Shown: positions 1 to 64,000 of the stretch, one piece after another
How the letters are laid out: each line of letters begins with the position of its first letter
How positions within the stretch are numbered: position 1 is the first letter of the stretch
DNA from: Saccharopolyspora shandongensis
GTDB taxonomy: Bacteria; Actinomycetota; Actinomycetes; Mycobacteriales; Pseudonocardiaceae
Direction: 5' to 3'
NCBI RefSeq assembly: GCF_900106995.1
Contig: NZ_FNOK01000004.1
Coordinates: forward strand, 62,001-126,000
DNA: 64,000 bases
Notes under the pieces: generated by a model
Databases searched by the model: none
What the model was told of the DNA's origin: nothing
Seen by the model: only the letters and a program-made list of their open reading frames with translations
Translations under genes and position numbers: made by a program

Positions 1-1
1 C

Positions 2-85
2 CACAACGGGCGCTTCACGTGGAACACGGTAGTTAACCGGATGTCCGGAATCGGCGAAGAGCCCACTCGCGACGGTCACGAGTAG
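2..85 (+). CDS. C-terminal end of an unidentified upstream gene (partial)
   Basis: An open frame enters from the left edge and runs 27 codons to a TAG at 83-85. The tail is polar and acidic and ends GHE. It is too short to assign to a family. The reason for calling it a gene end is the strong hairpin that starts two bases after the stop, as expected at the end of a transcription unit. The reading frame could still be chance. Confidence 0.45.
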   Translation, partial: HNGRFTWNTVVNRMSGIGEEPTRDGHE

Positions 86-86
86 A

Positions 87-123
87 CGAAAGTTGCACCG
101 GCCTCCCGGAGCCGCAACTTTCG
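87..123 (+). terminator. Rho-independent-like hairpin
   Basis: Perfect 10-bp arms, CGAAAGTTGC (87-96) and GCAACTTTCG (114-123), enclose a loop that has its own CCGG/CCGG pairing. There is no U-tract, which is usual in actinomycetes. It follows the partial gene directly. Confidence 0.7.
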
Positions 124-214
124 GTCCACCGAGACGCTACGAAGCGCGGTGTCGGCGAGTTGATCAACCCCGTTTCAATGGATGCACAGTCCAGTCGAGA
201 CCTGGGGGAAAGAA

Positions 215-1687
215 ATGAGCGCCCAGCTGCTCAGCCCGCAACAACCACCGCCGACCCGCACCGAGCTGCCACCGCTGGCGAAGGGTCCGGTGTTCACCAT
301 CGCGGGCCTCGTCGCGGCCGCCCACCTGGCCTTCAGCCCGTTCGGCGGGTTCTGGATCGACGAGGCCTACATGCTCGCGGCCGGGAAGTACCACCCGGAC
401 TGGGGCTACGTCGACCAACCGCCGCTGGCGCCGCTGATCGCGGCGGCGATGGACTGGATCGCCCCGGGGATGATGCCGGTGCTGCGGCTGCCCGCGGTAC
501 TCGCGACCGCCGCGATCGTCGTGCTGACCGCACTGCTCGCTCGCGAATTCGGCGGCGACCGGCGGGCCCAGGCGTTGGCCGGCGCGGCCGGTGCCACCGG
601 CCTGTGGACCGCGCTGGTCGGGCACTGGGTCACGCCCTACACCTTCGAACCGCTGTTGTGGCTCGCGCTCACGTGGTGCTTGGTGCGCTGGGTCCGGCTG
701 CGCGACCTGGGTCGTCCGGACGATCGACTGCTGCTGCTGTTCGGCGTGCTGCTCGGCATCAACATGCAGATGAAGTTCCAGGTCGCGATCCTGTGCGTGG
801 CGTTGCTGGTCAGCGTGCTCCTGGTCGGCCCGCGGGACATCCTGCGCCGCCCGATGTTCTGGGGCGGCGTCGGCATCGCGGCGCTGATAGCCCTGCCGAC
901 GGTGCTCTGGCAGGCGTTCAACGGCTGGCCGCAGCTTCAGATGGGCTCGATCGTCGCGGCCGAGTCGCCGATGCTCTCCGGTGGCCGCGGCGGCACCGCC
1001 ATGAACCTCGTGCTCTTCGCCGGTGTCGCCGGTACCACGCTGTTCCTGTTCGGACTGTGGCGACTCATGCGCTCTCCCGAGCTTCGGTCGTACCGGTTCT
1101 TCGCCGTCACGACCGTGCTGCTGTACGGGTTCTTCATCGCAACCGCCGGGCGGCCGTACTACCTGATCGGGCTTTACGGCGTGTCGATCGCCGCCGGTGT
1201 CGTGGGGTTCCAGCGGCGCCGGGAATCCCGGCGGACCCGGTTCGGCTGGACGGCTTGGCCGGCCTTCGCGCTGTCGGCCGTCGCGGCGGGCTACATGATG
1301 TACGCGTCCACGACCATGACCTCGATGTTCGGGATGTCGACCGTGGATTCGCTCGCCCGCGACTCGGCGGCCGCGTATGCCGCGCTACCGCCGGAACAGC
1401 AGCAGCACACCGCGATCCTCGCCGACAGCTACGTCACCGCCGCGATGGTCGAAGTCGGTGGCGCGCAACACGATTTGCCGCAGGTCTACAGCCCGCACCG
1501 CGGCTACGGCTACTTCCCGCCGCCGACCGAGCAGATCGACTCCGTGCTCGTCGTCGGCGACCCGACCTCGCTGCGGACGCAGTTCTCCGAGGTCCGCCAG
1601 GTGAGCGGCGGCGAAGTCCCGATCTGGCTCTGCACCGGGAAACTCGCCCCGTGGACGGAGATCTGGCCGGAGGTCAAATCGCTGTGA
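215..1687 (+). CDS. GT39/ArnT-type membrane glycosyltransferase
   Basis: A 490-residue polytopic membrane protein predicted to move a sugar from a polyprenyl-phosphate donor to an acceptor on the outer face of the membrane. The N-terminal loop has FWIDEAYMLAAGKYHPDWGY followed by VDQPPLAPLIAA. This is the acidic DE plus 'DQPPL' pattern of ArnT/PMT-like enzymes (PF13231/PF02366). About ten hydrophobic segments follow, then a soluble C-terminal part from about residue 390. The ATG at 215 is preferred to the upstream ATG at 182 because GGGGGAAAG lies just before it. A perfect hairpin follows the gene. The acceptor and donor are unknown. Confidence 0.8.
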   Translation: MSAQLLSPQQPPPTRTELPPLAKGPVFTIAGLVAAAHLAFSPFGGFWIDEAYMLAAGKYHPDWGYVDQPPLAPLIAAAMDWIAPGMMPVLRLPAVLATAAIVVLTALLAREFGGDRRAQALAGAAGATGLWTALVGHWVTPYTFEPLLWLALTWCLVRWVRLRDLGRPDDRLLLLFGVLLGINMQMKFQVAILCVALLVSVLLVGPRDILRRPMFWGGVGIAALIALPTVLWQAFNGWPQLQMGSIVAAESPMLSGGRGGTAMNLVLFAGVAGTTLFLFGLWRLMRSPELRSYRFFAVTTVLLYGFFIATAGRPYYLIGLYGVSIAAGVVGFQRRRESRRTRFGWTAWPAFALSAVAAGYMMYASTTMTSMFGMSTVDSLARDSAAAYAALPPEQQQHTAILADSYVTAAMVEVGGAQHDLPQVYSPHRGYGYFPPPTEQIDSVLVVGDPTSLRTQFSEVRQVSGGEVPIWLCTGKLAPWTEIWPEVKSL

Positions 1688-1703
1688 ACGGGCCGACACC
1701 GAA

Positions 1704-1742
1704 CCGGTTTCCCGGCCCGGCCCCGGCGCGCCGGGAAACCGG
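1704..1742 (+). terminator. Hairpin after the glycosyltransferase gene
   Basis: Perfect 12-bp arms CCGGTTTCCCGG (1704-1715) and CCGGGAAACCGG (1731-1742) lie 16 bp after the stop codon and before the next gene. Confidence 0.75.
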
Positions 1743-1812
1743 GAACCGTCCGGCCGCGGGGATGCACGCTGCGAGAATGGCCCCAGCAAGGCGAAACGGA
1801 GAGGGGCCGACA

Positions 1813-2328
1813 GTGGACGCCCGAACGAACACGAACTCCGCCGGGCTCCGGCTCCGGCCACCGCGCAACCGGGTCGAACGCCGCGCCATCGGCTGGTGGA
1901 CGACGCAGGCCCTGGTTCTCGTCGCCCCGCTGCTGATCGCGCTGGCGGTCACGGCGGTGTTCATCCCGCCCGCGCGGTTCTGGCTGCTGCTCTCGCTCGC
2001 AGTGGTCGCCGTCCTCGGCGTGCCCTACGTGCTGGTGATGCCGCAATGGCGGTACCGCGTGCACCGCTGGGAAACCACCGAGGACGCCGTCTACACGGCC
2101 GAGGGCTGGCTGAGCCAGGAATGGCGCATCGCGCCGATGTCCCGGATCCAGACGGTGGACACCGTGCGAGGCCCGCTGCAGCAGCTGTTCAAGCTGTCCA
2201 GCGTCACGGTCACCACGGCGTCCGCCGCCGGCCCTCTGACGATCGCCGGCCTCGACAAGGACGTCGCGGCATCGCTCGTCGAGCAACTGACGGCCACCAC
2301 GCAGGCCACCCCGGGAGATGCCACATGA
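1813..2328 (+). CDS. PH-domain (YdbS-like, bPH2) membrane protein
   Basis: A 171-residue protein with two close transmembrane segments (about residues 35-85), then a bacterial PH domain (DUF304/bPH2): YRVHRWETTEDAVYTAEGWL, then a W-R-I-x-P-x-S-R-I-Q-T-V-D-T core. In Bacillus the YdbS/YdbT pair is a membrane complex tied to envelope stress and bacteriocin resistance. A similar role here is inferred from family and pairing only. The GTG start at 1813 has GGAGAGGGG upstream. The stop overlaps the next ATG (ATGA at 2325-2328), so the two genes are probably translationally coupled. Confidence 0.8.
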   Translation: MDARTNTNSAGLRLRPPRNRVERRAIGWWTTQALVLVAPLLIALAVTAVFIPPARFWLLLSLAVVAVLGVPYVLVMPQWRYRVHRWETTEDAVYTAEGWLSQEWRIAPMSRIQTVDTVRGPLQQLFKLSSVTVTTASAAGPLTIAGLDKDVAASLVEQLTATTQATPGDAT

Positions 2329-3887
2329 GCAGCGTCATCGACGGGCAGTGGCGCCGCCTGGACCCGAAGACCGTCGCGGCGGCCGCGGTCCTGGTGATGG
2401 CGCCGCTGGTGCCGACCGCGGGGGTCATGTTCCTGTCGGACGCCGAACCCACGACCCTGCTGGTCACCGCGTTGATCTGGGTCGGCGTCGCGGTGCTGAT
2501 CGCCGGGTTCAGCGCCGCGGAGTGGTGGCTCACCTGGTACCGGATCACCGACGAGCGCTTCGAGCTGCGCCACGGCGTCCTGACCCGCAACCACCGCTGG
2601 ATCCCGCGCGAGCGGATCCGCAGCGTCGACCTGACGGCCGATCCGGGCCACCGGCTGTTCCGCATCACCACGGTGAAGGTCGGCACCGGCGGCCAGGCCG
2701 GCGACTCCAGCGAGCTCAAGCTCGACGCGATCGCGCGCCACCACGCCGAATCCCTGCGCCAGGAGCTGCTGTTCGGCGGTTCATCCACTTCGGACACCGC
2801 GGCGTACCGCGAGCCGGTCACCATGCCGAGCATCGCGGCGAGCGCCGGAGCCGTCAGCACCGCGGCGAGTACCGAGGTCGGCGAGGCCACGCTCGCCCGC
2901 CTCAACCCCACGTGGTTCCGCTTCTCCGCGCTGACCCTGTCGTTCATGCTGATCGTCTGGGGCGCGATCGCCTCGGGCATCGGGTCGTTCAAGGAACTGC
3001 TGGAGGCATTCGGCGTCTTCGAAAGCCTCGGGCAGGCCGTGCTGGCGACGTCGCTGTGGCTGGTCATCGCGGTCGGGGCCGCCATCGCCCTGGTCGTCGG
3101 CGTGCTCGGCGCCATCGCGCTGTCCGTGGAGATGTGGTGGGGCTTCCGGCTGACCCGGGAACGGGGCGACACGCTGCGGGTGAAGCGCGGGTTGCTCACC
3201 ACGCGGTCGGTTTCGCTGGAGGAACGACGCCTGCGCGGCGTCGAGCTGGCGGAGCCGCTGCTACTGCGCTGGGCCCGCGGTGCGCGGCTGCACGCCGTGG
3301 CCACCGGGCTGAACCAGAAGACGGAAGAGCACCAGCCGGACAACAAGACGCTGCTGCCGCCGGCTCCCCGCGCGGAGACGCACCGGGTGGCGGCCGAGGT
3401 CCTGCGGGAGCGGGAATCGCCGTTCGGCGGCGAACTGCACCGGCACCCGCGCGCCGCGCTGCGGCGACGCATCACCTGGGCGCTCGTCTCGGCCGTCCCG
3501 TTCATCGCGGCGGCCGTGACGGCGGCGGTGATCGGGTGGTTGTCGGTGGCCGCGACCGCGGCCGTGGGGGTGGTCGCGGTCGCGGTGGCGATCGGTTTCG
3601 CGCTGGACGCCTACCGCAACCTCGGTCACGCGATCACCGATCGCTACCTGATCTCCCGCTCCGGCACCGGGATTCGCCGCACGGTCGCGCTGCAGCGCGA
3701 GGGGATCATCGGCTGGCGCATCAGGAGGACCGTGTTCCAGCGGCGCTCGGACCTGTTGACCATCGGTGCGACGACGGCGGCCGGGAACAGCGTCTACGAG
3801 GTGCGGGACGTGAGCACCGAGACGGGGCTGCGGCTGGCGGAAGAGGCGGTCCCGGGGCTGCTCGCGCCGTTCCTGCAACGGGGCTGA
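2325..3887 (+). CDS. PH-domain (YdbT-like) membrane protein with three bPH2 repeats
   Basis: A 520-residue partner of the preceding gene. Three copies of a two-TM plus PH unit can be traced. The first has WWLTWYRITDERFELRHGVL and R-I-R-S-V-D-L-T. The second has MWWGFRLTRERGDTLRVKRG followed by SLEERRLRGVEL. The third has AITDRYLISRSG followed by R-R-T-V-A-L-Q-R-E-G-I-I-G-W. This triplicated layout is typical of YdbT. Its start overlaps the stop of the previous gene. A bidirectional hairpin separates it from the convergent DUF397 gene. The function is unproven in actinomycetes. Confidence 0.8.
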   Translation: MSSVIDGQWRRLDPKTVAAAAVLVMAPLVPTAGVMFLSDAEPTTLLVTALIWVGVAVLIAGFSAAEWWLTWYRITDERFELRHGVLTRNHRWIPRERIRSVDLTADPGHRLFRITTVKVGTGGQAGDSSELKLDAIARHHAESLRQELLFGGSSTSDTAAYREPVTMPSIAASAGAVSTAASTEVGEATLARLNPTWFRFSALTLSFMLIVWGAIASGIGSFKELLEAFGVFESLGQAVLATSLWLVIAVGAAIALVVGVLGAIALSVEMWWGFRLTRERGDTLRVKRGLLTTRSVSLEERRLRGVELAEPLLLRWARGARLHAVATGLNQKTEEHQPDNKTLLPPAPRAETHRVAAEVLRERESPFGGELHRHPRAALRRRITWALVSAVPFIAAAVTAAVIGWLSVAATAAVGVVAVAVAIGFALDAYRNLGHAITDRYLISRSGTGIRRTVALQREGIIGWRIRRTVFQRRSDLLTIGATTAAGNSVYEVRDVSTETGLRLAEEAVPGLLAPFLQRG

Positions 3888-3912
3888 CCTGCCGGGAACC
3901 TGTTCGGTGGTG

Positions 3913-3944
3913 GTGGCTCCGCTCTTCCCCGGGAGCGGAGCCAC
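3913..3944. terminator. Bidirectional hairpin between convergent genes
   Basis: Perfect 12-bp arms GTGGCTCCGCTC (3913-3924) and GAGCGGAGCCAC (3933-3944) lie between the stops of the YdbT-like gene (3887) and the DUF397 gene (3951, reverse). Confidence 0.8.
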
Positions 3945-3950
3945 TGCTGG

Positions 3951-4142
3951 TCAGGAGTCGAAGCAACCGTGCTTCAGGCCGCGCACGAACTCGTGCCAGC
4001 GCTGCACCTCGACGGTGATCTGACCGGCGGCGCGGTTCTTGGTGTCGCGAACTCCGACGTGGTCGGAACCGAAGCCGACTTCGACGCACTGGCCCTGCCC
4101 CTGGGTTCGGGTGCTGGTGCGCCAGTCGGTGATGCTTGACAT
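3951..4142 (-). CDS. DUF397 domain protein
   Basis: A 63-residue protein of the DUF397 family (PF04149). It shows a W-R-T-S N-terminal motif, C-V-E-V-G, V-G-V-R-D-T-K and W-x-x-F near the C-terminus. These small proteins are almost always encoded beside an XRE/DUF5753 regulator in actinomycetes (WhiJ/BldB-like or Scr1-type pairs) and modulate it. The start codon comes directly after the stop of the XRE gene with no intergenic base, so the two are co-transcribed. The exact output, developmental or antitoxin-like, cannot be read from sequence. Confidence 0.85.
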   Translation of the reverse strand: MSSITDWRTSTRTQGQGQCVEVGFGSDHVGVRDTKNRAAGQITVEVQRWHEFVRGLKHGCFDS

Positions 4143-4991
4143 CTACAGCTCTCCTATACGTTGTTGGAGGAGTTTTACGGAACCCTCAGGGTCTACCGCA
4201 TGCGCGCGTAAATGGTCCATCATCATCACGTAATTCGATATCTCGATCTCCCTTTCAAGGTAGAGCCCGCCCACATGTGTTTCCAGATAAACCACGTCCG
4301 GGTCAACGTTATTCGAGTAGCGCAGGATGACGAACGGACCGGCCTGGGCCGGATGCGCACCCGCGTCCAACGGCATGACCTGCAGCGTCACGTGCGGCAT
4401 TTCCACCAGCTTGAGCACGTGTTCCAGCTGGTGGCGCAACACGTCGTTGCCACCGACGCGGCGGCGCAACGCCGCTTCCCCGACAACCGCCCACAGGTCC
4501 AGCGGATTTGCCCCGACGACCCGCTGCTGGCGCTGTATGCGGAGATCCACCCTTCTCGTAATTTCCGAATCATCCGCTCGAATGAGAGTCGCCTTGGTCA
4601 ACGCATAGGCGTACTCACGCGTTTGGAGCAGTCCCGGAATGGCCTCGGACTCGTAGGTGTGAATTGACGACGCTTCGGCTTCGAGCCCCACATAGGTCTC
4701 ATACCACTCCGGCAGGACATCGCTGTACGAATGCCACCATCCGCGTTTCCTGGCATCGCGCGCCAGGTTGATCAACTGGTCCCGCTCGGCCCCGTCCACC
4801 CCGTAGAAATCCAGCAATGCCGAGACATCACCGACCGAAGGCGATCGCTTGGCGGTTTCGAAGCGCCCGATCTTCGCCTGCGTGCAGCCGAGGTGGGTAG
4901 CAGCCTGCTGCTGGGTGACCTCGGCCTGCGCCCGCAGCCACCGCAACTCGGCGGCGAGACGACGACGCCGCACCGTGGGACTGACTGTCAT
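4143..4991 (-). CDS. XRE-family regulator with DUF5753 C-terminal domain
   Basis: A 282-residue protein. The N-terminal helix-turn-helix spans about residues 8-60 (RRRLAAELRWLRAQAEVTQQ, then A-A-T-H-L-G-C-T-Q-A-K-I-G-R-F-E). A DUF5753 domain follows (PF19054; Y-E-S-E-A-I-P-G-L-L-Q-T-R-E-Y-A). This is the WhiJ/Scr1 type that pairs with DUF397. The ATG at 4991 is chosen over upstream starts because the HTH begins about seven residues later, as in the family. It forms a two-gene operon with the DUF397 gene and probably regulates itself. Its targets are unknown. Confidence 0.85.
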   Translation of the reverse strand: MTVSPTVRRRRLAAELRWLRAQAEVTQQQAATHLGCTQAKIGRFETAKRSPSVGDVSALLDFYGVDGAERDQLINLARDARKRGWWHSYSDVLPEWYETYVGLEAEASSIHTYESEAIPGLLQTREYAYALTKATLIRADDSEITRRVDLRIQRQQRVVGANPLDLWAVVGEAALRRRVGGNDVLRHQLEHVLKLVEMPHVTLQVMPLDAGAHPAQAGPFVILRYSNNVDPDVVYLETHVGGLYLEREIEISNYVMMMDHLRAHAVDPEGSVKLLQQRIGEL

Positions 4992-5165
4992 GATCCCCAT
5001 ACTCCACGCAACCCCACTTTGCGTCACCACCCCATCACCCTTACGACAGTAGGGTCACGGGCATATTCCCGGGATTGCGCCAAATGGGCGTCACCCGGAA
5101 TGTGGTTACTCGGGCTTCCGTTTGCCGTTGCGGGCAACCGAATCCGCGGGGCGCGAAAACGATCA

Positions 5166-5214
5166 GCGCCCCCGCCCGACTCGCAGGCAGGGGCGCCGCT
5201 CGGTCGCGGAGCGG
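5166..5214 (-). terminator. Double hairpin after the pyruvate oxidase gene
   Basis: Two adjacent stems lie just past the stop of the reverse-strand gene at 5219. CCGCTC/GAGCGG spans 5196-5214, and GCGCCCC/GGGGCGC (5166-5196) has inner GCC/GGC pairing. Together they would end the poxB-like transcript before the XRE gene's promoter region. Confidence 0.6.
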
Positions 5215-5218
5215 TGGC

Positions 5219-6952
5219 CTACGGCCGCGGCACGTTGCGCAGGTTGCTGCGCGCGAGCTGCACCATCTTGCCCACGCCACCGGAGAGAACCGTGCGGCTG
5301 ACTGCGAGCGCGAACCCCTTCACCTGGTCGCCGGTGATGCGCGGCGGGATCGACAGCGCGTTGGGATCGGTCACCACGTCCACCAGCGCCGGACCCGGTC
5401 GGCCCAACGCGTCGGCCAGCGCGTCGCGCACCTCGCCGGGCTTCTCCACCCGCACCGAGTGCATCCCGGCGGCCGCGGCCAGCGCGGCGAAGTCGACGTG
5501 TTCGTGGTCGGTGCCGAAGTCGGGCAGCCCGTCGACCAGCATCTCCAGCTTCACCATGCCCAGCGAGGAGTTGTTGAACACCACCACCTTCACCGGCAGT
5601 CGGTGGGTGCGCAGCGTCAGCAGGTCGCCGAGCAGCATGGAAAGCCCGCCGTCGCCGGACATCGAGATCACCTGGCGCCCCGGCTCGGCGATCTGCGCCC
5701 CGATGGCCTGCGGCAGCGCGTTGGCCATCGAGCCGTGCACGAAGGAGCCGAGCACCCGCCGCCGGCCGTTCGGCGTGATGTAGCGGGCCGCCCACACATT
5801 GCACATCCCGGTGTCCACTGTGAACACGGCGTCGTCGGCGGCGAGGTCGTCGAGGACGTCGGCGACGTACTCCGGGTGGATCGGCACCTGCGTCTCGACG
5901 TTCCGCGTGTAGGCGTCGACGACGCGCTCCAGCTGGCCGGCGTGCTCTCGCAGCATCCGGTCCAGGAAGGCCCGGTCCGCCTTCTGCGAAACGCGCGGCA
6001 GCACGGCGCGAACGGTCTCCCTGACATCGCCGTGCACGGCCAGGTCCAGGACCGTGCGCCGCCCCAGGTGCGCGGGTTCGATGTCGACCTGCACGGTGTT
6101 GGCCTGCGGCAGGAAGTTGTCGTACGGGAAGTCGGTGCCCAGCAGCACGACCAGGTCCGCGCGGTGCATCGCGTCGTAGCAGGCGCCGTAGCCGAGCAAC
6201 CCGCTCATCCCGACGTCGAAGGGGTTGTCGTACTGGATCCATTCCTTGCCCCGCAGCGCATGCCCGACCGGCGCGTTCAGCCGCCCGGCGAGCTCCATGA
6301 CCTCCCGGTGCGCGCTGCGGGTTCCCGAACCGCAGAACAACATCGGCCGCTGGGCGGCGTTCAGCTTCTCCGCGAGCGCGGACACCTGGTCGTCGGACGG
6401 CACCACCACCGGCGGCTCGCACTCGACGATGCCCTGGCCGGTGGGCCGCGCGGCCGGCTTCTGCGCGACATCGCCCGGCAGCACCAGCACCGAGACGCCG
6501 CGCCGGCCGGCCGCGGTCTGGATCGCGGTGCGCAGCAGGCGCGGCATCTGCTCGGGCTGCGAGAGCAGCTCGCAGAAGTGGCTGCACTCGTTGAACAGTT
6601 CCTCGGGATGGGTTTCCTGGAAGAACCCGGTCCCGATCTGCTCGGACGGGATGTGCGAGGCGAGCGCCAGCACCGGAGCCCCGCTGCGGTGCGCGTCGAA
6701 CAGGCCGTTGATCAGGTGCAGGTTGCCCGGCCCGCAGCTGCCCGCGCACACCGCCAGCCGCCCGGTCAGCTGCGCCTCGGCGCCGGCGGCGAACGCCGCG
6801 GCCTCCTCGTGACGCACGTGCACCCACTCGATGCCGTCGGTGCGGCGGACCGCGTCGACCACCGGGTTGAGGCTGTCCCCGACTATGCCGTAGATCCGGC
6901 GGACGCCGGCTTGCACGAGCACTTCGATGAACTGGTCGGCGACGGTGGGCAT
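5219..6952 (-). CDS. poxB: Thiamine-diphosphate pyruvate oxidase/dehydrogenase (PoxB-like)
   Basis: A 577-residue ThDP enzyme predicted to convert pyruvate oxidatively to acetate and CO2, passing electrons to quinone via FAD as PoxB does. The N-terminal domain has the catalytic glutamate in H-E-E-A-A-A-F-A-A-G and the G-S-C-G-P-G-N-L-H-L-I-N-G loop characteristic of PoxB. The C-terminal domain carries the ThDP motif G-D-G-G-L-S-M-L ending in F-N-N-S-S-L-G. The ATG at 6952 has GGAGGATCAC directly upstream, so 45 upstream in-frame residues are excluded. The last ~30 residues could be a lipid-binding tail as in E. coli PoxB. Acetolactate synthase is less likely given the short C-terminus and PoxB-like loops. 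Confidence 0.85.
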   Translation of the reverse strand: MPTVADQFIEVLVQAGVRRIYGIVGDSLNPVVDAVRRTDGIEWVHVRHEEAAAFAAGAEAQLTGRLAVCAGSCGPGNLHLINGLFDAHRSGAPVLALASHIPSEQIGTGFFQETHPEELFNECSHFCELLSQPEQMPRLLRTAIQTAAGRRGVSVLVLPGDVAQKPAARPTGQGIVECEPPVVVPSDDQVSALAEKLNAAQRPMLFCGSGTRSAHREVMELAGRLNAPVGHALRGKEWIQYDNPFDVGMSGLLGYGACYDAMHRADLVVLLGTDFPYDNFLPQANTVQVDIEPAHLGRRTVLDLAVHGDVRETVRAVLPRVSQKADRAFLDRMLREHAGQLERVVDAYTRNVETQVPIHPEYVADVLDDLAADDAVFTVDTGMCNVWAARYITPNGRRRVLGSFVHGSMANALPQAIGAQIAEPGRQVISMSGDGGLSMLLGDLLTLRTHRLPVKVVVFNNSSLGMVKLEMLVDGLPDFGTDHEHVDFAALAAAAGMHSVRVEKPGEVRDALADALGRPGPALVDVVTDPNALSIPPRITGDQVKGFALAVSRTVLSGGVGKMVQLARSNLRNVPRP

Positions 6953-7134
6953 GTGATCCTCCGGCGGTCGGTGGAGCGGGCCACCCACCCGTCTACGCGG
7001 GGTGCCCACGACCTGCAACTCGAAACCGTCGATAACCCGTACGGGGATATCGGTAACGAACCGGGCGGCGAAGTCGATCAGCATCACGTCGACGTTTCAT
7101 CGTCGGAATCCCCTGCCACCGGAAGGAAATCGCG

Positions 7135-7302
7135 GTGTCCATCCGCCTGTACACCACCTGCGCGCTGGCCCTGACCGCCTCCGCGGTCGCCGGACTGCTC
7201 GTCGGCGGATTCATCGCGACAGCGGATACGGCGCCCGCCGGGCCGCAGATCACCCAGGTCTCGCAGCTGACCCCGGCGACCGGCGAGCTCGCCCGCGAGT
7301 GA
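7135..7302 (+). CDS. Small single-pass membrane protein, hypothetical
   Basis: A 55-codon frame starting at GTG 7135, preceded by GGAAGGAAAT at ribosome-binding distance. Residues about 8-28 are one hydrophobic segment (CALALTASAVAGLLVGGFIA), followed by a ~25-residue exported or cytosolic tail rich in Thr, Gln and Pro. Codon third positions are GC-rich, as in neighbouring genes. It diverges from poxB and sits 53 bp before the peroxiredoxin start. No family is recognised. The good RBS and the TM segment argue for a real gene, but a chance frame is possible. Confidence 0.5.
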   Translation: MSIRLYTTCALALTASAVAGLLVGGFIATADTAPAGPQITQVSQLTPATGELARE

Positions 7303-7342
7303 CGGTCGCTTCACCGGCCACGAGCCGGTCGGGCGCATCGGA

Positions 7343-7348
7343 TAGCGT
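7343..7348 (+). promoter_or_regulatory. -10 box for a leaderless bcp transcript
   Basis: TAGCGT (TANNNT) lies 7 nt before the ATG at 7356, so transcription would begin at or next to the start codon. Confidence 0.45.
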
Positions 7349-7355
7349 CGGGAGC

Positions 7356-7829
7356 ATGAGCGAACAGAATCGACTCTCGACCGGCGACAAGGCACCCGAA
7401 TTCGCGCTGCAGGACGCCGATGGCAACACCGTGTCGCTGGGCGACTACCGCGGCCGGTCCGTGGTGGTCTACTTCTACCCGGCAGCGAGCACGCCCGGCT
7501 GCACCAAGGAGGCCTGCGACTTCCGGGACAGCCTGGCGGTGCTCAACGACGCGGGCTTCGACGTCCTCGGGGTCTCCCCGGACCAGCCGGCGAAGCTGGC
7601 GAAGTTCCGCGACGAGGAGGGCCTGACCTTCCCGCTGCTGTCGGACGCGGACAAGTCCGTGATGACGGCGTGGGGCGCGTTCGGCGAGAAGCAGAACTAC
7701 GGCAAGACGGTGCAGGGCGTGATCCGGTCGACCTTCGTGGTGGACCCGGAGGGCAAGATCGCCAAGGCGCTGTACAACGTGAAGGCGACGGGCCACGTGG
7801 ACCGGCTCCGCAAGGACCTCGGGGTCTGA
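7356..7829 (+). CDS. bcp: Thioredoxin-dependent peroxiredoxin (Bcp/PrxQ type)
   Basis: A 157-residue cytosolic peroxidase that reduces hydrogen peroxide and organic hydroperoxides using thioredoxin. The family signature Y-P-A-A-S-T-P-G-C-T-K-E-A-C-D-F-R-D holds both the peroxidatic Cys and, five residues on, the resolving Cys of the PrxQ subgroup. The full length matches the family (150-160 residues). S-T-F-V-V-D-P-E-G near residue 125 is also typical. The gene has its own -10 box and little or no leader. It converges on the TauE gene across two hairpin repeats. Confidence 0.93.
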   Translation: MSEQNRLSTGDKAPEFALQDADGNTVSLGDYRGRSVVVYFYPAASTPGCTKEACDFRDSLAVLNDAGFDVLGVSPDQPAKLAKFRDEEGLTFPLLSDADKSVMTAWGAFGEKQNYGKTVQGVIRSTFVVDPEGKIAKALYNVKATGHVDRLRKDLGV

Positions 7830-7870
7830 TCCGTTGGGCACCGACCCGGCCGGTGCCCTCTCAAGCCTCC

Positions 7871-7957
7871 TCCAATTTTGCCTAAAATTGGAAGCTTCCC
7901 GGCGGCCACGCGAGCCTCGCTGCGGCTCGGGAGGTCCCAATTTTGCCTAAAATTGGG
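7871..7957. repeat. Pair of GCCT-loop hairpins (intergenic repeat, likely bidirectional terminator)
   Basis: Two copies of one palindrome about 65 bp apart. 7872-7891 has arms CCAATTTT/AAAATTGG and loop GCCT. 7936-7957 has arms CCCAATTTT/AAAATTGGG and the same loop. They lie between the convergent bcp and TauE genes. A second pair of the same element occurs at 50272-50357, also between convergent genes. Confidence 0.75.
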
Positions 7958-7962
7958 TCCCG

Positions 7963-8721
7963 TCAGTCGAGGGCCATGTAGATCGCCACTCCGGCGGCGA
8001 TCACCACCACCAGGTAGCGCAGCAGGTTCGACGGCAGCTTCTGGGCCAGCTTCCCGCCGACGAAGCCGCCGAGCACCGTGGTGGGCACCAGCATCAGCAC
8101 CGCGATCCAGTCCACCGGCGCGATCAGCGCGTAGACGACCAGCGTCACGGCGCTGCCGATCATCCCCAGCCAGCTCTTGAGCGCGTTGAGCCGCCGCATG
8201 GAGTCGGTGGCGGCCAGCACCAGGATCGCGATCAGGATGACGCTGCGCGCGCCGCCGAAGTAGCCGCCGTAGATCGAGGCCAGGAAGATTCCCACCGTGA
8301 GCAGCACGGTGCGGTCCGGGGCGTCTTCGCCGGGCGTGCCCAGCCACTTGCGGATGGTGTTCTGGAACGCCATCAGCACGGCGGACAGCCCCACCAGCGC
8401 GGGCACCACGGCGTCGAACACCTTGCCCGGCAGGACCATCAGCAGCACGCAGCCCAGCGCCGATCCGACGGCCGCGGCCACCGTGGTCAGCCACATCCGC
8501 CGCGGCGTGCCGGCGAGGTCCTTGCGCTGGCTGATCGCGGCCCCGACGAATCCGGGCCCCTGCGCCACCGAGTTGGTCACGTTGGCCACGAGCGGCGACA
8601 TCCCGGTCGCCAGCAGCGCCGGGAAGACCAGCAGGGAACCGCCGCCGGCCACGGCGTTGATCGCGCCGGACAGGAAGCCGACGACGACGAGCAGCGCCAG
8701 TTCGAGCCAATCCGTGAACAC
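7963..8721 (-). CDS. TauE/SafE-family anion exporter
   Basis: A 252-residue integral membrane protein with about eight hydrophobic segments and the family's repeated glycine-rich pattern. G-F-L-S-G-A-I-N-A-V-A-G-G-G lies near residue 17, and I-Y-G-G-Y-F-G-G-A-R lies in the second half. TauE/SafE proteins (PF01925) export sulfite, sulfoacetate or other small organosulfur or carboxylate anions. The substrate here cannot be told. It is divergent from the carotenoid-oxygenase gene and converges with bcp. No cysteine or sulfonate pathway gene is adjacent. Confidence 0.85.
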   Translation of the reverse strand: MFTDWLELALLVVVGFLSGAINAVAGGGSLLVFPALLATGMSPLVANVTNSVAQGPGFVGAAISQRKDLAGTPRRMWLTTVAAAVGSALGCVLLMVLPGKVFDAVVPALVGLSAVLMAFQNTIRKWLGTPGEDAPDRTVLLTVGIFLASIYGGYFGGARSVILIAILVLAATDSMRRLNALKSWLGMIGSAVTLVVYALIAPVDWIAVLMLVPTTVLGGFVGGKLAQKLPSNLLRYLVVVIAAGVAIYMALD

Positions 8722-8818
8722 GACTGCTGAAGTTAGCTTCTGGAACGACTCAAGTTCACATCGAGGCGAGCGGCATCACACCGCGATCCGGCCCCGATCA
8801 GCCGTTGCCCTCGTTTAG

Positions 8819-8848
8819 TAACGCCGTTATCGTCCCATAACGTCGTTA
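8819..8848 (+). promoter_or_regulatory. Two copies of palindrome TAACGNCGTTA (likely operator)
   Basis: TAACGCCGTTA (8819-8829) and TAACGTCGTTA (8838-8848) are each perfect 11-bp palindromes around one central base. Their centres are 19 bp apart, and together they also form a larger inverted repeat. They end 26 bp before the start codon of the carotenoid-oxygenase gene and overlap the expected promoter, which suggests a repressor site. No regulator gene is adjacent. Confidence 0.6.
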
Positions 8849-8874
8849 CGAAACCTCGCAGGAGGGTGTTCCCC

Positions 8875-10302
8875 ATGAGCAACCCGTTCACGCAGGGCAA
8901 CTACGCACCGGTCCGGCAGGAGCACACCTGCACCGACCTGCCCGTCATCGGCGAGATCCCCGACCACCTCGACGGCCGCTACCTGCGCAACGGCCCCAAC
9001 CCGATCTCCGAGATCGACCCGGACACCTACAACTGGTTCATGGGCGACGGGATGGTGCACGGCATCCGGCTCCGCGACGGGAAGGCCGAGTGGTACCGCA
9101 ACCGCTGGGTCCGATCCCCCGTCACCACCCGAGCCCTCGGCGAACCACCGCGCCCGCGCAACCCCCGCGCCGGCCTCGACGTCCTCGGCGCGAACACCAA
9201 CATCATCGGTCACGCCGGGCGCACGCTCGCCCTGGTCGAGGGCGGGGCGACGAACTACGAGCTGACCGACGAGCTGGACACCGTCGGCCCGTGCGACTTC
9301 GACGGCACGCTGCCGGGCGGCTACACCGCGCACCCCAAGCGCGACCCGGAAACCGGCGAGCTGCACGCGGTGTCGTACTTCTTCGGCCGCGGCAACACGG
9401 TGCAGTACTCGGTGATCGGGGCGGACGGGCGCGCCCGGCGCACGGTCGACGTGACCGTGTCCGGCAGCCCGATGATGCACGACTTCTCGCTGACCGAGAA
9501 CCACGTGGTGTTCTACGACCTGCCGGTGAGCTTCGACGCGCGCCAAGCCGTCGAGGGCGCCGTGCCGGCGTGGCTGCGCCGCCCGGCCCAGCTGGTGGTC
9601 TCCGCGCTGATCGGCCGGGTCCGGGTGCCGGACCCGATCACCGCCCGGATGGCGAGCTTCACCCCGGCGAACCGGTCGTTCCCGTACCGCTGGAACCCGC
9701 GCTACCCGGCGCGGATCGGCGTGATGCCGCGATCCGGCGGTGCGCGCGACGTCCGCTGGTTCGACGTCGAGCCGTGCTACGTCTTCCACCCGCTGAACGC
9801 CTACGAGACCGAAACCGGCCTCGTGCTGGAGATCGTGCGGCACGCGAAGGTCTTCGACGCGGACCTGAGCGGCCCGTCCGAGGGAGCGCCGACGCTGGAC
9901 CGCTGGACGGTGGACTTCAAGTCGGGACGGGTCCGGGAGGAGCGCCTCGACGACCGCCAGCAGGAGTTCCCGCGGGTGGACGAGCGGCTGGTCGGCAAGC
10001 GCCACCGCTACGGCTACGCGGTCGGCGACGACACCCTGTTCAAGCACGACATGACGACCGGGAAGACGGAGACCCGCAGCTTCGGCGAGGGCAACCAGGT
10101 CGGCGAGTTCGTCTTCGAGCCGAGGACCCCGGACGCGGCGGAGGACGACGGAGTCCTGATGGGCCTGCGCTACTCGGCGGCGGAGGAGCGCAGCGACCTG
10201 CTCCTGCTGGACGCGGAAACTCTGGAAACGGTGGCGGAGGTCCAGCTCCCGGACCGGGTCCCCAACGGCTTCCACGGCAACTGGGTTCCGGCGGACTCGT
10301 GA
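8875..10302 (+). CDS. Carotenoid oxygenase family protein (CCO/RPE65-type)
   Basis: A 475-residue non-heme iron dioxygenase that would cleave a C=C bond of a carotenoid, apocarotenoid or stilbene-like substrate. Family landmarks are the N-terminal G-R-Y-L-R-N-G-P-N-P and G-D-G-M-V-H-G-I, and histidines in H-P-K-R-D, M-M-H-D-F, Y-V-F-H-P-L-N-A-Y and the terminal N-G-F-H-G-N-W. The last four could supply the four-His iron site. ATG 8875 has GGAGG ten bases upstream. No carotenoid biosynthetic gene is in the window. Expression is probably controlled by the double palindrome just upstream. The substrate is unknown. Confidence 0.88.
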   Translation: MSNPFTQGNYAPVRQEHTCTDLPVIGEIPDHLDGRYLRNGPNPISEIDPDTYNWFMGDGMVHGIRLRDGKAEWYRNRWVRSPVTTRALGEPPRPRNPRAGLDVLGANTNIIGHAGRTLALVEGGATNYELTDELDTVGPCDFDGTLPGGYTAHPKRDPETGELHAVSYFFGRGNTVQYSVIGADGRARRTVDVTVSGSPMMHDFSLTENHVVFYDLPVSFDARQAVEGAVPAWLRRPAQLVVSALIGRVRVPDPITARMASFTPANRSFPYRWNPRYPARIGVMPRSGGARDVRWFDVEPCYVFHPLNAYETETGLVLEIVRHAKVFDADLSGPSEGAPTLDRWTVDFKSGRVREERLDDRQQEFPRVDERLVGKRHRYGYAVGDDTLFKHDMTTGKTETRSFGEGNQVGEFVFEPRTPDAAEDDGVLMGLRYSAAEERSDLLLLDAETLETVAEVQLPDRVPNGFHGNWVPADS

Positions 10303-10304
10303 CC

Positions 10305-10348
10305 CCGTGTGCACTTTGTGCCGCTATAGCAACACGAAGTACGCACGG
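10305..10348. repeat. CTATAG-centred intergenic palindrome, copy 1
   Basis: Arms CCGTGTGCACTTTGTG (10305-10320) and CACGAAGTACGCACGG (10333-10348) match at 13 of 16 positions around a CGCTATAGCA core. It begins 3 bp after the carotenoid-oxygenase stop and faces the convergent MOSC gene, so it may act as a bidirectional terminator. A second copy lies at 59509-59552. Confidence 0.65.
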
Positions 10349-10392
10349 CACCTGAACAGCGGAAACGGCAGCCGTTGCTTTCGCGGCAGGCG

Positions 10393-11091
10393 CTAGAGAA
10401 GCACGACGCCGTCCCCGACCTGCACCGACCCCGGGGTCGCGACCGTCGCCAGCGCGTCCAGGCGGGTGTCGTGCGCCTTGGCGATGGCCCGCAGCACCTG
10501 CGCCGAGCGCGGCAGGTCCCGCTGGGCGTCGTTGACCATCGCGCACCGCTCGCTGGATCGCACGAACTCGACGCACAGGCCGCCGATCCGCGCCTTGCTC
10601 CCGAACCACTCGTCCTCCGCGAAGGGCGGGGTGCCCGGCGGCGTGCGCACCAGGAGGTTCGGCCGAAAGCGCCGCTCGTCGACCGGCACCTCCGGGACTA
10701 CCGAGCGCACCCAGTCGAGGGTGGCGGTGGTCAGGACGCTCAGCGGGAGCTGGTCGAAGTGGGACACGGCCGCCTCGCGCGCCACCTCGACGTCGTCGCG
10801 GCCGAGGTAGCCGCGGAGGTAGGCCGTCGGGTCCGCGACGACCGCGCCGCGCGGATCCAGCAGCTCCGGCTCGTCGGCGTCGTCCAGGTAGCGGGAACGC
10901 AGCTCCAGCAGGCCGGGCATCCGCCGGAAACGGCGGGTGTTCTTCCCCGAACCGAACTTGCCCTCGGCGTCGCGCACCGCGAAGAGCCGGTCCCCGCGAA
11001 GCCCGCGCGCATCGACGTCGACCTGGTGCAGCGGTTCGCCGCCGGTCGACTTGACCGGGTACCGCCAGATCCGCTCGACCACGCCAATCAC
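10393..11091 (-). CDS. MOSC domain protein
   Basis: About 232 residues with the MOSC N-terminal beta-barrel (R-Y-P-V-K-S-T-G-G-E near the start) and the MOSC core (PF03473), including a cysteine in S-S-E-R-C-A-M-V-N. MOSC proteins such as MOCS3/YiiM/mARC relatives bind molybdenum cofactor or transfer sulfur and reduce N-hydroxylated substrates. The specific reaction is unknown. The GTG at 11091 is chosen because family proteins begin about six residues before R-Y-P-V-K-S. GTG 11082 is an alternative, and no clear RBS separates them. It lies 25 bp after the L,D-transpeptidase gene on the same strand, probably in one operon. Confidence 0.75.
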   Translation of the reverse strand: MIGVVERIWRYPVKSTGGEPLHQVDVDARGLRGDRLFAVRDAEGKFGSGKNTRRFRRMPGLLELRSRYLDDADEPELLDPRGAVVADPTAYLRGYLGRDDVEVAREAAVSHFDQLPLSVLTTATLDWVRSVVPEVPVDERRFRPNLLVRTPPGTPPFAEDEWFGSKARIGGLCVEFVRSSERCAMVNDAQRDLPRSAQVLRAIAKAHDTRLDALATVATPGSVQVGDGVVLL

Positions 11092-11116
11092 CCGGAGGAG
11101 GCTACCGGCGCCGCCG

Positions 11117-12307
11117 CTAGTGGAGGGCACTGCCGGCCTGCCACTTGTCCCAGGACAACGCCCAGTCGCCGTAGGTGTCCCACACCGGTAGCGCCGGGCC
11201 GCCGGAGTTGGTGACCTCGACGACGTCGCCGAGCCCGAAGTGCTCGAAGAACCACTGCGCGTTGGCCTGGTCGAGGTTGATGCAGCCGTGCGAGACGTTG
11301 GAGCTGCCCTGCTGGGCGACGCTGGCCGGGTTCTCGTGCACGAACTCGCCGTCGTTGGAGATGCGTTCGGCGAAGAACTCGTCGGACCGGTACGCGTTCG
11401 GGTCGGGCGGGCACACGCCGTAGGTGCACGAGTCCATCGTGTACTTCTCGTGCTTGTCCGAAATGACGTGCGCGCCGACGTGGGTCGGGGTGATGTCCTT
11501 GCCCATGCTGATGGGCATCGTGTTGACGAGCTGACCGTTGTGGAAGATCTGCATCTGCTCGGTGTTGCCGTCGGCCTTCGCGATCCAGGAATCGTGCACG
11601 GAGAAGTCGATGCTGCGGTCGGTCTCCCCGTAAACGCCGCCGCCCAGGTCGACGCCGTAGAGGTTGATCTTCAACGTGACCTTGGTGCCCGGCTTCCAGT
11701 AGTTCTGCGGCCGGTAGTGCACTTCCTTGTCGGAGATCCAGTACCAGCCGCCGGGCTGGTCGGGAGCGCTGCTGATCTGCAGCCCCTTCTCCGCTGCGGC
11801 GTGGTCCTTGATGGCGTGGTCGAACCGGACGACGATGGGCTGCCCGACGCCGAAGTCGTGGGTGGACGGCGCCGGGACCACGCTCGGATAGGCCTGCGCC
11901 TGCGGAGCGAGCGTGTGGATCGTCTTGTGCTCCGTGGTCGTCTTCCCGTCGCCGTCGACGACCGTGGCGGCCACGTCGTAGACCTTGTCGTAGGCGAGCA
12001 CCTCGGTGGTGCGCCAGCCCGTCTGACCGTCGGCCATCTGACCGGCGACCTGCTTGCCGTCGGGATTGGTGACGGTGACGGCGGTGAGCCTGCCGTTGCC
12101 GACCCGCACCTCGATGGGCGTGGTCGGGTTCACCTGGTCGCCCCCGGCGGCCGTGATGTCGACGACCGGCGCGGGCTTCGGAGGCGGCGCGGCACCCTGC
12201 CCACCGCCACCCGGAGAGCAGCCGGCAATCCCGACCAATGCCGCGAGAACAACACCAGCAACACAAACCCGAAAACGGACGAATTCCCGACGAATACCTC
12301 GGCTCAT
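11117..12307 (-). CDS. L,D-transpeptidase lipoprotein (LdtMt2-like)
   Basis: A 396-residue envelope enzyme forming 3-3 peptidoglycan cross-links. It has a lipoprotein signal (R-R-E-F-V-R-F then a hydrophobic run) ending in the lipobox I-A-G-C. Two Ig-like domains follow, then the YkuD catalytic domain with S-H-G-C-I-N-L (Ser339, His340, catalytic Cys342) and the upstream conserved histidine in T-P-T-H-V-G-A-H. This architecture matches mycobacterial LdtMt2. ATG 12307 is chosen because the signal peptide begins there, although upstream in-frame codons exist. A long AT-richer promoter region lies upstream, shared with the SARP gene. Confidence 0.92.
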   Translation of the reverse strand: MSRGIRREFVRFRVCVAGVVLAALVGIAGCSPGGGGQGAAPPPKPAPVVDITAAGGDQVNPTTPIEVRVGNGRLTAVTVTNPDGKQVAGQMADGQTGWRTTEVLAYDKVYDVAATVVDGDGKTTTEHKTIHTLAPQAQAYPSVVPAPSTHDFGVGQPIVVRFDHAIKDHAAAEKGLQISSAPDQPGGWYWISDKEVHYRPQNYWKPGTKVTLKINLYGVDLGGGVYGETDRSIDFSVHDSWIAKADGNTEQMQIFHNGQLVNTMPISMGKDITPTHVGAHVISDKHEKYTMDSCTYGVCPPDPNAYRSDEFFAERISNDGEFVHENPASVAQQGSSNVSHGCINLDQANAQWFFEHFGLGDVVEVTNSGGPALPVWDTYGDWALSWDKWQAGSALH

Positions 12308-12810
12308 TTTTTCACCCCACGCAAAGGATAGTTTCCCTCGCCACCGGAGGCGAACTACGGGGTGCAACAAACCAAGAACAACGAGCCACCAAATCGAAGC
12401 AATAAATCCGAATTAAACAGAATTGCCCTGTATTCAATCACGCAGCGTTCCGCAGTCGCGACCATTCGTCACAGCCCGCGTCCGCCGCGACAGCGCGGCG
12501 GACGGTCGTCCCCGACCGCCTGCCGGCCGCCCAGACCGAACGGTCCATCACCGAACCGCTGCCCGACGGAATCGTGATATCCGCTACACGGCCGGTGTCG
12601 CACGACTACACGGAGTCACCGTCCTCGGTGACACCGTCGCTGTACGTGGCTTCAGCAGGCACGACAATGAAATGTTGAGATTTCATTGATCCCGGCCTGA
12701 GGAACTGAAACGACGGTTATCGCCGTACGCACCAGGTCATCGGCGCTCAGTGCCAGGCAACGCGGTAGCGGAGCCGGGTGCGGAGCAAAGCTGAAGGTGA
12801 GGAGCAGGCT
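12308..12810. other. 503-bp divergent intergenic region at the cluster edge
   Basis: No convincing gene is seen. The ldt-proximal part (about 12310-12440) is clearly AT-richer than its surroundings and probably holds the ldt promoter. The part before the SARP gene holds a 7-bp hairpin, GTCACCG/CGGTGAC at 12615-12632, and a 24-bp dyad at 12665-12688. It marks the left boundary of the biosynthetic cluster. Confidence 0.6.
12665..12688 (+). promoter_or_regulatory. 24-bp perfect dyad upstream of the SARP gene
   Basis: CAATGAAAT (12665-12673) and ATTTCATTG (12680-12688) are exact inverted 9-mers around a 6-bp spacer GTTGAG. The dyad is AT-rich in a GC-rich setting and lies about 120 bp before the SARP start, where an operator or activator site would be expected. 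Confidence 0.5.
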
Positions 12811-13587
12811 GTGAGGTACGGAATCCTGGGCCCCTTACAGGTATTAGACGGAAGCGACATCTCCGCGGTCACCAGGCCGAGGATGGGCGTTCTGCTGGCA
12901 ACCCTGCTCATCCGAGCGGACGAGGTCGTCTCCCGCGAGGCGCTGATCGACGAGATTTGGGACGGCAATCCGCCTTGCCGAGCGACCGCGACCCTGCACG
13001 TCCACGTGTCCGAGCTGCGCAAGTTCCTGGGCCGCCTGGGGACGGTGCGCGATCCGATCAGAACCCAGTCGCCGGGGTACGTGCTGCACCCCGAAGCCGG
13101 AGAGCTGGATCTGCACCGCTTCCGGCACCTCGTCCACCGGGGGCGGGCCGATGCCAGGGCCCAGCAGCACGAGAACGCGGTCCTGTCGCTGGAGGCCGCC
13201 CTCGGAATGTGCCGTGGTCCGGCGTTGCGGGGGTTGACCGGCGGGCCCATCATCCGAGAGTTCGTGCGGTGGTTCGACGAGGTCCGCACCGAGTGCGCCG
13301 AAACGCTGGTGCGGTCGAGCATGGCGCTGGGCCGGTACCAGGAAACGACCGGGCTGCTGAGCTCGCTGCTCAGCGAATACCCCCTCCACGAAGGCTTCTA
13401 CCAGCACCTCATGCTCGCCATGTCCAAGTCCGGACGCCGCGCCGAGGCGCTGTCCGTCTACCGCCGGGCTCAAGAGACGATCAAGGAGCAGGTGGGGCTT
13501 GAGCCGTGCCGAGCTCTGCGCGACCTCCAGCGCGCGATTCTGCTGGCGGAGGACGGGCGGGCGGCCGTCCACGCCGCGGCGAGGTGA
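12811..13587 (+). CDS. SARP-family cluster activator
   Basis: A 258-residue Streptomyces antibiotic regulatory protein of the small ActII-ORF4/RedD class. It has an OmpR-like winged helix (about residues 1-90: R-Y-G-I-L-G-P-L-Q-V, V-V-S-R-E-A-L-I-D-E-I-W, A-T-L-H-V-H-V-S-E-L-R-K) and a bacterial transcriptional activation domain to the end (Y-P-L-H-E-G-F-Y-Q-H-L-M-L-A-M and E-A-L-S-V-Y-R-R-A). No ATPase or TPR extension is present. GTG 12811 has GGTGAGGAG upstream and gives the canonical N-terminus. SARPs bind heptad direct repeats upstream of biosynthetic genes. Such a repeat lies in front of the first PKS gene at 17535-17552. Confidence 0.9.
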   Translation: MRYGILGPLQVLDGSDISAVTRPRMGVLLATLLIRADEVVSREALIDEIWDGNPPCRATATLHVHVSELRKFLGRLGTVRDPIRTQSPGYVLHPEAGELDLHRFRHLVHRGRADARAQQHENAVLSLEAALGMCRGPALRGLTGGPIIREFVRWFDEVRTECAETLVRSSMALGRYQETTGLLSSLLSEYPLHEGFYQHLMLAMSKSGRRAEALSVYRRAQETIKEQVGLEPCRALRDLQRAILLAEDGRAAVHAAAR

Positions 13588-13613
13588 AGAAGCCGGATTT
13601 CTGGTTGGCGTGG

Positions 13614-13639
13614 CCGCTCGCCCGTCGAGGTGCGAGCGG
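13614..13639. terminator. Hairpin between convergent SARP and thioesterase genes
   Basis: Perfect 8-bp arms CCGCTCGC (13614-13621) and GCGAGCGG (13632-13639) lie between the SARP stop (13587) and the reverse-strand stop (13641). Confidence 0.65.
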
Positions 13640-13640
13640 G

Positions 13641-14513
13641 TCAACCCAGGTGGCGGCATTCGCTCGACGCGGGGCGGACACCGCCGGCACCCGCTTCGAC
13701 GGGGCGGTGCCCGCCGGTCACCGGGGACGCAGACGCGTCCCCTGCTCCTGACCCGTCCTCGCCCGCACCTGCCAGGACGGCGGTGATGTCGCCGGCCACC
13801 CGGTCGATGTTCTCGTCGATGTAGAAGTGGCCGCCGGGGTACGCAGCGAGGTCGAACCCACCCGTCGTGTGCTCCCGCCACACCAAGGCCTCGTCGGCGG
13901 TGGCCACCGGATCGCTGTCGCCGATCATCGCCGTTACCGGGCATCGAACGGACGCGCCCGCGGGGCAGGCGTAGGTTCCGATCGCCTGGTAGTCCGCACG
14001 AACCACCGGCAGGATCACGGACAGCAGGTCGCCGTCCTCCAAGACGCGGGGATCGGTGCCGCCGAGCCGCTTCATCTCCCCCAACAGCGTGGCATCGTCG
14101 AGCAGGTGCACATCCCCGCGCCCGCGAGTGGACGGCGCGGGACGCGCGGAGGCGAAGATGCGGACCGGCGCCGAACCGGCGGACCGCTCGAATCTGCGGG
14201 CCACCTCGAACGCCAGGATGGACCCCATGCTGTGCCCGAAGAACGCGTAGGGCTCCACGAGCTGCGGGAGCAGGGCCTCGAAGATGCCGTCCGCGAGCTC
14301 GGAAATCGAGGTGCAGAACGGTTCCCGGCGGCGCTCCTGACGTCCCGGGTACTGCACGGACAGGGTCTCCACCGCGGGAACGAGCCGCCGGGCCAGCCGG
14401 AGGAAGTAGCTCGCCGAGCCGCCGGCATGCGGGAAGCAGACGAGTCGCGCCCTGCTGTCCGAGAGCGGCTTGAACCTCCGGACCCACGGGTTGCTGGTCG
14501 GTGTTCGGGTCAT
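13641..14513 (-). CDS. Type II thioesterase (RifR/GrsT family)
   Basis: A 290-residue alpha/beta-hydrolase that normally clears stalled or wrong acyl groups from PKS/NRPS carrier proteins. Visible motifs are C-F-P-H-A-G-G-S-A near the start, Y-P-G-R-Q-E-R-R, the nucleophile elbow F-G-H-S-M-G-S (Ser95), a G-D-S-D-P-V acidic turn and the catalytic histidine in Y-P-G-G-H-F-Y-I. The protein runs about 35 low-complexity residues beyond the usual end. It is the last leftward gene of the cluster, 134 bp after the FcoT-like gene, with a strong hairpin between. Since no PKS here has a thioesterase domain, it could also take part in product release. Confidence 0.9.
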   Translation of the reverse strand: MTRTPTSNPWVRRFKPLSDSRARLVCFPHAGGSASYFLRLARRLVPAVETLSVQYPGRQERRREPFCTSISELADGIFEALLPQLVEPYAFFGHSMGSILAFEVARRFERSAGSAPVRIFASARPAPSTRGRGDVHLLDDATLLGEMKRLGGTDPRVLEDGDLLSVILPVVRADYQAIGTYACPAGASVRCPVTAMIGDSDPVATADEALVWREHTTGGFDLAAYPGGHFYIDENIDRVAGDITAVLAGAGEDGSGAGDASASPVTGGHRPVEAGAGGVRPASSECRHLG

Positions 14514-14588
14514 AGCGAACGCTCGCGGTTTTCTGTCATCACGGTTCTTCCGCCTCCGAGCTGTGGATCTGCACCAGAACGTCGTAGC

Positions 14589-14620
14589 GGGGGCACGGTT
14601 CGCAGACGAACCGCGCCCCC
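14589..14620 (-). terminator. Strong hairpin between the FcoT-like and type II thioesterase genes
   Basis: Arms GGGGGC-A-CGGTTCG (14589-14602) and CGAACCG-C-GCCCCC (14607-14620) give a 14-bp stem with one mismatch and loop CAGA. It would attenuate leftward transcription before the last gene. Confidence 0.6.
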
Positions 14621-14647
14621 TGCGCTCCTCCTCCGGCGACGTCGGCG

Positions 14648-15166
14648 TCAGTCCGGCAGGTTGAGCACTGTGATCGTCACTTCGCCGTTGCAGCGCCCGC
14701 CCTCGGCATCCCAGTACCGGTATGCCGTGTTGGCGACCAACATCGGCGGACTACCGCCAGGAGACCGGCGCAGGACCGACAGGAAATCGATCTCGCCCTC
14801 GAATCGGCGGGGATCGATCGGACTCCGGAACTTGCTGGCGAACCGGGCGATGAGGATGTCCGGCAGCTGGTGCTTCCAGTAGTCGCTCATCGTCCACCCC
14901 CGGAACTCCTCCAGGAGTCCCCATTGGACGGACGCGGCGATCGTGTAGTACAGCATCTGGTTGTAGCAGATGTTGACCTCGACCGCGTTGAGATGACCGG
15001 TGTCGTCGATGTAGCAGGACTCCGGGATGGCGAACTCGCATCGAGCGGAAGGCAGCGCCTCCCCTGATGTGACGGTGGCCGACTTCAGGTACTTGCAGTG
15101 CGGCTTGTACGGACGCAGGACCTGCCTCAGCAGCGTCGCGTCCGAGGCGTGGGAGGTCGTTGCCAT
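14648..15166 (-). CDS. FcoT/ScoD-type thioesterase-fold protein (glycine adduct formation in isonitrile pathway)
   Basis: A 172-residue single hotdog-fold protein resembling FcoT of M. tuberculosis (Rv0098) and ScoD of isonitrile lipopeptide clusters (PF10862). The core C-E-F-A-I-P-E-S-C-Y-I-D-D-T-G-H-L-N is followed by E-V-N-I-C-Y-N-Q-M-L-Y-Y, then W-G-L-L-E-E-F and A-R-F-A-S-K-F. In the sco pathway this protein acts on an alpha,beta-unsaturated acyl-ACP: glycine adds at the beta carbon and the N-carboxymethyl product is released. Its ATG follows the oxygenase stop by 5 bp, so the two are coupled. The family call is from motif recognition. The neighbour identity (ScoE-type oxygenase, ACP) strongly supports it. 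Confidence 0.82.
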   Translation of the reverse strand: MATTSHASDATLLRQVLRPYKPHCKYLKSATVTSGEALPSARCEFAIPESCYIDDTGHLNAVEVNICYNQMLYYTIAASVQWGLLEEFRGWTMSDYWKHQLPDILIARFASKFRSPIDPRRFEGEIDFLSVLRRSPGGSPPMLVANTAYRYWDAEGGRCNGEVTITVLNLPD

Positions 15167-15171
15167 GGGGG

Positions 15172-16056
15172 CTAATTCCCGCGCTCGTACAACGTGCCGG
15201 TGTCGTGCACGGTGACCCGGTGGGAGACCGTCGGCTCCGGAGTCGTGGTGTGGCGTGCCCGGTGGATCAGGCTGCGGTTGTCCCAGACGAGCAGATCGCC
15301 CTTCTCGAACTCCTGGAGGTGGATGTTCTCGTGCGCCAGGTCCTCGTCGAACTGACCGGTGGCCTCGAAAAGGCGCTTCAGCAGGTCGCCGTCGAGCTCG
15401 TTGCCTTCGGAGTCCTCGATGCCGACGGTGAAACCTTCGCTGATGTACAGCACCGTCTCACCCGTCATCGGGTGCGTGAAGGTCGTCGGCTGCCGGACCG
15501 CCGGGGTCTTCTGCTCGACCTCTTCGAGGAGCTCGGTGATCGGCCGGTACACGTCCTGCGGGCGGATCTTGAAGTACTTGCGGACGCTGTGCCAGCAGTG
15601 GGCGCCCTCGATCTCCGCCTTCAGCGAGTCGGGCAGCTTGCGGTACGCCTCGCCCATGTCGATGAAGTAGGTCCCCCGGTTCTTCTCCGGGATCACCTGC
15701 GGGTAGATGAGGGTGATGGCGAACGGGTCGGGCATGAACTGGTAGTCGGCGTGCCAGAACTTCCCCGTCTTGGGAACGCCGATCTGCTTGCCCGCCTCAG
15801 GCACGTTGGAGGACACGAAGATTTCCGGGTTCTCCGGGTGGTGGTACATCGGCTCGTAGTACGCCTCCGGGCGCCCGAGCCGCTTCCCGAGCTCGTGGAA
15901 CGCCTTCGGCGTGAGGTCCTGGCCCTTCAGGACCGCGATCTTGCTCTGGTAGACCGCCTGCTTCAGCGCGTCGATGTCCGCCTCGGACGCGGTCGTGTGG
16001 TCGAAGTCCTCGACCGTGACGCCCAGTTCCTTGCCGTGCTGCGGCTTGATGATCAC
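15172..16056 (-). CDS. ScoE/Rv0097-type Fe(II)/2-oxoglutarate oxygenase (isonitrile-forming)
   Basis: A 294-residue TauD/TfdA-family enzyme. The iron triad is W-H-A-D (His102, Asp104) and W-D-N-R-S-L-I-H (His265), with the 2-oxoglutarate arginine near the C-terminus. Residues I recall as substrate-binding in ScoE (Tyr97, Lys193, His299, Arg310) all have counterparts at a constant offset of 30: Tyr67, Lys163, His269, Arg280. Such conservation separates it from ordinary taurine dioxygenases. ScoE turns an N-carboxymethyl-beta-amino acid into a beta-isocyano acid by two oxidative turnovers with decarboxylation. GTG 16056 is chosen because it has AGGAG upstream and matches the ScoE N-terminus. 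An ATG at 16143 lies inside the ACP gene and is rejected. Confidence 0.92.
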
Positions 16057-16105
16057 TTGTCCCTGCTCCTCTTGATCTGCTCGAAACCCGGGGTCTTGCG
16101 GCTCG

Positions 16106-16363
16106 TCAGGAGGCCTTGTCCACTCCCGGAACGTGCTTGGCATCGATCAGCGACGCCGTGTCCGCGAGGGTGAGGTCCTCGGACAGCTCGTCGTCTTCCA
16201 CCGTGACGCCGAGATCGCGCTTCACCCGGAGCGAGAGCTCCACGAAGGTGAGCGAGTCGATGCCGAGGTCGGCGTAGCTGAGGTCCGGGGCGAGTTCGTC
16301 CACCGGTGTGTCGTGGATCTGCCCAAGGATGGCGACCAACTGCTCGTACGTGGTGCTGCTCAC
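16106..16363 (-). CDS. Discrete acyl carrier protein
   Basis: An 85-residue ACP with the phosphopantetheine serine in [11 protein letters not shown] and the usual acidic helix II. It corresponds in position and size to ScoB/Rv0100, the carrier on which the isonitrile precursor is built. GTG 16363 has GAGGAG upstream and overlaps the KAS III stop (GTGA), so it is coupled to that gene. It is 49 bp before the oxygenase start. It could also serve the KS-only protein in trans as extender or acceptor carrier. Confidence 0.9.
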
Positions 16364-17430
16364 GGTTCGCTCCTCACGGTTGCTGCCAGTGGTGGGTCGA
16401 TGTCGGGCCAGCGCAGGACGCAGGACCCCCAGGTCAGCCCGCCGCCGAACGCGGTGAGGAGCACCCGGTGCCCGGGCCGCAGCGCACCGCTGGCCGCCGC
16501 GTCGTTCAGCGCCAGCGGGATGGTGGCCGCACCGGTGTTGCCCACCTCGACGAGGTTCTGGGCGCAGCGGTCCGGGTCGATTCCGAGGTCGTCGGCCACG
16601 GTCCGCAGGATGCGCAGGTTGGCCTGGTGCGGCACCAGGAGGTCCACATCGTCCGGCTTCCACCCCGCGGCGGAGAGTGCGGCCCGCGACGAGTTCGCCA
16701 TGCGCGTGGCCGCGTGCCGGAAGACTTCCTTGCCCCGCATGGAGAAGTGCTGTTCGGCTCTGGTCGGCGGCCGGTCGGATGCGCGCTGGCGGGACCCGCC
16801 TGCCGCGATGATGATCAGCTCTTCCCCGGTGCCATCGCTGCCGAGTTCGAAGTGGCCCACCGCGCCGAGTTCGTCGGGGTCGCCGGCCCGGAGGACGAGG
16901 GCACCGGCGCCGTCGCCCAGGATGACGGCGTTCGTGCGATCGCTCTGGTCGACGACCGTCGAGTAGACGTCGGCCCCGATCAGCAGAACCCGCCGCGAGA
17001 CACCGGCCGCGATCAGCCCGGAGGCCACGGCCAAGCCGTAGACGACCCCGCTGCACACGGCCGAGACGTCGAAGGCCGCGGCCTCCTGGAGGCCGAGCCG
17101 CGACGCGACCAGGGGAGCGGTGCCCGGGCAGGGGCGATCCGGCGTGGCCGTGGCGACGATGACGGTGTCCGGCGCCTCCCCGCCGGCGGAGTGCAGCGCA
17201 CGCCTCCCGGCTTCCACCGCGAGGTCGGAGGTGGCCTGGCCCGGGTCGACCGCCCGTCGAGCCCGGATCCCGGTGCGAGTGGTGATCCACTCGTCGGTGA
17301 CGTCGAACCGCTGTGAGAGTTCTTCGTTCGTGATGACCCGCTGCGGCACCCAACCGCCGAGTCCGCACACGACCGCTGCCCTGCCGGATGGTTTTTCGGA
17401 CGAACCGGGGGATCTTCCGCTGATGCTCAT
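16360..17430 (-). CDS. Beta-ketoacyl-ACP synthase III (FabH-like)
   Basis: A 356-residue KAS III with the complete Cys-His-Asn triad: V-S-A-V-C-S-G-V (Cys126), V-P-H-Q-A-N-L-R-I (His268) and V-E-V-G-N-T-G-A-A (Asn298). KAS III enzymes condense an acyl-CoA with malonyl-ACP or, in secondary metabolism, transfer acyl groups or form esters. Here it heads the leftward operon with the ACP, so it may make or elongate the starter chain on that ACP. ATG 17430 has AGAGG upstream. Earlier in-frame starts have no RBS. A primary FabH duplicate is unlikely because no other fab gene is near. Confidence 0.9.
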   Translation of the reverse strand: MSISGRSPGSSEKPSGRAAVVCGLGGWVPQRVITNEELSQRFDVTDEWITTRTGIRARRAVDPGQATSDLAVEAGRRALHSAGGEAPDTVIVATATPDRPCPGTAPLVASRLGLQEAAAFDVSAVCSGVVYGLAVASGLIAAGVSRRVLLIGADVYSTVVDQSDRTNAVILGDGAGALVLRAGDPDELGAVGHFELGSDGTGEELIIIAAGGSRQRASDRPPTRAEQHFSMRGKEVFRHAATRMANSSRAALSAAGWKPDDVDLLVPHQANLRILRTVADDLGIDPDRCAQNLVEVGNTGAATIPLALNDAAASGALRPGHRVLLTAFGGGLTWGSCVLRWPDIDPPLAATVRSEP

Positions 17431-17493
17431 CGCGATACCTCTGCTGAACAGGTGGAGTGTTGTCATCCACGAGGCGGGGAGACGACTTCCACC

Positions 17494-17517
17494 ACAATGC
17501 ACGGGGACTCGCATTGT
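17494..17517 (-). promoter_or_regulatory. Dyad and TTGACA box in the divergent cluster promoter
   Basis: ACAATGC (17494-17500) and GCATTGT (17511-17517) form a 7-bp inverted repeat with a 10-bp spacer. On the reverse strand TTGACA (17520-17515) overlaps one arm and is followed 15 bp on by CATTGT. It could be the promoter or operator for the KAS III operon, although the spacing is short. Confidence 0.4.
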
Positions 17518-17534
17518 CAACGGAAACGGCGGTT

Positions 17535-17565
17535 TCTAAAGCGCCTCTAAAGCAGCACCAAGAAT
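17535..17565 (+). promoter_or_regulatory. Putative SARP heptad repeats and -10 box before the first PKS gene
   Basis: TCTAAAG occurs at 17535-17541 and 17546-17552, an exact direct repeat with an 11-bp period. AAGAAT (17560-17565) starts 8 bp after the second repeat. SARP activators typically bind heptads repeated every 11 or 22 bp that end about 8 bp before the -10 box, so the geometry fits. The leader to the PKS start would be about 150 nt. Confidence 0.5.
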
Positions 17566-17721
17566 CCGGATGCGGGTTTCTTGTCCGCCCGGTCGAACTG
17601 CAGTATTCCTAGGACCACTTCGACGGTTGATCAGCCGCCCCTCCGACGATTCCGCCAGGAGTCGCCGAAAGCGGGCCGTCTTGCCGTGCGGGCACCGCGC
17701 GGTTGTGGAGGCGCGATTTCC

Positions 17722-20700
17722 ATGGACCTTGCTTCAGCGCACGCCCAGCGGCCGATCCGCATGTCCGGCCGGGAACGGACCGGCTTCCTGCTCGGCCTCG
17801 TCCGTGGTCAGGTGGCCGAGATCCTGGGCTACGCCGATGTGGCGGACGTGGCGATCGATGCGACCTTCCTCGACCTCGGCCTGGACTCGCTCACCTCGGT
17901 CGACCTTCGTGATCGACTGGCCGCCGCCTGCGAGCTGGAATTGCCCGCCACGATGGTCTTCGACCACCCCACGCCCACGCAACTGGTCGAATTCTTGGAA
18001 ACCCGACTGGCCGGCCATTCGGAAACCGCCGCTGAACCTGCGCCGAATTTCCCGGTAAATCCGGCTTCGGACGAGCCGATTGCGATCGTGGGAATGGCCT
18101 GCCGATTCCCCGGCGGCATCAACACACCCGAAGACCTCTGGCACCTCGTCTCCACCGGCACCGAAGCACACACCCCCTTCCCCACCGACCGCGGCTGGAA
18201 CCTCGACACCCTCTACCACCCCGACCCCGACCACCCCGGAACCAGCTACGTCCGCGAAGGCGGCTTCCTCAACACCGCCCTCCACTTCGACGCCACCTTC
18301 TTCAACATCACCCCACGCGAAGCACTCGCCATGGACCCCCAACAACGCCTCCTCCTCGAAACCACCTGGGAAGCACTCGAACGAACCGGCATCGACCCCA
18401 CCACACTCCACAGCACCCCCACCGGCGTCTACACCGGCGCCGCGAGTTTCGACTTCCCGCTCATCGCCAAAGCCGTGCCAGACGGCGACATGTACTACAC
18501 GACCGGCACGCAGGGCAGCGTGGCGGCCGGCCGGGTGGCCTACGCACTCGGGCTGGAGGGCCCCGCGATGACGGTGGACACGGCGTGTTCGTCGTCGCTG
18601 GTGGCGCTGCACCTCGCCGCGCAAGCCCTCCGCCAGGGCGAATGCTCGATGGCCCTGGCCGGCGGCGCGACCGTGCTCTCCGGTCCGAGCGTTTTCCTGG
18701 GGTTCTGCCGTCAACGCGCGCTGTCACGAGACGGCCGTTGCCGCGCCTTCGCGGCGAGCGCCGACGGGTTCGGGCCCGCCGAGGGCGTGGGGGTGGTGGT
18801 GCTGGAGCGGCTCTCCGACGCCCAACGACACGGACACCGCATCCTCGCCGTCCTCCGCGGATCAGCCGTCAACCAAGACGGCGCCTCCAACGGACTCACC
18901 GCACCCAACGGACCCGCCCAGCAGCGAGTCATCCGCCAGGCACTCGCCAACGCACAACTCGACCCCGCCGACATCGACCTCATCGAAGCCCACGGAACCG
19001 GCACCCCCCTCGGCGACCCCATCGAAGCCCAAGCGCTCCTCGCCACCTACGGCCAGGACCGACAACACCCAGCGCTACTCGGATCGCTCAAATCCAACAT
19101 CGGCCACACCCAAGCCGCCGCAGGCATCGCCGCACTCATCAAGACGACCCTCGCCCTCCAACACGCCACCATCCCCCCCACCCTCCACATCGACCAGCCC
19201 ACGCCCCACGTCGACTGGACGACCGGAGGCCTCCAGCTCGCCACGGAAACCCAACCCTGGCCCCGCACCGGCCACCCCCGCCGCGCCGCCATCTCCTCCT
19301 TCGGCATGAGCGGCACCAACGCCCACGTCATCATCGAACAAGCACCACCGGAACAGGATCAGCCCGCTGTGCCTGAGGAACCGGCATCCCGTGCGACGGG
19401 CGAGGTGGTGCTCTGGCCGATCTCGGCGCGATCGGAGAAGGCGCTCCGCGCCCAAGCCGCGCGCCTCGCCGACCACCTCACCACCGCACCCGCGACACCC
19501 GACGCCGCCCTCGCCTCCGCCCTCGCACACCACCGCACCACCTTCACCCACCGCGCCGTCACCCTCGCCCGAACCCGCACCGAAGCAGTGGCCGGTTTGC
19601 AGGCCCTCGCCGCCGGAGAACGACCCCCGGGTGAAGGCGTACCGGAGGTCGTCACCGACACGGCCGTCGACAGCGACGGTGTGGTGCTGGTGTTCCCCGG
19701 CCAGGGCTCGCAATGGGTCGGCATGGGACGGGAACTGCTCGAAACCTCGCCCGTCTTCGCCGACTGGGTCACCGAATGCGAACGAGCCTTCGCCCCCTAC
19801 CTCGACTACGACCTCACCGCAGTGCTCCGCGGCGACGCCGATGCTCCCCCGCTTGAGCGCATCGACGTCGTCCAACCCGCACTGTTCGTCATGATGACCG
19901 GCATCGCCGCCCTCTGGCAGCATGCGGGCCTCACCCCCGCCGCCGTCATCGGGCACTCCCAAGGCGAAATCGCCGCCGCCTGCGCCATCGGAGCGCTCAC
20001 GCTCCCCGATGCGGCACGCATCATCGCCCTCCGCAGCCGGCTCCTGACCAGCCTGACCGGTGAGGGCGCGATGGCCGCCACCATGCTCGACCGCGACCGG
20101 CTGGAAGAGCGGTTCGCCGATTGCCACGGCGAACTCTCCACAGCCGCCATCAACTCGCCGACCTCCACGGTGGTCTCCGGCGATGCGTCGGCCGTGGCGG
20201 AGTTGCTGGAGCGGTTGCAGGCCGAAGGCGTGTGGGCTCGGCGGATCCCCGTTGACTACGCGTCGCATTCGGCTCATGTCGATGCGGTGCGGGGCAGGCT
20301 CCAGGAACTGATCTCGGACGTCCAGCCGCGATCGACGGAGGCGGTGTTCTGCTCGTCGGTGACCGGCGACGTCATCGACACCAAGGAACTCGACGCCGAC
20401 TACTGGTTCCACAACCTGCGACAGCCCGTCGAATTCTTCGCAGCGGTCGAAACGCTGCTCGAACGCGGACACAGGATCTTCATCGAAGCCAGCCCGCACC
20501 CCGTCCTCACCACCGCCCTGGAACAAACCCTCGACCACGCCCCACAGAGCGGAGCCGCACTACCCACCTTCCACCGCGACCACAGTGGACCGGACGCGTT
20601 CGCGACGGCAGTGGCGCGCGCGCACGTGGCGGGAGCGGAACTGGACTGGGCGGCTGTGCTCGGTGCGCGCCCCGTGCACGTCGATCTGCCGACATACGCG

Positions 20701-23403
20701 TTCCAGCGCGAGCGCTTCTGGCCGGACACACCACCCACGACGTCGAGTGCCCCGGAGGCTCTGGGGCTGGAGAGCACGGAGCACCCCCTGCTGGGTGCGG
20801 CCGTCACCTCAGCGGAATCCGGCGAAATACTGCTGACCGGACGCCTGTCCTTGACCACCCACCCCTGGCTCGCCGACCACGCCGTCTCCGGAGCGGTGCT
20901 CCTGCCCGGGACCGGCTTCGTCGAAATGGCATTGCGCGCCGGCGAAGAAGCCGACTGCAACGAACTCGCCGAACTCGTCCTGGAAACCCCGCTCGTGCTC
21001 CCCGAACGGGGCGGTGTCCACCTCCAGGTGCGGGTAGCCCCGGCCGACGAGACCGGGCACCACGCGGTGTCGATCCATTCCAGGCCCGAAGACGCCCCGA
21101 CGTGGAGCCGTCACGCCATCGGCCTGCTCACCACGACCACCACCACACCGGCCACCACCTTCAGCCCCTGGCCACCCCCTGACGCACAACCCGTCCCGAC
21201 CGAGAACTTCTACGCGAACGCCACCACCAACGGATACGACTACGGGCCCGCGTTCCAAGGACTCCGCGAAGCATGGCGACGGGACGACGAGCTCTTCGCC
21301 GAAGTCCACCTCCCCACCACCGACGGCTACCGGCTCCACCCCGCTCTCCTCGACGCAGCACTTCACCCGATGCTGCTGGACACCGGCCTCGATTCCACGG
21401 GCGACGGGCCCTCGCTGCCGTTCGCCTGGCGAGGCGTGTCACTTCACGCCACCGGAGCCACCGCGCTCCGGGTGCGGCTGGTGCGTCAGGGCCCGGGAGA
21501 GGTTTCGGTCGAGCTCGCCGACCACACCGGCCAACCCGTGGCGTCCGCGCAGTCCTTGGTAACACGGCCCGTTCCGAACGAACGGCTGCGCAACCTCCGC
21601 GGCACCCCTGGCCAGACGTTCCGCGTGGACTGGCGGGCGCTTCCGCTGCGCGAGGCCCCCGAAGCCGAGGACTGGGTGGGCCTGGGCACCGGCGATTTCT
21701 CGGCTCGCTGCGGGCGAACCGTGCGCAACCACCCGGACCTGGCATCGCTGCGCGCCGATCTCGATCGCGGGCGGCCCGCTCCAGGCGTGGTCGTGGTGCC
21801 GTGCTCCGGTCCGGCCGCCGTGACGGACGCGGCCGACTCGGCGATGGCCGTCACCGCGGACTTGCTGGCGGTCCTGCGCGAGTGGCTGGACGAGGACCGC
21901 CTAGGGGCTTCCCGCATGGTCGTGCTCACCAACGGGGCGATAACGGCGGCTGCGGATGAGGACGTCACGGACTTGGCGTGTGCCCCCGTCTGGGGTCTGG
22001 TGCGCTCGGCGCAGACCGAGCATCCCGGCCGGTTCCTGCTCGTCGACACCGACGACGCGCCGGCGTCTCGCCAGCTCCTGCCCGACGCGCTGGCGGCTGC
22101 TGTGGAAGCGGACGAGTACCAGCTGGCCGTGCGCCAAGGCGTCGCCCTGATGCCTCGGCTGACGCACCAGGGCGTGGACGGTAGCGACGACTCGCCTGCC
22201 CTGAACCCGCAGGGCACCGTCCTGATCACCGGCGGCACGGGCACGCTGGGCGGTTTGGTGGCACGGCACCTGATCCGGGCGCACGGCATCCGGCACCTGG
22301 TGCTGACCAGCCGCCGCGGCCCGCAAGCCCCTGGTGCGGCCGAACTCGAAGCCGACCTGTCCGGGCTTGGTGCCGGCGTGCGGATCGTCGCTTGCGATGC
22401 CGCCGACCGGGACGCATTGGCCCGGCTGCTCGACACCATCCCCGCCGAGCACCCGCTGACCGGCGTGGTGCACGCGGCGGGCGTCCTGGACGACGGCGTC
22501 GTTGGGTCGCTCACACCCCGGCAGCTCGAACACGTGATGGTCCCGAAGGTCCAAGCCGCCTGGAACCTCCACGAACTCACCGGTGACCTGGCGATGTTCA
22601 TGTCGTTCTCCTCGGCCGCAGCGACTCTCGGTACCGGCGGCCAGGCCAACTACGCGGCCGCCAACGCCTTCTTGGACGCCCTGGCGGTGCACCGCCGGGC
22701 CCAGGGCCTAGCCGCCGTCTCGGTGGCCTGGGGCTTGTGGGAGCGAGCCACCGAGATGACACAGCACCTCGATCAAGACAGCACGGCCGCGCTTTTGCGC
22801 CGGTACGGCCTGCGTTCGCTCGAAACCGAACAGGGCCTCGCCCTCTTCGACGGCGCCATGGCCACCAGAGAGGCGGTGCTGGTCGCGGCGAGGATGAGCA
22901 CCTCCGCGCTGCGATCCGCCGGCGCGGAGCCGATACCCGCGGTGCTGCGGGGCCTGGTGCGTGCGCCGCTGCGCCGCGCGGCGGCGAGCAGCTCAGCGGT
23001 CGACGCCTCCGGATTCGTCGAGCGCCTGCGGGCGTGCTCGGCCGAGGATCGGGACCTCAGGTTGCGCACCCTCGTGCAGACCGAGATCGCCGAGGTCCTG
23101 GGCGGTGTCAGCGCCGGTGAAGTCGGGCTCGATCGCAGCTTCAGCGAGCTCGGCTTCAGCTCGCTCACCGCGGTCGAGCTGCGCAATCGCCTTTCCCAGG
23201 CCACCGAGGTCCGGCTGCCGACGACGCTGGTCTTCGACTACCCGACCCCGCGTGCGCTGGCCGGCTACCTGCGGGAGCTGCTGGTTCCGGACAGCACCGC
23301 CGTTGCTCCAGGCGATGCACCGGCTCCGCAGGACGACTCGGACATCGCCGCCATGAGCGTGGATGAGCTGGTCCGGTTGGCCCTCGACGACCACCCCCTG
23401 TGA
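17722..23403 (+). CDS. Modular type I PKS: ACP-KS-AT-DH-KR-ACP
   Basis: A 1893-residue megasynthase. An N-terminal ACP (Ser56 in L-G-L-D-S-L-T-S) stands alone as a loading carrier with no AT. The KS begins near 118 (Cys289 in D-T-A-C-S-S-S). The AT (about 654-960) has Ser746 in G-H-S-Q-G and Y-A-S-H at 846-849, the methylmalonyl-CoA signature. The DH has His1053 and Asp1211, both intact. The KR has T-G-G-T-G-T-L-G near 1504, L-D-D (B-type) and Tyr1644. The second ACP has Ser1814 in G-F-S-S-L (Ser replaces the usual Asp of DSL). There is no ER or TE. ATG 17722 has GGAGG ten bases upstream. The product unit would be an alpha-methyl-enoyl thioester passed to the next gene through terminal docking sequences. 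Confidence 0.93.
18073..18441 (+). repeat. KS segment nearly identical to 23531-23899
   Basis: 369 bp encoding the first third of the KS match the second PKS gene with three differences by eye (ggc/gac, one c/a in cacacac, gaacg/gaaca). The sequence diverges sharply on both sides. Another near-identical stretch surrounds the active-site cysteine (about 18541-18660 and 24001-24120). Confidence 0.8.
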
Positions 23404-23428
23404 TCGCACTCGAAGAACGAGGTTCGTG

Positions 23429-26400
23429 ATGGATGCGTCCGAGGACAAGCTCGTTGAGGCGCTGCGCGCGTCAGTGACCGAGGTCCGCCAATTGCGCAAC
23501 GAGAACCGGCAACTGCGCGAGGCCGTGCAGGAGCCGATTGCGATCGTGGGAATGGCCTGCCGATTCCCCGGCGACATCAACACACCCGAAGACCTCTGGC
23601 ACCTCGTCTCCACCGGCACCGAAGCACACACACCCTTCCCCACCGACCGCGGCTGGAACCTCGACACCCTCTACCACCCCGACCCCGACCACCCCGGAAC
23701 CAGCTACGTCCGCGAAGGCGGCTTCCTCAACACCGCCCTCCACTTCGACGCCACCTTCTTCAACATCACCCCACGCGAAGCACTCGCCATGGACCCCCAA
23801 CAACGCCTCCTCCTCGAAACCACCTGGGAAGCACTCGAACAAACCGGCATCGACCCCACCACACTCCACAGCACCCCCACCGGCGTCTACACCGGCGCCT
23901 TCCCGTCCAACTACTCGACGATGCTGCAACCCGCTTTTCCCCGAGTGGAGGGATATTTCGACATCGGCACCACGTCCAGCGTGATGGCCGGCCGGGTGGC
24001 CTACGCGCTCGGACTGGAGGGCCCCGCGATGACGGTGGACACGGCGTGTTCGTCGTCGCTGGTGGCGCTGCACCTCGCCGCGCAAGCCCTCCGCCAGGGC
24101 GAATGCTCGATGGCGCTCGCCGGCGGGGTGACGACGATATCGACCCCGACCGTCTTCATCGAGTTCAGCCGCCAGCGCGCGCTCGCACCCGACGGACGGT
24201 GCAAGCCGTTCGCCGCCGCCGCCGACGGCACCGCCTTCAGCGAGGGCGTGGGGGTGGTGGTGCTGGAGCGGCTTTCCGATGCTCAGCGGCTCGGGCACCG
24301 GATCCTCGCGGTGCTTCGCGGGTCGGCCGTCAACCAAGATGGCGCGTCCAACGGACTCACCGCGCCCAACGGGCCCGCCCAGCAGCGAGTCATCCGCCAG
24401 GCACTCGCCAACGCGCAACTCGACCCTGCCGCAGTCGATTTCATCGAAGCCCACGGAACCGGCACGACCCTTGGTGATCCGATTGAAGCGCAAGCGCTGC
24501 TGGCCACTTACGGCCAGGACCGCGAGCATCCCGCGCTCCTCGGGTCGCTCAAATCGAACATCGGTCACGCTCAAGCGGCCGCGGGGGTGGCCGGGCTCAT
24601 CAAGTCCGTCCTCGCCATTCAGCACGGCACCATCCCCGCAACCCTCCACATCGATCAGCCAACACCGCATGTCGACTGGGAATCCGGTGCCCTGCAGCTG
24701 GTCACCCGAACCACTGCCTGGCCCGACACCGGTCGGCCGCGTCGTGCCGCGATCTCGTCCTTCGGCATGAGCGGCACCAACGCGCACGTCATCATCGAGC
24801 AGGCACCACCGGAAAGGGGCCAGTCCGCCGCACCCGCGGAACAGGTGTCCGATGGGACGGGCGGGGTGGTGATGTGGCCGATTTCGGCCCGCTCGGAGAA
24901 GGCGCTGCGCGCCCAGGCCGCGCGCCTGGCCGATCACCTCACCACCGACACCGAGGCACCGGACGCCGCTTTCGCCTCCGCGCTAGCGCATCGCCGTACC
25001 GCTTTCAGCCACCGGGCCGTCGTCGTGGCCCGCGACCGAATCCGAGCAGCCGCGGATCTCCGCATGCTGGCGACGGGCCGGCAAACCCCCGCCACGATCA
25101 CCGGGTCCGCTGTGGACAGTGATGGTGTGGCGCTGGTGTTCCCGGGCCAGGGTTCGCAGTGGGTTGGCATGGGACGGCAATTGCTGGAGTCGTCGTCCGT
25201 GTTCTCCGACTGGGTCGCCGAGTGCGAGCGGGCTTTCGCTCCGCACCTCGACTACGACCTCGCCGCGGTGCTCCGGGGCGAGGAGGACGCTGCTCCGCTC
25301 GAACGAATCGATGTCGTGCAGCCGGCGTTGTTCGTCATGATGACCGGCATCGCCGCGCTGTGGCGTCACGCCGGCCTGGTACCCGCCGCCGTCATCGGGC
25401 ACTCCCAGGGAGAAATCGCTGCCGCCTGCGCGGCCGGGGCGCTAACGCTCCCCGACGCGGCACGCATCGTCGCACTCCGCAGCCGGCTCATCAAAGAACT
25501 CGTCCGACCAGGCGCGATGGGCTCCGTCATGCTCAGCCGCGACGACGTCGAAAAACGACTCGCCGAGTGGAACGGCCGGCTGTCCCTGGCCGCCGTCAAC
25601 TCACCCGCATCGACCGTGGTCTCCGGCGAGCCCGCCGCGATGCAGGAACTGTTCGCGCAGCTGGAATCCGACGGTGTCCGCGCTCGCCTCGTGCCGGTCG
25701 ACTGGGCCAGCCACTCACCTCAGGTGGACGTGGTCGAAGGCAGGCTGCGCGAATTGCTGCCGGGGTTGCGGCCGCGCGCGGGTGACCTGATGTTCTGCTC
25801 GTCGGTGACCGGCGAGGTCCTCGACACCACCGAACTCGACGCCGACTACTGGTTCCGCAACGTGCGGCAGCCGGTGGAGTTCCAGTCGGCGGTGGAGGCG
25901 TTGCTGGAACGCGGGCTGCGGATCTTCATCGAAGCCAGTGCGCATCCGGTTCTGACCACTGCTCTGGAACAGATCCTCGACCACTCCCCGCGGGGTGGGG
26001 CCGCGGTGGCCAGTCTTCACCGCGATCAGGGCGGGCTGGTGGATTTCGCTGGTGCTCTGGCGCGCGCGCACGTGTCGGGAGCGCGGCTGGACTGGGCGGC
26101 GGTCCTGGGAGCCGCGCCCGGGCAGGTCGCCCTGCCGACGTACGCATTCCAGCGCGAGCGCTTCTGGCCCGACACCCCGCCTGGTCCGTCGAACGATCCG
26201 GAGGCGCTGGGCTTGGAGAGCACGGGGCATCCGCTGCTGGGGGCGGCGGTGGCCGCTGCGGAATCGGGCGAAGTACTGCTGACCGGGCGCCTGTCGCTGA
26301 CGACCCATCCTTGGCTGGCTGATCATGCCGTCTCCGGTGCGGTGCTCCTGCCGGGAACGGCATTCGTGGAAATGGCACTGCGCGCCGGTCAAGAGGTCGG

Positions 26401-28936
26401 TTGCGATCGGCTGGCCGAGCTCGTCCTCGAAACGCCCTTGGTGTTGTCCGAACAGGGCGGTGCCCACCTCCGGGTGCGGGTGGGCTCGGCTGATGACGCT
26501 GGGCACCACGAGGTGTCGGTCCACTCCCGGCCGGATGATTCTCGAACCTGGACCCGGCATGCCATCGGTCAACTCGCCACGACGACCGAAGCACCGCCCG
26601 GCGACCTCACCACCTGGCCGCCTCCCAACGCGCAACCCCTCTCCACCGACGAGTTCTACGCCCGCACCACCGCCAACGGGTACGACTACGGGCCGACCTT
26701 CCAGGGACTGGACAAAGCATGGCGGCGAGACCACGAACTCTTCGCCGAAGTGCACCTGCCCACCGCCACCGACGACTTCCAGCTCCACCCCGCACTCCTC
26801 GACACCGCACTCCACCCGCTCGGGCTGGACAGCTCCGAGGTTCGGCTGCCGTTCGCGTGGCGAGGCGTGGCACTGCACTCCACGGGCGTGTCGGCGCTGC
26901 GGGTGCGGCTGACCTCAACGGGGCCTGGCACGGTGTCGCTGACGATGGCCGACACCAAAGGTCGACCGGTGGCGTCGGTGGACGAACTGACGTTGCGCGA
27001 GGTGACCTCGGAGCAGCTCGCCGCCCTGCGGGGCTCTCCTCAGGATTCGCTGTTCCGCACGCAGTGGCAGCAGGTGCGCCCGGCTGATGCAACCGGATCG
27101 TCGGCCGTGCTCGGCGGTGGTCTCGCGGTGCCGGGCGCCGAGCACCACGAGAGCCTGTCCGCCCTGCTGGCCTCGATCGACGCGGGACGACCGGTGCCGG
27201 ACGTGCTGTTCGTGCCGCACCTCCCCGAGGCGGTGCCCGGCGACACCGCCGACCGGGCTCGCGCCACGACCTGCCGCGTCCTGGCGCTGCTCCAGTCCTG
27301 GCTGGCCGATGAACGGCTGGCGGAGTGCCAACTCGTGCTGGTCACCAGCGGCGCCGTGGCCGCAGGCCCCGACGAGGGCGTGGCGGACCTGGTCCACGCC
27401 GCGGCCTGGGGACTCGTCCGCTCCGCCCAGAGCGAGCACGCGGACCGGTTCGTCCTCCTCGACACCGATGCGACCGATGCGTCCCACGCGGTGCTCGGTG
27501 CGGCAGTGGCGACCGGCGAACCGCAGCTCGCCGTCCGCGCGGGCGCAGTCCACGTTCCCCGCCTGGTCCGCGCCGCCGCGCCGACCGCACCGCCCACGCC
27601 CTCGGTCGATCCGGACGGCACCGTGCTCGTCACCGGTGGGACGGGGGTGATCGCCGGCAGGCTCGCTCGACACCTGGTGGCCGACGGTGGGGTGCGGCAC
27701 CTCCTGCTGGCCAGCCGCCAGGGACCGAAGGCCGCGGGAGCCGCCGAGCTCGAACGCGAACTCCGCGAGATGGGCGCGGCGACGGTCACCATCACCGCGT
27801 GCGACGTCGGTGACCGCGACGCGGTGGCCCGGCTGCTGGGCACCATCCCCGCGCAGCACCCGCTGACCGGCGTGGTGCACGCGGCGGGTGTGCTGGACGA
27901 CGGGGTGATCAGCTCGCTCGGCCCCGACGGCGTTGTGCGGGTCTTCCGGCCGAAGGCCGACGCCGCACTGCACCTCCACGAGCTGACCAAGCAGCTGCCG
28001 CTGCGGCAGTTCGTGCTGTTCTCCTCCGCAGCCGGAACGCTCGGCGCTCCCGGACAGGGGAACTACGCGGCCGCGAACACGCTGCTGGAAGCTCTGGCTC
28101 GACACCGCCACGCCGCCGGATTGCCCGCCACTGCGGTGGCGTGGGGGTACTGGGACCAGGCCAGCGGCATGACGCAGCACCTGGACGAAGACCGGCTGAC
28201 GGCCCAGTTGCGCCGCACCGCGATGCAACCCATCGGTGTCGACGAGGGGCTCGCCCTCTTCGACGCCGCCGTGACCACCGACGAGCCCGTGCTCATGGCG
28301 GCGCGGCTGAACACCGCGGCGCTGCGCTCCCCGGGACACCACGTCCCATCCGTCCTCAGTGGACTGATCCGGTCGTCCGCGAAGCGGGACACCGACCGCC
28401 CCGGGCACGCCGCTCCCGAGGAGCTGCGGGCGCGTCTGGAGCCGCTGCCGGAACCGGCGCGCTCGGTGGCTCTGCTGGATCTGGTGCGCGCCACGATCGC
28501 CGGGGTGCTGGGAATCGTCTCGCAGGACGGCGTGCCGGCCGAGCGGCAGCTGTCGGATCTCGGGTTCGACTCGCTCACCGCGGTGCAACTCCGCAACGCG
28601 CTCGCCGCGGAAACCGGGTTGCGGCTTCCGGCGACGCTCGTCTTCGACCAGCCGACGCCGACCGCGTTGGCCGGCGACCTCGGTGCCCGGCTCTTCGGCG
28701 AAGGCACGGGTCCGGGATCCGCCTCGGGTCCGTCGGTGTCCGACGCGCTCGCACACCTCGACCGGTTGGAGGAGTCGCTGGCCGCGGTCCCGCCGGATGA
28801 AAGCCGGGAGGTCATCGCGCGCCTCCAGGCGCTCCTGGCCACTCGCCTGGACAGCGCACCGGACGACATCGACCTGGAACTGGCCACCGACGAGCAGCTC
28901 TTCGGCCTGATCGACGAAGAACTCGGATCGGACTGA
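23429..28936 (+). CDS. Modular type I PKS: KS-AT-DH-KR-ACP
   Basis: A 1835-residue single module. Residues 1-34 form a charged coiled-coil docking helix ([14 protein letters not shown]). KS Cys207. The AT has Ser659 in G-H-S-Q-G with W-A-S-H at 759-762, a variant of Y-A-S-H that I read as methylmalonyl-type with less certainty. The DH has His966 and Asp1125. The KR has T-G-G-T-G-V-I-A near 1403 (unusual for T-G-G-T-G-T-L-G), L-D-D and Tyr1546. ACP Ser1715. The last ~80 residues form a C-terminal docking domain ending E-E-L-G-S-D. There is no ER or TE. The ATG at 23429 lies 25 bp after the previous stop. It should add a second alpha-methyl-enoyl unit and hand the chain to the KS-only protein. 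Confidence 0.93.
23531..23899 (+). repeat. KS segment nearly identical to 18073-18441
   Basis: Partner of the 369-bp segment in the first PKS gene (three differences seen). The abrupt loss of identity at both edges suggests gene conversion rather than simple shared ancestry. Confidence 0.8.
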
Positions 28937-28992
28937 CCCGCCGACCACCGCCCGGCCACCGGCCGGACCCGGATTTTCCCGAAAGGTGCCGC

Positions 28993-30807
28993 ATGGCAGA
29001 GGACGACGAGCTCCGCGACTACCTCAAACGCGTCACGCTCGAGCTCCGCCGCGCCCGGCGTCGGCTGCAGGAGGCGGACGATCGGCAGCACGAGCCGATC
29101 GCGATCGTCGGCATGGCCTGCCGCTACCCCGGCGGGATCGGTTCGCCGGAGGACCTGTGGCGGCTGGTCGCGAACGGCGAGGAGGCGATCGGGGGGCTGC
29201 CGACCGATCGCGGCTGGGATGCTGCGGCGCCCACCGGATTTCCCCGCGCGGGCGGGTTCCTGCACGACGCCGCCGAATTCGACCCGGCACCGTTCCGGCT
29301 CTCCGCGGAGGAGGCGCGCGTCGTCGATCCGCAGCAGCGGCTGTTGCTCGAAACCAGTTGGGAAGCGCTGGAAAGGGCCGGGATCGACCCGACCTCGTTG
29401 CGCGGCAGCTCCACCGGCGTGTTCGCCGGTGTCATGTACAACGACTACGGCGGACACCTCGCCGCCAAGGGGTTCGACAGCGACCTGCTGGTCGGCAGCG
29501 CGCCCAGCGTTGCGTCCGGCCGGATCGCGTACTCCCTCGGACTGCAGGGCCCGGCGATGACCGTGGACACCGCGTGCTCCTCCGGGCTGGTGGCCCTGCA
29601 CACGGCGCTCCACTCGCTGCGCCACCGGGAGTGCTCGCTCGCGCTGGTGGGCGGCGTGGCGGTGATGGCCACCCCGACGGCCATCCTCGCCTTCGGCCGG
29701 CAGGGAGTGCTGGCGCCGGACGGCCGGTGCAAGTCCTTCGCCGCGGCAGCGGACGGCTGGGGCCTGTCCGAGGGAGTGGGTGTCCTGGCGCTGGAGCGGC
29801 TGTCCGACGCCCGCCGTGCGGGCCGCCCGGTGCTCGCCGTGGTGCGCGGTTCCGCGATCGTGCAGGACGGTGCGTCGCACGGGCTCACTGCGCCCAACGG
29901 CCAGGCCCACCGGCGGATGATCCGGCAGGCACTCGCCGCCGCGCGGCTGTCGGCCTCGGACGTCGACGCCGTGGAGGCGCACGGCACGGGCACGCCGCTG
30001 GGCGACTCGATCGAGGCCCAGGCACTGCTGGACACGTACGGTGCCGACCGGACGAGGCCGCTTTGGCTGGGGTCGATCAAGTCGAACCTCGGCCACACCC
30101 AGGCGGCTGGTGGCGTGGCCGGCGTCATCAAGATGGTGATGGCGCAACGGCACGGCGTGCTGCCCAGGACGTTGCACAGCCGGGAACCGTCCCCGCTCGT
30201 GGATTGGGCGGGCGACGCGGTCCGGCTGCTGGTGGACGCCGCACCCTGGCCGGAATCGGACCACCCGCGCCGCGCAGCGATCTCGTCGTTCGGCATCAGC
30301 GGAACCAACGTCCACGTCATCGTCGAGCAAATGCCGGACGACCCCGAGAACCGACCGGATCCGGGGCAGTCCCCCGAGGGCGCGCCGTGGTTGCTGTCTG
30401 CGGCATCGCCCGAGGCGCTGCGGGCTCAGGCGGCCAGGCTCTCCGCTCACCTGGCCGCGCGCCCGGAGCCGACCGACCTGGACGTCGGCCATTCGCTGGC
30501 GAGGAGCCGGGCCGGGTTGCCGCACCGCGCCGCAGTGATCGGCAACGGCCGGGAGGAGCGCAGGCGGGCGTTGGCCGCTCTCGCGGAGGGCCGAACGGCG
30601 ACCGAGCTGATCCACGGCGGTGACGCGCCTTCGGAACCGGGCTCCGCGGAGGTCGACCGGCTCGTCGCCGCCCACTGCCGCGGCGGGTCCGTGGACTTCG
30701 ACGCCGCCTTCCCGGGGGGCCGGCTGGTCGACCTGCCCACGTATCCCTTCCAGCACCGGCACTACTGGCTGCAGTCCGACGATCCCGAAGGGTTTGGTGC
30801 ACCATGA
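28993..30807 (+). CDS. Stand-alone modular-type ketosynthase (AT and all later domains missing)
   Basis: A 604-residue protein. It has an N-terminal docking coiled coil ([16 protein letters not shown]), then a full KS with Cys195 (D-T-A-C-S-S-G) and the two histidines in V-E-A-H-G-T-G-T and N-L-G-H-T-Q-A-A-G. The KS-to-AT linker is present, but the AT is gone. The frame passes directly to the post-AT linker [14 protein letters not shown] and stops. No ACP or TE is present. It probably accepts the chain from the preceding ACP by docking and condenses, transfers or releases it with an external partner such as the discrete ACP. ATG 28993 has GAAAGG upstream. Its stop overlaps the ligase start. 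Confidence 0.9.
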
Positions 30808-32390
30808 CCGAAAAGACCTCGCTTCCGACGCAACGGCGGACGCTCGACGCGAGGCTCGCTTTCCACGCCGCGAGCCGGCCGGAGCAGACGGCCATCCTGC
30901 ACGACGGCAACCGGACGAGCTACGCGCAGCTGCACCGGGAGAGCAGCAGGGGGGCCTGCGCACTGCGGGCGGACGGCCTCGGCAAGGGCGCCCGAGTCGC
31001 CTACCTGGGGAAGGAATCGGAGAGCTACTACGAACTCCTCTTCGCCTGCGCCAAGAGCGGGGTGGTACTCGTCCCCATCAACTGGCGGCTTGCGGCCGAC
31101 GAGGCCGAGTACATCCTGCGCGACTCCAGCGCCGAACTCCTCTTCGTGGAGCAGGAATTCCTCCCGGTGGCGCAGCAACTCCTCCCAGAGCTGCCCGAAC
31201 TGCGAAAGCTGGTGCTGCTCGACTGCGCGGATCCGGCGGGCCCCACCGTCGCGGAGTGGAAGGAATCCGGTGCGGCGGCGGAGGAACCGAGCGGCTCGCA
31301 CACCGACGACCCGATCGCCCAGATGTACACCAGCGGCACGATGGGCTATCCGAAAGGGGTGGTCCTGGCCCACCGCACCTTCTTCGCGGTGCGCGGCCTG
31401 CTGGACGAACACGGCCTCGACTGGATCGACTTCAAGCCCGGGGACAGGAGCCTGATCGGCATTTCCGGCTCCCACATCGGCGGGATCTGGTGGGCGACGC
31501 AGGGTTTCAACGCGGGCATCACGAACGTGGTCATCCGGTCCTTCACCAGCGGGGAAGCCCTGGACCTGTTCCGGTCGAGCGGCATCACCACGGCCTGCAT
31601 GGTCCCGGCCATGCTGCTGATGCTGCTCGCGGAACCCGGTGCGTCGAGCGAGGATTTCGCCACCCTGCGCAAGACCGTCTACGGCGGATCGCCGATTTCG
31701 GAGTCGTTGCTCCAGCGCTGCATCGACACCTTGAAGTGCGATCTCGCGCAGATCTACGGCCTGACCGAAACCGGGAACACCGCCGTGTGCCTGCCGCCGC
31801 AGGACCACGTGCCGGGAAGCCCGCGGCTGCGCGCGGCCGGGCGGCCGTACCCGGGCGTCGAACTGAGGATCATCGACGAGGGCGGAAACCCGGTCGGGCC
31901 GGGCGTGATCGGCGAGGTGTGCATCAAGACGCCCGCTCACATGCTCGAGTACTGGCGGCTGCCCGACGCGACGGCGGGCACGCTGATCGACGGCTGGGTC
32001 CACACCGGCGACGCGGGCTACCTGGACGAAGACGGCTACCTGTTCATCCAGGACCGCATCAAGGAGATGATCATCCGCTCCGGCGAGAACATCTACCCCG
32101 CCGAAGTGGAGAACGCGATCAGCGCACACCCGGCGGTCCTGGACGTGGCGGTGGTCGGGGTCCCGGACGAACGCTGGGGCGAGGCCGTTCAGGCGTTCAT
32201 CGCCCGACGCCCGGGGGCTTCGGTCGCCCCCCACGAGATCCGGGCGTTCCTCCGCGGACGGATCGCCGACTTCAAGATCCCCACGAAATACGAGTTCATC
32301 GACGCTGTGCCGCGCAACCCGAGCGGCAAGATCCTGCGCCGCGTCCTGCGGGAACGGTTCTGGGGGGAACGCGAAAGAGCCGTGAACTGA
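30804..32390 (+). CDS. ANL acyl-AMP/acyl-ACP ligase (ScoC/FadD10-like role)
   Basis: A 528-residue adenylate-forming enzyme. The P-loop-like motif is [11 protein letters not shown] (Met where Thr is usual). Others are [27 protein letters not shown] and the catalytic lysine in N-P-S-G-K-I-L-R-R. It should activate a carboxylic acid as acyl-AMP and load it on CoA or, as ScoC and FadD10 do, on an ACP. In this cluster the likely acceptors are the discrete ACP or the N-terminal ACP of the first PKS. ATG 30804 overlaps the KS-only stop (ATGA). It could act on the precursor fatty acid or reload a free isocyano acid. Confidence 0.9.
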
Positions 32391-32457
32391 TCCCCCAGAC
32401 CCGCCAACACCCAGGCGGCGAATGCCGCCGCGGGCCGAAGATGAGAGGAAAGCGACC

Positions 32458-33711
32458 ATGTCCGATGTGACCGCCGAACCGACCGGCGAGAAGGTCAAGC
32501 CCGCCTTCAAGCCCTACGACGGCAAAGCCGACCACCCGTGGGAAGAACTCGCCCACGACCGCGCGCGCTGCCCGGTCGTCCACCACCCCGAGCTGAACTC
32601 GATCCAGGTCACCACCTACGAGGGGATGAAGACGGTAACGCGCAACAACGCGGCGTTCTCCAGCACGCACAGCGCATCGTGGCCGATGGAGAAGCCGGTG
32701 CCGGTGGAAAACCAGGTGTTCGCCTTCGCCGACCCGCCGCGCCACACCCGCCAGCGCCGGCTGGTCGTCAAGGCCCTGTCGGCGTCGCGAATCGAGAGCA
32801 TGCGGCCGTTCGCGGAACGCACGGCGAACGACCTCATCGACGCGGTCGTCGCCAAGGGCGACGAGTTCGACCTGATGGCCGACTTCGCCGAGCCGATGAG
32901 CGAGGCGCACATCTGCGAACTGCTCGGCATCCCGGACGACGTCCGGCAGCAATTCCTGCACATGTCGATGCTGACGGACACCACCGCGCAAGCCAACAGC
33001 GCGGGAACCGCGAGCCCCGAGGTGGAGAACTGGCGGCAGTTCCTCAAGGAGGCGGTGCAGTCCCGCCGTGCGGCGGGGCCGGGCAGCGACGACCTGCTCA
33101 CCACATTGTGCTTCGCCGAGGAGGACGGCTACCAGTTCGACGAGAACGAGATCGGTCTCGTCCTCATGGGACTCATCGCGGGAGGCGGCTCGACCGGTCC
33201 CGCCATCGGCAACCTCGCCTACGCGCTGGAGCAGCACCCGGAGCAGAAGGCCAAGTACCTCGCCGACATCGACGGCCTGACAGACGCGGCGGTGGACGAG
33301 GGGTTCCGCTACGACGGACCGATCCTGGGCCTGTACCGCATGACGCTGCAGGAGGGGACCATCCAGGACGGGTTCCGCGCCAGCCCGGGAGACCGGATCT
33401 GGTTCTCCCTCGCGGCCGCCAACCACGACCCCGAAGCCTTCGACCGGCCGGACGAGTTCATCCTCGACCGCAACTGGTCGGAGCTGCCGCCCGTCATGGC
33501 CTTCGGCCACGGTCCGCACCACTGCATCGGCATGAACCTCGGTCGGCTACAGGTCGAGGTGGGGATCTCCACGCTGTACAAGCGACTCCCGAACCTGCGG
33601 CTGCGACCGGGCTTTCAGCCCCGCCAGATCCCGGGACCGCTGTTCCGGGCGTGGACCTCGTTGGAGATGGTCCACGACGGACCGGCCCGGCCGCGGACCG
33701 ACGTCTCGTGA
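32458..33711 (+). CDS. Cytochrome P450
   Basis: A 417-residue soluble bacterial CYP. The heme loop is F-G-H-G-P-H-H-C-I-G (Cys356), and the K-helix E-x-x-R is E-G-F-R. The I-helix reads L-I-A-G-G-G-S-T-G-P, so the normal acid-alcohol pair (A-G-x-D/E-T-T) is replaced by Gly-Ser. This may alter oxygen activation. The ATG at 32458 is used because upstream residues are charged and non-homologous to CYP starts. The stop overlaps the ferredoxin start (GTGA), so the electron partner is supplied by the operon. It probably oxidises the polyketide chain. Epoxidation or hydroxylation cannot be told apart. Confidence 0.92.
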   Translation: MSDVTAEPTGEKVKPAFKPYDGKADHPWEELAHDRARCPVVHHPELNSIQVTTYEGMKTVTRNNAAFSSTHSASWPMEKPVPVENQVFAFADPPRHTRQRRLVVKALSASRIESMRPFAERTANDLIDAVVAKGDEFDLMADFAEPMSEAHICELLGIPDDVRQQFLHMSMLTDTTAQANSAGTASPEVENWRQFLKEAVQSRRAAGPGSDDLLTTLCFAEEDGYQFDENEIGLVLMGLIAGGGSTGPAIGNLAYALEQHPEQKAKYLADIDGLTDAAVDEGFRYDGPILGLYRMTLQEGTIQDGFRASPGDRIWFSLAAANHDPEAFDRPDEFILDRNWSELPPVMAFGHGPHHCIGMNLGRLQVEVGISTLYKRLPNLRLRPGFQPRQIPGPLFRAWTSLEMVHDGPARPRTDVS

Positions 33712-33947
33712 GCGGCCCGGAGCTGACCGGCGGCGGCCGACGCGTCGCGGTCGACCATTCGCTGTGCGGCGGAACCGGTCACTGCCAGGACATCGTTCCG
33801 GAGGTCTTCCGGCTCGACAAGGTCGAGCGGCGGGCGAAGTTGCGCGACGACGCCGACCTGGCCGAAGCCGCCTCGGACCGGCTCGCCCGGGCTGAGGCGT
33901 CCTGCCCGTGGTTCGCCATCACCTTCGAGCGGGAGGGCGAGCGGTGA
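33708..33947 (+). CDS. [3Fe-4S] ferredoxin (P450 redox partner)
   Basis: A 79-residue ferredoxin with three cluster cysteines: L-C-G-G-T-G-H-C-Q (Cys19, Cys25) and S-C-P-W (Cys67). The position normally taken by the central cysteine of a 4Fe cluster is not Cys, as in SoyB/FdxD-type partners of CYP105. GTG 33708 overlaps the P450 stop, and its own stop overlaps the methyltransferase start (GTGA), so three genes are chained. It passes electrons from a ferredoxin reductase elsewhere in the genome to the P450. Confidence 0.9.
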   Translation: MSGPELTGGGRRVAVDHSLCGGTGHCQDIVPEVFRLDKVERRAKLRDDADLAEAASDRLARAEASCPWFAITFEREGER

Positions 33948-34741
33948 CCTACATCCTCGACCCGGCGTGGCACGCCGAACACGCCAGATTGGAGAACCTC
34001 GCCGGCCTCTACGATCCCGGCACCGCGGCGATCTGCGACCAGCTGGGCGTCACTGCCGGCTGGCGTTGCGCGGACCTCGGAGCCGGGACCGGCACCGTCG
34101 TGAAGATCCTCGCCGACCGCGTCGGTCCAGAAGGCGAGGTGCTGGCCATCGACGCCGACACCCGCTTCCTGGAACCGCTGGCGGGCGGACCGATCTCCGT
34201 CCTCGCGGCGGACGTCACCTCGGAACCACTGCCGGCGGACCGCTTCGATCTCGCGCACGCCCGGCTGCTGCTCGAACACCTCCCAGCGGCCGAGGCCGTG
34301 ATCGAGTCGATGGCGAGGGCCGTGCGGCCGGGCGGATGGGTCTTCGTGGAAGACCTCGACTGGACCACGGCGTTGGCCGTGGATCCGCCGTCCGAGGCCC
34401 ACGAACGGGTCATCCGGGCGTGCCACGAGCTGTTCACCGGCACGCCGTACGACCCGTCCTGCGGGCGGAAGCTACCTCGCCGCCTGCGCCGCGCCGGGTT
34501 GACCGACATCAGCGCGCGAACCACCGCGCTGTACCTGTCGTCCGATCCCGCCCGAGGGCTGCCGGGATGGGAGATGCTCGTCGACCAGCTCGCTCCCCGG
34601 CTGCTCGGGCTCGGGCTGGTGGGCCAAGCGGATCTCGATGCCTTCCACCGGCTGTGGCACGACGGCGACTCGATCTGCTTCGGGCCGCTGATGGTCAGCG
34701 CCTGGGGCCGCCGCCCGCCCGACGACAGGCGCGGGGAGTGA
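33944..34741 (+). CDS. SAM-dependent methyltransferase (class I)
   Basis: A 265-residue Rossmann-fold methyltransferase. The SAM-binding glycine loop is C-A-D-L-G-A-G-T-G-T-V, followed by an acidic motif II (L-A-I-D-A-D) and R-P-G-G-W-V-F-V-E-D. It is most like small-molecule O/C-methyltransferases of the UbiE/methyltransf_25 group. GTG 33944 overlaps the ferredoxin stop. As the last gene of the rightward operon, before two strong hairpins, it is probably a tailoring step, for example methylation of a carboxylate or hydroxyl. The acceptor is not deducible. Confidence 0.88.
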   Translation: MTYILDPAWHAEHARLENLAGLYDPGTAAICDQLGVTAGWRCADLGAGTGTVVKILADRVGPEGEVLAIDADTRFLEPLAGGPISVLAADVTSEPLPADRFDLAHARLLLEHLPAAEAVIESMARAVRPGGWVFVEDLDWTTALAVDPPSEAHERVIRACHELFTGTPYDPSCGRKLPRRLRRAGLTDISARTTALYLSSDPARGLPGWEMLVDQLAPRLLGLGLVGQADLDAFHRLWHDGDSICFGPLMVSAWGRRPPDDRRGE

Positions 34742-34819
34742 GTCCGTTCGCGCACCGCCGTCGAACCCGGTGAGCTCCGGACCGACGGCGATGCGGCCGG
34801 CTGCCGGGGAAAGGCGGGG

Positions 34820-34849
34820 GATCCGGGTGCGTTGAAACGCGCCCGGATC
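34820..34849 (+). terminator. Hairpin 1 at the right end of the cluster
   Basis: Arms GATCCGGG-T-GCGTT and AACGC-G-CCCGGATC make a near-perfect 14-bp stem with a minimal loop, 78 bp after the methyltransferase stop. Confidence 0.8.
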
Positions 34850-34852
34850 AAC

Positions 34853-34905
34853 GGGCCGCCGCGGGGGCGGATCGGGGCAATCCCGCACCGCCCCCGCGGC
34901 GGCCC
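34853..34905. terminator. Hairpin 2 at the right end of the cluster
   Basis: An 18-bp perfect GC-only stem (34853-34870 with 34888-34905, GGGCCGCCGC.../...GCGGCGGCCC) with further CGGG/CCCG pairing in the loop. It lies between the end of the cluster and the convergent rdgB gene. Nothing else is seen in 34742-34940. Confidence 0.85.
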
Positions 34906-34940
34906 TCTTCACCGAAGCCACTGATCGCTGGAAGGGGCTC

Positions 34941-35546
34941 TCACTCCGCCAGTTCACGCAGCGCGGGGAGCAGCAGCCTGAGTGCTCGACCGCGGTGGGA
35001 GTCGGCGTCCTTCTCCTCCGGGGAGAGTTCCGCGCTGGTCCGGGTTTCGCCTTCCGGGACGAAGATCGGGTCGTAGCCGAAGCCGTTCGCTCCGCGCTCT
35101 TCCCGGATCACCGTGCCCCGCCACTCGCCGCGCACCACGGTTTCCGCGCCGTCCGGCAGCACCAGCGCCGACGCCGACACGAACGCCGCCCCGCGGCGCT
35201 CGTCCGGGACGTCCTCGAGCTGGCCCAGCAGGAGGTCCAGGTTCGCCTGGTCGTCGCCGTGCTTGCCCGACCAGCGGGCCGACAGGACTCCCGGCATTCC
35301 GTTGAGCGCGTCGACCGCGATGCCCGAATCGTCCGCGATCGCCGGCAGGCCGGTGGCCTTCGCCGCGTCCGCAGCCTTGGCCACCGCGTTCTCCTCGAAC
35401 GTCGCGCCCGTCTCCGGCGCCTCCGGGAACTCCGGGACGTCGGCCAGGCCGATGACCTCGACGCCCGTCACGCCCTCGGCGACGAGGATTCGGCGCAGTT
35501 CCACCAGCTTCTTCTGGTTCCGGGTGGCCAGCAGCACTCGCGTCAT
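34941..35546 (-). CDS. rdgB: XTP/dITP diphosphatase (RdgB/Ham1)
   Basis: A 201-residue house-cleaning pyrophosphatase that removes XTP, dITP and ITP from the nucleotide pool. Signature residues are L-A-T-R-N-Q-K-K at the N-terminus, T-F-E-E-N-A-x-x-[13 protein letters not shown] and [13 protein letters not shown] 35546 overlaps the rph stop (ATGA), so the two are coupled as in mycobacteria (Rv1340-Rv1341). The gene is the last of its operon and converges with the biosynthetic cluster. Confidence 0.95.
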
Positions 35547-36298
35547 GCCGCGCTCCCCGGGAGTTCGCCCGGGTAGGGCTCGGCCAGCGCCGCGGCCTGC
35601 AGCTGGGCCAGCTTGGCGCAGCCGTCCAGCGCGAAGTCGATCATCTTGTCCATCGTGGACCGCGTGTAGGTGGCGCCCTCGCCGGTGCCCTGCACCTCCA
35701 CCAGGGTGGCGTGGTCGGTGGCCACCACGTTCATGTCCACCTCGGCGCGGGAGTCCTCCTCGTAGGGCAGGTCCAGCCGCACCCGGCCGTCCACCACGCC
35801 GACGCTCACCGCCGCGACCGAGCAGGACAGCGGCTTCGGGTCGGACAGGCGACCGGCCGCGCCCAGCCACGTCACCGCGTCGGCCAGCGCCACGTAGGCG
35901 CCGGTGATCGCGGCGGTGCGGGTGCCGCCGTCGGCCTGGATCACGTCGCAGTCCAGCGTGATGGTGTTCTCGCCGAGCGCCGCCAGGTCGATGCAGGCCC
36001 GCAGCGAGCGGCCGATCAGCCGGCTGATCTCGTGCGTGCGGCCGCCGATGCGGCCCTTCACCGACTCGCGGGCGCTGCGGGTGTTCGTCGACGACGGCAG
36101 CATCGCGTACTCGGCGGTCACCCAGCCGAGCCCCGAGCCGGTCCGCCAGCGCGGGACGCCCTCCTGGACGCTGGCCGCGCACAACACCCGGGTCTTGCCG
36201 AACTCCACCAGCACCGAGCCGGCCGGCCAGTCCTGGTATCCGCGCGTGATCCGCACCTCTCGGAGCTGGTCGTCGCTCCGCCCATCCGCTCGTGCCAC
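35543..36298 (-). CDS. rph: Ribonuclease PH
   Basis: A 251-residue phosphorolytic 3'-exoribonuclease that trims tRNA 3' ends. It begins A-R-A-D-G-R, with the basic [15 protein letters not shown] and the active-site [14 protein letters not shown] motif typical of the family. GTG 36298 is preceded at 7 nt by TAGGGT, so the transcript is probably leaderless. This fits the lack of an RBS and the conserved N-terminus. It overlaps rdgB downstream and lies 57 bp after the phosphodiesterase gene. Confidence 0.95.
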
Positions 36299-36305
36299 GC
36301 CCCCA

Positions 36306-36311
36306 ACCCTA
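36306..36311 (-). promoter_or_regulatory. -10 box for leaderless rph
   Basis: TAGGGT on the reverse strand lies 7 nt before the GTG start of rph. Confidence 0.4.
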
Positions 36312-36355
36312 AGCCCGACCGGCACCGACCCCGTCAGGGGCACCGCATGTGCGGG

Positions 36356-37126
36356 CTAGACGTCGTAGGTGCGGTCGGCGGCGACGAGCTCGGTCGGCCC
36401 GTCGAACGCCGCCTTGGCCTCGGCGAGGATCTCCTCGCGGTCCGCCCACGGCACGATGTGCGTGAGCAGCAGGCGGCGGGCCCTGGCCGCCTTCGCCACC
36501 TCGGCCGCCTGGCGGCCGGACAGGTGCACGCCCTCGGGCGCGTCCGGGAAGTCCGCCCAGGACGCCTCCGACAGCAGCACGTCGACGTCCGCGGCGAGCT
36601 CGGTCAGCTGCGAGCACGGCCCGGTATCACCGGTGTAGGCCAGCACTTTGCCCTCGGCCGCCACGCGGAATCCCCACGACGCGCACAGGTGCGCCACCGG
36701 CACCGCCTGCACCTCGAACGGGCCGACGCGAACCGGCTCCGCCGCGATCGGGATGAACTCGAACACATCGGACAGATCGGCCTCGGCCCGCTCGGTCGCG
36801 TCCGGCGCGTAGAGGGCCGCGAACCGCTCCGGGGCGTTCTCGGGCGCGATCACCGGCAACCGGCGCGCGGTCGGGTCGTGCGGCGGGTTCGGGTGGTAGC
36901 GGCGCAGCACCGCCAGCGCGCCGAAGTCCGCGCAGTGGTCCGGGTGCAGGTGGCTGAAGAACACCGCGTCGAGCTGGAACGGGTCGATGAACCGCTGCAT
37001 CGCGCCCAGCGTGCCGTTGCCGAGGTCGAGCGCGATGCGCGTGCCGCCGGACTCCAGCAGGTATCCGGACGACGGCGAGTCCGGGCCGGGAAAGCTGCCG
37101 GAACAACCGAGGATCGTCAGCTTCAT
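36356..37126 (-). CDS. Metallo-beta-lactamase-fold phosphodiesterase (Rv1339-like)
   Basis: A 256-residue MBL-fold hydrolase starting [14 protein letters not shown], with the metal motif H-L-H-P-D-H, a later histidine in V-P-V-A-H-L-C and D-T-G near residue 168. It belongs to the group of Rv1339, reported as an atypical cAMP phosphodiesterase of mycobacteria, and sits in the same place between murI and rph. A tRNase Z-like activity is the alternative. ATG 37126 overlaps the murI stop (ATGA). Confidence 0.85.
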
Positions 37127-37938
37127 GCGATGGAGCTTGACACGGTGAGCGGCCGAACGGCATCGGCCACCACGGCCGGACCCAGGAAACGAGCCGCCAA
37201 CCGGGCGAACCGGTCCGGCGCGCCGGTGGCGCGGAACTCGTGCTCGGGCACCGTCTCCGGGTCCGCGAGCAGGTCGTTCTCGGTGAGCGCGCGCAGCACG
37301 TCCTTGGCCGTCTCCTCCGCGCTGGAGACCAGCGTCACGTGGTCGCCCATCGCGAGCTGCAGCACACCGGTGAGCATCGGGTAGTGCGTGCAGCCGAGCA
37401 CCAGGGTGTCGACGTCGGCCTGCTGCAGCGGGTCCAGGTAGCTCTGCGCCAGGCCGAGGATCTGCCGGCCGCTGGTGATGCCGCGCTCCACGAACTCCAC
37501 GAAGCGCGGGCACGCGACCGTCGTGAGCGTGATGTCCCGGGCGGCGGTGAACGCGTCGTCGTAGGCGCGGGAATGGATGGTGGCCTTGGTGCCGATCACG
37601 CCGACGCGGCCGTTGCGGGTCGTCGCCACCGCACGCCGCACCGCGGGCAGGACCACCTCCACCACCGGGATGTCGTACCGCTCCCGGGCGTCGCGCAGGC
37701 AGGCCGCCGACGCGGTGTTGCAGGCGATCACCAGCATCTTCACGCCCTCGTCGACCAACGAGTCGGTGATCGCGAGGGTGCGGGCGCGGATCTCGGCCAG
37801 CGGCATCGGGCCGTACGGGGCGTTGGCCGTGTCGCCGACGTAGTGCACCGTTTCGGCCGGCAACTGGTCCATGACCGCGCGGGTCACGGTCAGCCCACCG
37901 AGGCCGGAGTCGAAGATCCCGATCGGGGCGTCAGTCAC
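37123..37938 (-). CDS. murI: Glutamate racemase
   Basis: A 271-residue enzyme that interconverts L- and D-glutamate for peptidoglycan. The two catalytic cysteines are in I-A-C-N-T-A-S-A and L-G-C-T-H-Y-P. The start [12 protein letters not shown] and [11 protein letters not shown] are also diagnostic. GTG 37938 overlaps the rhomboid stop, and its stop overlaps the next ATG, giving a tight rhomboid-murI-PDE chain. Confidence 0.96.
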
Positions 37939-38564
37939 TCGGCCAGTTTGCCAGGCGCGGGTTCGGCGACCTGCCGACGAGTGCTGCGCGCCACCAACCA
38001 GGCCGCGAGCACCCCGCCCAGCGCGCCGAACAGGTGGCCCTCCCAGGAGATCCCGGGCTGGCCGGGCAGCACGCCCCACAACATGCCGCCCCAGTAGAAG
38101 AACAGCACCAACGCGACCAGGATCTGCGCGAAGCTGCGCTGGAAGAAGCCACGCAGCAGCAGGAACACCATCCAGCCGAAGATCACGCCGGACGCGCCGA
38201 CGTGCACACCGGGTGCGCCGACCAGCCAGGTGCCGATGCCGCCGACGATCCAGACCGTCGCGGTCACCGCGATGAACTGCCGCAGCCCACCGGCCAGCAC
38301 CAGCCAGCCGAGCACCAGGAACGGCAGCGTGTTCGCCCACAGGTGGGCCCACCCGGCGTGCAGCAGCGGCGCCCACAGGATGCCGCCCAGGCCGTCGACG
38401 TCCCGCGGCTCGATGCCGTAGGAGTCGAGGCTCGCGGCAGGGGTCGCGACGTCGTAGAACTCGATGCCGTAGAGCGCCGCGACGGCGATCAGCATCCCGA
38501 CGGCGGCGCGCAGCGGGTTCTGGGGTAGCACTCGCGCCCGGCGGCGTTCAGGCAGTCGGTTCAC
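37935..38564 (-). CDS. Rhomboid-family intramembrane serine protease
   Basis: A 209-residue membrane protease with about six TM segments, equivalent to Rv1337. The catalytic serine is in [10 protein letters not shown] and the histidine in [20 protein letters not shown] lies in TM2, as the family requires. The GTG at 38564 is preceded at 7 nt by TAGCCT, so it is likely leaderless. The start of the long upstream open frame is rejected because it runs through the neighbouring gene. Confidence 0.9.
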
Positions 38565-38571
38565 ACCAACG

Positions 38572-38577
38572 AGGCTA
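38572..38577 (-). promoter_or_regulatory. -10 box for leaderless rhomboid gene
   Basis: TAGCCT on the reverse strand, 7 nt before the GTG start. Confidence 0.4.
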
Positions 38578-38717
38578 CGCGGCGGAGTCCTCCCAGGTCT
38601 CGGGGATGACCCCGAGATTTGCCGTGGTCCGCACGTCACCGGGGCCGAGCCAAGATCAACAGGAGCCGCCCCGGTAAAGTCCCGGATCGTTGTGATCGTC
38701 CCCCCGAAAGGTGACTC

Positions 38718-39548
38718 GTGGGATCCCAGGTCGACATCGCGGTGCCCGCGGAGGCGCGATCCGGACAGGCACCGACCTGGGACGTCGGCACCGACACGCT
38801 GCTCTGGACCGACGCACCCGCCCACACCGCGCACCGCTACGTCCCCGGGCAGGCCGATCACGTGATGGGGCTGCCCCAGCAGGTCGGCGCCGCGAAACCG
38901 CGCAGCCGCGGCGGGCTGGTGCTGCACCTGGCCGAAGGCATCGCCCTGTACGACGCCGGCGGTGAACAGCGCACCTGGCTGGTCTACTGGGCCCGCGACG
39001 GCGTCCGGGCAGGGGCGACGACGATCGACCGCAAGGGCCGGCTGTGGGCGACGACGCTGGGCGCCGGGGGCTGGCTGGCCCGCGTGACGTCGGACGGCGC
39101 GGCGAACATCGCGGTGCCCGACCTGGTCGCCGGGCACGGCATCGGCTGGAGCCCGGACGACACCCGGATGTACCTGTCGGACGGCGCGGCGCGACGCATC
39201 GACGTGCTGGACTTCGACCTCGCCGCCGGTACGGCCGGCAACCGCCGGGCGCTCTGCGACGTCGACGGCGAGCCGGGCGGTCTGTGCGTCGACGACGCGG
39301 GCCGGATCTGGGTCGCGGTTCGCGACCGGGGCGAAGTCCGCTGCTACACCGCGGAAGGCGAGCTGGCGCGAACGATCCCGCTACCGGCGCGCCGCCCGAC
39401 GGACTGCTGCTTCGGCGGCCCGGACCTCACGGACCTGTACGTCACAACGGCCCGCGACGCCGTCCCGGACCCGACCGAGGCGGACGGCGCCCTGCTGATC
39501 CTCCCGAACACCGGCACCGGCAACCGCCCCTTCGCCTTCACCGGCTGA
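38718..39548 (+). CDS. SMP-30/gluconolactonase-like beta-propeller protein
   Basis: A 276-residue cytosolic protein of the SMP-30/LRE family (PF08450), predicted lactonase. Propeller features are A-P-T-W-D with L-L-W-T-D, A-T-T-I-D-R-K-G-R-L-W, H-G-I-G-W-S-P-D-D-T-R-M-Y and C-V-D-D-A-G-R-I-W-V-A. The usual metal glutamate near the N-terminus (x-E-G-P-x-W) is here Q-A-P-T-W, so the metal site may be altered. GTG 38718 has GAAAGGTG upstream. It is divergent from the rhomboid gene and lies within a block otherwise conserved with mycobacteria. Confidence 0.72.
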   Translation: MGSQVDIAVPAEARSGQAPTWDVGTDTLLWTDAPAHTAHRYVPGQADHVMGLPQQVGAAKPRSRGGLVLHLAEGIALYDAGGEQRTWLVYWARDGVRAGATTIDRKGRLWATTLGAGGWLARVTSDGAANIAVPDLVAGHGIGWSPDDTRMYLSDGAARRIDVLDFDLAAGTAGNRRALCDVDGEPGGLCVDDAGRIWVAVRDRGEVRCYTAEGELARTIPLPARRPTDCCFGGPDLTDLYVTTARDAVPDPTEADGALLILPNTGTGNRPFAFTG

Positions 39549-39751
39549 CCTGCCCGACTTTCCATTTTCGAGGCGACCGGGCCCAGGTCGAGCGGCAGCC
39601 CGTCGCGCTCGCAGCACACCGAGATCGCCGGCGCGCGCTGGTGTCAATACCTCGCTGGTCTTGATGTCGCGCGACCGCGGGGAGACTCCGCCGGCCGCTC
39701 GCGGCGGAATCGTGGTGGTCACCAGTCGCGTCAGTGGGCCGCGGCGCTTCG

Positions 39752-40654
39752 ATGGGATTCGAGTTGACTGCCGAAAAACCACTACTCCGAACCGGGATGG
39801 CCGCGTGCGTCGCCGTGGTCGTGGCCGCAGCGGTGCGGCCGTGGATCCCGGAACTTCCCGAAGATCTCGACTACGCGCGGCATTACGGCTACACGACGCC
39901 GATCTGGATCACCCTGGCCGGTGCCGGCGCGGGCATCGCCGCGATGACCGTGTTGACCACCTGGCGGCGGCGCGTCGGGCTCGTCCTGGCGTCGGTGGCT
40001 GCGTTCCTGCTGCTCTGGACCTCCGGTGGTCTCGTGCTCGACGGCTTCCGCGCGTTCTTCAACCTGACCGGGATCCCGGCGGGCACGTTCTCCGTGGTGG
40101 ACTGGCGTGGCGCGGCCGTCCGGGCTGCTGCCCTCGGCGCAGCCGCGGTACTCGTCGCGGTCCTGCTGGCCGACCGGAAGAATCGCGTGGCAGGCGGGGC
40201 TTGGCTGGGCTACACCGCATGCGCGCTGGCTTTCGTCTACCCGTTGCTGAAGATCTACTGGGCCGCCGGCGGCGCTTTCCTCCGGCCGGCCGGATACGAC
40301 GAGACGCTGCCGGTCGCCGAGATGATCATGCTGGTCGGCGGTGGTGTGCTGTCGTTGCTGCTGGTGCAGCGCTGGGGCCGGGTGCTGCCGAGCTGGCTGC
40401 CGCTGGTCGGCGAGCACTCGGTGCCCCGTTTGTTGCCGATCACGACGGGCTGGCTGGTCAGCGCGGTGCTGCTCAACCAGGGGCTGCTGCCGGTCTTCGG
40501 GCTGCTCAACTCGGCGCTGCTGCGAACTCGGCCGGTGTTCGTCGACGCCGGAGCCTCGGTGTGGGCGGTGGGCGTGGTCTACCTGGGTTGGGCGCTGTTC
40601 GGCCTGGCGTTGGCCGGTGCGACTCTCGCCTACCAGCAGCAGACCCGGCGATAG
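39752..40654 (+). CDS. Polytopic membrane protein, function unknown
   Basis: A 300-residue protein with about eight hydrophobic segments alternating with short polar loops, and no signal peptide. No family is recognised. It ends 9 bp before the histidine kinase start, so it is probably part of that two-component locus, either as a membrane sensor or accessory protein or as the regulated product. The ATG at 39752 is favoured over the GTG/ATG a few codons upstream because it gives a short polar N-terminus before TM1, but no clear RBS is seen. The 203 bp before it hold nothing I can assign. Confidence 0.65.
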   Translation: MGFELTAEKPLLRTGMAACVAVVVAAAVRPWIPELPEDLDYARHYGYTTPIWITLAGAGAGIAAMTVLTTWRRRVGLVLASVAAFLLLWTSGGLVLDGFRAFFNLTGIPAGTFSVVDWRGAAVRAAALGAAAVLVAVLLADRKNRVAGGAWLGYTACALAFVYPLLKIYWAAGGAFLRPAGYDETLPVAEMIMLVGGGVLSLLLVQRWGRVLPSWLPLVGEHSVPRLLPITTGWLVSAVLLNQGLLPVFGLLNSALLRTRPVFVDAGASVWAVGVVYLGWALFGLALAGATLAYQQQTRR

Positions 40655-40657
40655 CTT
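40652..40657 (+). promoter_or_regulatory. -10-like box 6 nt before the histidine kinase start
   Basis: TAGCTT overlaps the stop codon of the preceding gene and lies 6 nt before ATG 40664. It would give a leaderless transcript. Confidence 0.3.
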
Positions 40658-40663
40658 GCTCGC

Positions 40664-41824
40664 ATGTGGCTGGAACGTTTCGGCACCTGGTGCCGTTCGC
40701 ATCCGCGGTGGACGGAAACGATGTTCGCCGGCGGCCTCGGCATCGTGCTGGGAGGCCCGTCGCTGCTGATGGCCATCAGCAGCGTGCCGTGGCCGGGATC
40801 CGGGGTGCTGACCGCGGCGATCACGGTCGCGCACGCCGCGTTGGCCGCACGGCGGGCCGCACCGCTGGGCTCGTTCGTCGTGGTCTGCCTCGCGGTCGCG
40901 GCGCAGGCTCTGGTCACCGGCTTCTTCCTGATCTTCCCGTCGGTGCTGGTGTTCCCGCTGTCGCTCTATTCGCACACCGCGCACGGCCGGCACCCGGCGC
41001 TCGGCCCGATCGCGGGAGCCGCCGGAGCCGCGCTCGTGACCTTCCGCTTCGTGCACGACCCGAGCGTGACGGCGATCATGCGGCCGAGCGCGTGGTTGCT
41101 GGCCGCGCTGTTGATGACGATCGTCGTCGCTGCCTGGAGCTTGGGGTTGTTCCGCCGCACCCAGCTCGCCTACATCGCAGTGCTGAAGGAACGAGCCGTC
41201 GACGCGGCCCAGCGGGCGACGCTCGACGAACGGGCCCGGATCGCGCGGGACGTCCACGACGTGCTGGCGCACTCCATGGCGGTGATCGTCAGCCAGGCCA
41301 AGGGCGGGCAGTACGCCACCGATCGTGCGCCGCAGGCCTTGGGAGTGATCGAGGAGACCGGCCGGCAGGCGCTGACCGATCTGCGCGGGCTGGTCGGGGT
41401 GCTGCGCACCGGCCCGGCCGAGTCGGTGCCGCAGCCGACCCTGCGCGACGTGCCGGAACTCGTCGCGCAGATGCGCCGGACATTGCCGGATGTCACGTGC
41501 ACCGAACGCGGCTCGGCGCGCCCGCTCAGCCCCGCCGCGGAGCTCGCCGCCTACCGGGTCGTGCAGGAAGCGTTGACCAACACGCTCAAACACGCGGGCG
41601 GCGGCACGCGGGTGCGGATCGAGTTCCGGTGGTCGGACACCGAACTCGTGCTCGTGGTGCGCGATGATGGCCGGGTCGGGGTTTGCGGGCCGGGCGGCAA
41701 GGGCCTGATCGGGATGCGCGAACGGCTCGCCGTGGTCGATGGGTCGATCACCGCGGGCGCGCACCGGGAAGGGGGATTCGTGGTCGAGGCGAGACTGCCT
41801 TACCCGGTTGGTGAGCGGTCGTGA
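40664..41824 (+). CDS. NarL-type sensor histidine kinase (HisKA_3)
   Basis: A 386-residue membrane kinase. Several TM segments fill residues about 20-165. The dimerisation/phosphoacceptor helix follows (E-R-A-R-I-A-R-D-V-H-D-V-L-A-H, phospho-His in R-D-V-H-D), then a HATPase_c domain with Q-E-A-L-T-N-T-L-K-H-A and G-K-G-L-I-G-M-R-E-R-L. This is the DesK/NarX class common in actinomycetes. The stop overlaps the response regulator's GTG (GTGA), so the two are coupled. The ligand is unknown. Confidence 0.9.
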   Translation: MWLERFGTWCRSHPRWTETMFAGGLGIVLGGPSLLMAISSVPWPGSGVLTAAITVAHAALAARRAAPLGSFVVVCLAVAAQALVTGFFLIFPSVLVFPLSLYSHTAHGRHPALGPIAGAAGAALVTFRFVHDPSVTAIMRPSAWLLAALLMTIVVAAWSLGLFRRTQLAYIAVLKERAVDAAQRATLDERARIARDVHDVLAHSMAVIVSQAKGGQYATDRAPQALGVIEETGRQALTDLRGLVGVLRTGPAESVPQPTLRDVPELVAQMRRTLPDVTCTERGSARPLSPAAELAAYRVVQEALTNTLKHAGGGTRVRIEFRWSDTELVLVVRDDGRVGVCGPGGKGLIGMRERLAVVDGSITAGAHREGGFVVEARLPYPVGERS

Positions 41825-42483
41825 CGATCCGGGTTTTCCTCGTCGACGACCAGGAACTGGTGCGGACCGGGTGCGCGATGGTGATCGACGCCCAAGCGGA
41901 CATGGCGGTGGCGGGCGAGGCGGCCGACGGCAGCGCGGCGCTGTCCCGGCTGTCCGCCGAAACCGCCGACGTGCTGCTGGTCGACGTGCGGATGCCTCGA
42001 ATGGACGGCGTCGAGTTCACCGAACGCCTGCACCGTCGGGACGGCCCGGTGCCCAAGGTCATCATCCTGACCACCTTCGACCTCGACGAGTACGCCTTCG
42101 CGGCGTTGCGCGCGGGTGCCAGCGGATTCCTGCTCAAGGACGGGCCCGCCGAGGAGATGCTGCAGGCCATCCGCACCGTGCACCGCGGCGATGCCGTGAT
42201 CGCGCCGTCCACCACTCGGCGGCTCATCTCGCACGTCGCCCCGGGCCTGCCCAAGCCCGGCGGCGACGTGCTGGCCGCGCTCACCTGTCGCGAGCGCGAG
42301 GTGCTGCTGCTGGTCGCGCGCGGTGCTTCCAATGCTGAAATCGGCGCGGAGCTCTTCCTGTCCGAAGGGACGGTGAAGACCCACGTGGGCCGGATTCTGC
42401 ACAAACTCGGCCTGCGGGACCGGATCCACGCCGTCGTCTGGGCCTACGAGAACGGCGTGCTGCGGCCCGGGCAGGACGGCTGA
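41821..42483 (+). CDS. NarL/LuxR-type response regulator
   Basis: A 220-residue protein. The receiver domain has the acidic pair in F-L-V-D-D-Q and the phospho-Asp in V-L-L-V-D-V-R-M-P. The LuxR-type HTH in the last 65 residues has L-T-C-R-E-R-E-V-L-L-L-V-A-R-G-A-S-N and E-G-T-V-K-T-H-V. It is the cognate partner of the upstream kinase. The targets cannot be read here, but the upstream membrane protein is a candidate. Confidence 0.93.
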   Translation: MTIRVFLVDDQELVRTGCAMVIDAQADMAVAGEAADGSAALSRLSAETADVLLVDVRMPRMDGVEFTERLHRRDGPVPKVIILTTFDLDEYAFAALRAGASGFLLKDGPAEEMLQAIRTVHRGDAVIAPSTTRRLISHVAPGLPKPGGDVLAALTCREREVLLLVARGASNAEIGAELFLSEGTVKTHVGRILHKLGLRDRIHAVVWAYENGVLRPGQDG

Positions 42484-42500
42484 CCCGTCGAAACCCGAAA

Positions 42501-42537
42501 CGTCGGGCGATGCCGGTCGGATCGGTATCGCCCGACG
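42501..42537. terminator. Hairpin between convergent response regulator and cysM
   Basis: Perfect 11-bp arms CGTCGGGCGAT (42501-42511) and ATCGCCCGACG (42527-42537), placed between two converging stop codons. Confidence 0.8.
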
Positions 42538-42546
42538 ACACGGGAG

Positions 42547-43695
<1,149 letters not shown>

Positions 43696-43974
43696 TTAGC
43701 GCGCGCCGCCGGCGACGGCCGGGAGGATGGTGACGCTGTCGCCGTCGGCGACCTTGGCCTCCAGGCCACCCGCGAAGCGCACGTCCTCGTCGTTGACGTA
43801 GACGTTGACGAAGCGGTGCAGATTGCCTTCCTTGACCAGGCGGTCCTTCAGGCCGTTGAAGTTGGTGTCGAGGTCGTTGATCACCTCGGCCACGGTGTTG
43901 CCCTTGGCCTCGACGGACTTCTCGCCGCCGGTGTGGGTGCGCAGGATGGTGGGGATCGAAACCTTGATTGCCAT
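43696..43974 (-). CDS. cysO: Ubiquitin-like sulfur carrier CysO, with C-terminal GGAR
   Basis: A 92-residue MoaD/ThiS-fold protein (V-S-I-P-T-I-L-R-T-H-T-G-G-E, G-D-S-V-T-I-L-P-A-V-A-G-G) that carries sulfide as a C-terminal thiocarboxylate to CysM. As I recall, mycobacterial CysO ends at the diglycine. Here the codons for Ala and Arg follow before TAA, so the glycine carboxylate is not exposed in the primary product and the tail would have to be trimmed. ATG 43974 has AGGAGGTTCC upstream. It lies between mec and cysM in the usual order. Confidence 0.93.
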   Translation of the reverse strand: MAIKVSIPTILRTHTGGEKSVEAKGNTVAEVINDLDTNFNGLKDRLVKEGNLHRFVNVYVNDEDVRFAGGLEAKVADGDSVTILPAVAGGAR

Positions 43975-44043
43975 TGGGGAACCTCCTGTCCACGAAGGAC
44001 TTCGTTGGGATCGGGACGCGAACACTGGTGGGCGAGCCGCGGC

Positions 44044-44508
44044 TCAGTCGAGGTCGGGGACCTCGTCGGCACCGGTGTGGGCGAACATGTACGACTCCAC
44101 GACCTCCACCGGCTCCTCGGTCACAGAGCCGTCGAGGATCCGGTAGGAACGCAGCTCATGGGTCTTCGGGTCCCGGGTGGACACGAGCACGTAGTGCGCG
44201 TTGGGCTCCGAGGCGTAGGAGACGTCCGTGCGCGATGGGTACGCCTCGGTCGAGGTGTGCGAGTGGTAGATGACCACCGGCTCCTCGTCCCGCTCGTCCA
44301 TCTCGCGCCACACCTTCAGCTGTTCGGCGGAGTCGAACCGGTAGAAGGTGGGCGAACGCTCGGCGTTGATCATCTCGATCAGGCGTGTCGGGCGGTCCGA
44401 CCCTTCCGGGCCGGTAATCACGCCGCACGCCTCGTCCGGGTGGTCCCGTCGGGCATGCGCGACCATCGCATCGACCAGGTCGCGTCGGATCACCAGCACA
44501 GCAACCAT
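44044..44508 (-). CDS. mec: JAMM/MPN+ metalloprotease Mec
   Basis: A 154-residue zinc peptidase with the JAMM motif H-S-H-T-S-T-E-A-Y-P-S-R-T-D (H-x-H-x7-S-x2-D) and an upstream acidic residue in D-E-A-C-G-V. Mec (Rv1334) releases cysteine from the CysO-cysteine adduct. In this genome it is also a candidate for trimming the two residues after the CysO diglycine. ATG 44508 is chosen because the family begins about four residues before V-I-R-R-D-L. The upstream extension has no RBS support. Confidence 0.92.
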   Translation of the reverse strand: MVAVLVIRRDLVDAMVAHARRDHPDEACGVITGPEGSDRPTRLIEMINAERSPTFYRFDSAEQLKVWREMDERDEEPVVIYHSHTSTEAYPSRTDVSYASEPNAHYVLVSTRDPKTHELRSYRILDGSVTEEPVEVVESYMFAHTGADEVPDLD

Positions 44509-44597
44509 CCTAGTAGGTGGGGCACCGGCCTCCCACGATGTGGAAGATCCCGCTACCGGTGCGGCTTCGTCGGGCGAAAACGCAGGTACACGATGAT

Positions 44598-45629
44598 TCA
44601 TTCCCGCGCCGAGGGGTAGAGCTCCGTGTAGGAAGTCACCTCATCGACCGGTTCGGCGGCCAGCACGCCGCGCACGATCGCGCGCGCGACGACGTCGGCC
44701 GCGACCGCGCACACCGCGTCCAGCCGCGCCGCCCAATCCGGCTCGCCCGGCGCGGGCAGGGCGGCTCCGGTGCCGGTGGCCAGCGCGAACATCGTGTCGC
44801 CGTCGACCAGGAGGTGCGCGGGCCGGACGGTGCGGGCCAGCCCGTCCTGCGCGGCGACCGCCAGCCGCCGGCACTCGGCCTTCGACAGCTTCAGATCGGT
44901 GGCGACCACGCCGATCGTGGTGTTCAGCGGCCGCTCGATCGGGCCGTGCCGCCCGGGGCGCTTGCCGAACAGCCGCCGGCCCGCTTCGACCTCGGCGGGA
45001 TCGGGCGGGCGCAGGCCGGGCGTCGGGATCCACGGCAGCCCGGTGTCGGGGTCGATCGCCGAGCCGGCCGCGTTGACCGCCACCAGGGCGCCGACGGTGG
45101 TGCCGTCGTCCAGCACGGCGCTGGCCGTGCCGATGCCGCCCTTCACGGTGCCCACGACCGCGCCGGTGCCCGCGCCGACGTTGCCCTCCCTGGCCTCGGT
45201 GCGGGTCGCGTTCTCGCAGGCCCGGTGGCCGAACCCGGCGTCGGGCCGGTTGCCCCAGTCGCTCATCGGCACGTCGAAGATGACCGCGCCCGGCACCACC
45301 GGAACCACGTGCGACGGATCGGCGCCGACCCGCACGCCGTGCCCGCGCTCGCCGAGCCAGCGCATCACCCCGTCGGCCGCCGCCAGGCCGTAGGCGCTGC
45401 CGCCGGTGAGGACCACGCCGTGCACCTGCTGCACCAGGTGGCTGGGTTCGAGCACGTCCGTCTCGCGGGTTCCGGGGCCGCCGCCGCGCACGTCCACCGC
45501 CGCTGTCGCGCCCTCCGGCACCAAGACCACGCTGGTGCCGGTGGCCCAGTGCTCGTCGAGCCGCTGTTCGTGCCCGACCCGCACCCCGTCGACGTCGACG
45601 ATCGCGTCGAGCCCTCCCGATCGCAGCAT
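44598..45629 (-). CDS. P1-family (DmpA/S58) N-terminal nucleophile hydrolase
   Basis: A 343-residue self-processing aminopeptidase/amidase family member, equivalent to Rv1333. The autocleavage site with the predicted Thr nucleophile is P-L-N-T-T-I-G-V-V-A-T-D. G-G-S-A-Y-G-L-A-A-A-D-G and G-N-V-G-A-G-T-G-A are conserved substrate-pocket segments. It would split into about 240- and 100-residue chains. The physiological substrate is unknown. It lies 89 bp before the mec start on the same strand, in the mycobacterial gene order. Confidence 0.88.
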   Translation of the reverse strand: MLRSGGLDAIVDVDGVRVGHEQRLDEHWATGTSVVLVPEGATAAVDVRGGGPGTRETDVLEPSHLVQQVHGVVLTGGSAYGLAAADGVMRWLGERGHGVRVGADPSHVVPVVPGAVIFDVPMSDWGNRPDAGFGHRACENATRTEAREGNVGAGTGAVVGTVKGGIGTASAVLDDGTTVGALVAVNAAGSAIDPDTGLPWIPTPGLRPPDPAEVEAGRRLFGKRPGRHGPIERPLNTTIGVVATDLKLSKAECRRLAVAAQDGLARTVRPAHLLVDGDTMFALATGTGAALPAPGEPDWAARLDAVCAVAADVVARAIVRGVLAAEPVDEVTSYTELYPSARE

Positions 45630-45783
45630 TCCGACAGGTTCCTCTCGTCCGGGTTACTCGCCGACCGCACAGCGTGATCGACCACGTTGGCATCACGTTA
45701 ACCGGACGTAAAGGAAACGCCGCCGTTCTTGTTGTCGACCCCCCGCCTCCGCACTGTGAGTCCGTTCACTAGGAGGAGGACGG

Positions 45784-47094
45784 ATGTCAACTGAGGTGCA
45801 CGGCCGCGACGTTGCGGCGCGCTCCGGTGGCGAGCGCCGGGTGGTCGCCAACGTCATTCGCGGCTCGATCGGCAACCTGATCGAGTGGTACGACTGGTAC
45901 GCCTACACCGCGTTCAGCGTGTACTTCGCGGCGGCGTTCTTCCCGAAGGGCGACCTGACCGCCCAGCTGCTCAACACTGCGGGCGTGTTCGCCATCGGCT
46001 TCCTGATGCGCCCGCTCGGCGGCTGGCTACTCGGCCGCTACGCGGACCGCTTCGGCCGCCGCGCCGCGCTGACGCTCTCGGTGACGCTGATGGCCTGCGG
46101 CTCGCTGGTGATCGCGCTGACGCCGGGCTACAACACGATCGGCCTCGCCGCGCCGCTGCTGCTCGTCTTCGCGCGGCTGGTGCAGGGCCTCTCGGTCGGC
46201 GGCGAGTACGCGACGTCGGCGACGTACCTGTCGGAGGTCGCCACCGCGAGCAAGCGCGGCTTCTACTCCAGCTTCCAGTACGTGACGCTCGTCGCCGGGC
46301 AGCTCACCGCGCTGGGCGTGCAGATCCTGCTGCTCATGGTGCTCACCAACGAGCAGATGGATTCGTGGGGCTGGCGGATCCCGTTCGCGATCGGCGCGGT
46401 CGGCGCGGTGATCGTGATGTGGCTGCGCCGCGGCATGGACGAGACCGAGAGCTACAAGAAGGCCTCGGAGGGCAACCAGTCGCGCGGCACCGTCAAGGCG
46501 CTGCTGCAGCACCCCAAGGAGTGCCTGCTCGTCGTCGGCCTGACCCTCGGCGGCACCGTGGCGTTCTACACGTACACGACCTACCTGCAGAAGTACATGG
46601 TGGCGACCTCGGGCATCGACAAGGGCACCGTCGCCTGGATCAACTTCCTGGCGCTGCTGGTGTTCCTGTTCCTCCAGCCGCTGGCGGGCGCGCTGTCGGA
46701 CCGCATCGGCCGCCGCTGGCTGCTGCTCACCTTCGGCGTCCTGGGCACCGTGCTGACCGTGCCGATCATGACGCTGCTCGGCTCGACGCAGGACCCGGTC
46801 ATGGCGTTCGCGCTGATGCTGGGCGGCCTGGTGATCGTCACCGGCTACACCTCGATCAACGCGATCGTGAAGGCGGAGCTGTTCCCGACCAACATCCGCG
46901 CGCTCGGCGTCGGCCTGCCCTACGCGCTGACGGTGGCGATCTTCGGCGGCACCTCGGAATACGTGGCGCTGTGGCTGAAGCAGGCGGGCATGGAGCAGGT
47001 GTTCTTCTGGTACGTCTCGGGCTGCGTGCTGATCTCGCTGATCGTGTACCTGCGGATGCGCGAGACGTCGAAGGACTCCCGTATGGAGGGCTGA
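45784..47094 (+). CDS. MHS-family MFS transporter (KgtP/ProP-like)
   Basis: A 436-residue 12-TM symporter. N-terminal family markers are N-L-I-E-W-Y-D-W-Y-A-Y, R-P-L-G-G-W-L-L-G-R-Y-A-D-R-F-G-R-R and Q-G-L-S-V-G-G-E-Y. MHS proteins import 2-oxoglutarate, citrate, proline/betaine or aromatic acids with protons. The next three genes are a TctDE-like two-component system and a TAXI binding protein, which points to a carboxylate as substrate. ATG 45784 has GGAGGAGG upstream. The 154 bp before it hold the divergent promoters. Confidence 0.9.
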   Translation: MSTEVHGRDVAARSGGERRVVANVIRGSIGNLIEWYDWYAYTAFSVYFAAAFFPKGDLTAQLLNTAGVFAIGFLMRPLGGWLLGRYADRFGRRAALTLSVTLMACGSLVIALTPGYNTIGLAAPLLLVFARLVQGLSVGGEYATSATYLSEVATASKRGFYSSFQYVTLVAGQLTALGVQILLLMVLTNEQMDSWGWRIPFAIGAVGAVIVMWLRRGMDETESYKKASEGNQSRGTVKALLQHPKECLLVVGLTLGGTVAFYTYTTYLQKYMVATSGIDKGTVAWINFLALLVFLFLQPLAGALSDRIGRRWLLLTFGVLGTVLTVPIMTLLGSTQDPVMAFALMLGGLVIVTGYTSINAIVKAELFPTNIRALGVGLPYALTVAIFGGTSEYVALWLKQAGMEQVFFWYVSGCVLISLIVYLRMRETSKDSRMEG

Positions 47095-47139
47095 TCCGGC
47101 GCGCCGCCATACTCGGGGCGGAGCTTTCGGAGGTGGCTG

Positions 47140-47796
47140 GTGCGCGTGCTTCTCGTCGAGGACGACGACGGCGTGGCGGATGCGCTCGTCGACGTCCTCG
47201 CCGCGCACGGCCACCAGCCCACCCGGGTCTCGCGCGGCGCGGACGCGCTGACCCGGCACCGGGATCACGACCTGGTGCTGCTCGACCTGGGCCTGCCGGA
47301 CGCCGACGGCCTCGACGTGCTGCGGAAGCTGCGCCGGGTCGGGCCGATCCCGGTGGTGGTGCTGACCGCCCGCGGCGAGGAGCGGATGGTGGTCCGCGGC
47401 CTGCGTTCCGGCGCGGACGACTACCTGGTCAAGCCGGTGCGGATGGCGGAGCTGCTGGCCCGGATCGAGGCGGTGGCCCGGCGCGGTCGCCCGGCGGCCG
47501 CGGCCGCCGACGAGGTCCGGGTCGGCGACGTGCTGGTGGACCTGCGGACCCGCCGGGTGCGGGTCGGCGACCGCGACGTGGAGCTGACGCCGAAGGAGTT
47601 CGACGTGCTCGCGGTGCTGGCCGGCGAGGCGGGCAGCGCGGTGAACCGGCAGCGCCTGATGGACGAGGTCTGGGGCGACGCCTACCTGGCGGTCTCGCGG
47701 TCCCTGGACGTGCACATCGCGCAGCTGCGCGCCAAGCTGGGCCGCCCGGAGCTGCTGGTGACGATCCGCGGCTTCGGCTACCGGTTCGGGGAGTGA
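47140..47796 (+). CDS. OmpR-family response regulator
   Basis: A 218-residue regulator. The receiver has V-E-D-D-D and the phospho-Asp in V-L-L-D-L-G-L-P-D, followed by a winged-helix DNA-binding domain (E-L-T-P-K-E-F-D-V-L, R-S-L-D-V-H-I-A-Q-L-R-A-K-L). It resembles TctD-type regulators of carboxylate transport. GTG 47140 has GGAGG at the right distance. It lies 45 bp after the transporter gene, so the transporter may be its target and in the same operon. Confidence 0.93.
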   Translation: MRVLLVEDDDGVADALVDVLAAHGHQPTRVSRGADALTRHRDHDLVLLDLGLPDADGLDVLRKLRRVGPIPVVVLTARGEERMVVRGLRSGADDYLVKPVRMAELLARIEAVARRGRPAAAAADEVRVGDVLVDLRTRRVRVGDRDVELTPKEFDVLAVLAGEAGSAVNRQRLMDEVWGDAYLAVSRSLDVHIAQLRAKLGRPELLVTIRGFGYRFGE

Positions 47797-47841
47797 GCGG
47801 TGAGCACGCGTCCGGCGCACCGGTGCGGCGACGCCAGGCGG

Positions 47842-47901
47842 CGGTTTCGCGCGAAACCGGCACCGCCAGGCACGCGGAATGGCGGTTTCGCGCGAAATCG
47901 C
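47842..47901. repeat. Two copies of palindrome GGTTTCGCGCGAAA between regulator and kinase
   Basis: CGGTTTCGC/GCGAAACCG (47842-47859) is a perfect 18-bp palindrome. GCGGTTTCGC/GCGAAATCGC (47882-47901) repeats it with one mismatch, 40 bp later. They sit in the 176-bp gap between the response regulator and its kinase, an unusual place for a spacer in such operons. They could be a cruciform, a binding site or a mobile palindromic repeat. Confidence 0.65.
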
Positions 47902-47972
47902 CGCTCCTCCCCGCACGGCCGCCCAGCGGATTCGCCGCCGTGCTCGCGGCCTACTGACTTCGGTGACCGCTG

Positions 47973-49346
47973 ATGCGCCGGCGCTTGTTGCTGGTGCTGC
48001 TCACCTTCTCGGTCCTCGCGGTGGCGGGGTTCGCCGCTCCGCTGCTTCGCGCCACCGCCGCGGAGCGGACGCAGCAGCTGGTGCTCGCCCGCACCGCCGA
48101 CCTCGACCGGTTCGCCGCGCTCGCCGACCACGCGTTCGGCACCGGCGACACCGACCAGCTGCGCGCCGAGGCGAGCCGCTACGCGGAGCTCTACGGCGAG
48201 CCGCTGGTGGTGGTCGACACCAACCGGGTGCCGGTCGTGGAGACCGGCGGCATGCGCGCCTCCGACGTCGCCGAGTCGATCGACAAGGCGCTGCGCAACG
48301 AGCTGGCCGGGCCGGTGCCGTGGCTGCGGCCGTGGTCCGAGGGCGAGCTGATCCGCTACCGGCCGGTCGGTGACGGCACGCGGGTGACCGGCGCGGTCGT
48401 CCTGCGCGCCTCGGTGCAGCACGCGACGCAGGACATCGCCGCGCGGTGGGCGCTGATCGTGGCGGGCGCGCTGAGCGCCTTGGTGGTGTGCGGGCTGCTG
48501 GCATTGGTGCTGGCCCGGTGGATCCTGCGGCCGCTGGCGGAGTTGCGGGCCGGGGTGCGGGCGGTCGGCGCCGGATCGCGCCGCTCGCGGGTTCCGGAGG
48601 ACGCCGGGCCGCCGGAGCTGCGGGAGCTGGCGGTGTCCTTCAACCGCATGTCGGAGGCGGTCGCGGACGCCGAGGAGCAGCAGCGGCGCCTCGTCGCCGA
48701 CGCGTCGCACCAGCTGCGGAACCCGATGGCCGCGCTGCGCCTGCGGGTCGACGCGCTGGAACGGCGGATCACGCCGGAGGGCGCGCGGACCTATCGGTCC
48801 ACTTTGGACGAGGTGGACCGGCTGGAGTCGCTGCTGGACCGGCTGCTGGCCCTGGCCACGGCGGATCGCGAAGCCGGCGGGTCCGCGGTGGAGCCCAGCG
48901 ACGTGGCGGCGGTGGCGGCCGACCGGATCGAGGCGTGGCGGCCGGCGGCCGAGGCGGCCGGGGTCCGGTTCGCCGCGGCCCGGCTCGACCACGCCGAGGC
49001 GGACCTCCCGGCCGACGACCTCGCCCAGATCCTCGACATCCTGCTGGACAACGCCATCAAGTACGCCGGATCGGCGGCGACCGTGTCGGTGCGCTGCGAG
49101 GCCGGGCCGGACAGCTGCGCGCTGACCGTCAGCGACACCGGCCCCGGCCTGTCCGATGCGGAGATATCCCTTGCCGCGCAACGCTTCTGGCGAGCCGGGC
49201 GGCATCGCGGCAGCCGCGGCACCGGGCTCGGGCTGGCCATCGCCGACCGGCTGGTGACCGGGCGCGGCGGCGCGCTGCGAATCGAGCCCGTCCGGCCGCA
49301 CGGGTTGTCGGTGCGGCTCGATCTGCCGGTAAGGGAGGAGACGTGA
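47973..49346 (+). CDS. Sensor histidine kinase (TctE-like)
   Basis: A 457-residue membrane kinase. TM1 spans about residues 5-25, then an extracytoplasmic sensor of ~125 residues, TM2 (about 155-180), HAMP, then the HisKA box D-A-S-H-Q-L-R-N-P and a HATPase domain with D-N-A-I-K-Y-A, S-D-T-G-P-G-L and R-G-T-G-L-G-L. It is the partner of the OmpR-type regulator. Its stop overlaps the TAXI lipoprotein start (GTGA), which suggests the lipoprotein is part of the sensing unit. Confidence 0.92.
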   Translation: MRRRLLLVLLTFSVLAVAGFAAPLLRATAAERTQQLVLARTADLDRFAALADHAFGTGDTDQLRAEASRYAELYGEPLVVVDTNRVPVVETGGMRASDVAESIDKALRNELAGPVPWLRPWSEGELIRYRPVGDGTRVTGAVVLRASVQHATQDIAARWALIVAGALSALVVCGLLALVLARWILRPLAELRAGVRAVGAGSRRSRVPEDAGPPELRELAVSFNRMSEAVADAEEQQRRLVADASHQLRNPMAALRLRVDALERRITPEGARTYRSTLDEVDRLESLLDRLLALATADREAGGSAVEPSDVAAVAADRIEAWRPAAEAAGVRFAAARLDHAEADLPADDLAQILDILLDNAIKYAGSAATVSVRCEAGPDSCALTVSDTGPGLSDAEISLAAQRFWRAGRHRGSRGTGLGLAIADRLVTGRGGALRIEPVRPHGLSVRLDLPVREET

Positions 49347-50254
49347 TTCGCCGCCGAGCCCTGCTCGCCCTGGCCGGAGCCGGGCTGGTCAGCGCCTGCA
49401 CCGGGCGGACGCCCGAGCGCACGCTGCGCATCGCCGCCGGCGAACCGGGCGGCTTCTACACGGCCTTCGCCGGCCAGCTGGCTGCCGAGGTTTCCGCGGC
49501 GGTGCCCGGCCTGCGGATGCCGGTGCTGAGCAGCCAGGGCAGCGTCGCCAACGTCGAGCTGCTGCGCGACGGGCTGGCCGACCTGGGCATGGTGCTCACG
49601 CACACCGCCGCGGCGGCGCAGAACGGCGATCTCGGCCCGCGGGTTCAGCTGCGCGCCCTCGGCCAGGTGTACGAGAACTACACGCAGCTCGTCGTGCTGG
49701 CCGGCAGTCCCGTGCACAACCTCGCCGAACTGGTCGGCCGCACGGTGTCGATCGGCGCGCCGAAGTCCGGGACGGCGTTGTTGGGGGCGCACCTGCTGGC
49801 GGCGCATCCCGGGGTGCGCCGCGAATCGCTGCCGCTGGAAGAAGCGATCGACGCGCTGGAACGCGGCCGGATCGATGCGCTGCTGTGGTCCGGCGGCCTG
49901 CCGACGCCGGTGCTCAAGACGCTCGACGACCGGGTCGGCATCCGCCTGCTCCCGCTCGATGCGGCGGAGGCCGGCTGCGGCCCGCTGTGCGACTCGGTGC
50001 TGGTGCCGCCCGGCGCCTACCGGCGGACCAGCCGGACCCCGACGGTCGGAGTGCCCAACATCCTGGCCTGCACGCCGGAACTCCCCGCCGACCTGGCCGA
50101 AGCGGTGGTCCGGGTCTTGGTGCTCCGAGCGCCGTTCCTGGTCCCGCAGCAGACGGTGGGCGCCCAGTTCCTGGACGTCCGGAACCTGATCAGCACCGGC
50201 GCGGTGCCGCTGCACCCGGGCGCCGAGCGCGCCTACCGCGACCTCCACGGCTGA
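49343..50254 (+). CDS. TAXI-family solute-binding lipoprotein
   Basis: A 303-residue exported binding protein. The signal peptide R-R-R-A-L-L-A-L-A ends in a lipobox L-V-S-A-C. The TAXI family (PF16868) features are A-G-E-P-G-G-F-Y, then S-S-Q-G-S-V-A-N-V-E-L-L and S-I-G-A-P-K-S-G-T-A. TAXI proteins normally feed TRAP transporters with glutamate or 2-oxoglutarate-like acids, but no TRAP permease gene is present. Coupling to the kinase by a GTGA overlap suggests a periplasmic ligand sensor for the two-component system. Confidence 0.85.
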   Translation: MIRRRALLALAGAGLVSACTGRTPERTLRIAAGEPGGFYTAFAGQLAAEVSAAVPGLRMPVLSSQGSVANVELLRDGLADLGMVLTHTAAAAQNGDLGPRVQLRALGQVYENYTQLVVLAGSPVHNLAELVGRTVSIGAPKSGTALLGAHLLAAHPGVRRESLPLEEAIDALERGRIDALLWSGGLPTPVLKTLDDRVGIRLLPLDAAEAGCGPLCDSVLVPPGAYRRTSRTPTVGVPNILACTPELPADLAEAVVRVLVLRAPFLVPQQTVGAQFLDVRNLISTGAVPLHPGAERAYRDLHG

Positions 50255-50271
50255 CCCGGCCGCGGAGAGCT

Positions 50272-50357
50272 CCCATTTTTGCCTAAAACTGGGAACCCCA
50301 ACGCCCCTACAACCGATCCAGCCAGGCGGAAAACTCCCAATTTTGCCTAAAACTGGG
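50272..50357. repeat. Second pair of GCCT-loop hairpins
   Basis: 50272-50293 has arms CCCATTTTT/AAAACTGGG. 50336-50357 has arms CCCAATTTT/AAAACTGGG. Both have loop GCCT and lie 64 bp apart, between the convergent TAXI and ceramidase genes. It is the same element and nearly the same spacing as at 7871-7957. Confidence 0.75.
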
Positions 50358-50423
50358 AACCTCCGTGACCTCCGCGGCCGCGTCGGGGCCGCGTTGTCGA
50401 CGCTCGGCGGATCCCCGGTGGCG

Positions 50424-52427
50424 TCAAGTGATCACGAAGGTCTGCGTGGTGCCGGTGAACGCGTTGATCGAGCCGTTCCAGCCGTTCTTCCAGTCGCCGT
50501 GGTGGACGATCCGGTAGCGGCCGGCCGGCGCGTTGTCCGGGACGTCCCAGGTGATCGTCGCCGTCGAGGTCGCGACGCCGCTGCGCGCCCAGCTGTACTT
50601 CGTCGACCAGTGCCGGTCGTCGGCCACGCGCCGCCACCCGCCGTCCACCTGGCGTTGGACCTCGGCGAAGGTGCCGCCGCGGCGCAGGTCGTTCTTCGGG
50701 TGGCCGGTCACGAACACCGCCGAGACCTGTTCGCCGCGCCGGTAGCGGTTGGCGGGTTCGGTGAGCACGTCGCCGAATTCGCGCCCCGGTGGCTTGTCGT
50801 CGAAGACCACGCCGGGCTGGAAGTTGATCAGCTTGCCGCGCAGGTCGCGCGGCGTCGGCCCGGGCGGGACCGGCTTCCCGGACCTCATCGCGGCGGCCAG
50901 CCGGGTGAACTCCTGCTGGTAGGCGGGCAGCGTGTACCTGCCGAACAGGGTGGAGGCGCCCTCGTACTGCTGGGCGTCGTACTCCTCCGGCGTGGTCACG
51001 TACTGGCTGTACGCGTTGGCGTAGCCCTGCATCAGCACGTTCTCCAGCGGCACGCCCAGCTCGTCGGCGACGGCGCGGCAGATCCGCAGCCCGGCCACGA
51101 TGGTGTACTCGGCGGGCCCGGCCACCAGGTGCAGCTGGCCGATCCGGATCAGTTGCAGCGGCAGCACTTCCGGGCACCACGGGTAGGGCTTCATCGCGCC
51201 GAAGGGCACCGCGATCGGCTTGGGCGCCTGCGCGTCGGCCAGCCCCGCCGGGACGGGCGCGTCGGCGCCGCCGAGCCAGTCCAGGAACGGGTTGCGGATG
51301 CCCTCGGGAATCGGGAGTCCAGGGCCGTCTTCGCGGCTTCCGGCGAGCATGGACACGCCGATCGCGGCGGTGCAGGTGGAGTGCTGCTCGCCGTCCGGCG
51401 TGAACCGACCGTCCACTGTGACCTTCGACATGTCCACGAAGCACATCCGGTGGTCCACCGCGCCGCCGAGCTGCTCCCGCGCTGCGTCGAAAGCGCGCTT
51501 GGCGGCGCGGAACTGGCGATCGCCGATGATCCGGGTGTTCTCGAACTCGTCGTCGGTCGGGCCCGAACCGGGCGCCAGGTTCAGGTTCGGCGACATGTCG
51601 CCGGAGTTGGTCTGCGCGAAGCAGGCGACGAAGTCGTCGCCGCGCTGTTCCCAGGCGAACGCCGCGTAGCCCTTGTTGTCCGAGCTGATCAGCCGGTTCT
51701 CGTTGGTCATCGAGGTGCCGTGGGTGGCGAACCAGGTGATCGCGCCGACGTCCCGGCCGCCCTGCGCGAACCGCAGCACGGTGACCGCCGGGTCGATGGC
51801 CAGCGGGAAGTGGTCCTTGTCCGCGCTGGGGTTGAGGTCGAACGCGCTGCGCGACCGGTTCACGCTGGCATCGGTCAGCAGGGCCCGGCCGAGGTTCAGG
51901 GTGCCGGGCTTGAGGTCGTCGTGCGCCCGGGAGATCGCTTCGACGATCCCGTCCACGACGGCGTTGTAGGTCTGCTCCTGGAAGCCGAGGATCGACAGGT
52001 CGTAGGCGGCGTAGTGCGAGTCGCCGCCGCACGCTGCGTGCGTGTGCGTGGCGTTGAGCAGCACGTTCTGCTCGGTGTAGAGCCCGCCGTGGGTTTCGGC
52101 GAGCTTGCGCAGAACCCCTTGGTGCACCGACTGGAACAGCGCGCCGAGCTCGGCGGTGACGAACGCGATGCGCTTGTCGCCGTCGGCCACGATGAATGCG
52201 CGCGCGAGGGTGCGCAGGTGGATGCCCGCGGTCTGCTGCTGGGGCATCGAGTAGCCCATCATGCCGTTCTCGGCGGCCGGGCCGGTCACGTCGGCGATGC
52301 CCCGGCCGACCAGGTAGGCGCCGGTCGGGCGGGCGGGTTCAGCGGCGGCGCTGGTGCCGCCGAGCGCCGAAGCGACCAGCGGTGCCGCCGCGGCGGCGGC
52401 CAGCACACGTCTCCTGGCAACGGGCAT
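50424..52427 (-). CDS. Secreted neutral/alkaline ceramidase
   Basis: A 667-residue exported amidase that would hydrolyse ceramide to sphingosine and fatty acid. A Tat/Sec-like signal (A-R-R-R-V-L-A-A then a hydrophobic run ending A-A-A-E) precedes the catalytic domain. That domain has G-R-G-I-A-D-V-T-G-P-A, zinc-ligand N-A-T-H-T-H, T-H-G-T-S-M and the nucleophile in Q-T-N-S-G-D-M-S-P-N (Ser275). An immunoglobulin-like C-terminal domain ends the protein, as in the Pseudomonas enzyme. The substrate may be host or environmental sphingolipid, since actinomycetes rarely make ceramide. It is a single gene. Confidence 0.92.
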   Translation of the reverse strand: MPVARRRVLAAAAAAPLVASALGGTSAAAEPARPTGAYLVGRGIADVTGPAAENGMMGYSMPQQQTAGIHLRTLARAFIVADGDKRIAFVTAELGALFQSVHQGVLRKLAETHGGLYTEQNVLLNATHTHAACGGDSHYAAYDLSILGFQEQTYNAVVDGIVEAISRAHDDLKPGTLNLGRALLTDASVNRSRSAFDLNPSADKDHFPLAIDPAVTVLRFAQGGRDVGAITWFATHGTSMTNENRLISSDNKGYAAFAWEQRGDDFVACFAQTNSGDMSPNLNLAPGSGPTDDEFENTRIIGDRQFRAAKRAFDAAREQLGGAVDHRMCFVDMSKVTVDGRFTPDGEQHSTCTAAIGVSMLAGSREDGPGLPIPEGIRNPFLDWLGGADAPVPAGLADAQAPKPIAVPFGAMKPYPWCPEVLPLQLIRIGQLHLVAGPAEYTIVAGLRICRAVADELGVPLENVLMQGYANAYSQYVTTPEEYDAQQYEGASTLFGRYTLPAYQQEFTRLAAAMRSGKPVPPGPTPRDLRGKLINFQPGVVFDDKPPGREFGDVLTEPANRYRRGEQVSAVFVTGHPKNDLRRGGTFAEVQRQVDGGWRRVADDRHWSTKYSWARSGVATSTATITWDVPDNAPAGRYRIVHHGDWKNGWNGSINAFTGTTQTFVIT

Positions 52428-52519
52428 GTGCCTGCACTCCTCGATGAATGCGAATCAAATTCACGTTCTTGATCGAGGGGAGGCTACGTGATCCCGTTCA
52501 CGCTGCCAAGGGGCCGATG

Positions 52520-53083
52520 TCAGGCCATCAGGGCGCCGACCAGGCTGTCCTGGACCCAGGTGAGCCACTGGTAGACGCCCAGGTGCTCGCGGCGCATGTC
52601 GTCGTCGGGCACGTCGTCCGGCATGTCCTCGTCCACGTCCAGCGCCGTGCCCAGCGCCAGCCGGACGTCGTTGATCGCCGCCAGCCAGCCGTCGGCCTGC
52701 TCACCGGTCAGCTTGACCCGGCCGCCCATCGGCGGGCACGTCTCCAGCACCAGCGCGGCCGCCCCGGTCTTGGCCTCCAGCAACCCCGGCTCGTGCAGCG
52801 AGCGCATCGCGCCGGCCGCGTCCGACTCCTCCTCGTCGGTCTCGCCGGTGATCGGGTCGCGCCGGTAGAAGTCCGGCAGCAGCCGCGCCAGCACGCGGTC
52901 CTCCGGCGGCGTCGTCGGCCCGGTGCGGATGCCGGTCAGCTCGGCCAGCTCGTCCTGCGGCGCCTCGTCGGCGCGGGCGGTGAGCATGTCCTTGAGCTGC
53001 CCCACCAGACCCCGGATGACCGCGGCCTCCTGTTGCGACAGCTCGGCCAGCACGTGACCGTTCTTGCGGGTCCAGCCTTCCAC
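52520..53083 (-). CDS. DUF2017 protein (Rv1332-like)
   Basis: A 187-residue acidic protein of unknown function, always found next to clpS in actinobacteria. It is mostly helical, with L-S-Q-Q-E-A-A-V-I-R-G-L-V near the N-terminus and a run of acidic residues (D-E-D-M-P-D-D-V-P-D-D-D) near the C-terminus. The GTG at 53083 directly abuts the clpS stop with no gap, so the two are co-translated. The conserved pairing hints at a role with the Clp adaptor, but this is inference. Confidence 0.85.
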   Translation of the reverse strand: MEGWTRKNGHVLAELSQQEAAVIRGLVGQLKDMLTARADEAPQDELAELTGIRTGPTTPPEDRVLARLLPDFYRRDPITGETDEEESDAAGAMRSLHEPGLLEAKTGAAALVLETCPPMGGRVKLTGEQADGWLAAINDVRLALGTALDVDEDMPDDVPDDDMRREHLGVYQWLTWVQDSLVGALMA

Positions 53084-53377
53084 TCAGGAATCCTTCTGCA
53101 TCGTCGCCCACAGGCCGGCGGCATGCAGCTTCGCCACGTCTCCCTCGACCTTCTCCTTGGAGCCCGAGGAAACCACCGCCTTGCCCTTGTGGTGCACGTC
53201 CAGCATCAACTTCGTCGCATGATCCCGGGTGTAACCGAAGATCTTCTGGAGCACGTAGGTCACGTAGGACATCAGGTTGACCGGGTCATTCCACACCACG
53301 GTCACCCACGGCTTGTCCTCGGTACCGAGTGCATCCGGTTCGAGTTGCGCGCGCTCGATTTCAGCGGGCGAGGTCAT
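53084..53377 (-). CDS. clpS: ATP-dependent Clp protease adaptor ClpS
   Basis: A 97-residue N-end-rule adaptor that delivers substrates to ClpC/ClpP. Family core: [16 protein letters not shown], with the conserved D-P-V-N and the later [13 protein letters not shown] 53377 is chosen by family length. Upstream in-frame sequence overlaps the pncB promoter. It is divergent from pncB by 111 bp and followed immediately by the DUF2017 gene. Confidence 0.94.
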
Positions 53378-53475
53378 GGCCCCATCGTCGCACGCGGCCG
53401 TCACAGCAGTGTCGACCGCACGGGCAAACCCGGCACGCACGGGGTTCGCGCCGCGAACGCACGCCGACCACCACG

Positions 53476-53481
53476 TAATCT
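53476..53481 (+). promoter_or_regulatory. -10 box for leaderless pncB
   Basis: TAATCT lies exactly 7 nt before ATG 53489, and no ribosome-binding site is present between them. Confidence 0.5.
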
Positions 53482-53488
53482 CTGCGGC

Positions 53489-54793
53489 ATGAGCTCTCCG
53501 ACGGGTAGCACCGCGCTGCTGACGGACCAGTACGAGCTGACGATGCTCGCGAGTGCGCTGCGGGACGGCACCGCACACCGCCCGTGCACCTTCGAGGTGT
53601 TCACCCGGCGGCTGCCGGACGGCCGCCGCTACGGGGTCACCGGCGGCACCGGCCGGGTGCTCGACGCGATCGAGAACTTCCGGTTCGGCGAGGCCGAACT
53701 CGAACAGCTCGCCGCCACCCGAGTCGTGGACGACGCGACCCTGGAGTGGCTGCGCGACTACCGGTTCCAGGGGCAGGTCGACGGCTATCCCGAGGGCGAG
53801 CTCTTCTTCCCCGGCTCCCCGCTGCTGACCGTGCGCGGCACGTTCGCCGAGGCAGTGGTGCTCGAGACGCTGGTGCTGTCGATCCTCAACCACGACAGCG
53901 CGATCGCCGCCGCCGCGGCCCGGATGGTGTCGGCGGCCAACGGCCGACGCATGATCGAGATGGGCTCGCGGCGCACGCACGAGGAAGCGGCCGTGGCCGC
54001 GGCGCGGATCGCCTACCTGGCCGGCTTCACCGCCACCTCGAACCTGGAGGCGGGCCGCCGCTACGGCATCCCGACCGCGGGCACGGCGGCGCACGCCTTC
54101 ACGCTGCTGAACGACTCCGAGCGCGCCGCCTTCGAATCCCAGATCGCCTCGCTGGGCACCGGCACCACGCTGCTGGTCGACACCTACGACATCACCCGCG
54201 GCATCGAGCTCGCGGTGGAGATCGCCGGGACCGGGCTGGGCGCGATCCGGATCGACTCCGGCGACGTCGGCGTGCTCGCCCAGCAGGCCCGCGACCAGCT
54301 CGACGGGCTCGGCGCGACGGGCACCCGGATCGTCGTCTCCGGCGACCTCGACGAGTACGCCATCGCCGCGCTGCGCGCCGAGCCGGTCGACGGCTACGGG
54401 GTGGGCACGGCGCTGGTCACCGGCTCCGGCGCGCCGACCGCCGAGATGGTCTACAAACTGGTGGAGGTCGAGGGCCGTCCGGTCGCGAAGCGCAGCTCGC
54501 ACAAGACGTCCCGCGGCGGCCGCAAGGCCGCGGTGCGGCGGTACAAGGAGACCGGTACCGCCGTGGAAGAGGTCGTCTACCAGGTCGCGCCGGGCGCCGC
54601 CGAGCCGGTGCTCGGGCCGCACGACCGGTTCCTGCAGATCCCGCTGATCCGGGATGGGAAACGGGCCGAGGGCGTGCCGACGCTGGAGGAGGACCGGCAG
54701 CGGCTGCGGCATGCGCTGGTGACGCTGCCGTGGGAGGGCCTCAAGCTCTCGCACGGCGAACCGGCGATCCCGACGGTCTTCCACGAGGCCTGA
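53489..54793 (+). CDS. pncB: Nicotinate phosphoribosyltransferase
   Basis: A 434-residue NAD-salvage enzyme that makes nicotinate mononucleotide from nicotinate and PRPP. Markers are T-D-Q-Y-E-L-T-M near the start, [17 protein letters not shown], the PRPP-site I-R-I-D-S-G-D-V and V-S-G-D-L-D-E-Y. The autophosphorylated histidine is in this family's H-A-F segment. A -10 box 7 nt before the ATG implies a leaderless mRNA. The nicotinamidase gene 57 bp downstream supplies its substrate. Confidence 0.95.
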
Positions 54794-54850
54794 GCTTCCC
54801 GCCAGGCCCGGCGGCATTCCAGAATTGCGGTAACGGCAAGGGGGGACGTG

Positions 54851-55420
54851 ATGACCAAAGCGTTGATCATCGTGGACGTGCAGAACGACTTCTGCGAGGG
54901 CGGCTCGCTGGCGGTGGCCGGCGGCGTCGGCGTGGCGACGGAGATCTCGCGGTACCTCGCGGGATTCGACCACGACCACGTGGTGGCCACCCGCGACTAC
55001 CACATCGACCCGGGCGCGCACTTCAGCGACGAGCCGGACTTCGTCAGCTCCTGGCCGCGGCACTGCGTGGCGGGCACTCCCGGCGCGGCGTTCCACCCGG
55101 AGCTGGACGTGGGCCCGGTGGAAGCGGTGTTCTCGAAGGGCCAGTACAGCGCCGGCTACTCGGGCTTCGAGGGCATCGACCTGCGGGACCGGCCGCTGCG
55201 CGACTGGCTGGCCGACCACGGCGTCCGCCGGGTCGACGTCGTGGGCATCGCGATGGACCACTGCGTACGGGCGACGGCGCTCGACGCGGTCCGGGCGGGC
55301 CTGGACACCACGGTGCTCCTGGGGCTCACGGCGGGCGTCTCCCGCGAGACGGTCGACGCGGCCCTCTCGGACCTCGACGCCGCGGGCGTGAACCTGATCG
55401 GCGAACCGGTGGTCCGGTAG
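54851..55420 (+). CDS. pncA: Nicotinamidase
   Basis: A 189-residue amidase turning nicotinamide to nicotinate (and activating pyrazinamide where tested in mycobacteria). The triad is Asp in I-V-D-V-Q-N-D-F, Lys in F-S-K-G-Q-Y and Cys in [10 protein letters not shown]. The metal site is [13 protein letters not shown] 54851 follows AAGGGGGG. A GTG one codon earlier is the alternative. It lies 57 bp after pncB in the same direction, giving a two-step salvage operon that ends in a strong hairpin. Confidence 0.94.
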
Positions 55421-55443
55421 CGGCGTTTTCGCTGGTAGCGGCT

Positions 55444-55482
55444 CGTGAGTCCGGTGGGGCGCGGTGCCCCGCCGGACTCACG
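55444..55482 (+). terminator. Strong hairpin after pncA
   Basis: A 17-bp stem with one mismatch (CGTGAGTCCGG-T-GGGGC with GCCCC-G-CCGGACTCACG) and loop GCGGT, 23 bp after the pncA stop. Confidence 0.85.
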
Positions 55483-55582
55483 CCGCTGCAGAGGCGGTAG
55501 TTCCGGAAAGAGCAACGGCACCGGCGCGAAATGCCCATCGTCGGCTCTCGCGAAGCAGCACCGGAGAGGATCGAGCGAGGGT

Positions 55583-56269
55583 GTGGCTGCGGAACTGACC
55601 GAGTACGAGCAGCGCTACGTCGACATGCTGGGCGAGCTGCGGAATTCACCGGCCATCGAGGTGCTCGAAGGCAAGGTGGATCGGGTAGTGCAGGCCTACG
55701 GCGACATCCCGACGGTCTTCGAGAAGCTCGCACGACGCTACGAACTCACCCTCGACCCGTCCCTGCAGAGCCGTTTCCCGCGCTTCCGGAGTTTGTCGTG
55801 CCTGTGGCAGACCACCGACGAACTCCCCCAGCTGACCGGCGAGTTCCTGCTTTCACACCTGTACTCGCAGGTGAGCGGCGGCCCGCTCGAGATCGCGGAG
55901 CACTTCCCCGAAGAGAGCGATCGCAGCCTGGCGCGCGAGTTGCGCGTGATCGACGACCACCCGGAAGGCGGCGGTGGATTCGCCGCGATGCGAATCCAGC
56001 CCCACGTCCGGTTCCCGGAGCTCTGGTACTTCACGATCGCCCACGGCTTCCAGCTCCTCGACATCGGCTACCGCGAGTACTTCGACAACCTGCTGATCAC
56101 GAAGGGCGTCCACGGCTGGCAGCACCTCTTCGCCGACGTCCGGCTGCACGCGGATGAGTACATCCACGCGCGGAAGCGCCTCACCACGATGCTGCAGGTC
56201 CTCCCCGAGATCTTCCCGGGCCACGACTACGAGCCCCTCCGGGCCCGGCTCGCGCAGCGGCTGCGGTAG
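55583..56269 (+). CDS. Hypothetical protein, unknown function
   Basis: A 228-residue soluble protein that I do not recognise. It is rich in aromatic and charged residues, with no signal peptide or TM segment. Notable stretches are W-Q-T-T-D-E-L-P-Q-L-T-G-E-F-L-L, then R-F-P-E-L-W-Y-F-T-I-A-H-G-F and G-V-H-G-W-Q-H-L-F-A-D-V. GTG 55583 is chosen since GGAGAGGA is about 12 bp upstream. The coding frame has normal GC-rich third positions. It sits between pncA and dinG, where the mycobacterial order has no such gene. Confidence 0.7.
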   Translation: MAAELTEYEQRYVDMLGELRNSPAIEVLEGKVDRVVQAYGDIPTVFEKLARRYELTLDPSLQSRFPRFRSLSCLWQTTDELPQLTGEFLLSHLYSQVSGGPLEIAEHFPEESDRSLARELRVIDDHPEGGGGFAAMRIQPHVRFPELWYFTIAHGFQLLDIGYREYFDNLLITKGVHGWQHLFADVRLHADEYIHARKRLTTMLQVLPEIFPGHDYEPLRARLAQRLR

Positions 56270-56306
56270 CGCGGGGGCATCGGGGCTCGTGGACAGGGGT
56301 GCGCGG

Positions 56307-56312
56307 TAGTTT
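56307..56312 (+). promoter_or_regulatory. -10 box for leaderless dinG
   Basis: TAGTTT lies 6 nt before GTG 56319, with no ribosome-binding site in between. Confidence 0.4.
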
Positions 56313-56318
56313 CTTCTC

Positions 56319-58481
56319 GTGCCCACCTCTGTCCCGCGATGGTCCGACCCGGTTGCGTTCGAGCCCGACGAAGACGACGAGCTGCCACCGGAGATCGCCG
56401 CCGACCTCGTCAAGGTGGGCAAGCGGGACGCGCCGGAACTGCCGCTGACGGCCAAGCCCAAGCAGGACATCCCGGACCTGGCGACGCTGCTGGAGATCGC
56501 GATCACCGCGGTAGGCGGCGTGCCCCGCGAGGGCCAGGCCAGGATGGCCGCCGCCGTCGAGCACTCCATCGGCTCCGGCGAGCACTTGGCCGTGCAGGCC
56601 GGCACCGGCACCGGGAAGTCGCTGGCGTACCTGGTCCCCGCGATCCGGCACGCCATCGCCGAGGGCACCACGGTGGTCGTCTCGACCGCGACCATCGCGC
56701 TGCAGCGCCAGCTCGTCGACCGCGACCTGCCCCGGCTGGCGACCGCGCTCGCCGAGGCGATCGGCCGCCGCCCGACCTTCGCGATCCTCAAGGGCCGCCG
56801 CAACTACCTGTGCCTCAACCGCGTGCACGGCAATGCGCCCGAGGAGCCCGACGAAGGCGCGCTGTTCGACGCCTTCGCCGCGTCCGCGCTGGAGCGGCAG
56901 GTCAAGCGGATCCAGGAGTGGGCCACCGAGACCGAGACCGGCGACCGCGACGAGCTGGTGCCCGGCGTCACCGACCAGGCCTGGCGGCAGATGTCGGTCA
57001 CCGCCAAGGAATGCCTCGGCGTGCACCGCTGCCCGGTCGGCGTCGATTGCTTCGCCGAGCGCGCCAGGGCCGAGGCCGGGCGCGCGGACATCGTCGTGAC
57101 GAACCACGCGCTGCTGGCCATCGACGCGCTGGACGACCGTCCGGTGCTGCCCGATCACGACGTCGTCCTCGTCGACGAGGCGCACGACCTGGTGGACCGG
57201 GTGACCTCGGCGGCCACCGGCGAGCTGGCCGCGGGCGCGGTGCGGCTCGCGGCGCGCCGCTGCGGGCGGGCCATCGACGAGGAGATCGCCGACCGCCTCG
57301 CCGAGGCCGCGGAAGGCCTGGACCTGGTGCTGCAGGCGGCGAATCCCGGTCGGCTGGAAGAACTTCCGCAGGACCTCGGCGGCGCGCTAACGGTGACCCG
57401 CGACGCGGCCTGGGCGTGCATCAACGCGCTCGGCCCGGAACGCAAGGAAGACGCCGAAGGCAGCACGGCGCGCAAGCTCGCGCACGCCGTCACCGAAGAG
57501 ATCCACGACACCGCGGTGCGGCTCCTGGAAGCGTTCGACGACGAGAAGCAGTACGACGTCGTGTGGGTGTCCGCGGAGCCCAACCGCCCGCCGACCGTGC
57601 GGGTCGCGCCGCTGGGCGTCGGCGCGCTGCTGCGAGACCGGCTCTTCGGGCAGCGCACCACGGTCCTGACCTCGGCGACGCTGGCGCTCGGCGGCTCGTT
57701 CGACACGCTCGCCCGGCAGTGGGGCCTGCCACCGCAGCAGAAGGCCCAGCCGGCCGCCGGAATGGCCACCGCGAAGGAGGTCCCCGCCGACGCCGGCGGT
57801 CCGAAGTGGACCGGGCTGGACGTGGGCTCGCCGTTCGAGCACCAGCGCAGCGGCATCCTCTACATCGCCCGCCACCTGCCGCCCCCGGGCCGCGACGGGC
57901 TGCCGCCGCAGTACCTGGACGAGCTGACCGAGCTGGTGCAGGCCGCGGGCGGGCGCACGCTCGGGCTGTTCTCATCGATGCGCGCCGCCAAGCAGGCTTC
58001 GGAAGAACTGCGCGAGCGGCTGAGCACGCCGGTGCTGTGCCAGGGCGACGACTCGACCGCGCTACTGGTCCGCAGGTTCGCCGAAGACCCGGAGACCTCG
58101 CTGTTCGGCACCCTGTCGCTGTGGCAGGGCGTGGACGTGCCGGGCGATTCGCTGCAGCTGGTCATCATGGACCGGATCCCGTTCCCGCGGCCGGACGATC
58201 CGCTCGCATCGGCCCGCCAGAAGGCGGTTTCCGAGCACGGCGGCAACGGGTTCATCACCGTGGCGGGCACGCACGCGGCGCTGCTGCTGGCGCAGGGCGC
58301 CGGGCGGCTGCTGCGCTCGCCGAAGGACCGCGGCGTGATCGCGGTGCTGGACCCGCGCCTGGCCACCGCGCGCTACGGCGGTTTCCTGCGCGCGTCGCTG
58401 CCGCCGTTCTGGACCACCCACGACCCGGAGGTCGTGCGCGGAGCCCTGCGAAGGCTGTCCGCAGCCGCAGCGGAGGCATAG
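56319..58481 (+). CDS. dinG: DinG-family Fe-S DNA helicase
   Basis: A 720-residue superfamily 2 helicase of the XPD/DinG group, acting on R-loops, D-loops or G4 DNA. It shows the Q-motif-like E-G-Q-A-R-M, Walker A G-T-G-T-G-K-S-L and Walker B V-L-V-D-E-A-H-D. The four cysteines that could hold a 4Fe-4S cluster are in N-Y-L-C-L and E-C-L-G-V-H-R-C-P-V-G-V-D-C-F. The C-terminal motifs are L-W-Q-G-V-D-V-P-G and Q-G-A-G-R-L-L-R. It is equivalent to Rv1329c. It is transcribed alone from a likely leaderless promoter and closed by a 10-bp hairpin. Confidence 0.92.
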   Translation: MPTSVPRWSDPVAFEPDEDDELPPEIAADLVKVGKRDAPELPLTAKPKQDIPDLATLLEIAITAVGGVPREGQARMAAAVEHSIGSGEHLAVQAGTGTGKSLAYLVPAIRHAIAEGTTVVVSTATIALQRQLVDRDLPRLATALAEAIGRRPTFAILKGRRNYLCLNRVHGNAPEEPDEGALFDAFAASALERQVKRIQEWATETETGDRDELVPGVTDQAWRQMSVTAKECLGVHRCPVGVDCFAERARAEAGRADIVVTNHALLAIDALDDRPVLPDHDVVLVDEAHDLVDRVTSAATGELAAGAVRLAARRCGRAIDEEIADRLAEAAEGLDLVLQAANPGRLEELPQDLGGALTVTRDAAWACINALGPERKEDAEGSTARKLAHAVTEEIHDTAVRLLEAFDDEKQYDVVWVSAEPNRPPTVRVAPLGVGALLRDRLFGQRTTVLTSATLALGGSFDTLARQWGLPPQQKAQPAAGMATAKEVPADAGGPKWTGLDVGSPFEHQRSGILYIARHLPPPGRDGLPPQYLDELTELVQAAGGRTLGLFSSMRAAKQASEELRERLSTPVLCQGDDSTALLVRRFAEDPETSLFGTLSLWQGVDVPGDSLQLVIMDRIPFPRPDDPLASARQKAVSEHGGNGFITVAGTHAALLLAQGAGRLLRSPKDRGVIAVLDPRLATARYGGFLRASLPPFWTTHDPEVVRGALRRLSAAAAEA

Positions 58482-58486
58482 CGGCG

Positions 58487-58510
58487 CCGCAATTTCCATT
58501 GAAATTGCGG
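58487..58510. terminator. Hairpin after dinG
   Basis: Perfect 10-bp arms CCGCAATTTC (58487-58496) and GAAATTGCGG (58501-58510) with loop CATT, 6 bp after the dinG stop and 70 bp before the convergent LLM gene's stop. Confidence 0.8.
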
Positions 58511-58580
58511 TGATCCCGGGCCGGAGACGGCGCAGGGCCGGGGTTCGGGGTGTCGTGATCGCCGTGCGGCCCGCGGGCGG

Positions 58581-59450
58581 CTACCAGGCCGGTGGGCCCT
58601 GTTCGACGCGGTCGAGCACCGGCCCGAGGCGGTGCAGGTCGTCGGTGGTCTGCAGCAGCCGCTCGTCCCACCAGGTGGCACCGGCCTCGGCCAGCGGCCC
58701 GATCAGGTCGCGCGCCGCCGCGGGGTCGCCCGGGCTGACGCCGCCCACGACGACTTCGAAGGGATCGGACCGCCGATCCACGCGATGCCGTTCGACGTAG
58801 CCGACCAGTTCCCGCACCTCATCAACGCGCGGGGGATGTCCGTGGCCCGCCGTCTTGAACAGGGGGACCACGCCGTCCCAGCGCGCGGCGCGGCGCATCG
58901 GCCGGCGGTGCGGCCACACCCCGCCGATCCAGACCGGCGGGCGAGGACGTTGCACCGAGGCCGGCAGCAGGGTCACGTCATCGACGTAGTAGTGCCGACC
59001 GCGGTGGTTCACCGGCTCCCCGGACCAGTAGCGCTGCAGCAGGTCCAGACCCTCGTCGAGGCGCTCGGCCAGCACCACCGGGTCGGTGGGTTCGCCGAAG
59101 CTCGCGAAGTCGCCGTCGATCGGCCCGCCGAGGCCCGCGCTGAAGATCACCCTGCCGCCGCTCAGCGAGTCCAGGGTGGCCACCTGACGGGCCAGCTGCT
59201 CCGGCCGCCGCCGCGCGACCGCGGCGACCAAGGTCCCCAGCCTGAGCCGGGAGGTCGCCAGCGCCGCAGCGGTCAGCAGCATCCACGGGTCGCCGAACGG
59301 CTGACCTCGACGCTCGTCCTTGTCATGCACCACGTGATCCCAGACGAACAACGCGTCCCAGCCCGCCTGCTCCGCCGCGGCAGCGACCTTCGCGACCGTT
59401 GCGGGATCGGCGAAATCGCCGAAGTTCGGGATGTTGACCGAAAAGCGCAC
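58581..59450 (-). CDS. LLM-class flavin/F420-dependent oxidoreductase
   Basis: A 289-residue TIM-barrel enzyme of the luciferase-like family (PF00296). Markers are F-S-V-N-I-P-N-F-G-D-F, A-L-F-V-W-D-H-V-V, L-G-T-L-V-A-A-V-A-R-R-R-P and G-G-R-V-I-F-S-A-G-L-G-G. F420 rather than FMN is likely in this phylum. The GTG at 59450 gives the normal N-terminus. The open frame continues 52 codons upstream but there translates through the CTATAG-type palindrome, so that part is not coding. The substrate is unknown. Confidence 0.85.
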   Translation of the reverse strand: MRFSVNIPNFGDFADPATVAKVAAAAEQAGWDALFVWDHVVHDKDERRGQPFGDPWMLLTAAALATSRLRLGTLVAAVARRRPEQLARQVATLDSLSGGRVIFSAGLGGPIDGDFASFGEPTDPVVLAERLDEGLDLLQRYWSGEPVNHRGRHYYVDDVTLLPASVQRPRPPVWIGGVWPHRRPMRRAARWDGVVPLFKTAGHGHPPRVDEVRELVGYVERHRVDRRSDPFEVVVGGVSPGDPAAARDLIGPLAEAGATWWDERLLQTTDDLHRLGPVLDRVEQGPPAW

Positions 59451-59817
59451 CGATACATGGTGCGCACGACTCAACACGCAGAGCAACCGAATTTCCGCAG
59501 CCCAGGCACCGTGCGTGCTTTGTGTCGCTATAGCAGCACAAAACGCTCGCGGGCTCTCACCAGACAAAAGGCCAGCCGCGCCGGCAGTTTTGTAGGAGAT
59601 CGACAATTCGGTGTTGGGCTTTCCGTTCCGGCGGGGTTGGCGGGTAGGTTGAGCTCGCCGCGCTCATCGGGCCGCCGACGCTGCCCGATTCGACGAGAAC
59701 CGCTGGTGGGGAGGGCCCTGCCGGGCAGGAGGCAGTCGAGGAGGAGGCGCGGCGCGAAGCCCGGCCCGGCAGCGCCGCCGGTCGGCCCTGTTGTCGATCA
59801 ACCGCTAGGGAGACGTC
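59451..59817. other. Divergent intergenic region before the biotin transporter operon
   Basis: 367 bp between the LLM and bioY starts. It holds one copy of the CTATAG palindrome (59509-59552) and then about 200 bp of GC-rich sequence with several short stems, such as CCTGCC/GGCAGG near 59716. No known riboswitch consensus is evident. Promoters for both genes must lie here, but I cannot place them. Confidence 0.5.
59509..59552. repeat. CTATAG-centred intergenic palindrome, copy 2
   Basis: Arms CCGTGCGTGCTTTGTG (59509-59524) and CACAAAACGCTCGCGG (59537-59552) around a CGCTATAGCAG core. It shares the C-T-T-T-G-T-G, CGCTATAGCA and terminal CCGTG blocks with the copy at 10305-10348. Here it lies upstream of both neighbouring genes, so it cannot simply be a terminator. 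Confidence 0.65.
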
Positions 59818-60405
59818 GTGTCCGCACCCCGCCAAGCCGCGCCCGCCGCGAACCTGGCCAGGACTGTGGTCTTCGCCGCATTCATCGCCGTCCTCGGGAT
59901 CTTCCCCGGCTTCTACCTCGGCGGCGCGGCGGTGCCGATCGTCCTGCAGAACGCGGGTCCGCTGCTGGCCGGCAGCATCCTCGGCGCCCGCCGGGGCGGC
60001 GCGGCCACGCTGCTGTTCGTCGCCCTGGTGGCGATCGGGCTCCCGCTGCTCTCCGGCGGTCGCGGCGGCCTCGCGCCGTTCATCGGGCCCAGCGGCGGCT
60101 TCGTGATCGGCTGGGTGGTGGCGGCGGTCGTCGTCGGCCTGATCGTGCAGCGCGGCCTGCCGAAGCCGGGCCTGTTCGTGCTGCTCGCGGCCAACGTCGC
60201 GGGTGTGGCCGTGGACTACCTGATCGGCATCCCGTACTGGGGCCTGGTCATCGGCGACCTGCGCGCGGCGGCGGTGCAGTCGCTAGTGTTCCTCCCCGGC
60301 GACGCCCTGAAGCTCGTCGCCGTCTCGCTCGTCGCCGTCGCGGTGCACCGCGCCCTCCCGGCGACGCTGACCGGCTCGGCGCGCCGCGCCACCGCCGAGG
60401 GCTGA
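59818..60405 (+). CDS. bioY: BioY, substrate-binding component of a biotin ECF transporter
   Basis: A 195-residue membrane protein with about six TM segments. BioY landmarks are F-I-A-V-L-G-I-F-P-G-F, V-P-I-V-L-Q-N-A-G-P-L-L-A-G-S-I-L-G, G-R-G-G-L-A-P-F-I-G-P-S-G-G-F and F-L-P-G-D-A-L-K near the C-terminus. It captures biotin for uptake powered by the ATPase and T component encoded two genes downstream. GTG 59818 has AGGGAGA upstream. The adjacent ligase and thiolase genes match the yhfU-yhfT-yhfS arrangement of Bacillus. Confidence 0.93.
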   Translation: MSAPRQAAPAANLARTVVFAAFIAVLGIFPGFYLGGAAVPIVLQNAGPLLAGSILGARRGGAATLLFVALVAIGLPLLSGGRGGLAPFIGPSGGFVIGWVVAAVVVGLIVQRGLPKPGLFVLLAANVAGVAVDYLIGIPYWGLVIGDLRAAAVQSLVFLPGDALKLVAVSLVAVAVHRALPATLTGSARRATAEG

Positions 60406-60407
60406 GC

Positions 60408-62051
60408 GTGCTGCCGATCCTCGGCCGCTCCCCCGCTTCGCGGGTCGCGCACGCCGGAACGACGCTGGACGCTCAGGAGCTGCTCGCGCGGGCCTACCGC
60501 GCTGCGCGGCTCCTGCCGTCCGGCTCCAGGGTCGCCTTCGACGGAGGGGACGCGCTGACGCGCTTGACCCACTTCCTCGGGGCGGATCTGGCGGGCTGCG
60601 CGACCCTGCTCGCGGAACCCACCTGGACGGAAGCCGATCGCGCAGCGGTCCTCGCCGACGCCCGCCCGGACGTCGTGCTGAACCTGGACGAGCCGCCAAC
60701 CGCAGACGAGAGCGAACGGACCGTTCACGCCGCGTACCGGGACGAACAGGCCACTCGCTCGACCGAACCAAGCCAACAGACCGCTCACCCCGCCAACCGA
60801 GACGAACAGGCCCTTCACTCCACACCCGAACCAAGCCAACGGACCGCTCACCCCGCCTACCGAGGCGAACAGGCCACTCGCTCGACCGAACCAAGCCAAC
60901 AGACCGCTCACCCCGCCAACCGAGACGAACAGGCCCTTCACTCCACACCCGAACCAAGCCAACGGACCGCTCACGCCGCCTTCCGGGACGAACGGTCCGT
61001 TCGCCGCGGCGGATCGACGCCGACCGACGGCGGGGAGCTCACGCACTTCTACCTGCCCACGACCTCCGGCAGCAGCGGTGCTCCGAAGGTGCTGATCCGG
61101 TCTCGGCGGTCGTGGCTGCGCAGCTTCGCCGCGCTCGGCCTGCCCTTGGGCTCTTCGGATCGCGTGCTGATCCCCGGCCCGCTGAGTTCGTCGCTGTTCC
61201 TCTTCGGCGCGTTGCACGCGCTCCGCGAGGGCGCCGATGTCGAGCTGCTGGACAAGTGGTCCGCCGCCGGTGCCGCCGTCGCGTCGCGGCAGGCGACCGT
61301 CGTCCACCTGGTGCCCGCGATGCTCTCCGCCCTCGTATCCACTTTGGAGCGCGATCCGGTGTTGCGATCCGAATGCGGTTTGCGCGTGGTGGTTTGCGGC
61401 GGGGCCCGGGTGGACGAGGCGTTGGCGGAGCGGCTCGCCAAGGTGCTTCCCGGATGCGAGCTCGTCGAGTACTACGGGTCGGCCGAGCATTCGCTGATCG
61501 CCGTTCGGCGCGGCGGTTCGCTGCGGCCCGTCGTCGACGTGGACGTGCGCGATCCCGTGGACGGCGTCGGCGAGTTGTGGGTGCGCTCCGAGCTGGTCTT
61601 CGACGGCTACCTCCGCGACGGGGCGATCGTGCCCGCGACGACCGAGGACGGCTGGTCGACCGTCGGCGATCGCGCCGTGCGGCACGCCGACGGGTCGCTG
61701 GAGGTTCTCGGCCGCCTCGGTTCGGCGATCAACACCGGCGCCCGGATCGTCGGCGCGGAGGAGGTCGAATCGGTGCTTCGCGGCGCCGAGGGCGTGCTTG
61801 ACGTGCTCGTTTGCGCCAGCCCGCATCCGAGGTTCGGCGAGCTCGTCACCGCCGTCGTCGAGATCGACCAGGCAACGCCACCGTCGCTGCGCGAGCTCCG
61901 CGCGCGGGCCCGCAACGCGCTGGGCCCGGCGAAGCGCCCCCGGCGCTGGCTGGCGGTGCGGGAGCTGCCCCGGACCGCGTCCGGCAAGCCCGCCCGCGCC
62001 CTGATCGCGGAGCGGCTGCGGACCGGAACCCTCGATGCGGAGGCGCTGTGA
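60408..62051 (+). CDS. ANL-family acyl-AMP ligase with repeat insertion (YhfT-like)
   Basis: A 547-residue adenylate-forming ligase. The P-loop is T-T-S-G-S-S-G-A-P-K-V, with Y-Y-G-S-A-E-H-S as the A5-like motif, a degenerate A8 region (G-R-L-G-S-A-I-N-T-G) and the lysine in T-A-S-G-K-P-A-R. Between about residues 98 and 210, before the P-loop, is a low-complexity insert made of a 41-residue unit repeated twice. It replaces the N-terminal subdomain's usual length and is probably disordered. Its position after bioY and before a thiolase suggests the biotin-linked acyl-CoA ligase of the yhfT type. The acid used is unknown. GTG 60408 begins 2 bp after the bioY stop. Confidence 0.78.
   Translation: MLPILGRSPASRVAHAGTTLDAQELLARAYRAARLLPSGSRVAFDGGDALTRLTHFLGADLAGCATLLAEPTWTEADRAAVLADARPDVVLNLDEPPTADESERTVHAAYRDEQATRSTEPSQQTAHPANRDEQALHSTPEPSQRTAHPAYRGEQATRSTEPSQQTAHPANRDEQALHSTPEPSQRTAHAAFRDERSVRRGGSTPTDGGELTHFYLPTTSGSSGAPKVLIRSRRSWLRSFAALGLPLGSSDRVLIPGPLSSSLFLFGALHALREGADVELLDKWSAAGAAVASRQATVVHLVPAMLSALVSTLERDPVLRSECGLRVVVCGGARVDEALAERLAKVLPGCELVEYYGSAEHSLIAVRRGGSLRPVVDVDVRDPVDGVGELWVRSELVFDGYLRDGAIVPATTEDGWSTVGDRAVRHADGSLEVLGRLGSAINTGARIVGAEEVESVLRGAEGVLDVLVCASPHPRFGELVTAVVEIDQATPPSLRELRARARNALGPAKRPRRWLAVRELPRTASGKPARALIAERLRTGTLDAEAL
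60744..60989 (+). repeat. Two tandem 123-bp units inside the ligase gene
   Basis: 60744-60866 and 60867-60989 are nearly identical, with differences only in the last ~20 bases. Each unit is itself two related halves of 60 and 63 bp beginning GAACAGGCC. All lengths are multiples of three. The flanks carry palindromes GAACGGACCGTTC (60713-60725) and GAACGGTCCGTTC (60990-61002), of which the internal repeats look like decayed versions. Confidence 0.9.
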
Positions 62052-63169
62052 ACCGGACACCCGTCGTGATCGCCGCGCGTCGCACTCCCATCGGCGAAGC
62101 GGGCGGCGTGCTGCGCCACCTGGCCGTCGACCGGCTCGCCGCGCCGGTGCTGCGCGCCGTCCTGGACGACACCGGTGTGACCACAGTGGACGATGTGCTG
62201 CTCGGCAACGTGCTGGGCCCCGGCGGGAATCCGGCGCGGGTGGCGGCGTTGCGCGCCGGGTTGGGCGAGGCCACGCCCGGCATGACCGTCGACCGGCAGT
62301 GCGCGAGCGGGCTCACCGCGATCACCACGGCAGCGGCGATGATCCGCGGTGGCGCGGGCGACTGGTTCCTCGCCGGCGGCGCCGAGAGCCCGTCGACCGC
62401 TCCTTGGCGGGCGTGGCGGCCGCGCTCGGCGACCGAACCGCCCCGCTTCTACGACAGGGCACCGTTCGCCCCGGCCGACATCGGCGACCCGGACATGGGT
62501 CCGGCGGCGGACCTGGTGGCCGCCGAGGCCGGGATTTCCCGGCAGCGCCAAGACGCTTTCGCTGCCCGCAGCCACGAACGCGCCGTGGCCGCGCGGCGAG
62601 CGGGTCGTTTCGACGCCGAGCTGGTGCCGGTCGGCGGCATCAATGCCGACGAGCGGCCGCGCGAGGGCTTCACCGCCGAGCGGCTGGCCCGGTTCCGGCC
62701 CGCGTTCACCCCGGACGGGACCGCGACGGCGGCGAATTCCTGCGGCATCAACGACGGGGCCGCCGCCGTGCTGATCACCACCGAGGAGCAGCGCCGCCGG
62801 CTCGGCGTGCCGGGCCTGCGGCTGCTGGGCTGGCGCACGACCGGAGTCGACCCGAACCGGCTCGGCCTGGGCGCGGTGCCCGCCATGCGGGAGCTGGTCG
62901 AGCGGCACGAGCCGGAGGTCGTCGAGTTCAACGAGGCCTTCGCCGGGCAGACGCTGGCCTGCCTGGACGCCGCGGGCATCGACGAGCGGCTGGCCGGGCC
63001 GGACGGCGGCGCGATCGCGCTCGGCCACCCCTGGGGTGCTTCCGGCGCGGTGCTCGTGGTGCGGTTGTTCGGCCGGATGGTGCGGGCGGACGGGCCGCGC
63101 GTGGGCTTGGCGGCGCTGTCCTCCGGCGGGGGTTTGGGCGTGGCCACGATGTGGGAGCGAGTGGGTTGA
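62048..63169 (+). CDS. Thiolase-family protein lacking the second catalytic cysteine (YhfS-like)
   Basis: A 373-residue thiolase fold. The acylation cysteine is present in D-R-Q-C-A-S-G-L, and the asparagine/histidine motifs N-E-A-F-A-G-Q and G-H-P-W-G-A-S-G are present. The C-terminal motif that is C-x-G-G-G-x-G in active thiolases reads L-S-S-G-G-G-L-G, so the acid-base cysteine is serine. The central part is also shorter than normal (393 residues in typical T2 enzymes). GTG 62048 overlaps the ligase stop. It may act as an acyltransferase rather than a classical acetyl-CoA acetyltransferase. Confidence 0.82.
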   Translation: MNRTPVVIAARRTPIGEAGGVLRHLAVDRLAAPVLRAVLDDTGVTTVDDVLLGNVLGPGGNPARVAALRAGLGEATPGMTVDRQCASGLTAITTAAAMIRGGAGDWFLAGGAESPSTAPWRAWRPRSATEPPRFYDRAPFAPADIGDPDMGPAADLVAAEAGISRQRQDAFAARSHERAVAARRAGRFDAELVPVGGINADERPREGFTAERLARFRPAFTPDGTATAANSCGINDGAAAVLITTEEQRRRLGVPGLRLLGWRTTGVDPNRLGLGAVPAMRELVERHEPEVVEFNEAFAGQTLACLDAAGIDERLAGPDGGAIALGHPWGASGAVLVVRLFGRMVRADGPRVGLAALSSGGGLGVATMWERVG

Positions 63170-63840
63170 TCGAGTTCGAGGGCGTCGGGCACAGCTACGA
63201 CGAGCGCACCGTGCTGGACGGCGTGGACCTGCGGCTGGCCGAGCGGCGGGTCGCCTTCGTCGGGGCGAACGGCTCCGGCAAGTCCACCCTGGCCCGGATG
63301 ATCAACGGCCTGGTGCACCCCAGCCGCGGCCGGGTGTTGGTCGACGGGGTGGATCCGGCGCGCAACGGCCGCGCGGTGCGGCGGCGGGTGGGGTTCATCT
63401 TCACCCACCCGGACAGCCAGATCGTGATGCCCACCGCGGGCGAGGACGTCGCGTTCTCGCTGCGCAAGCAGGGACTTTCCAAGGCGGAGCGGCAGCGCCG
63501 CGCGGCGGAGGTGCTGGCCCAGCACGGGTTGGAGGGCTACGCCGAGCACCCGGCGCACCAGCTCTCCGGCGGGCAGAAGCAACTGCTGGCGCTGTGCTCG
63601 ATGCTCGTCCTGGAGCCGGACGTGCTGGTCTGCGACGAGCCGACGACGCTGCTCGACCTCCGCAACAAGCGGCACTTCATCGACGTCCTGAACGGCCTGC
63701 CGCAGCAGGTCGTGCTGGTCACCCACGACCTGGACCTGCTGGACGGCTTCGACCGGGTGGTGGTGCTCGACGCGGGCAAGGTGGTCGCCGACGGCGAACC
63801 GGCCGCGGCCATCCCGTGCTACCGGGAGTTGATCAAGTGA
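63166..63840 (+). CDS. bioM: BioM-like ATPase of the biotin ECF transporter
   Basis: A 224-residue ABC ATPase. Walker A G-A-N-G-S-G-K-S-T, Q-loop region H-P-D-S-Q-I, signature L-S-G-G-Q-K-Q, Walker B L-V-C-D-E-P-T and switch V-T-H-D-L-D. The H-P-D-S-Q-I-V-M-P segment is typical of ECF A components (CbiO/BioM). The TTG at 63166 is chosen as start because it overlaps the thiolase stop (TTGA) and has GGGAGCG upstream. A GTG at 63151 in the same frame is the alternative. Its stop overlaps the bioN start. Confidence 0.9.
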   Translation: MIEFEGVGHSYDERTVLDGVDLRLAERRVAFVGANGSGKSTLARMINGLVHPSRGRVLVDGVDPARNGRAVRRRVGFIFTHPDSQIVMPTAGEDVAFSLRKQGLSKAERQRRAAEVLAQHGLEGYAEHPAHQLSGGQKQLLALCSMLVLEPDVLVCDEPTTLLDLRNKRHFIDVLNGLPQQVVLVTHDLDLLDGFDRVVVLDAGKVVADGEPAAAIPCYRELIK

Positions 63841-64000
63841 GCCCGCTCGGCCTGTACGAGCCGGGGAACAGCCCGCTGCACCGGCTCGGCGCGGGGTGGA
63901 AGTTCCTGGCGCTGCTGGCCTTCGCGGTGCTCACCTTCGTGCTCGGGTCGCCGCCGGCGCTGGGCGGATGCGTGCTCGCGGTCGCGGTCGCGTACCTGGT
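63837..64000 (+). CDS. bioN: BioN-like T component of the biotin ECF transporter (partial)
   Basis: 54 codons from GTG 63837 to the window edge. The N-terminus L-Y-E-P-G-N-S-P-L-H-R-L-G-A-G-W-K is the family's typical start (CbiQ/BioN, PF02361), followed by the first TM segments. The start overlaps the ATPase stop (GTGA). It completes the S-A-T set needed for energised biotin uptake. Confidence 0.9.
   Translation, partial: MSPLGLYEPGNSPLHRLGAGWKFLALLAFAVLTFVLGSPPALGGCVLAVAVAYL

Follow-up and report, generated by a model that had tools for sequence, protein, structure and literature searches.

An isonitrile-acid cassette joined to, and probably priming, a two-module polyketide synthase in Saccharopolyspora shandongensis

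Results

A divergent cluster of 13 genes

The window (the whole 64,000-nt stretch of Saccharopolyspora shandongensis DNA analysed here) holds one divergent cluster of 13 genes at positions 12778-34741. The minus strand encodes a KAS III, an acyl carrier protein (ACP), ScoE, FcoT/ScoD and a type II thioesterase. The plus strand encodes a SARP regulator, two polyketide synthase (PKS) proteins, a ketosynthase (KS) without acyltransferase (AT), an ANL ligase, a P450, a ferredoxin and a methyltransferase. The features, with the evidence for each, are:

12778..13587, plus strand: SARP-type regulator (Trans_reg_C and BTAD; Pfam)
13641..14513, minus strand: type II thioesterase (PF00975; GHSMG; Pfam, motif)
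14648..15166, minus strand: FcoT/ScoD-type (2E)-enoyl-ACP glycyltransferase/thioesterase (NCBIfam NF049938, PDB 5WSY, Pfam FcoT)
15172..16143, minus strand: ScoE-type Fe(II)/2OG oxygenase/decarboxylase (TauD), predicted to form isonitrile (NCBIfam NF049937, identity to 6DCH)
16106..16363, minus strand: discrete ACP, 85 aa, in the ScoB position (PF00550)
16360..17520, minus strand: KAS III, FabH-like, start uncertain (Pfam; Cys/His/Asn motifs)
17581..23403, plus strand: PKS1, ACP-KS-AT-DH-KR-ACP (Pfam, motifs; alternative in-frame ATG at 17722)
17782..18000 (boundaries approximate), plus strand: N-terminal, putative loading ACP of PKS1, Ser in LGLDSL (Pfam PP-binding; motif at residue 99)
23363..28936, plus strand: PKS2, docking-KS-AT-DH-KR-ACP (Pfam including PF08990, motifs; C-terminal docking by eye)
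28993..30807, plus strand: AT-less terminal KS with docking domain, KS, KS-AT linker and post-AT linker (Pfam, motifs)
30804..32390, plus strand: ANL acyl-adenylating ligase (Pfam; PDB neighbours including FadD10; trees)
32422..33711, plus strand: cytochrome P450 (Pfam; motif FGHGPHHCIG)
33708..33947, plus strand: small ferredoxin, 79 aa (CGGTGHC...CP, motif by eye)
33944..34741, plus strand: class I SAM methyltransferase (Pfam; scan began at 33908)

Gene calls and Pfam domains put the genes named in an earlier note on this DNA at or beside the places it gave. Its bounds (13641..34741) take in these genes but start too late to include the SARP gene, and its word "fused" describes the gene neighbourhood, there being no protein fusion. 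Open frames for the discrete ACP and the ferredoxin are present although GC-based gene calling skipped both; the ferredoxin lacks an NCBIfam match and has relatives at 41-61% by tblastn. The start codon of the ScoE gene is uncertain, and its ORF runs over the end of the ACP gene. The SARP (57-60% identity) and the type II thioesterase (55-67%) have counterparts in S. rosea, S. catenulae, S. benahoarensis and S. pinistramenti, and the methyltransferase is matched at 66-68% in three relatives. A Pfam scan of 12 of the 13 proteins (the ferredoxin being the one outside it) found no NRPS condensation domain, which bears out the claim that a modular PKS stands where an NRPS would be expected.

The cassette predicted to make an isonitrile acid

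The oxygenase scores 510.2 bits against the curated equivalog model NF049937 (NCBIfam; cut-off 400) and is identical to the solved enzyme ScoE (6DCH) at 230 of 303 residues (76%). All 11 residues checked are kept, among them H132, D134 and H295, which we take to be the Fe triad. The other eight (Y96, Y97, Y101, R157, K193, R195, H299 and R310) are named as CABA/2OG residues of ScoE in passages of PMC7949033. In gene trees the enzyme lies inside the ScoE clade, as the earlier note had required of it. It is of the ScoE isonitrile-forming type by predicted activity, and its closeness to ScoE also predicts the chain length of its substrate, (R)-3-[(carboxymethyl)amino]butanoate (CABA).

The FcoT/ScoD protein scores 302.6 bits against the curated equivalog model NF049938 (NCBIfam; cut-off 250), and its best PDB match is 5WSY (256 bits), presumably SAV606. 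That match would also suit a cremimycin-like starter, in which FcoT makes an N-carboxymethyl-3-amino acid and a beta-amino acid then primes the PKS. Passages of PMC11284099 describe CmiS1/SAV606-type thioesterases as common to both pathways and, in the cremimycin pathway, a glycine-adding thioesterase of FcoT type feeding a PKS, as is predicted for the window; however, cremimycin requires the FAD enzyme CmiS2 where the window has ScoE. Pfam scans of the cluster found no FAD oxidase family, and ScoE is present in full, so a cremimycin-like route is highly improbable here.

With the discrete ACP and the ligase, ScoE and ScoD complete the set of ScoB-E-like functions proposed earlier, the ligase coming from a different branch. 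The discrete ACP and KAS III lie in one operon with ScoE and ScoD, and relatives of this ACP adjoin ScoE both in NRPS-type loci and in loci of the window type. At alignment columns where at least 98% of the rows other than the window share one residue, the window differs at none of 69 positions in ScoE, none of 20 in FcoT and 1 of 118 in the ANL ligase; KAS III is the least clean of the four (6/113). KAS III, previously grouped with the PKS part, belongs rather with the isonitrile cassette, as 45 of the 55 NRPS-type ScoE loci carry it. For the same reason a biosynthetic role is likelier, and the idea that it is a self-resistance copy of FabH was dropped.

The genome itself contains a single ScoE match at E<=1e-70, and a second isonitrile cluster was accordingly discarded as a candidate. 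A TauD gene on another contig (C41) gave no ScoE match; close to it is an ORF of 1479 aa whose sole match, a weak one, is ligase-like.

A PKS with a putative loading ACP and an AT-less terminal KS

N-terminal docking domains are present on PKS2 and on the AT-less KS, and Pfam found no ER domain in the PKS modules. Both ATs score highest, at about 315-331 bits, against ATs of modular PKSs, most of them from DEBS, Lsd14 and tylactone synthase; the best malonyl-CoA transacylase among the matches listed reaches 96 and 89 bits, respectively. The PKS1 AT is nearest to the DEBS/Lsd14 ATs, and the top match of the PKS2 AT is 6iyr, a name that carries no extender. Extender choice and reduction can be read from AT and KR motifs by rule. 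Both ATs have GHSQG together with YASH/WASH, and in the KR of PKS2 the NADPH motif is altered to GGTGVIAG. The extender choice is unsure because the PKS2 AT reads WASH and two relatives lack the YASH motif (RASH in S. rosea, RAGH in the S. catenulae PKS2).

The terminal KS retains Cys/His/His and is missing its AT: its alignment to Lsd14 ends at 577 and restarts at 895, the second stretch being weak (8.5 bits). Five further PKSs that we scanned have two carrier-protein stretches each, one of them N-terminal by displayed place or motif in four; the fifth is L074. Two proteins, P0004 and P0011, were considered as possible fusions of the lone KS to an ACP and rejected, since their sources label both partial and the domain order differs; the search scored 7989 candidates sharing most words and covers the best 120 of 1471 matches.

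Cassette and PKS recur together

We kept 80 loci of 104 ScoE relatives. NRPS genes are present in 55 and a modular PKS in 14, the co-occurrence the earlier note had suggested looking for; no locus has both. Eleven have neither by the thresholds used, and these include loci with a contig end near ScoE (e.g. L018, L036 and L070) and the mycobacterial loci L075 and L078, which fall below the NRPS threshold of 250 bits. This distribution argues that the PKS takes the place of the NRPS. The arrangement seen in the window recurs in three other genomes, which together with the NRPS/PKS exclusivity indicates more than chance proximity of cassette and PKS.

Clusters of the window type, complete or partial, are found in S. 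rosea, S. catenulae, S. benahoarensis and S. pinistramenti, and the order PKS-lone KS-ANL is also seen in the first three of these as well as in L054, L074, L080, L122 and G143. S. rosea has one PKS module versus two in the window and in S. catenulae, and no P450 or ferredoxin match was found in its locus. S. pinistramenti carries SARP, type II thioesterase, FcoT, ScoE and methyltransferase genes on a contig ending beside the last; its genome has no match to the lone KS (E<=1e-120) or the ANL ligase (E<=1e-100), so it was dropped as a full cluster, and the gene set is not kept everywhere. Six proteins flanking the cluster in the window have no match in the relatives' loci, indicating that the cluster has stayed together while its surroundings differ.

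These data bear on whether the isonitrile acid might be used alone or with another partner, the PKS being a mere neighbour. In its favour, cassette and PKS are transcribed in opposite directions, the cassette is a close match to those of lipopeptide type, and the discrete ACP could carry the acid in the manner of ScoB. Yet the only ligase of the cluster sits in the PKS operon, its gene overlapping that of the lone KS by 4 bp, and neither the missing NRPS nor the recurrence of the neighbourhood, free of its flanking genes, fits a chance neighbour. We consider this explanation improbable and favour a PKS served by the cassette.

Discordant gene trees

ScoE groups with Streptomyces isonitrile-lipopeptide cassettes, and FcoT does likewise, less surely. 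The ANL ligase and the ketosynthases fall with another ScoE-PKS lineage, here called lineage B. The note had read the ligase as part of the isonitrile pathway; a ligase is indeed present, but in a tree with every second NRPS row it does not join those of Streptomyces lipopeptide-type loci; the opposite placing is only just rejected. In the KS tree, L054 is represented by its lone KS only, and L073 and L121 have no KS row. Groups for the clade tests were defined after the trees had been viewed, with every third NRPS row and with rows of no group excluded, so the p-values are guides only. The ScoE sequences of group B do not themselves form a clade (p-AU 0.0034), and a first test of window plus B therefore partly tests B; separate tests with only L054 and with only L073/L074/L080/L122 mend this. 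The ScoE of lineage B does not group with that of the window. The cluster thus looks like a natural chimera of a lipopeptide-type cassette and ANL/ketosynthase genes of another lineage, as judged from gene trees.

Comparison with known systems

The isonitrile lipopeptide clusters (scoA-E, Streptomyces coeruleorubidus; Rv0096-0101 type) share the cassette: the order KAS III-ACP-ScoE-FcoT and close sequences are found in Streptomyces NRPS-type loci, as in the window. In contrast to them, the window lacks an NRPS, has a modular PKS, lone KS, P450/ferredoxin, methyltransferase, SARP and type II thioesterase, and draws its ligase from another lineage.

Priming of a PKS by an isonitrile acid has a precedent in amycomicin and aerocyanidin. 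According to passages of PMC13273461, amycomicin is an epoxy-isonitrile and its cluster is placed in a type I PKS network, so that the earlier view of an isonitrile from a modular PKS as unusual needs qualifying: type I PKS precedent exists. We compared the window with two stand-ins for the reference cluster, G143, taken as amycomicin-like, and S. virginiae L055. ScoE, FcoT, a type I PKS and a lone KS are common to these and the window; an ANL ligase is present in G143, and none lies within the L055 stretch. In G143 the PKS has the domains KS-AT-DH-ER-KR-ACP and no ACP at its N-terminus, and a P450 is matched at three places, whereas the window has two modules without ER, a putative loading ACP and one P450. 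The ATs of G143 and L055 carry HAFH/GHSIG, presumably malonyl-type, unlike those of the window. Amycomicin, the nearest known case, is likely to use a different kind of assembly line.

Lineage B (L054, L074, L080 and L122) has one PKS with KS-AT-DH-KR-ACP, with two carrier stretches in L074, L080 and L122. Like the window it has a lone KS, an ANL ligase, a P450 and often a ferredoxin, and the ANL and KS trees join both; it differs in having at most a distant KAS III (37% in L054) and no match to the discrete ACP or methyltransferase. We know of no product for this lineage.

Discussion

Our analysis supports a model in which a ScoE/ScoD isonitrile-acid cassette is joined to a two-module PKS and probably primes it with a short isonitrile acid. 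KAS III and housekeeping reductase and dehydratase would build crotonyl on the discrete ACP. ScoD would add glycine to the beta-carbon and release CABA, which ScoE with two 2-oxoglutarate would convert to 3-isocyanobutanoate. The ANL ligase would adenylate this acid and load it onto the N-terminal ACP of PKS1; a ScoE assay coupled with lysine, ATP, ScoA, ScoB and ScoC, described in passages of PMC7949033, offers a precedent by analogy for such loading. Two rounds of extension with methylmalonyl units, each followed by ketoreduction and dehydration, would give 7-isocyano-2,4-dimethylocta-2,4-dienoyl on PKS2. The chain may then pass to the AT-less KS, either for one more condensation, the added unit being carried by a free ACP, or for hand-over and release by the type II thioesterase, and P450/ferredoxin and methyltransferase would finish it.

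These same P450/ferredoxin and methyltransferase genes, and the unexplained terminal KS, downstream of the PKS leave some room for a PKS primed as proposed whose isonitrile is later lost or transformed (formamide hydration, ring formation) to give a non-isonitrile end product. Such a fate is unlikely, as ScoE-type pathways in the literature passages available end in isonitriles and no hydratase was recognised in the Pfam-scanned cluster genes. The methyl-branched isonitrile predicted by our model is apparently undescribed so far: the literature searched (titles, abstract starts and passages, with subscription journals thinly covered) held no modular PKS that uses methylmalonyl units and starts from an isonitrile.

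The conflict among the gene trees suggests an exchange of the starter-making cassette between clusters of NRPS and PKS type. More tentatively, and with the balance slightly against it, a KAS III-ACP-ScoE-ScoD cassette may have been grafted onto a methylmalonyl modular PKS to give methyl-branched conjugated omega-isonitrile polyketides, their length evolving by module deletion and the AT-less KS acquiring a new off-loading role.

The predicted class comprises small methyl-branched dienyl isonitriles, the free acids per module having [M+H]+ of 154.0863 and 194.1176. Isonitriles bind copper and haem iron. Amycomicin inhibits FabH, according to passages of PMC13273461. An isonitrile-tolerant loading ACP/KS pair would serve engineered polyketides.

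Isonitrile cassette

ScoE of the window passed its NCBI equivalog cut-off (510 bits against 400), as did ScoD its own (302.6 against 250). ScoE is identical to the crystallised enzyme at 230 of 303 positions (527 bits), PDB chains named fatty-acid oxygenase/decarboxylase scoring 254–262 bits, and all 11 residues checked are intact. Its closeness to the ScoE whose substrate is described as (R)-3-[(carboxymethyl)amino]butanoate (CABA; PMC7949033) suggests the chain length of its own substrate. CmiS1/SAV606-type thioesterases, which add glycine to an enoyl thioester before hydrolysis, are described as serving isonitrile pathways also (PMC11284099).

Conservation was scored at columns in which at least 98% of the other rows share one residue. 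The window differs from the shared residue at 0 of 69 such columns in ScoE (102 rows), 0 of 20 in FcoT (96 rows), 1 of 118 in the ANL ligase (69 rows) and 6 of 113 in KAS III (57 rows, leaving aside the distant loci L054 and L057), a FabH-like protein with its Cys, His and Asn motifs present.

A scan of genome contigs found 104 relatives of ScoE, of which 80 were kept. By tblastn, the partner at these 80 loci is an NRPS in 55, a modular PKS in 14 and neither in 11; none has both. KAS III is present in 45 of the 55 NRPS-type loci and is thus part of the isonitrile cassette. Five Leucobacter and Agrococcus loci (L062, L064, L065, L069 and L070) have ScoE with FcoT and no NRPS or PKS detected in the fetched stretches, some of them short; they possibly put the isonitrile acid to another use. 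Streptomyces griseoaurantiacus JCM 4763 carries both an NRPS-type (L008) and a PKS-type (L080) ScoE cluster.

Assembly line and tailoring genes

PKS1 has the domain order ACP-KS-AT-DH-KR-ACP and PKS2 docking-KS-AT-DH-KR-ACP, with KS Cys/His/His, AT GHSQG, DH HxxxGxxxxP and KR LDD motifs found; the domain scan of the window PKSs detected no ER. The second AT motif reads YASH in PKS1 and WASH in PKS2; we take the AT motifs to be of the methylmalonyl type and the KR LDD motifs to be B-type. In a PDB sequence search AT1 was closest to DEBS (328 bits), Lsd14 and tylactone synthase, and AT2 to 6iyr (331 bits), named merely as a type I modular PKS, and then DEBS (326); malonyl-CoA transacylases reached at most 96 and 89 bits against AT1 and AT2. 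The NADPH motif of the PKS2 KR (window 23363–28936) is GGTGVIAG against GGTG(V/A)LG in relatives, a change that may weaken the second reduction.

The third protein of the PKS operon begins with a docking domain, followed by a KS. Aligned to Lsd14, it matches up to residue 577 and again, weakly, from 895; this gap indicates a lone KS that has no AT and retains a post-AT linker. Overlaps of 4 bp join its gene to the ANL gene, the P450 gene to the ferredoxin gene, and the latter to the methyltransferase gene. The sequence itself shows the gene content, the protein families, their intact motifs and conservation, and the discordance of the gene trees. The ligase target, the extender units, the product and what the lone KS does are predicted; masses were computed for the hypothetical product acids.

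Discordant gene trees

In the ScoE tree the window type (W) joins the Streptomyces NRPS type (N) with support 99/94. The groups in the clade tests (W, N, amycomicin-like A, and B, the set L054, L073, L074, L080, L121 and L122) were named only after the first trees had been seen. For ScoE, single clades of W with B (p-AU 3e-8), with L054 (p-AU 0.0017) and with L073/L074/L080/L122 (p-AU 3.4e-5) are rejected, and B on its own forms no clade (p-AU 0.0034). The FcoT tree places W with Streptomyces N, not strongly (92/88), and its clade tests are all marginal (W with B, 0.017; with L054, 0.0375; with L073/L074/L080/L122, 0.041). The ANL tree unites W with B (L054, L074, L080, L122) in one clade, at 100/98 with 42 rows and 99/96 with 31 rows; a clade of W and Streptomyces N is only just rejected (p 0.042). 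The KS tree (38 rows) likewise groups W and B rows (100/99); within this group the eight lone KSs of the two types form a subclade (99/98), and seven of nine amycomicin-like lone KSs fall in a separate clade. The simplest reading of these sequence relationships is that a lipopeptide-type cassette became joined to a B-type PKS–KS–ANL block; in the opposite direction, B may have exchanged its cassette.

The B loci L054, L074, L080 and L122 each hold one GHSQG-AT module, a lone KS, an ANL and a P450, L121 being seen in part; their hosts are Streptomyces and members of the window's own family. We know of no product for this second ScoE–PKS lineage.

Zheng, Clardy and Liu (2024) reportedly found that a ligase loads the amycomicin isonitrile acyl chain and that the PKS extends it. 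A group of S. virginiae genomes is described as sharing a conserved amycomicin cluster, which is classed as type I PKS and in which the isonitrile, epoxy and keto motifs are assigned to AmcQ, AmcB and three P450s (PMC13273461). The cluster of genome G143 appears amycomicin-like in gene content; by comparison, the window cluster has ATs of another type, a different number of modules, a loading ACP, no ER and a cassette of different origin.

Cluster limits and relatives

Within a host genome of 10.15 Mb in 134 contigs, the cluster extends from 12778 (SARP gene) to 34741 (methyltransferase). Genes for an L,D-transpeptidase and a MOSC protein flank it on the left, and on its right is an ORF read from the sequence:

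34941–35546, right flank, putative RdgB-like ORF

This ORF is followed by genes for RNase PH and for proteins of the MBL-fold and rhomboid types. Six window flank proteins were compared with the loci fetched from S. rosea, S. catenulae and S. benahoarensis, five in all, and none was matched; the cluster thus has different surroundings there.

Every cluster gene is matched in S. catenulae: lone KS (66%), ANL (71%), P450 (67%), ferredoxin (61%) and methyltransferase (66%), together with PKS1, PKS2, SARP, the type II thioesterase (TEII), FcoT, ScoE, ACP and KAS III. The S. benahoarensis genes are split over two contigs, with P450, ferredoxin and methyltransferase matched partially. S. pinistramenti has SARP, TEII, FcoT, ScoE and the methyltransferase on one contig, whose end adjoins the methyltransferase; no lone KS or ANL was detected in its genome at the thresholds used. 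These three species, S. rosea and the window form one ScoE clade (100/96, 83 rows). ScoE occurs in 19 of 390 genomes of the family (E<=1e-70), S. rosea being the only other same-genus carrier among the genomes listed, and in 2 of 394 genomes of an even draw of the class (E<=1e-130; the window's own and G598). The matches listed from a protein search include the lone KS of S. shandongensis (75%) and of another source (90%).

Module evolution

PKS1 and PKS2 share 208 bp without a difference in their KS regions (18175–18382 and 23633–23840), likely the trace of a recent gene conversion, or else an artefact of the assembly.

The S. rosea locus has a single PKS module and no P450 or ferredoxin match. 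The KS of this module is nearer PKS1 (77%, against 70% to PKS2) and its KR nearer PKS2 (73%, against 61% to PKS1), AT (61/63) and DH (56/57) not being decisive. The module (L094 7757–13420) thus looks like a hybrid of modules 1 and 2 formed by deletion of the intervening stretch, which would be a natural chain-shortening event.
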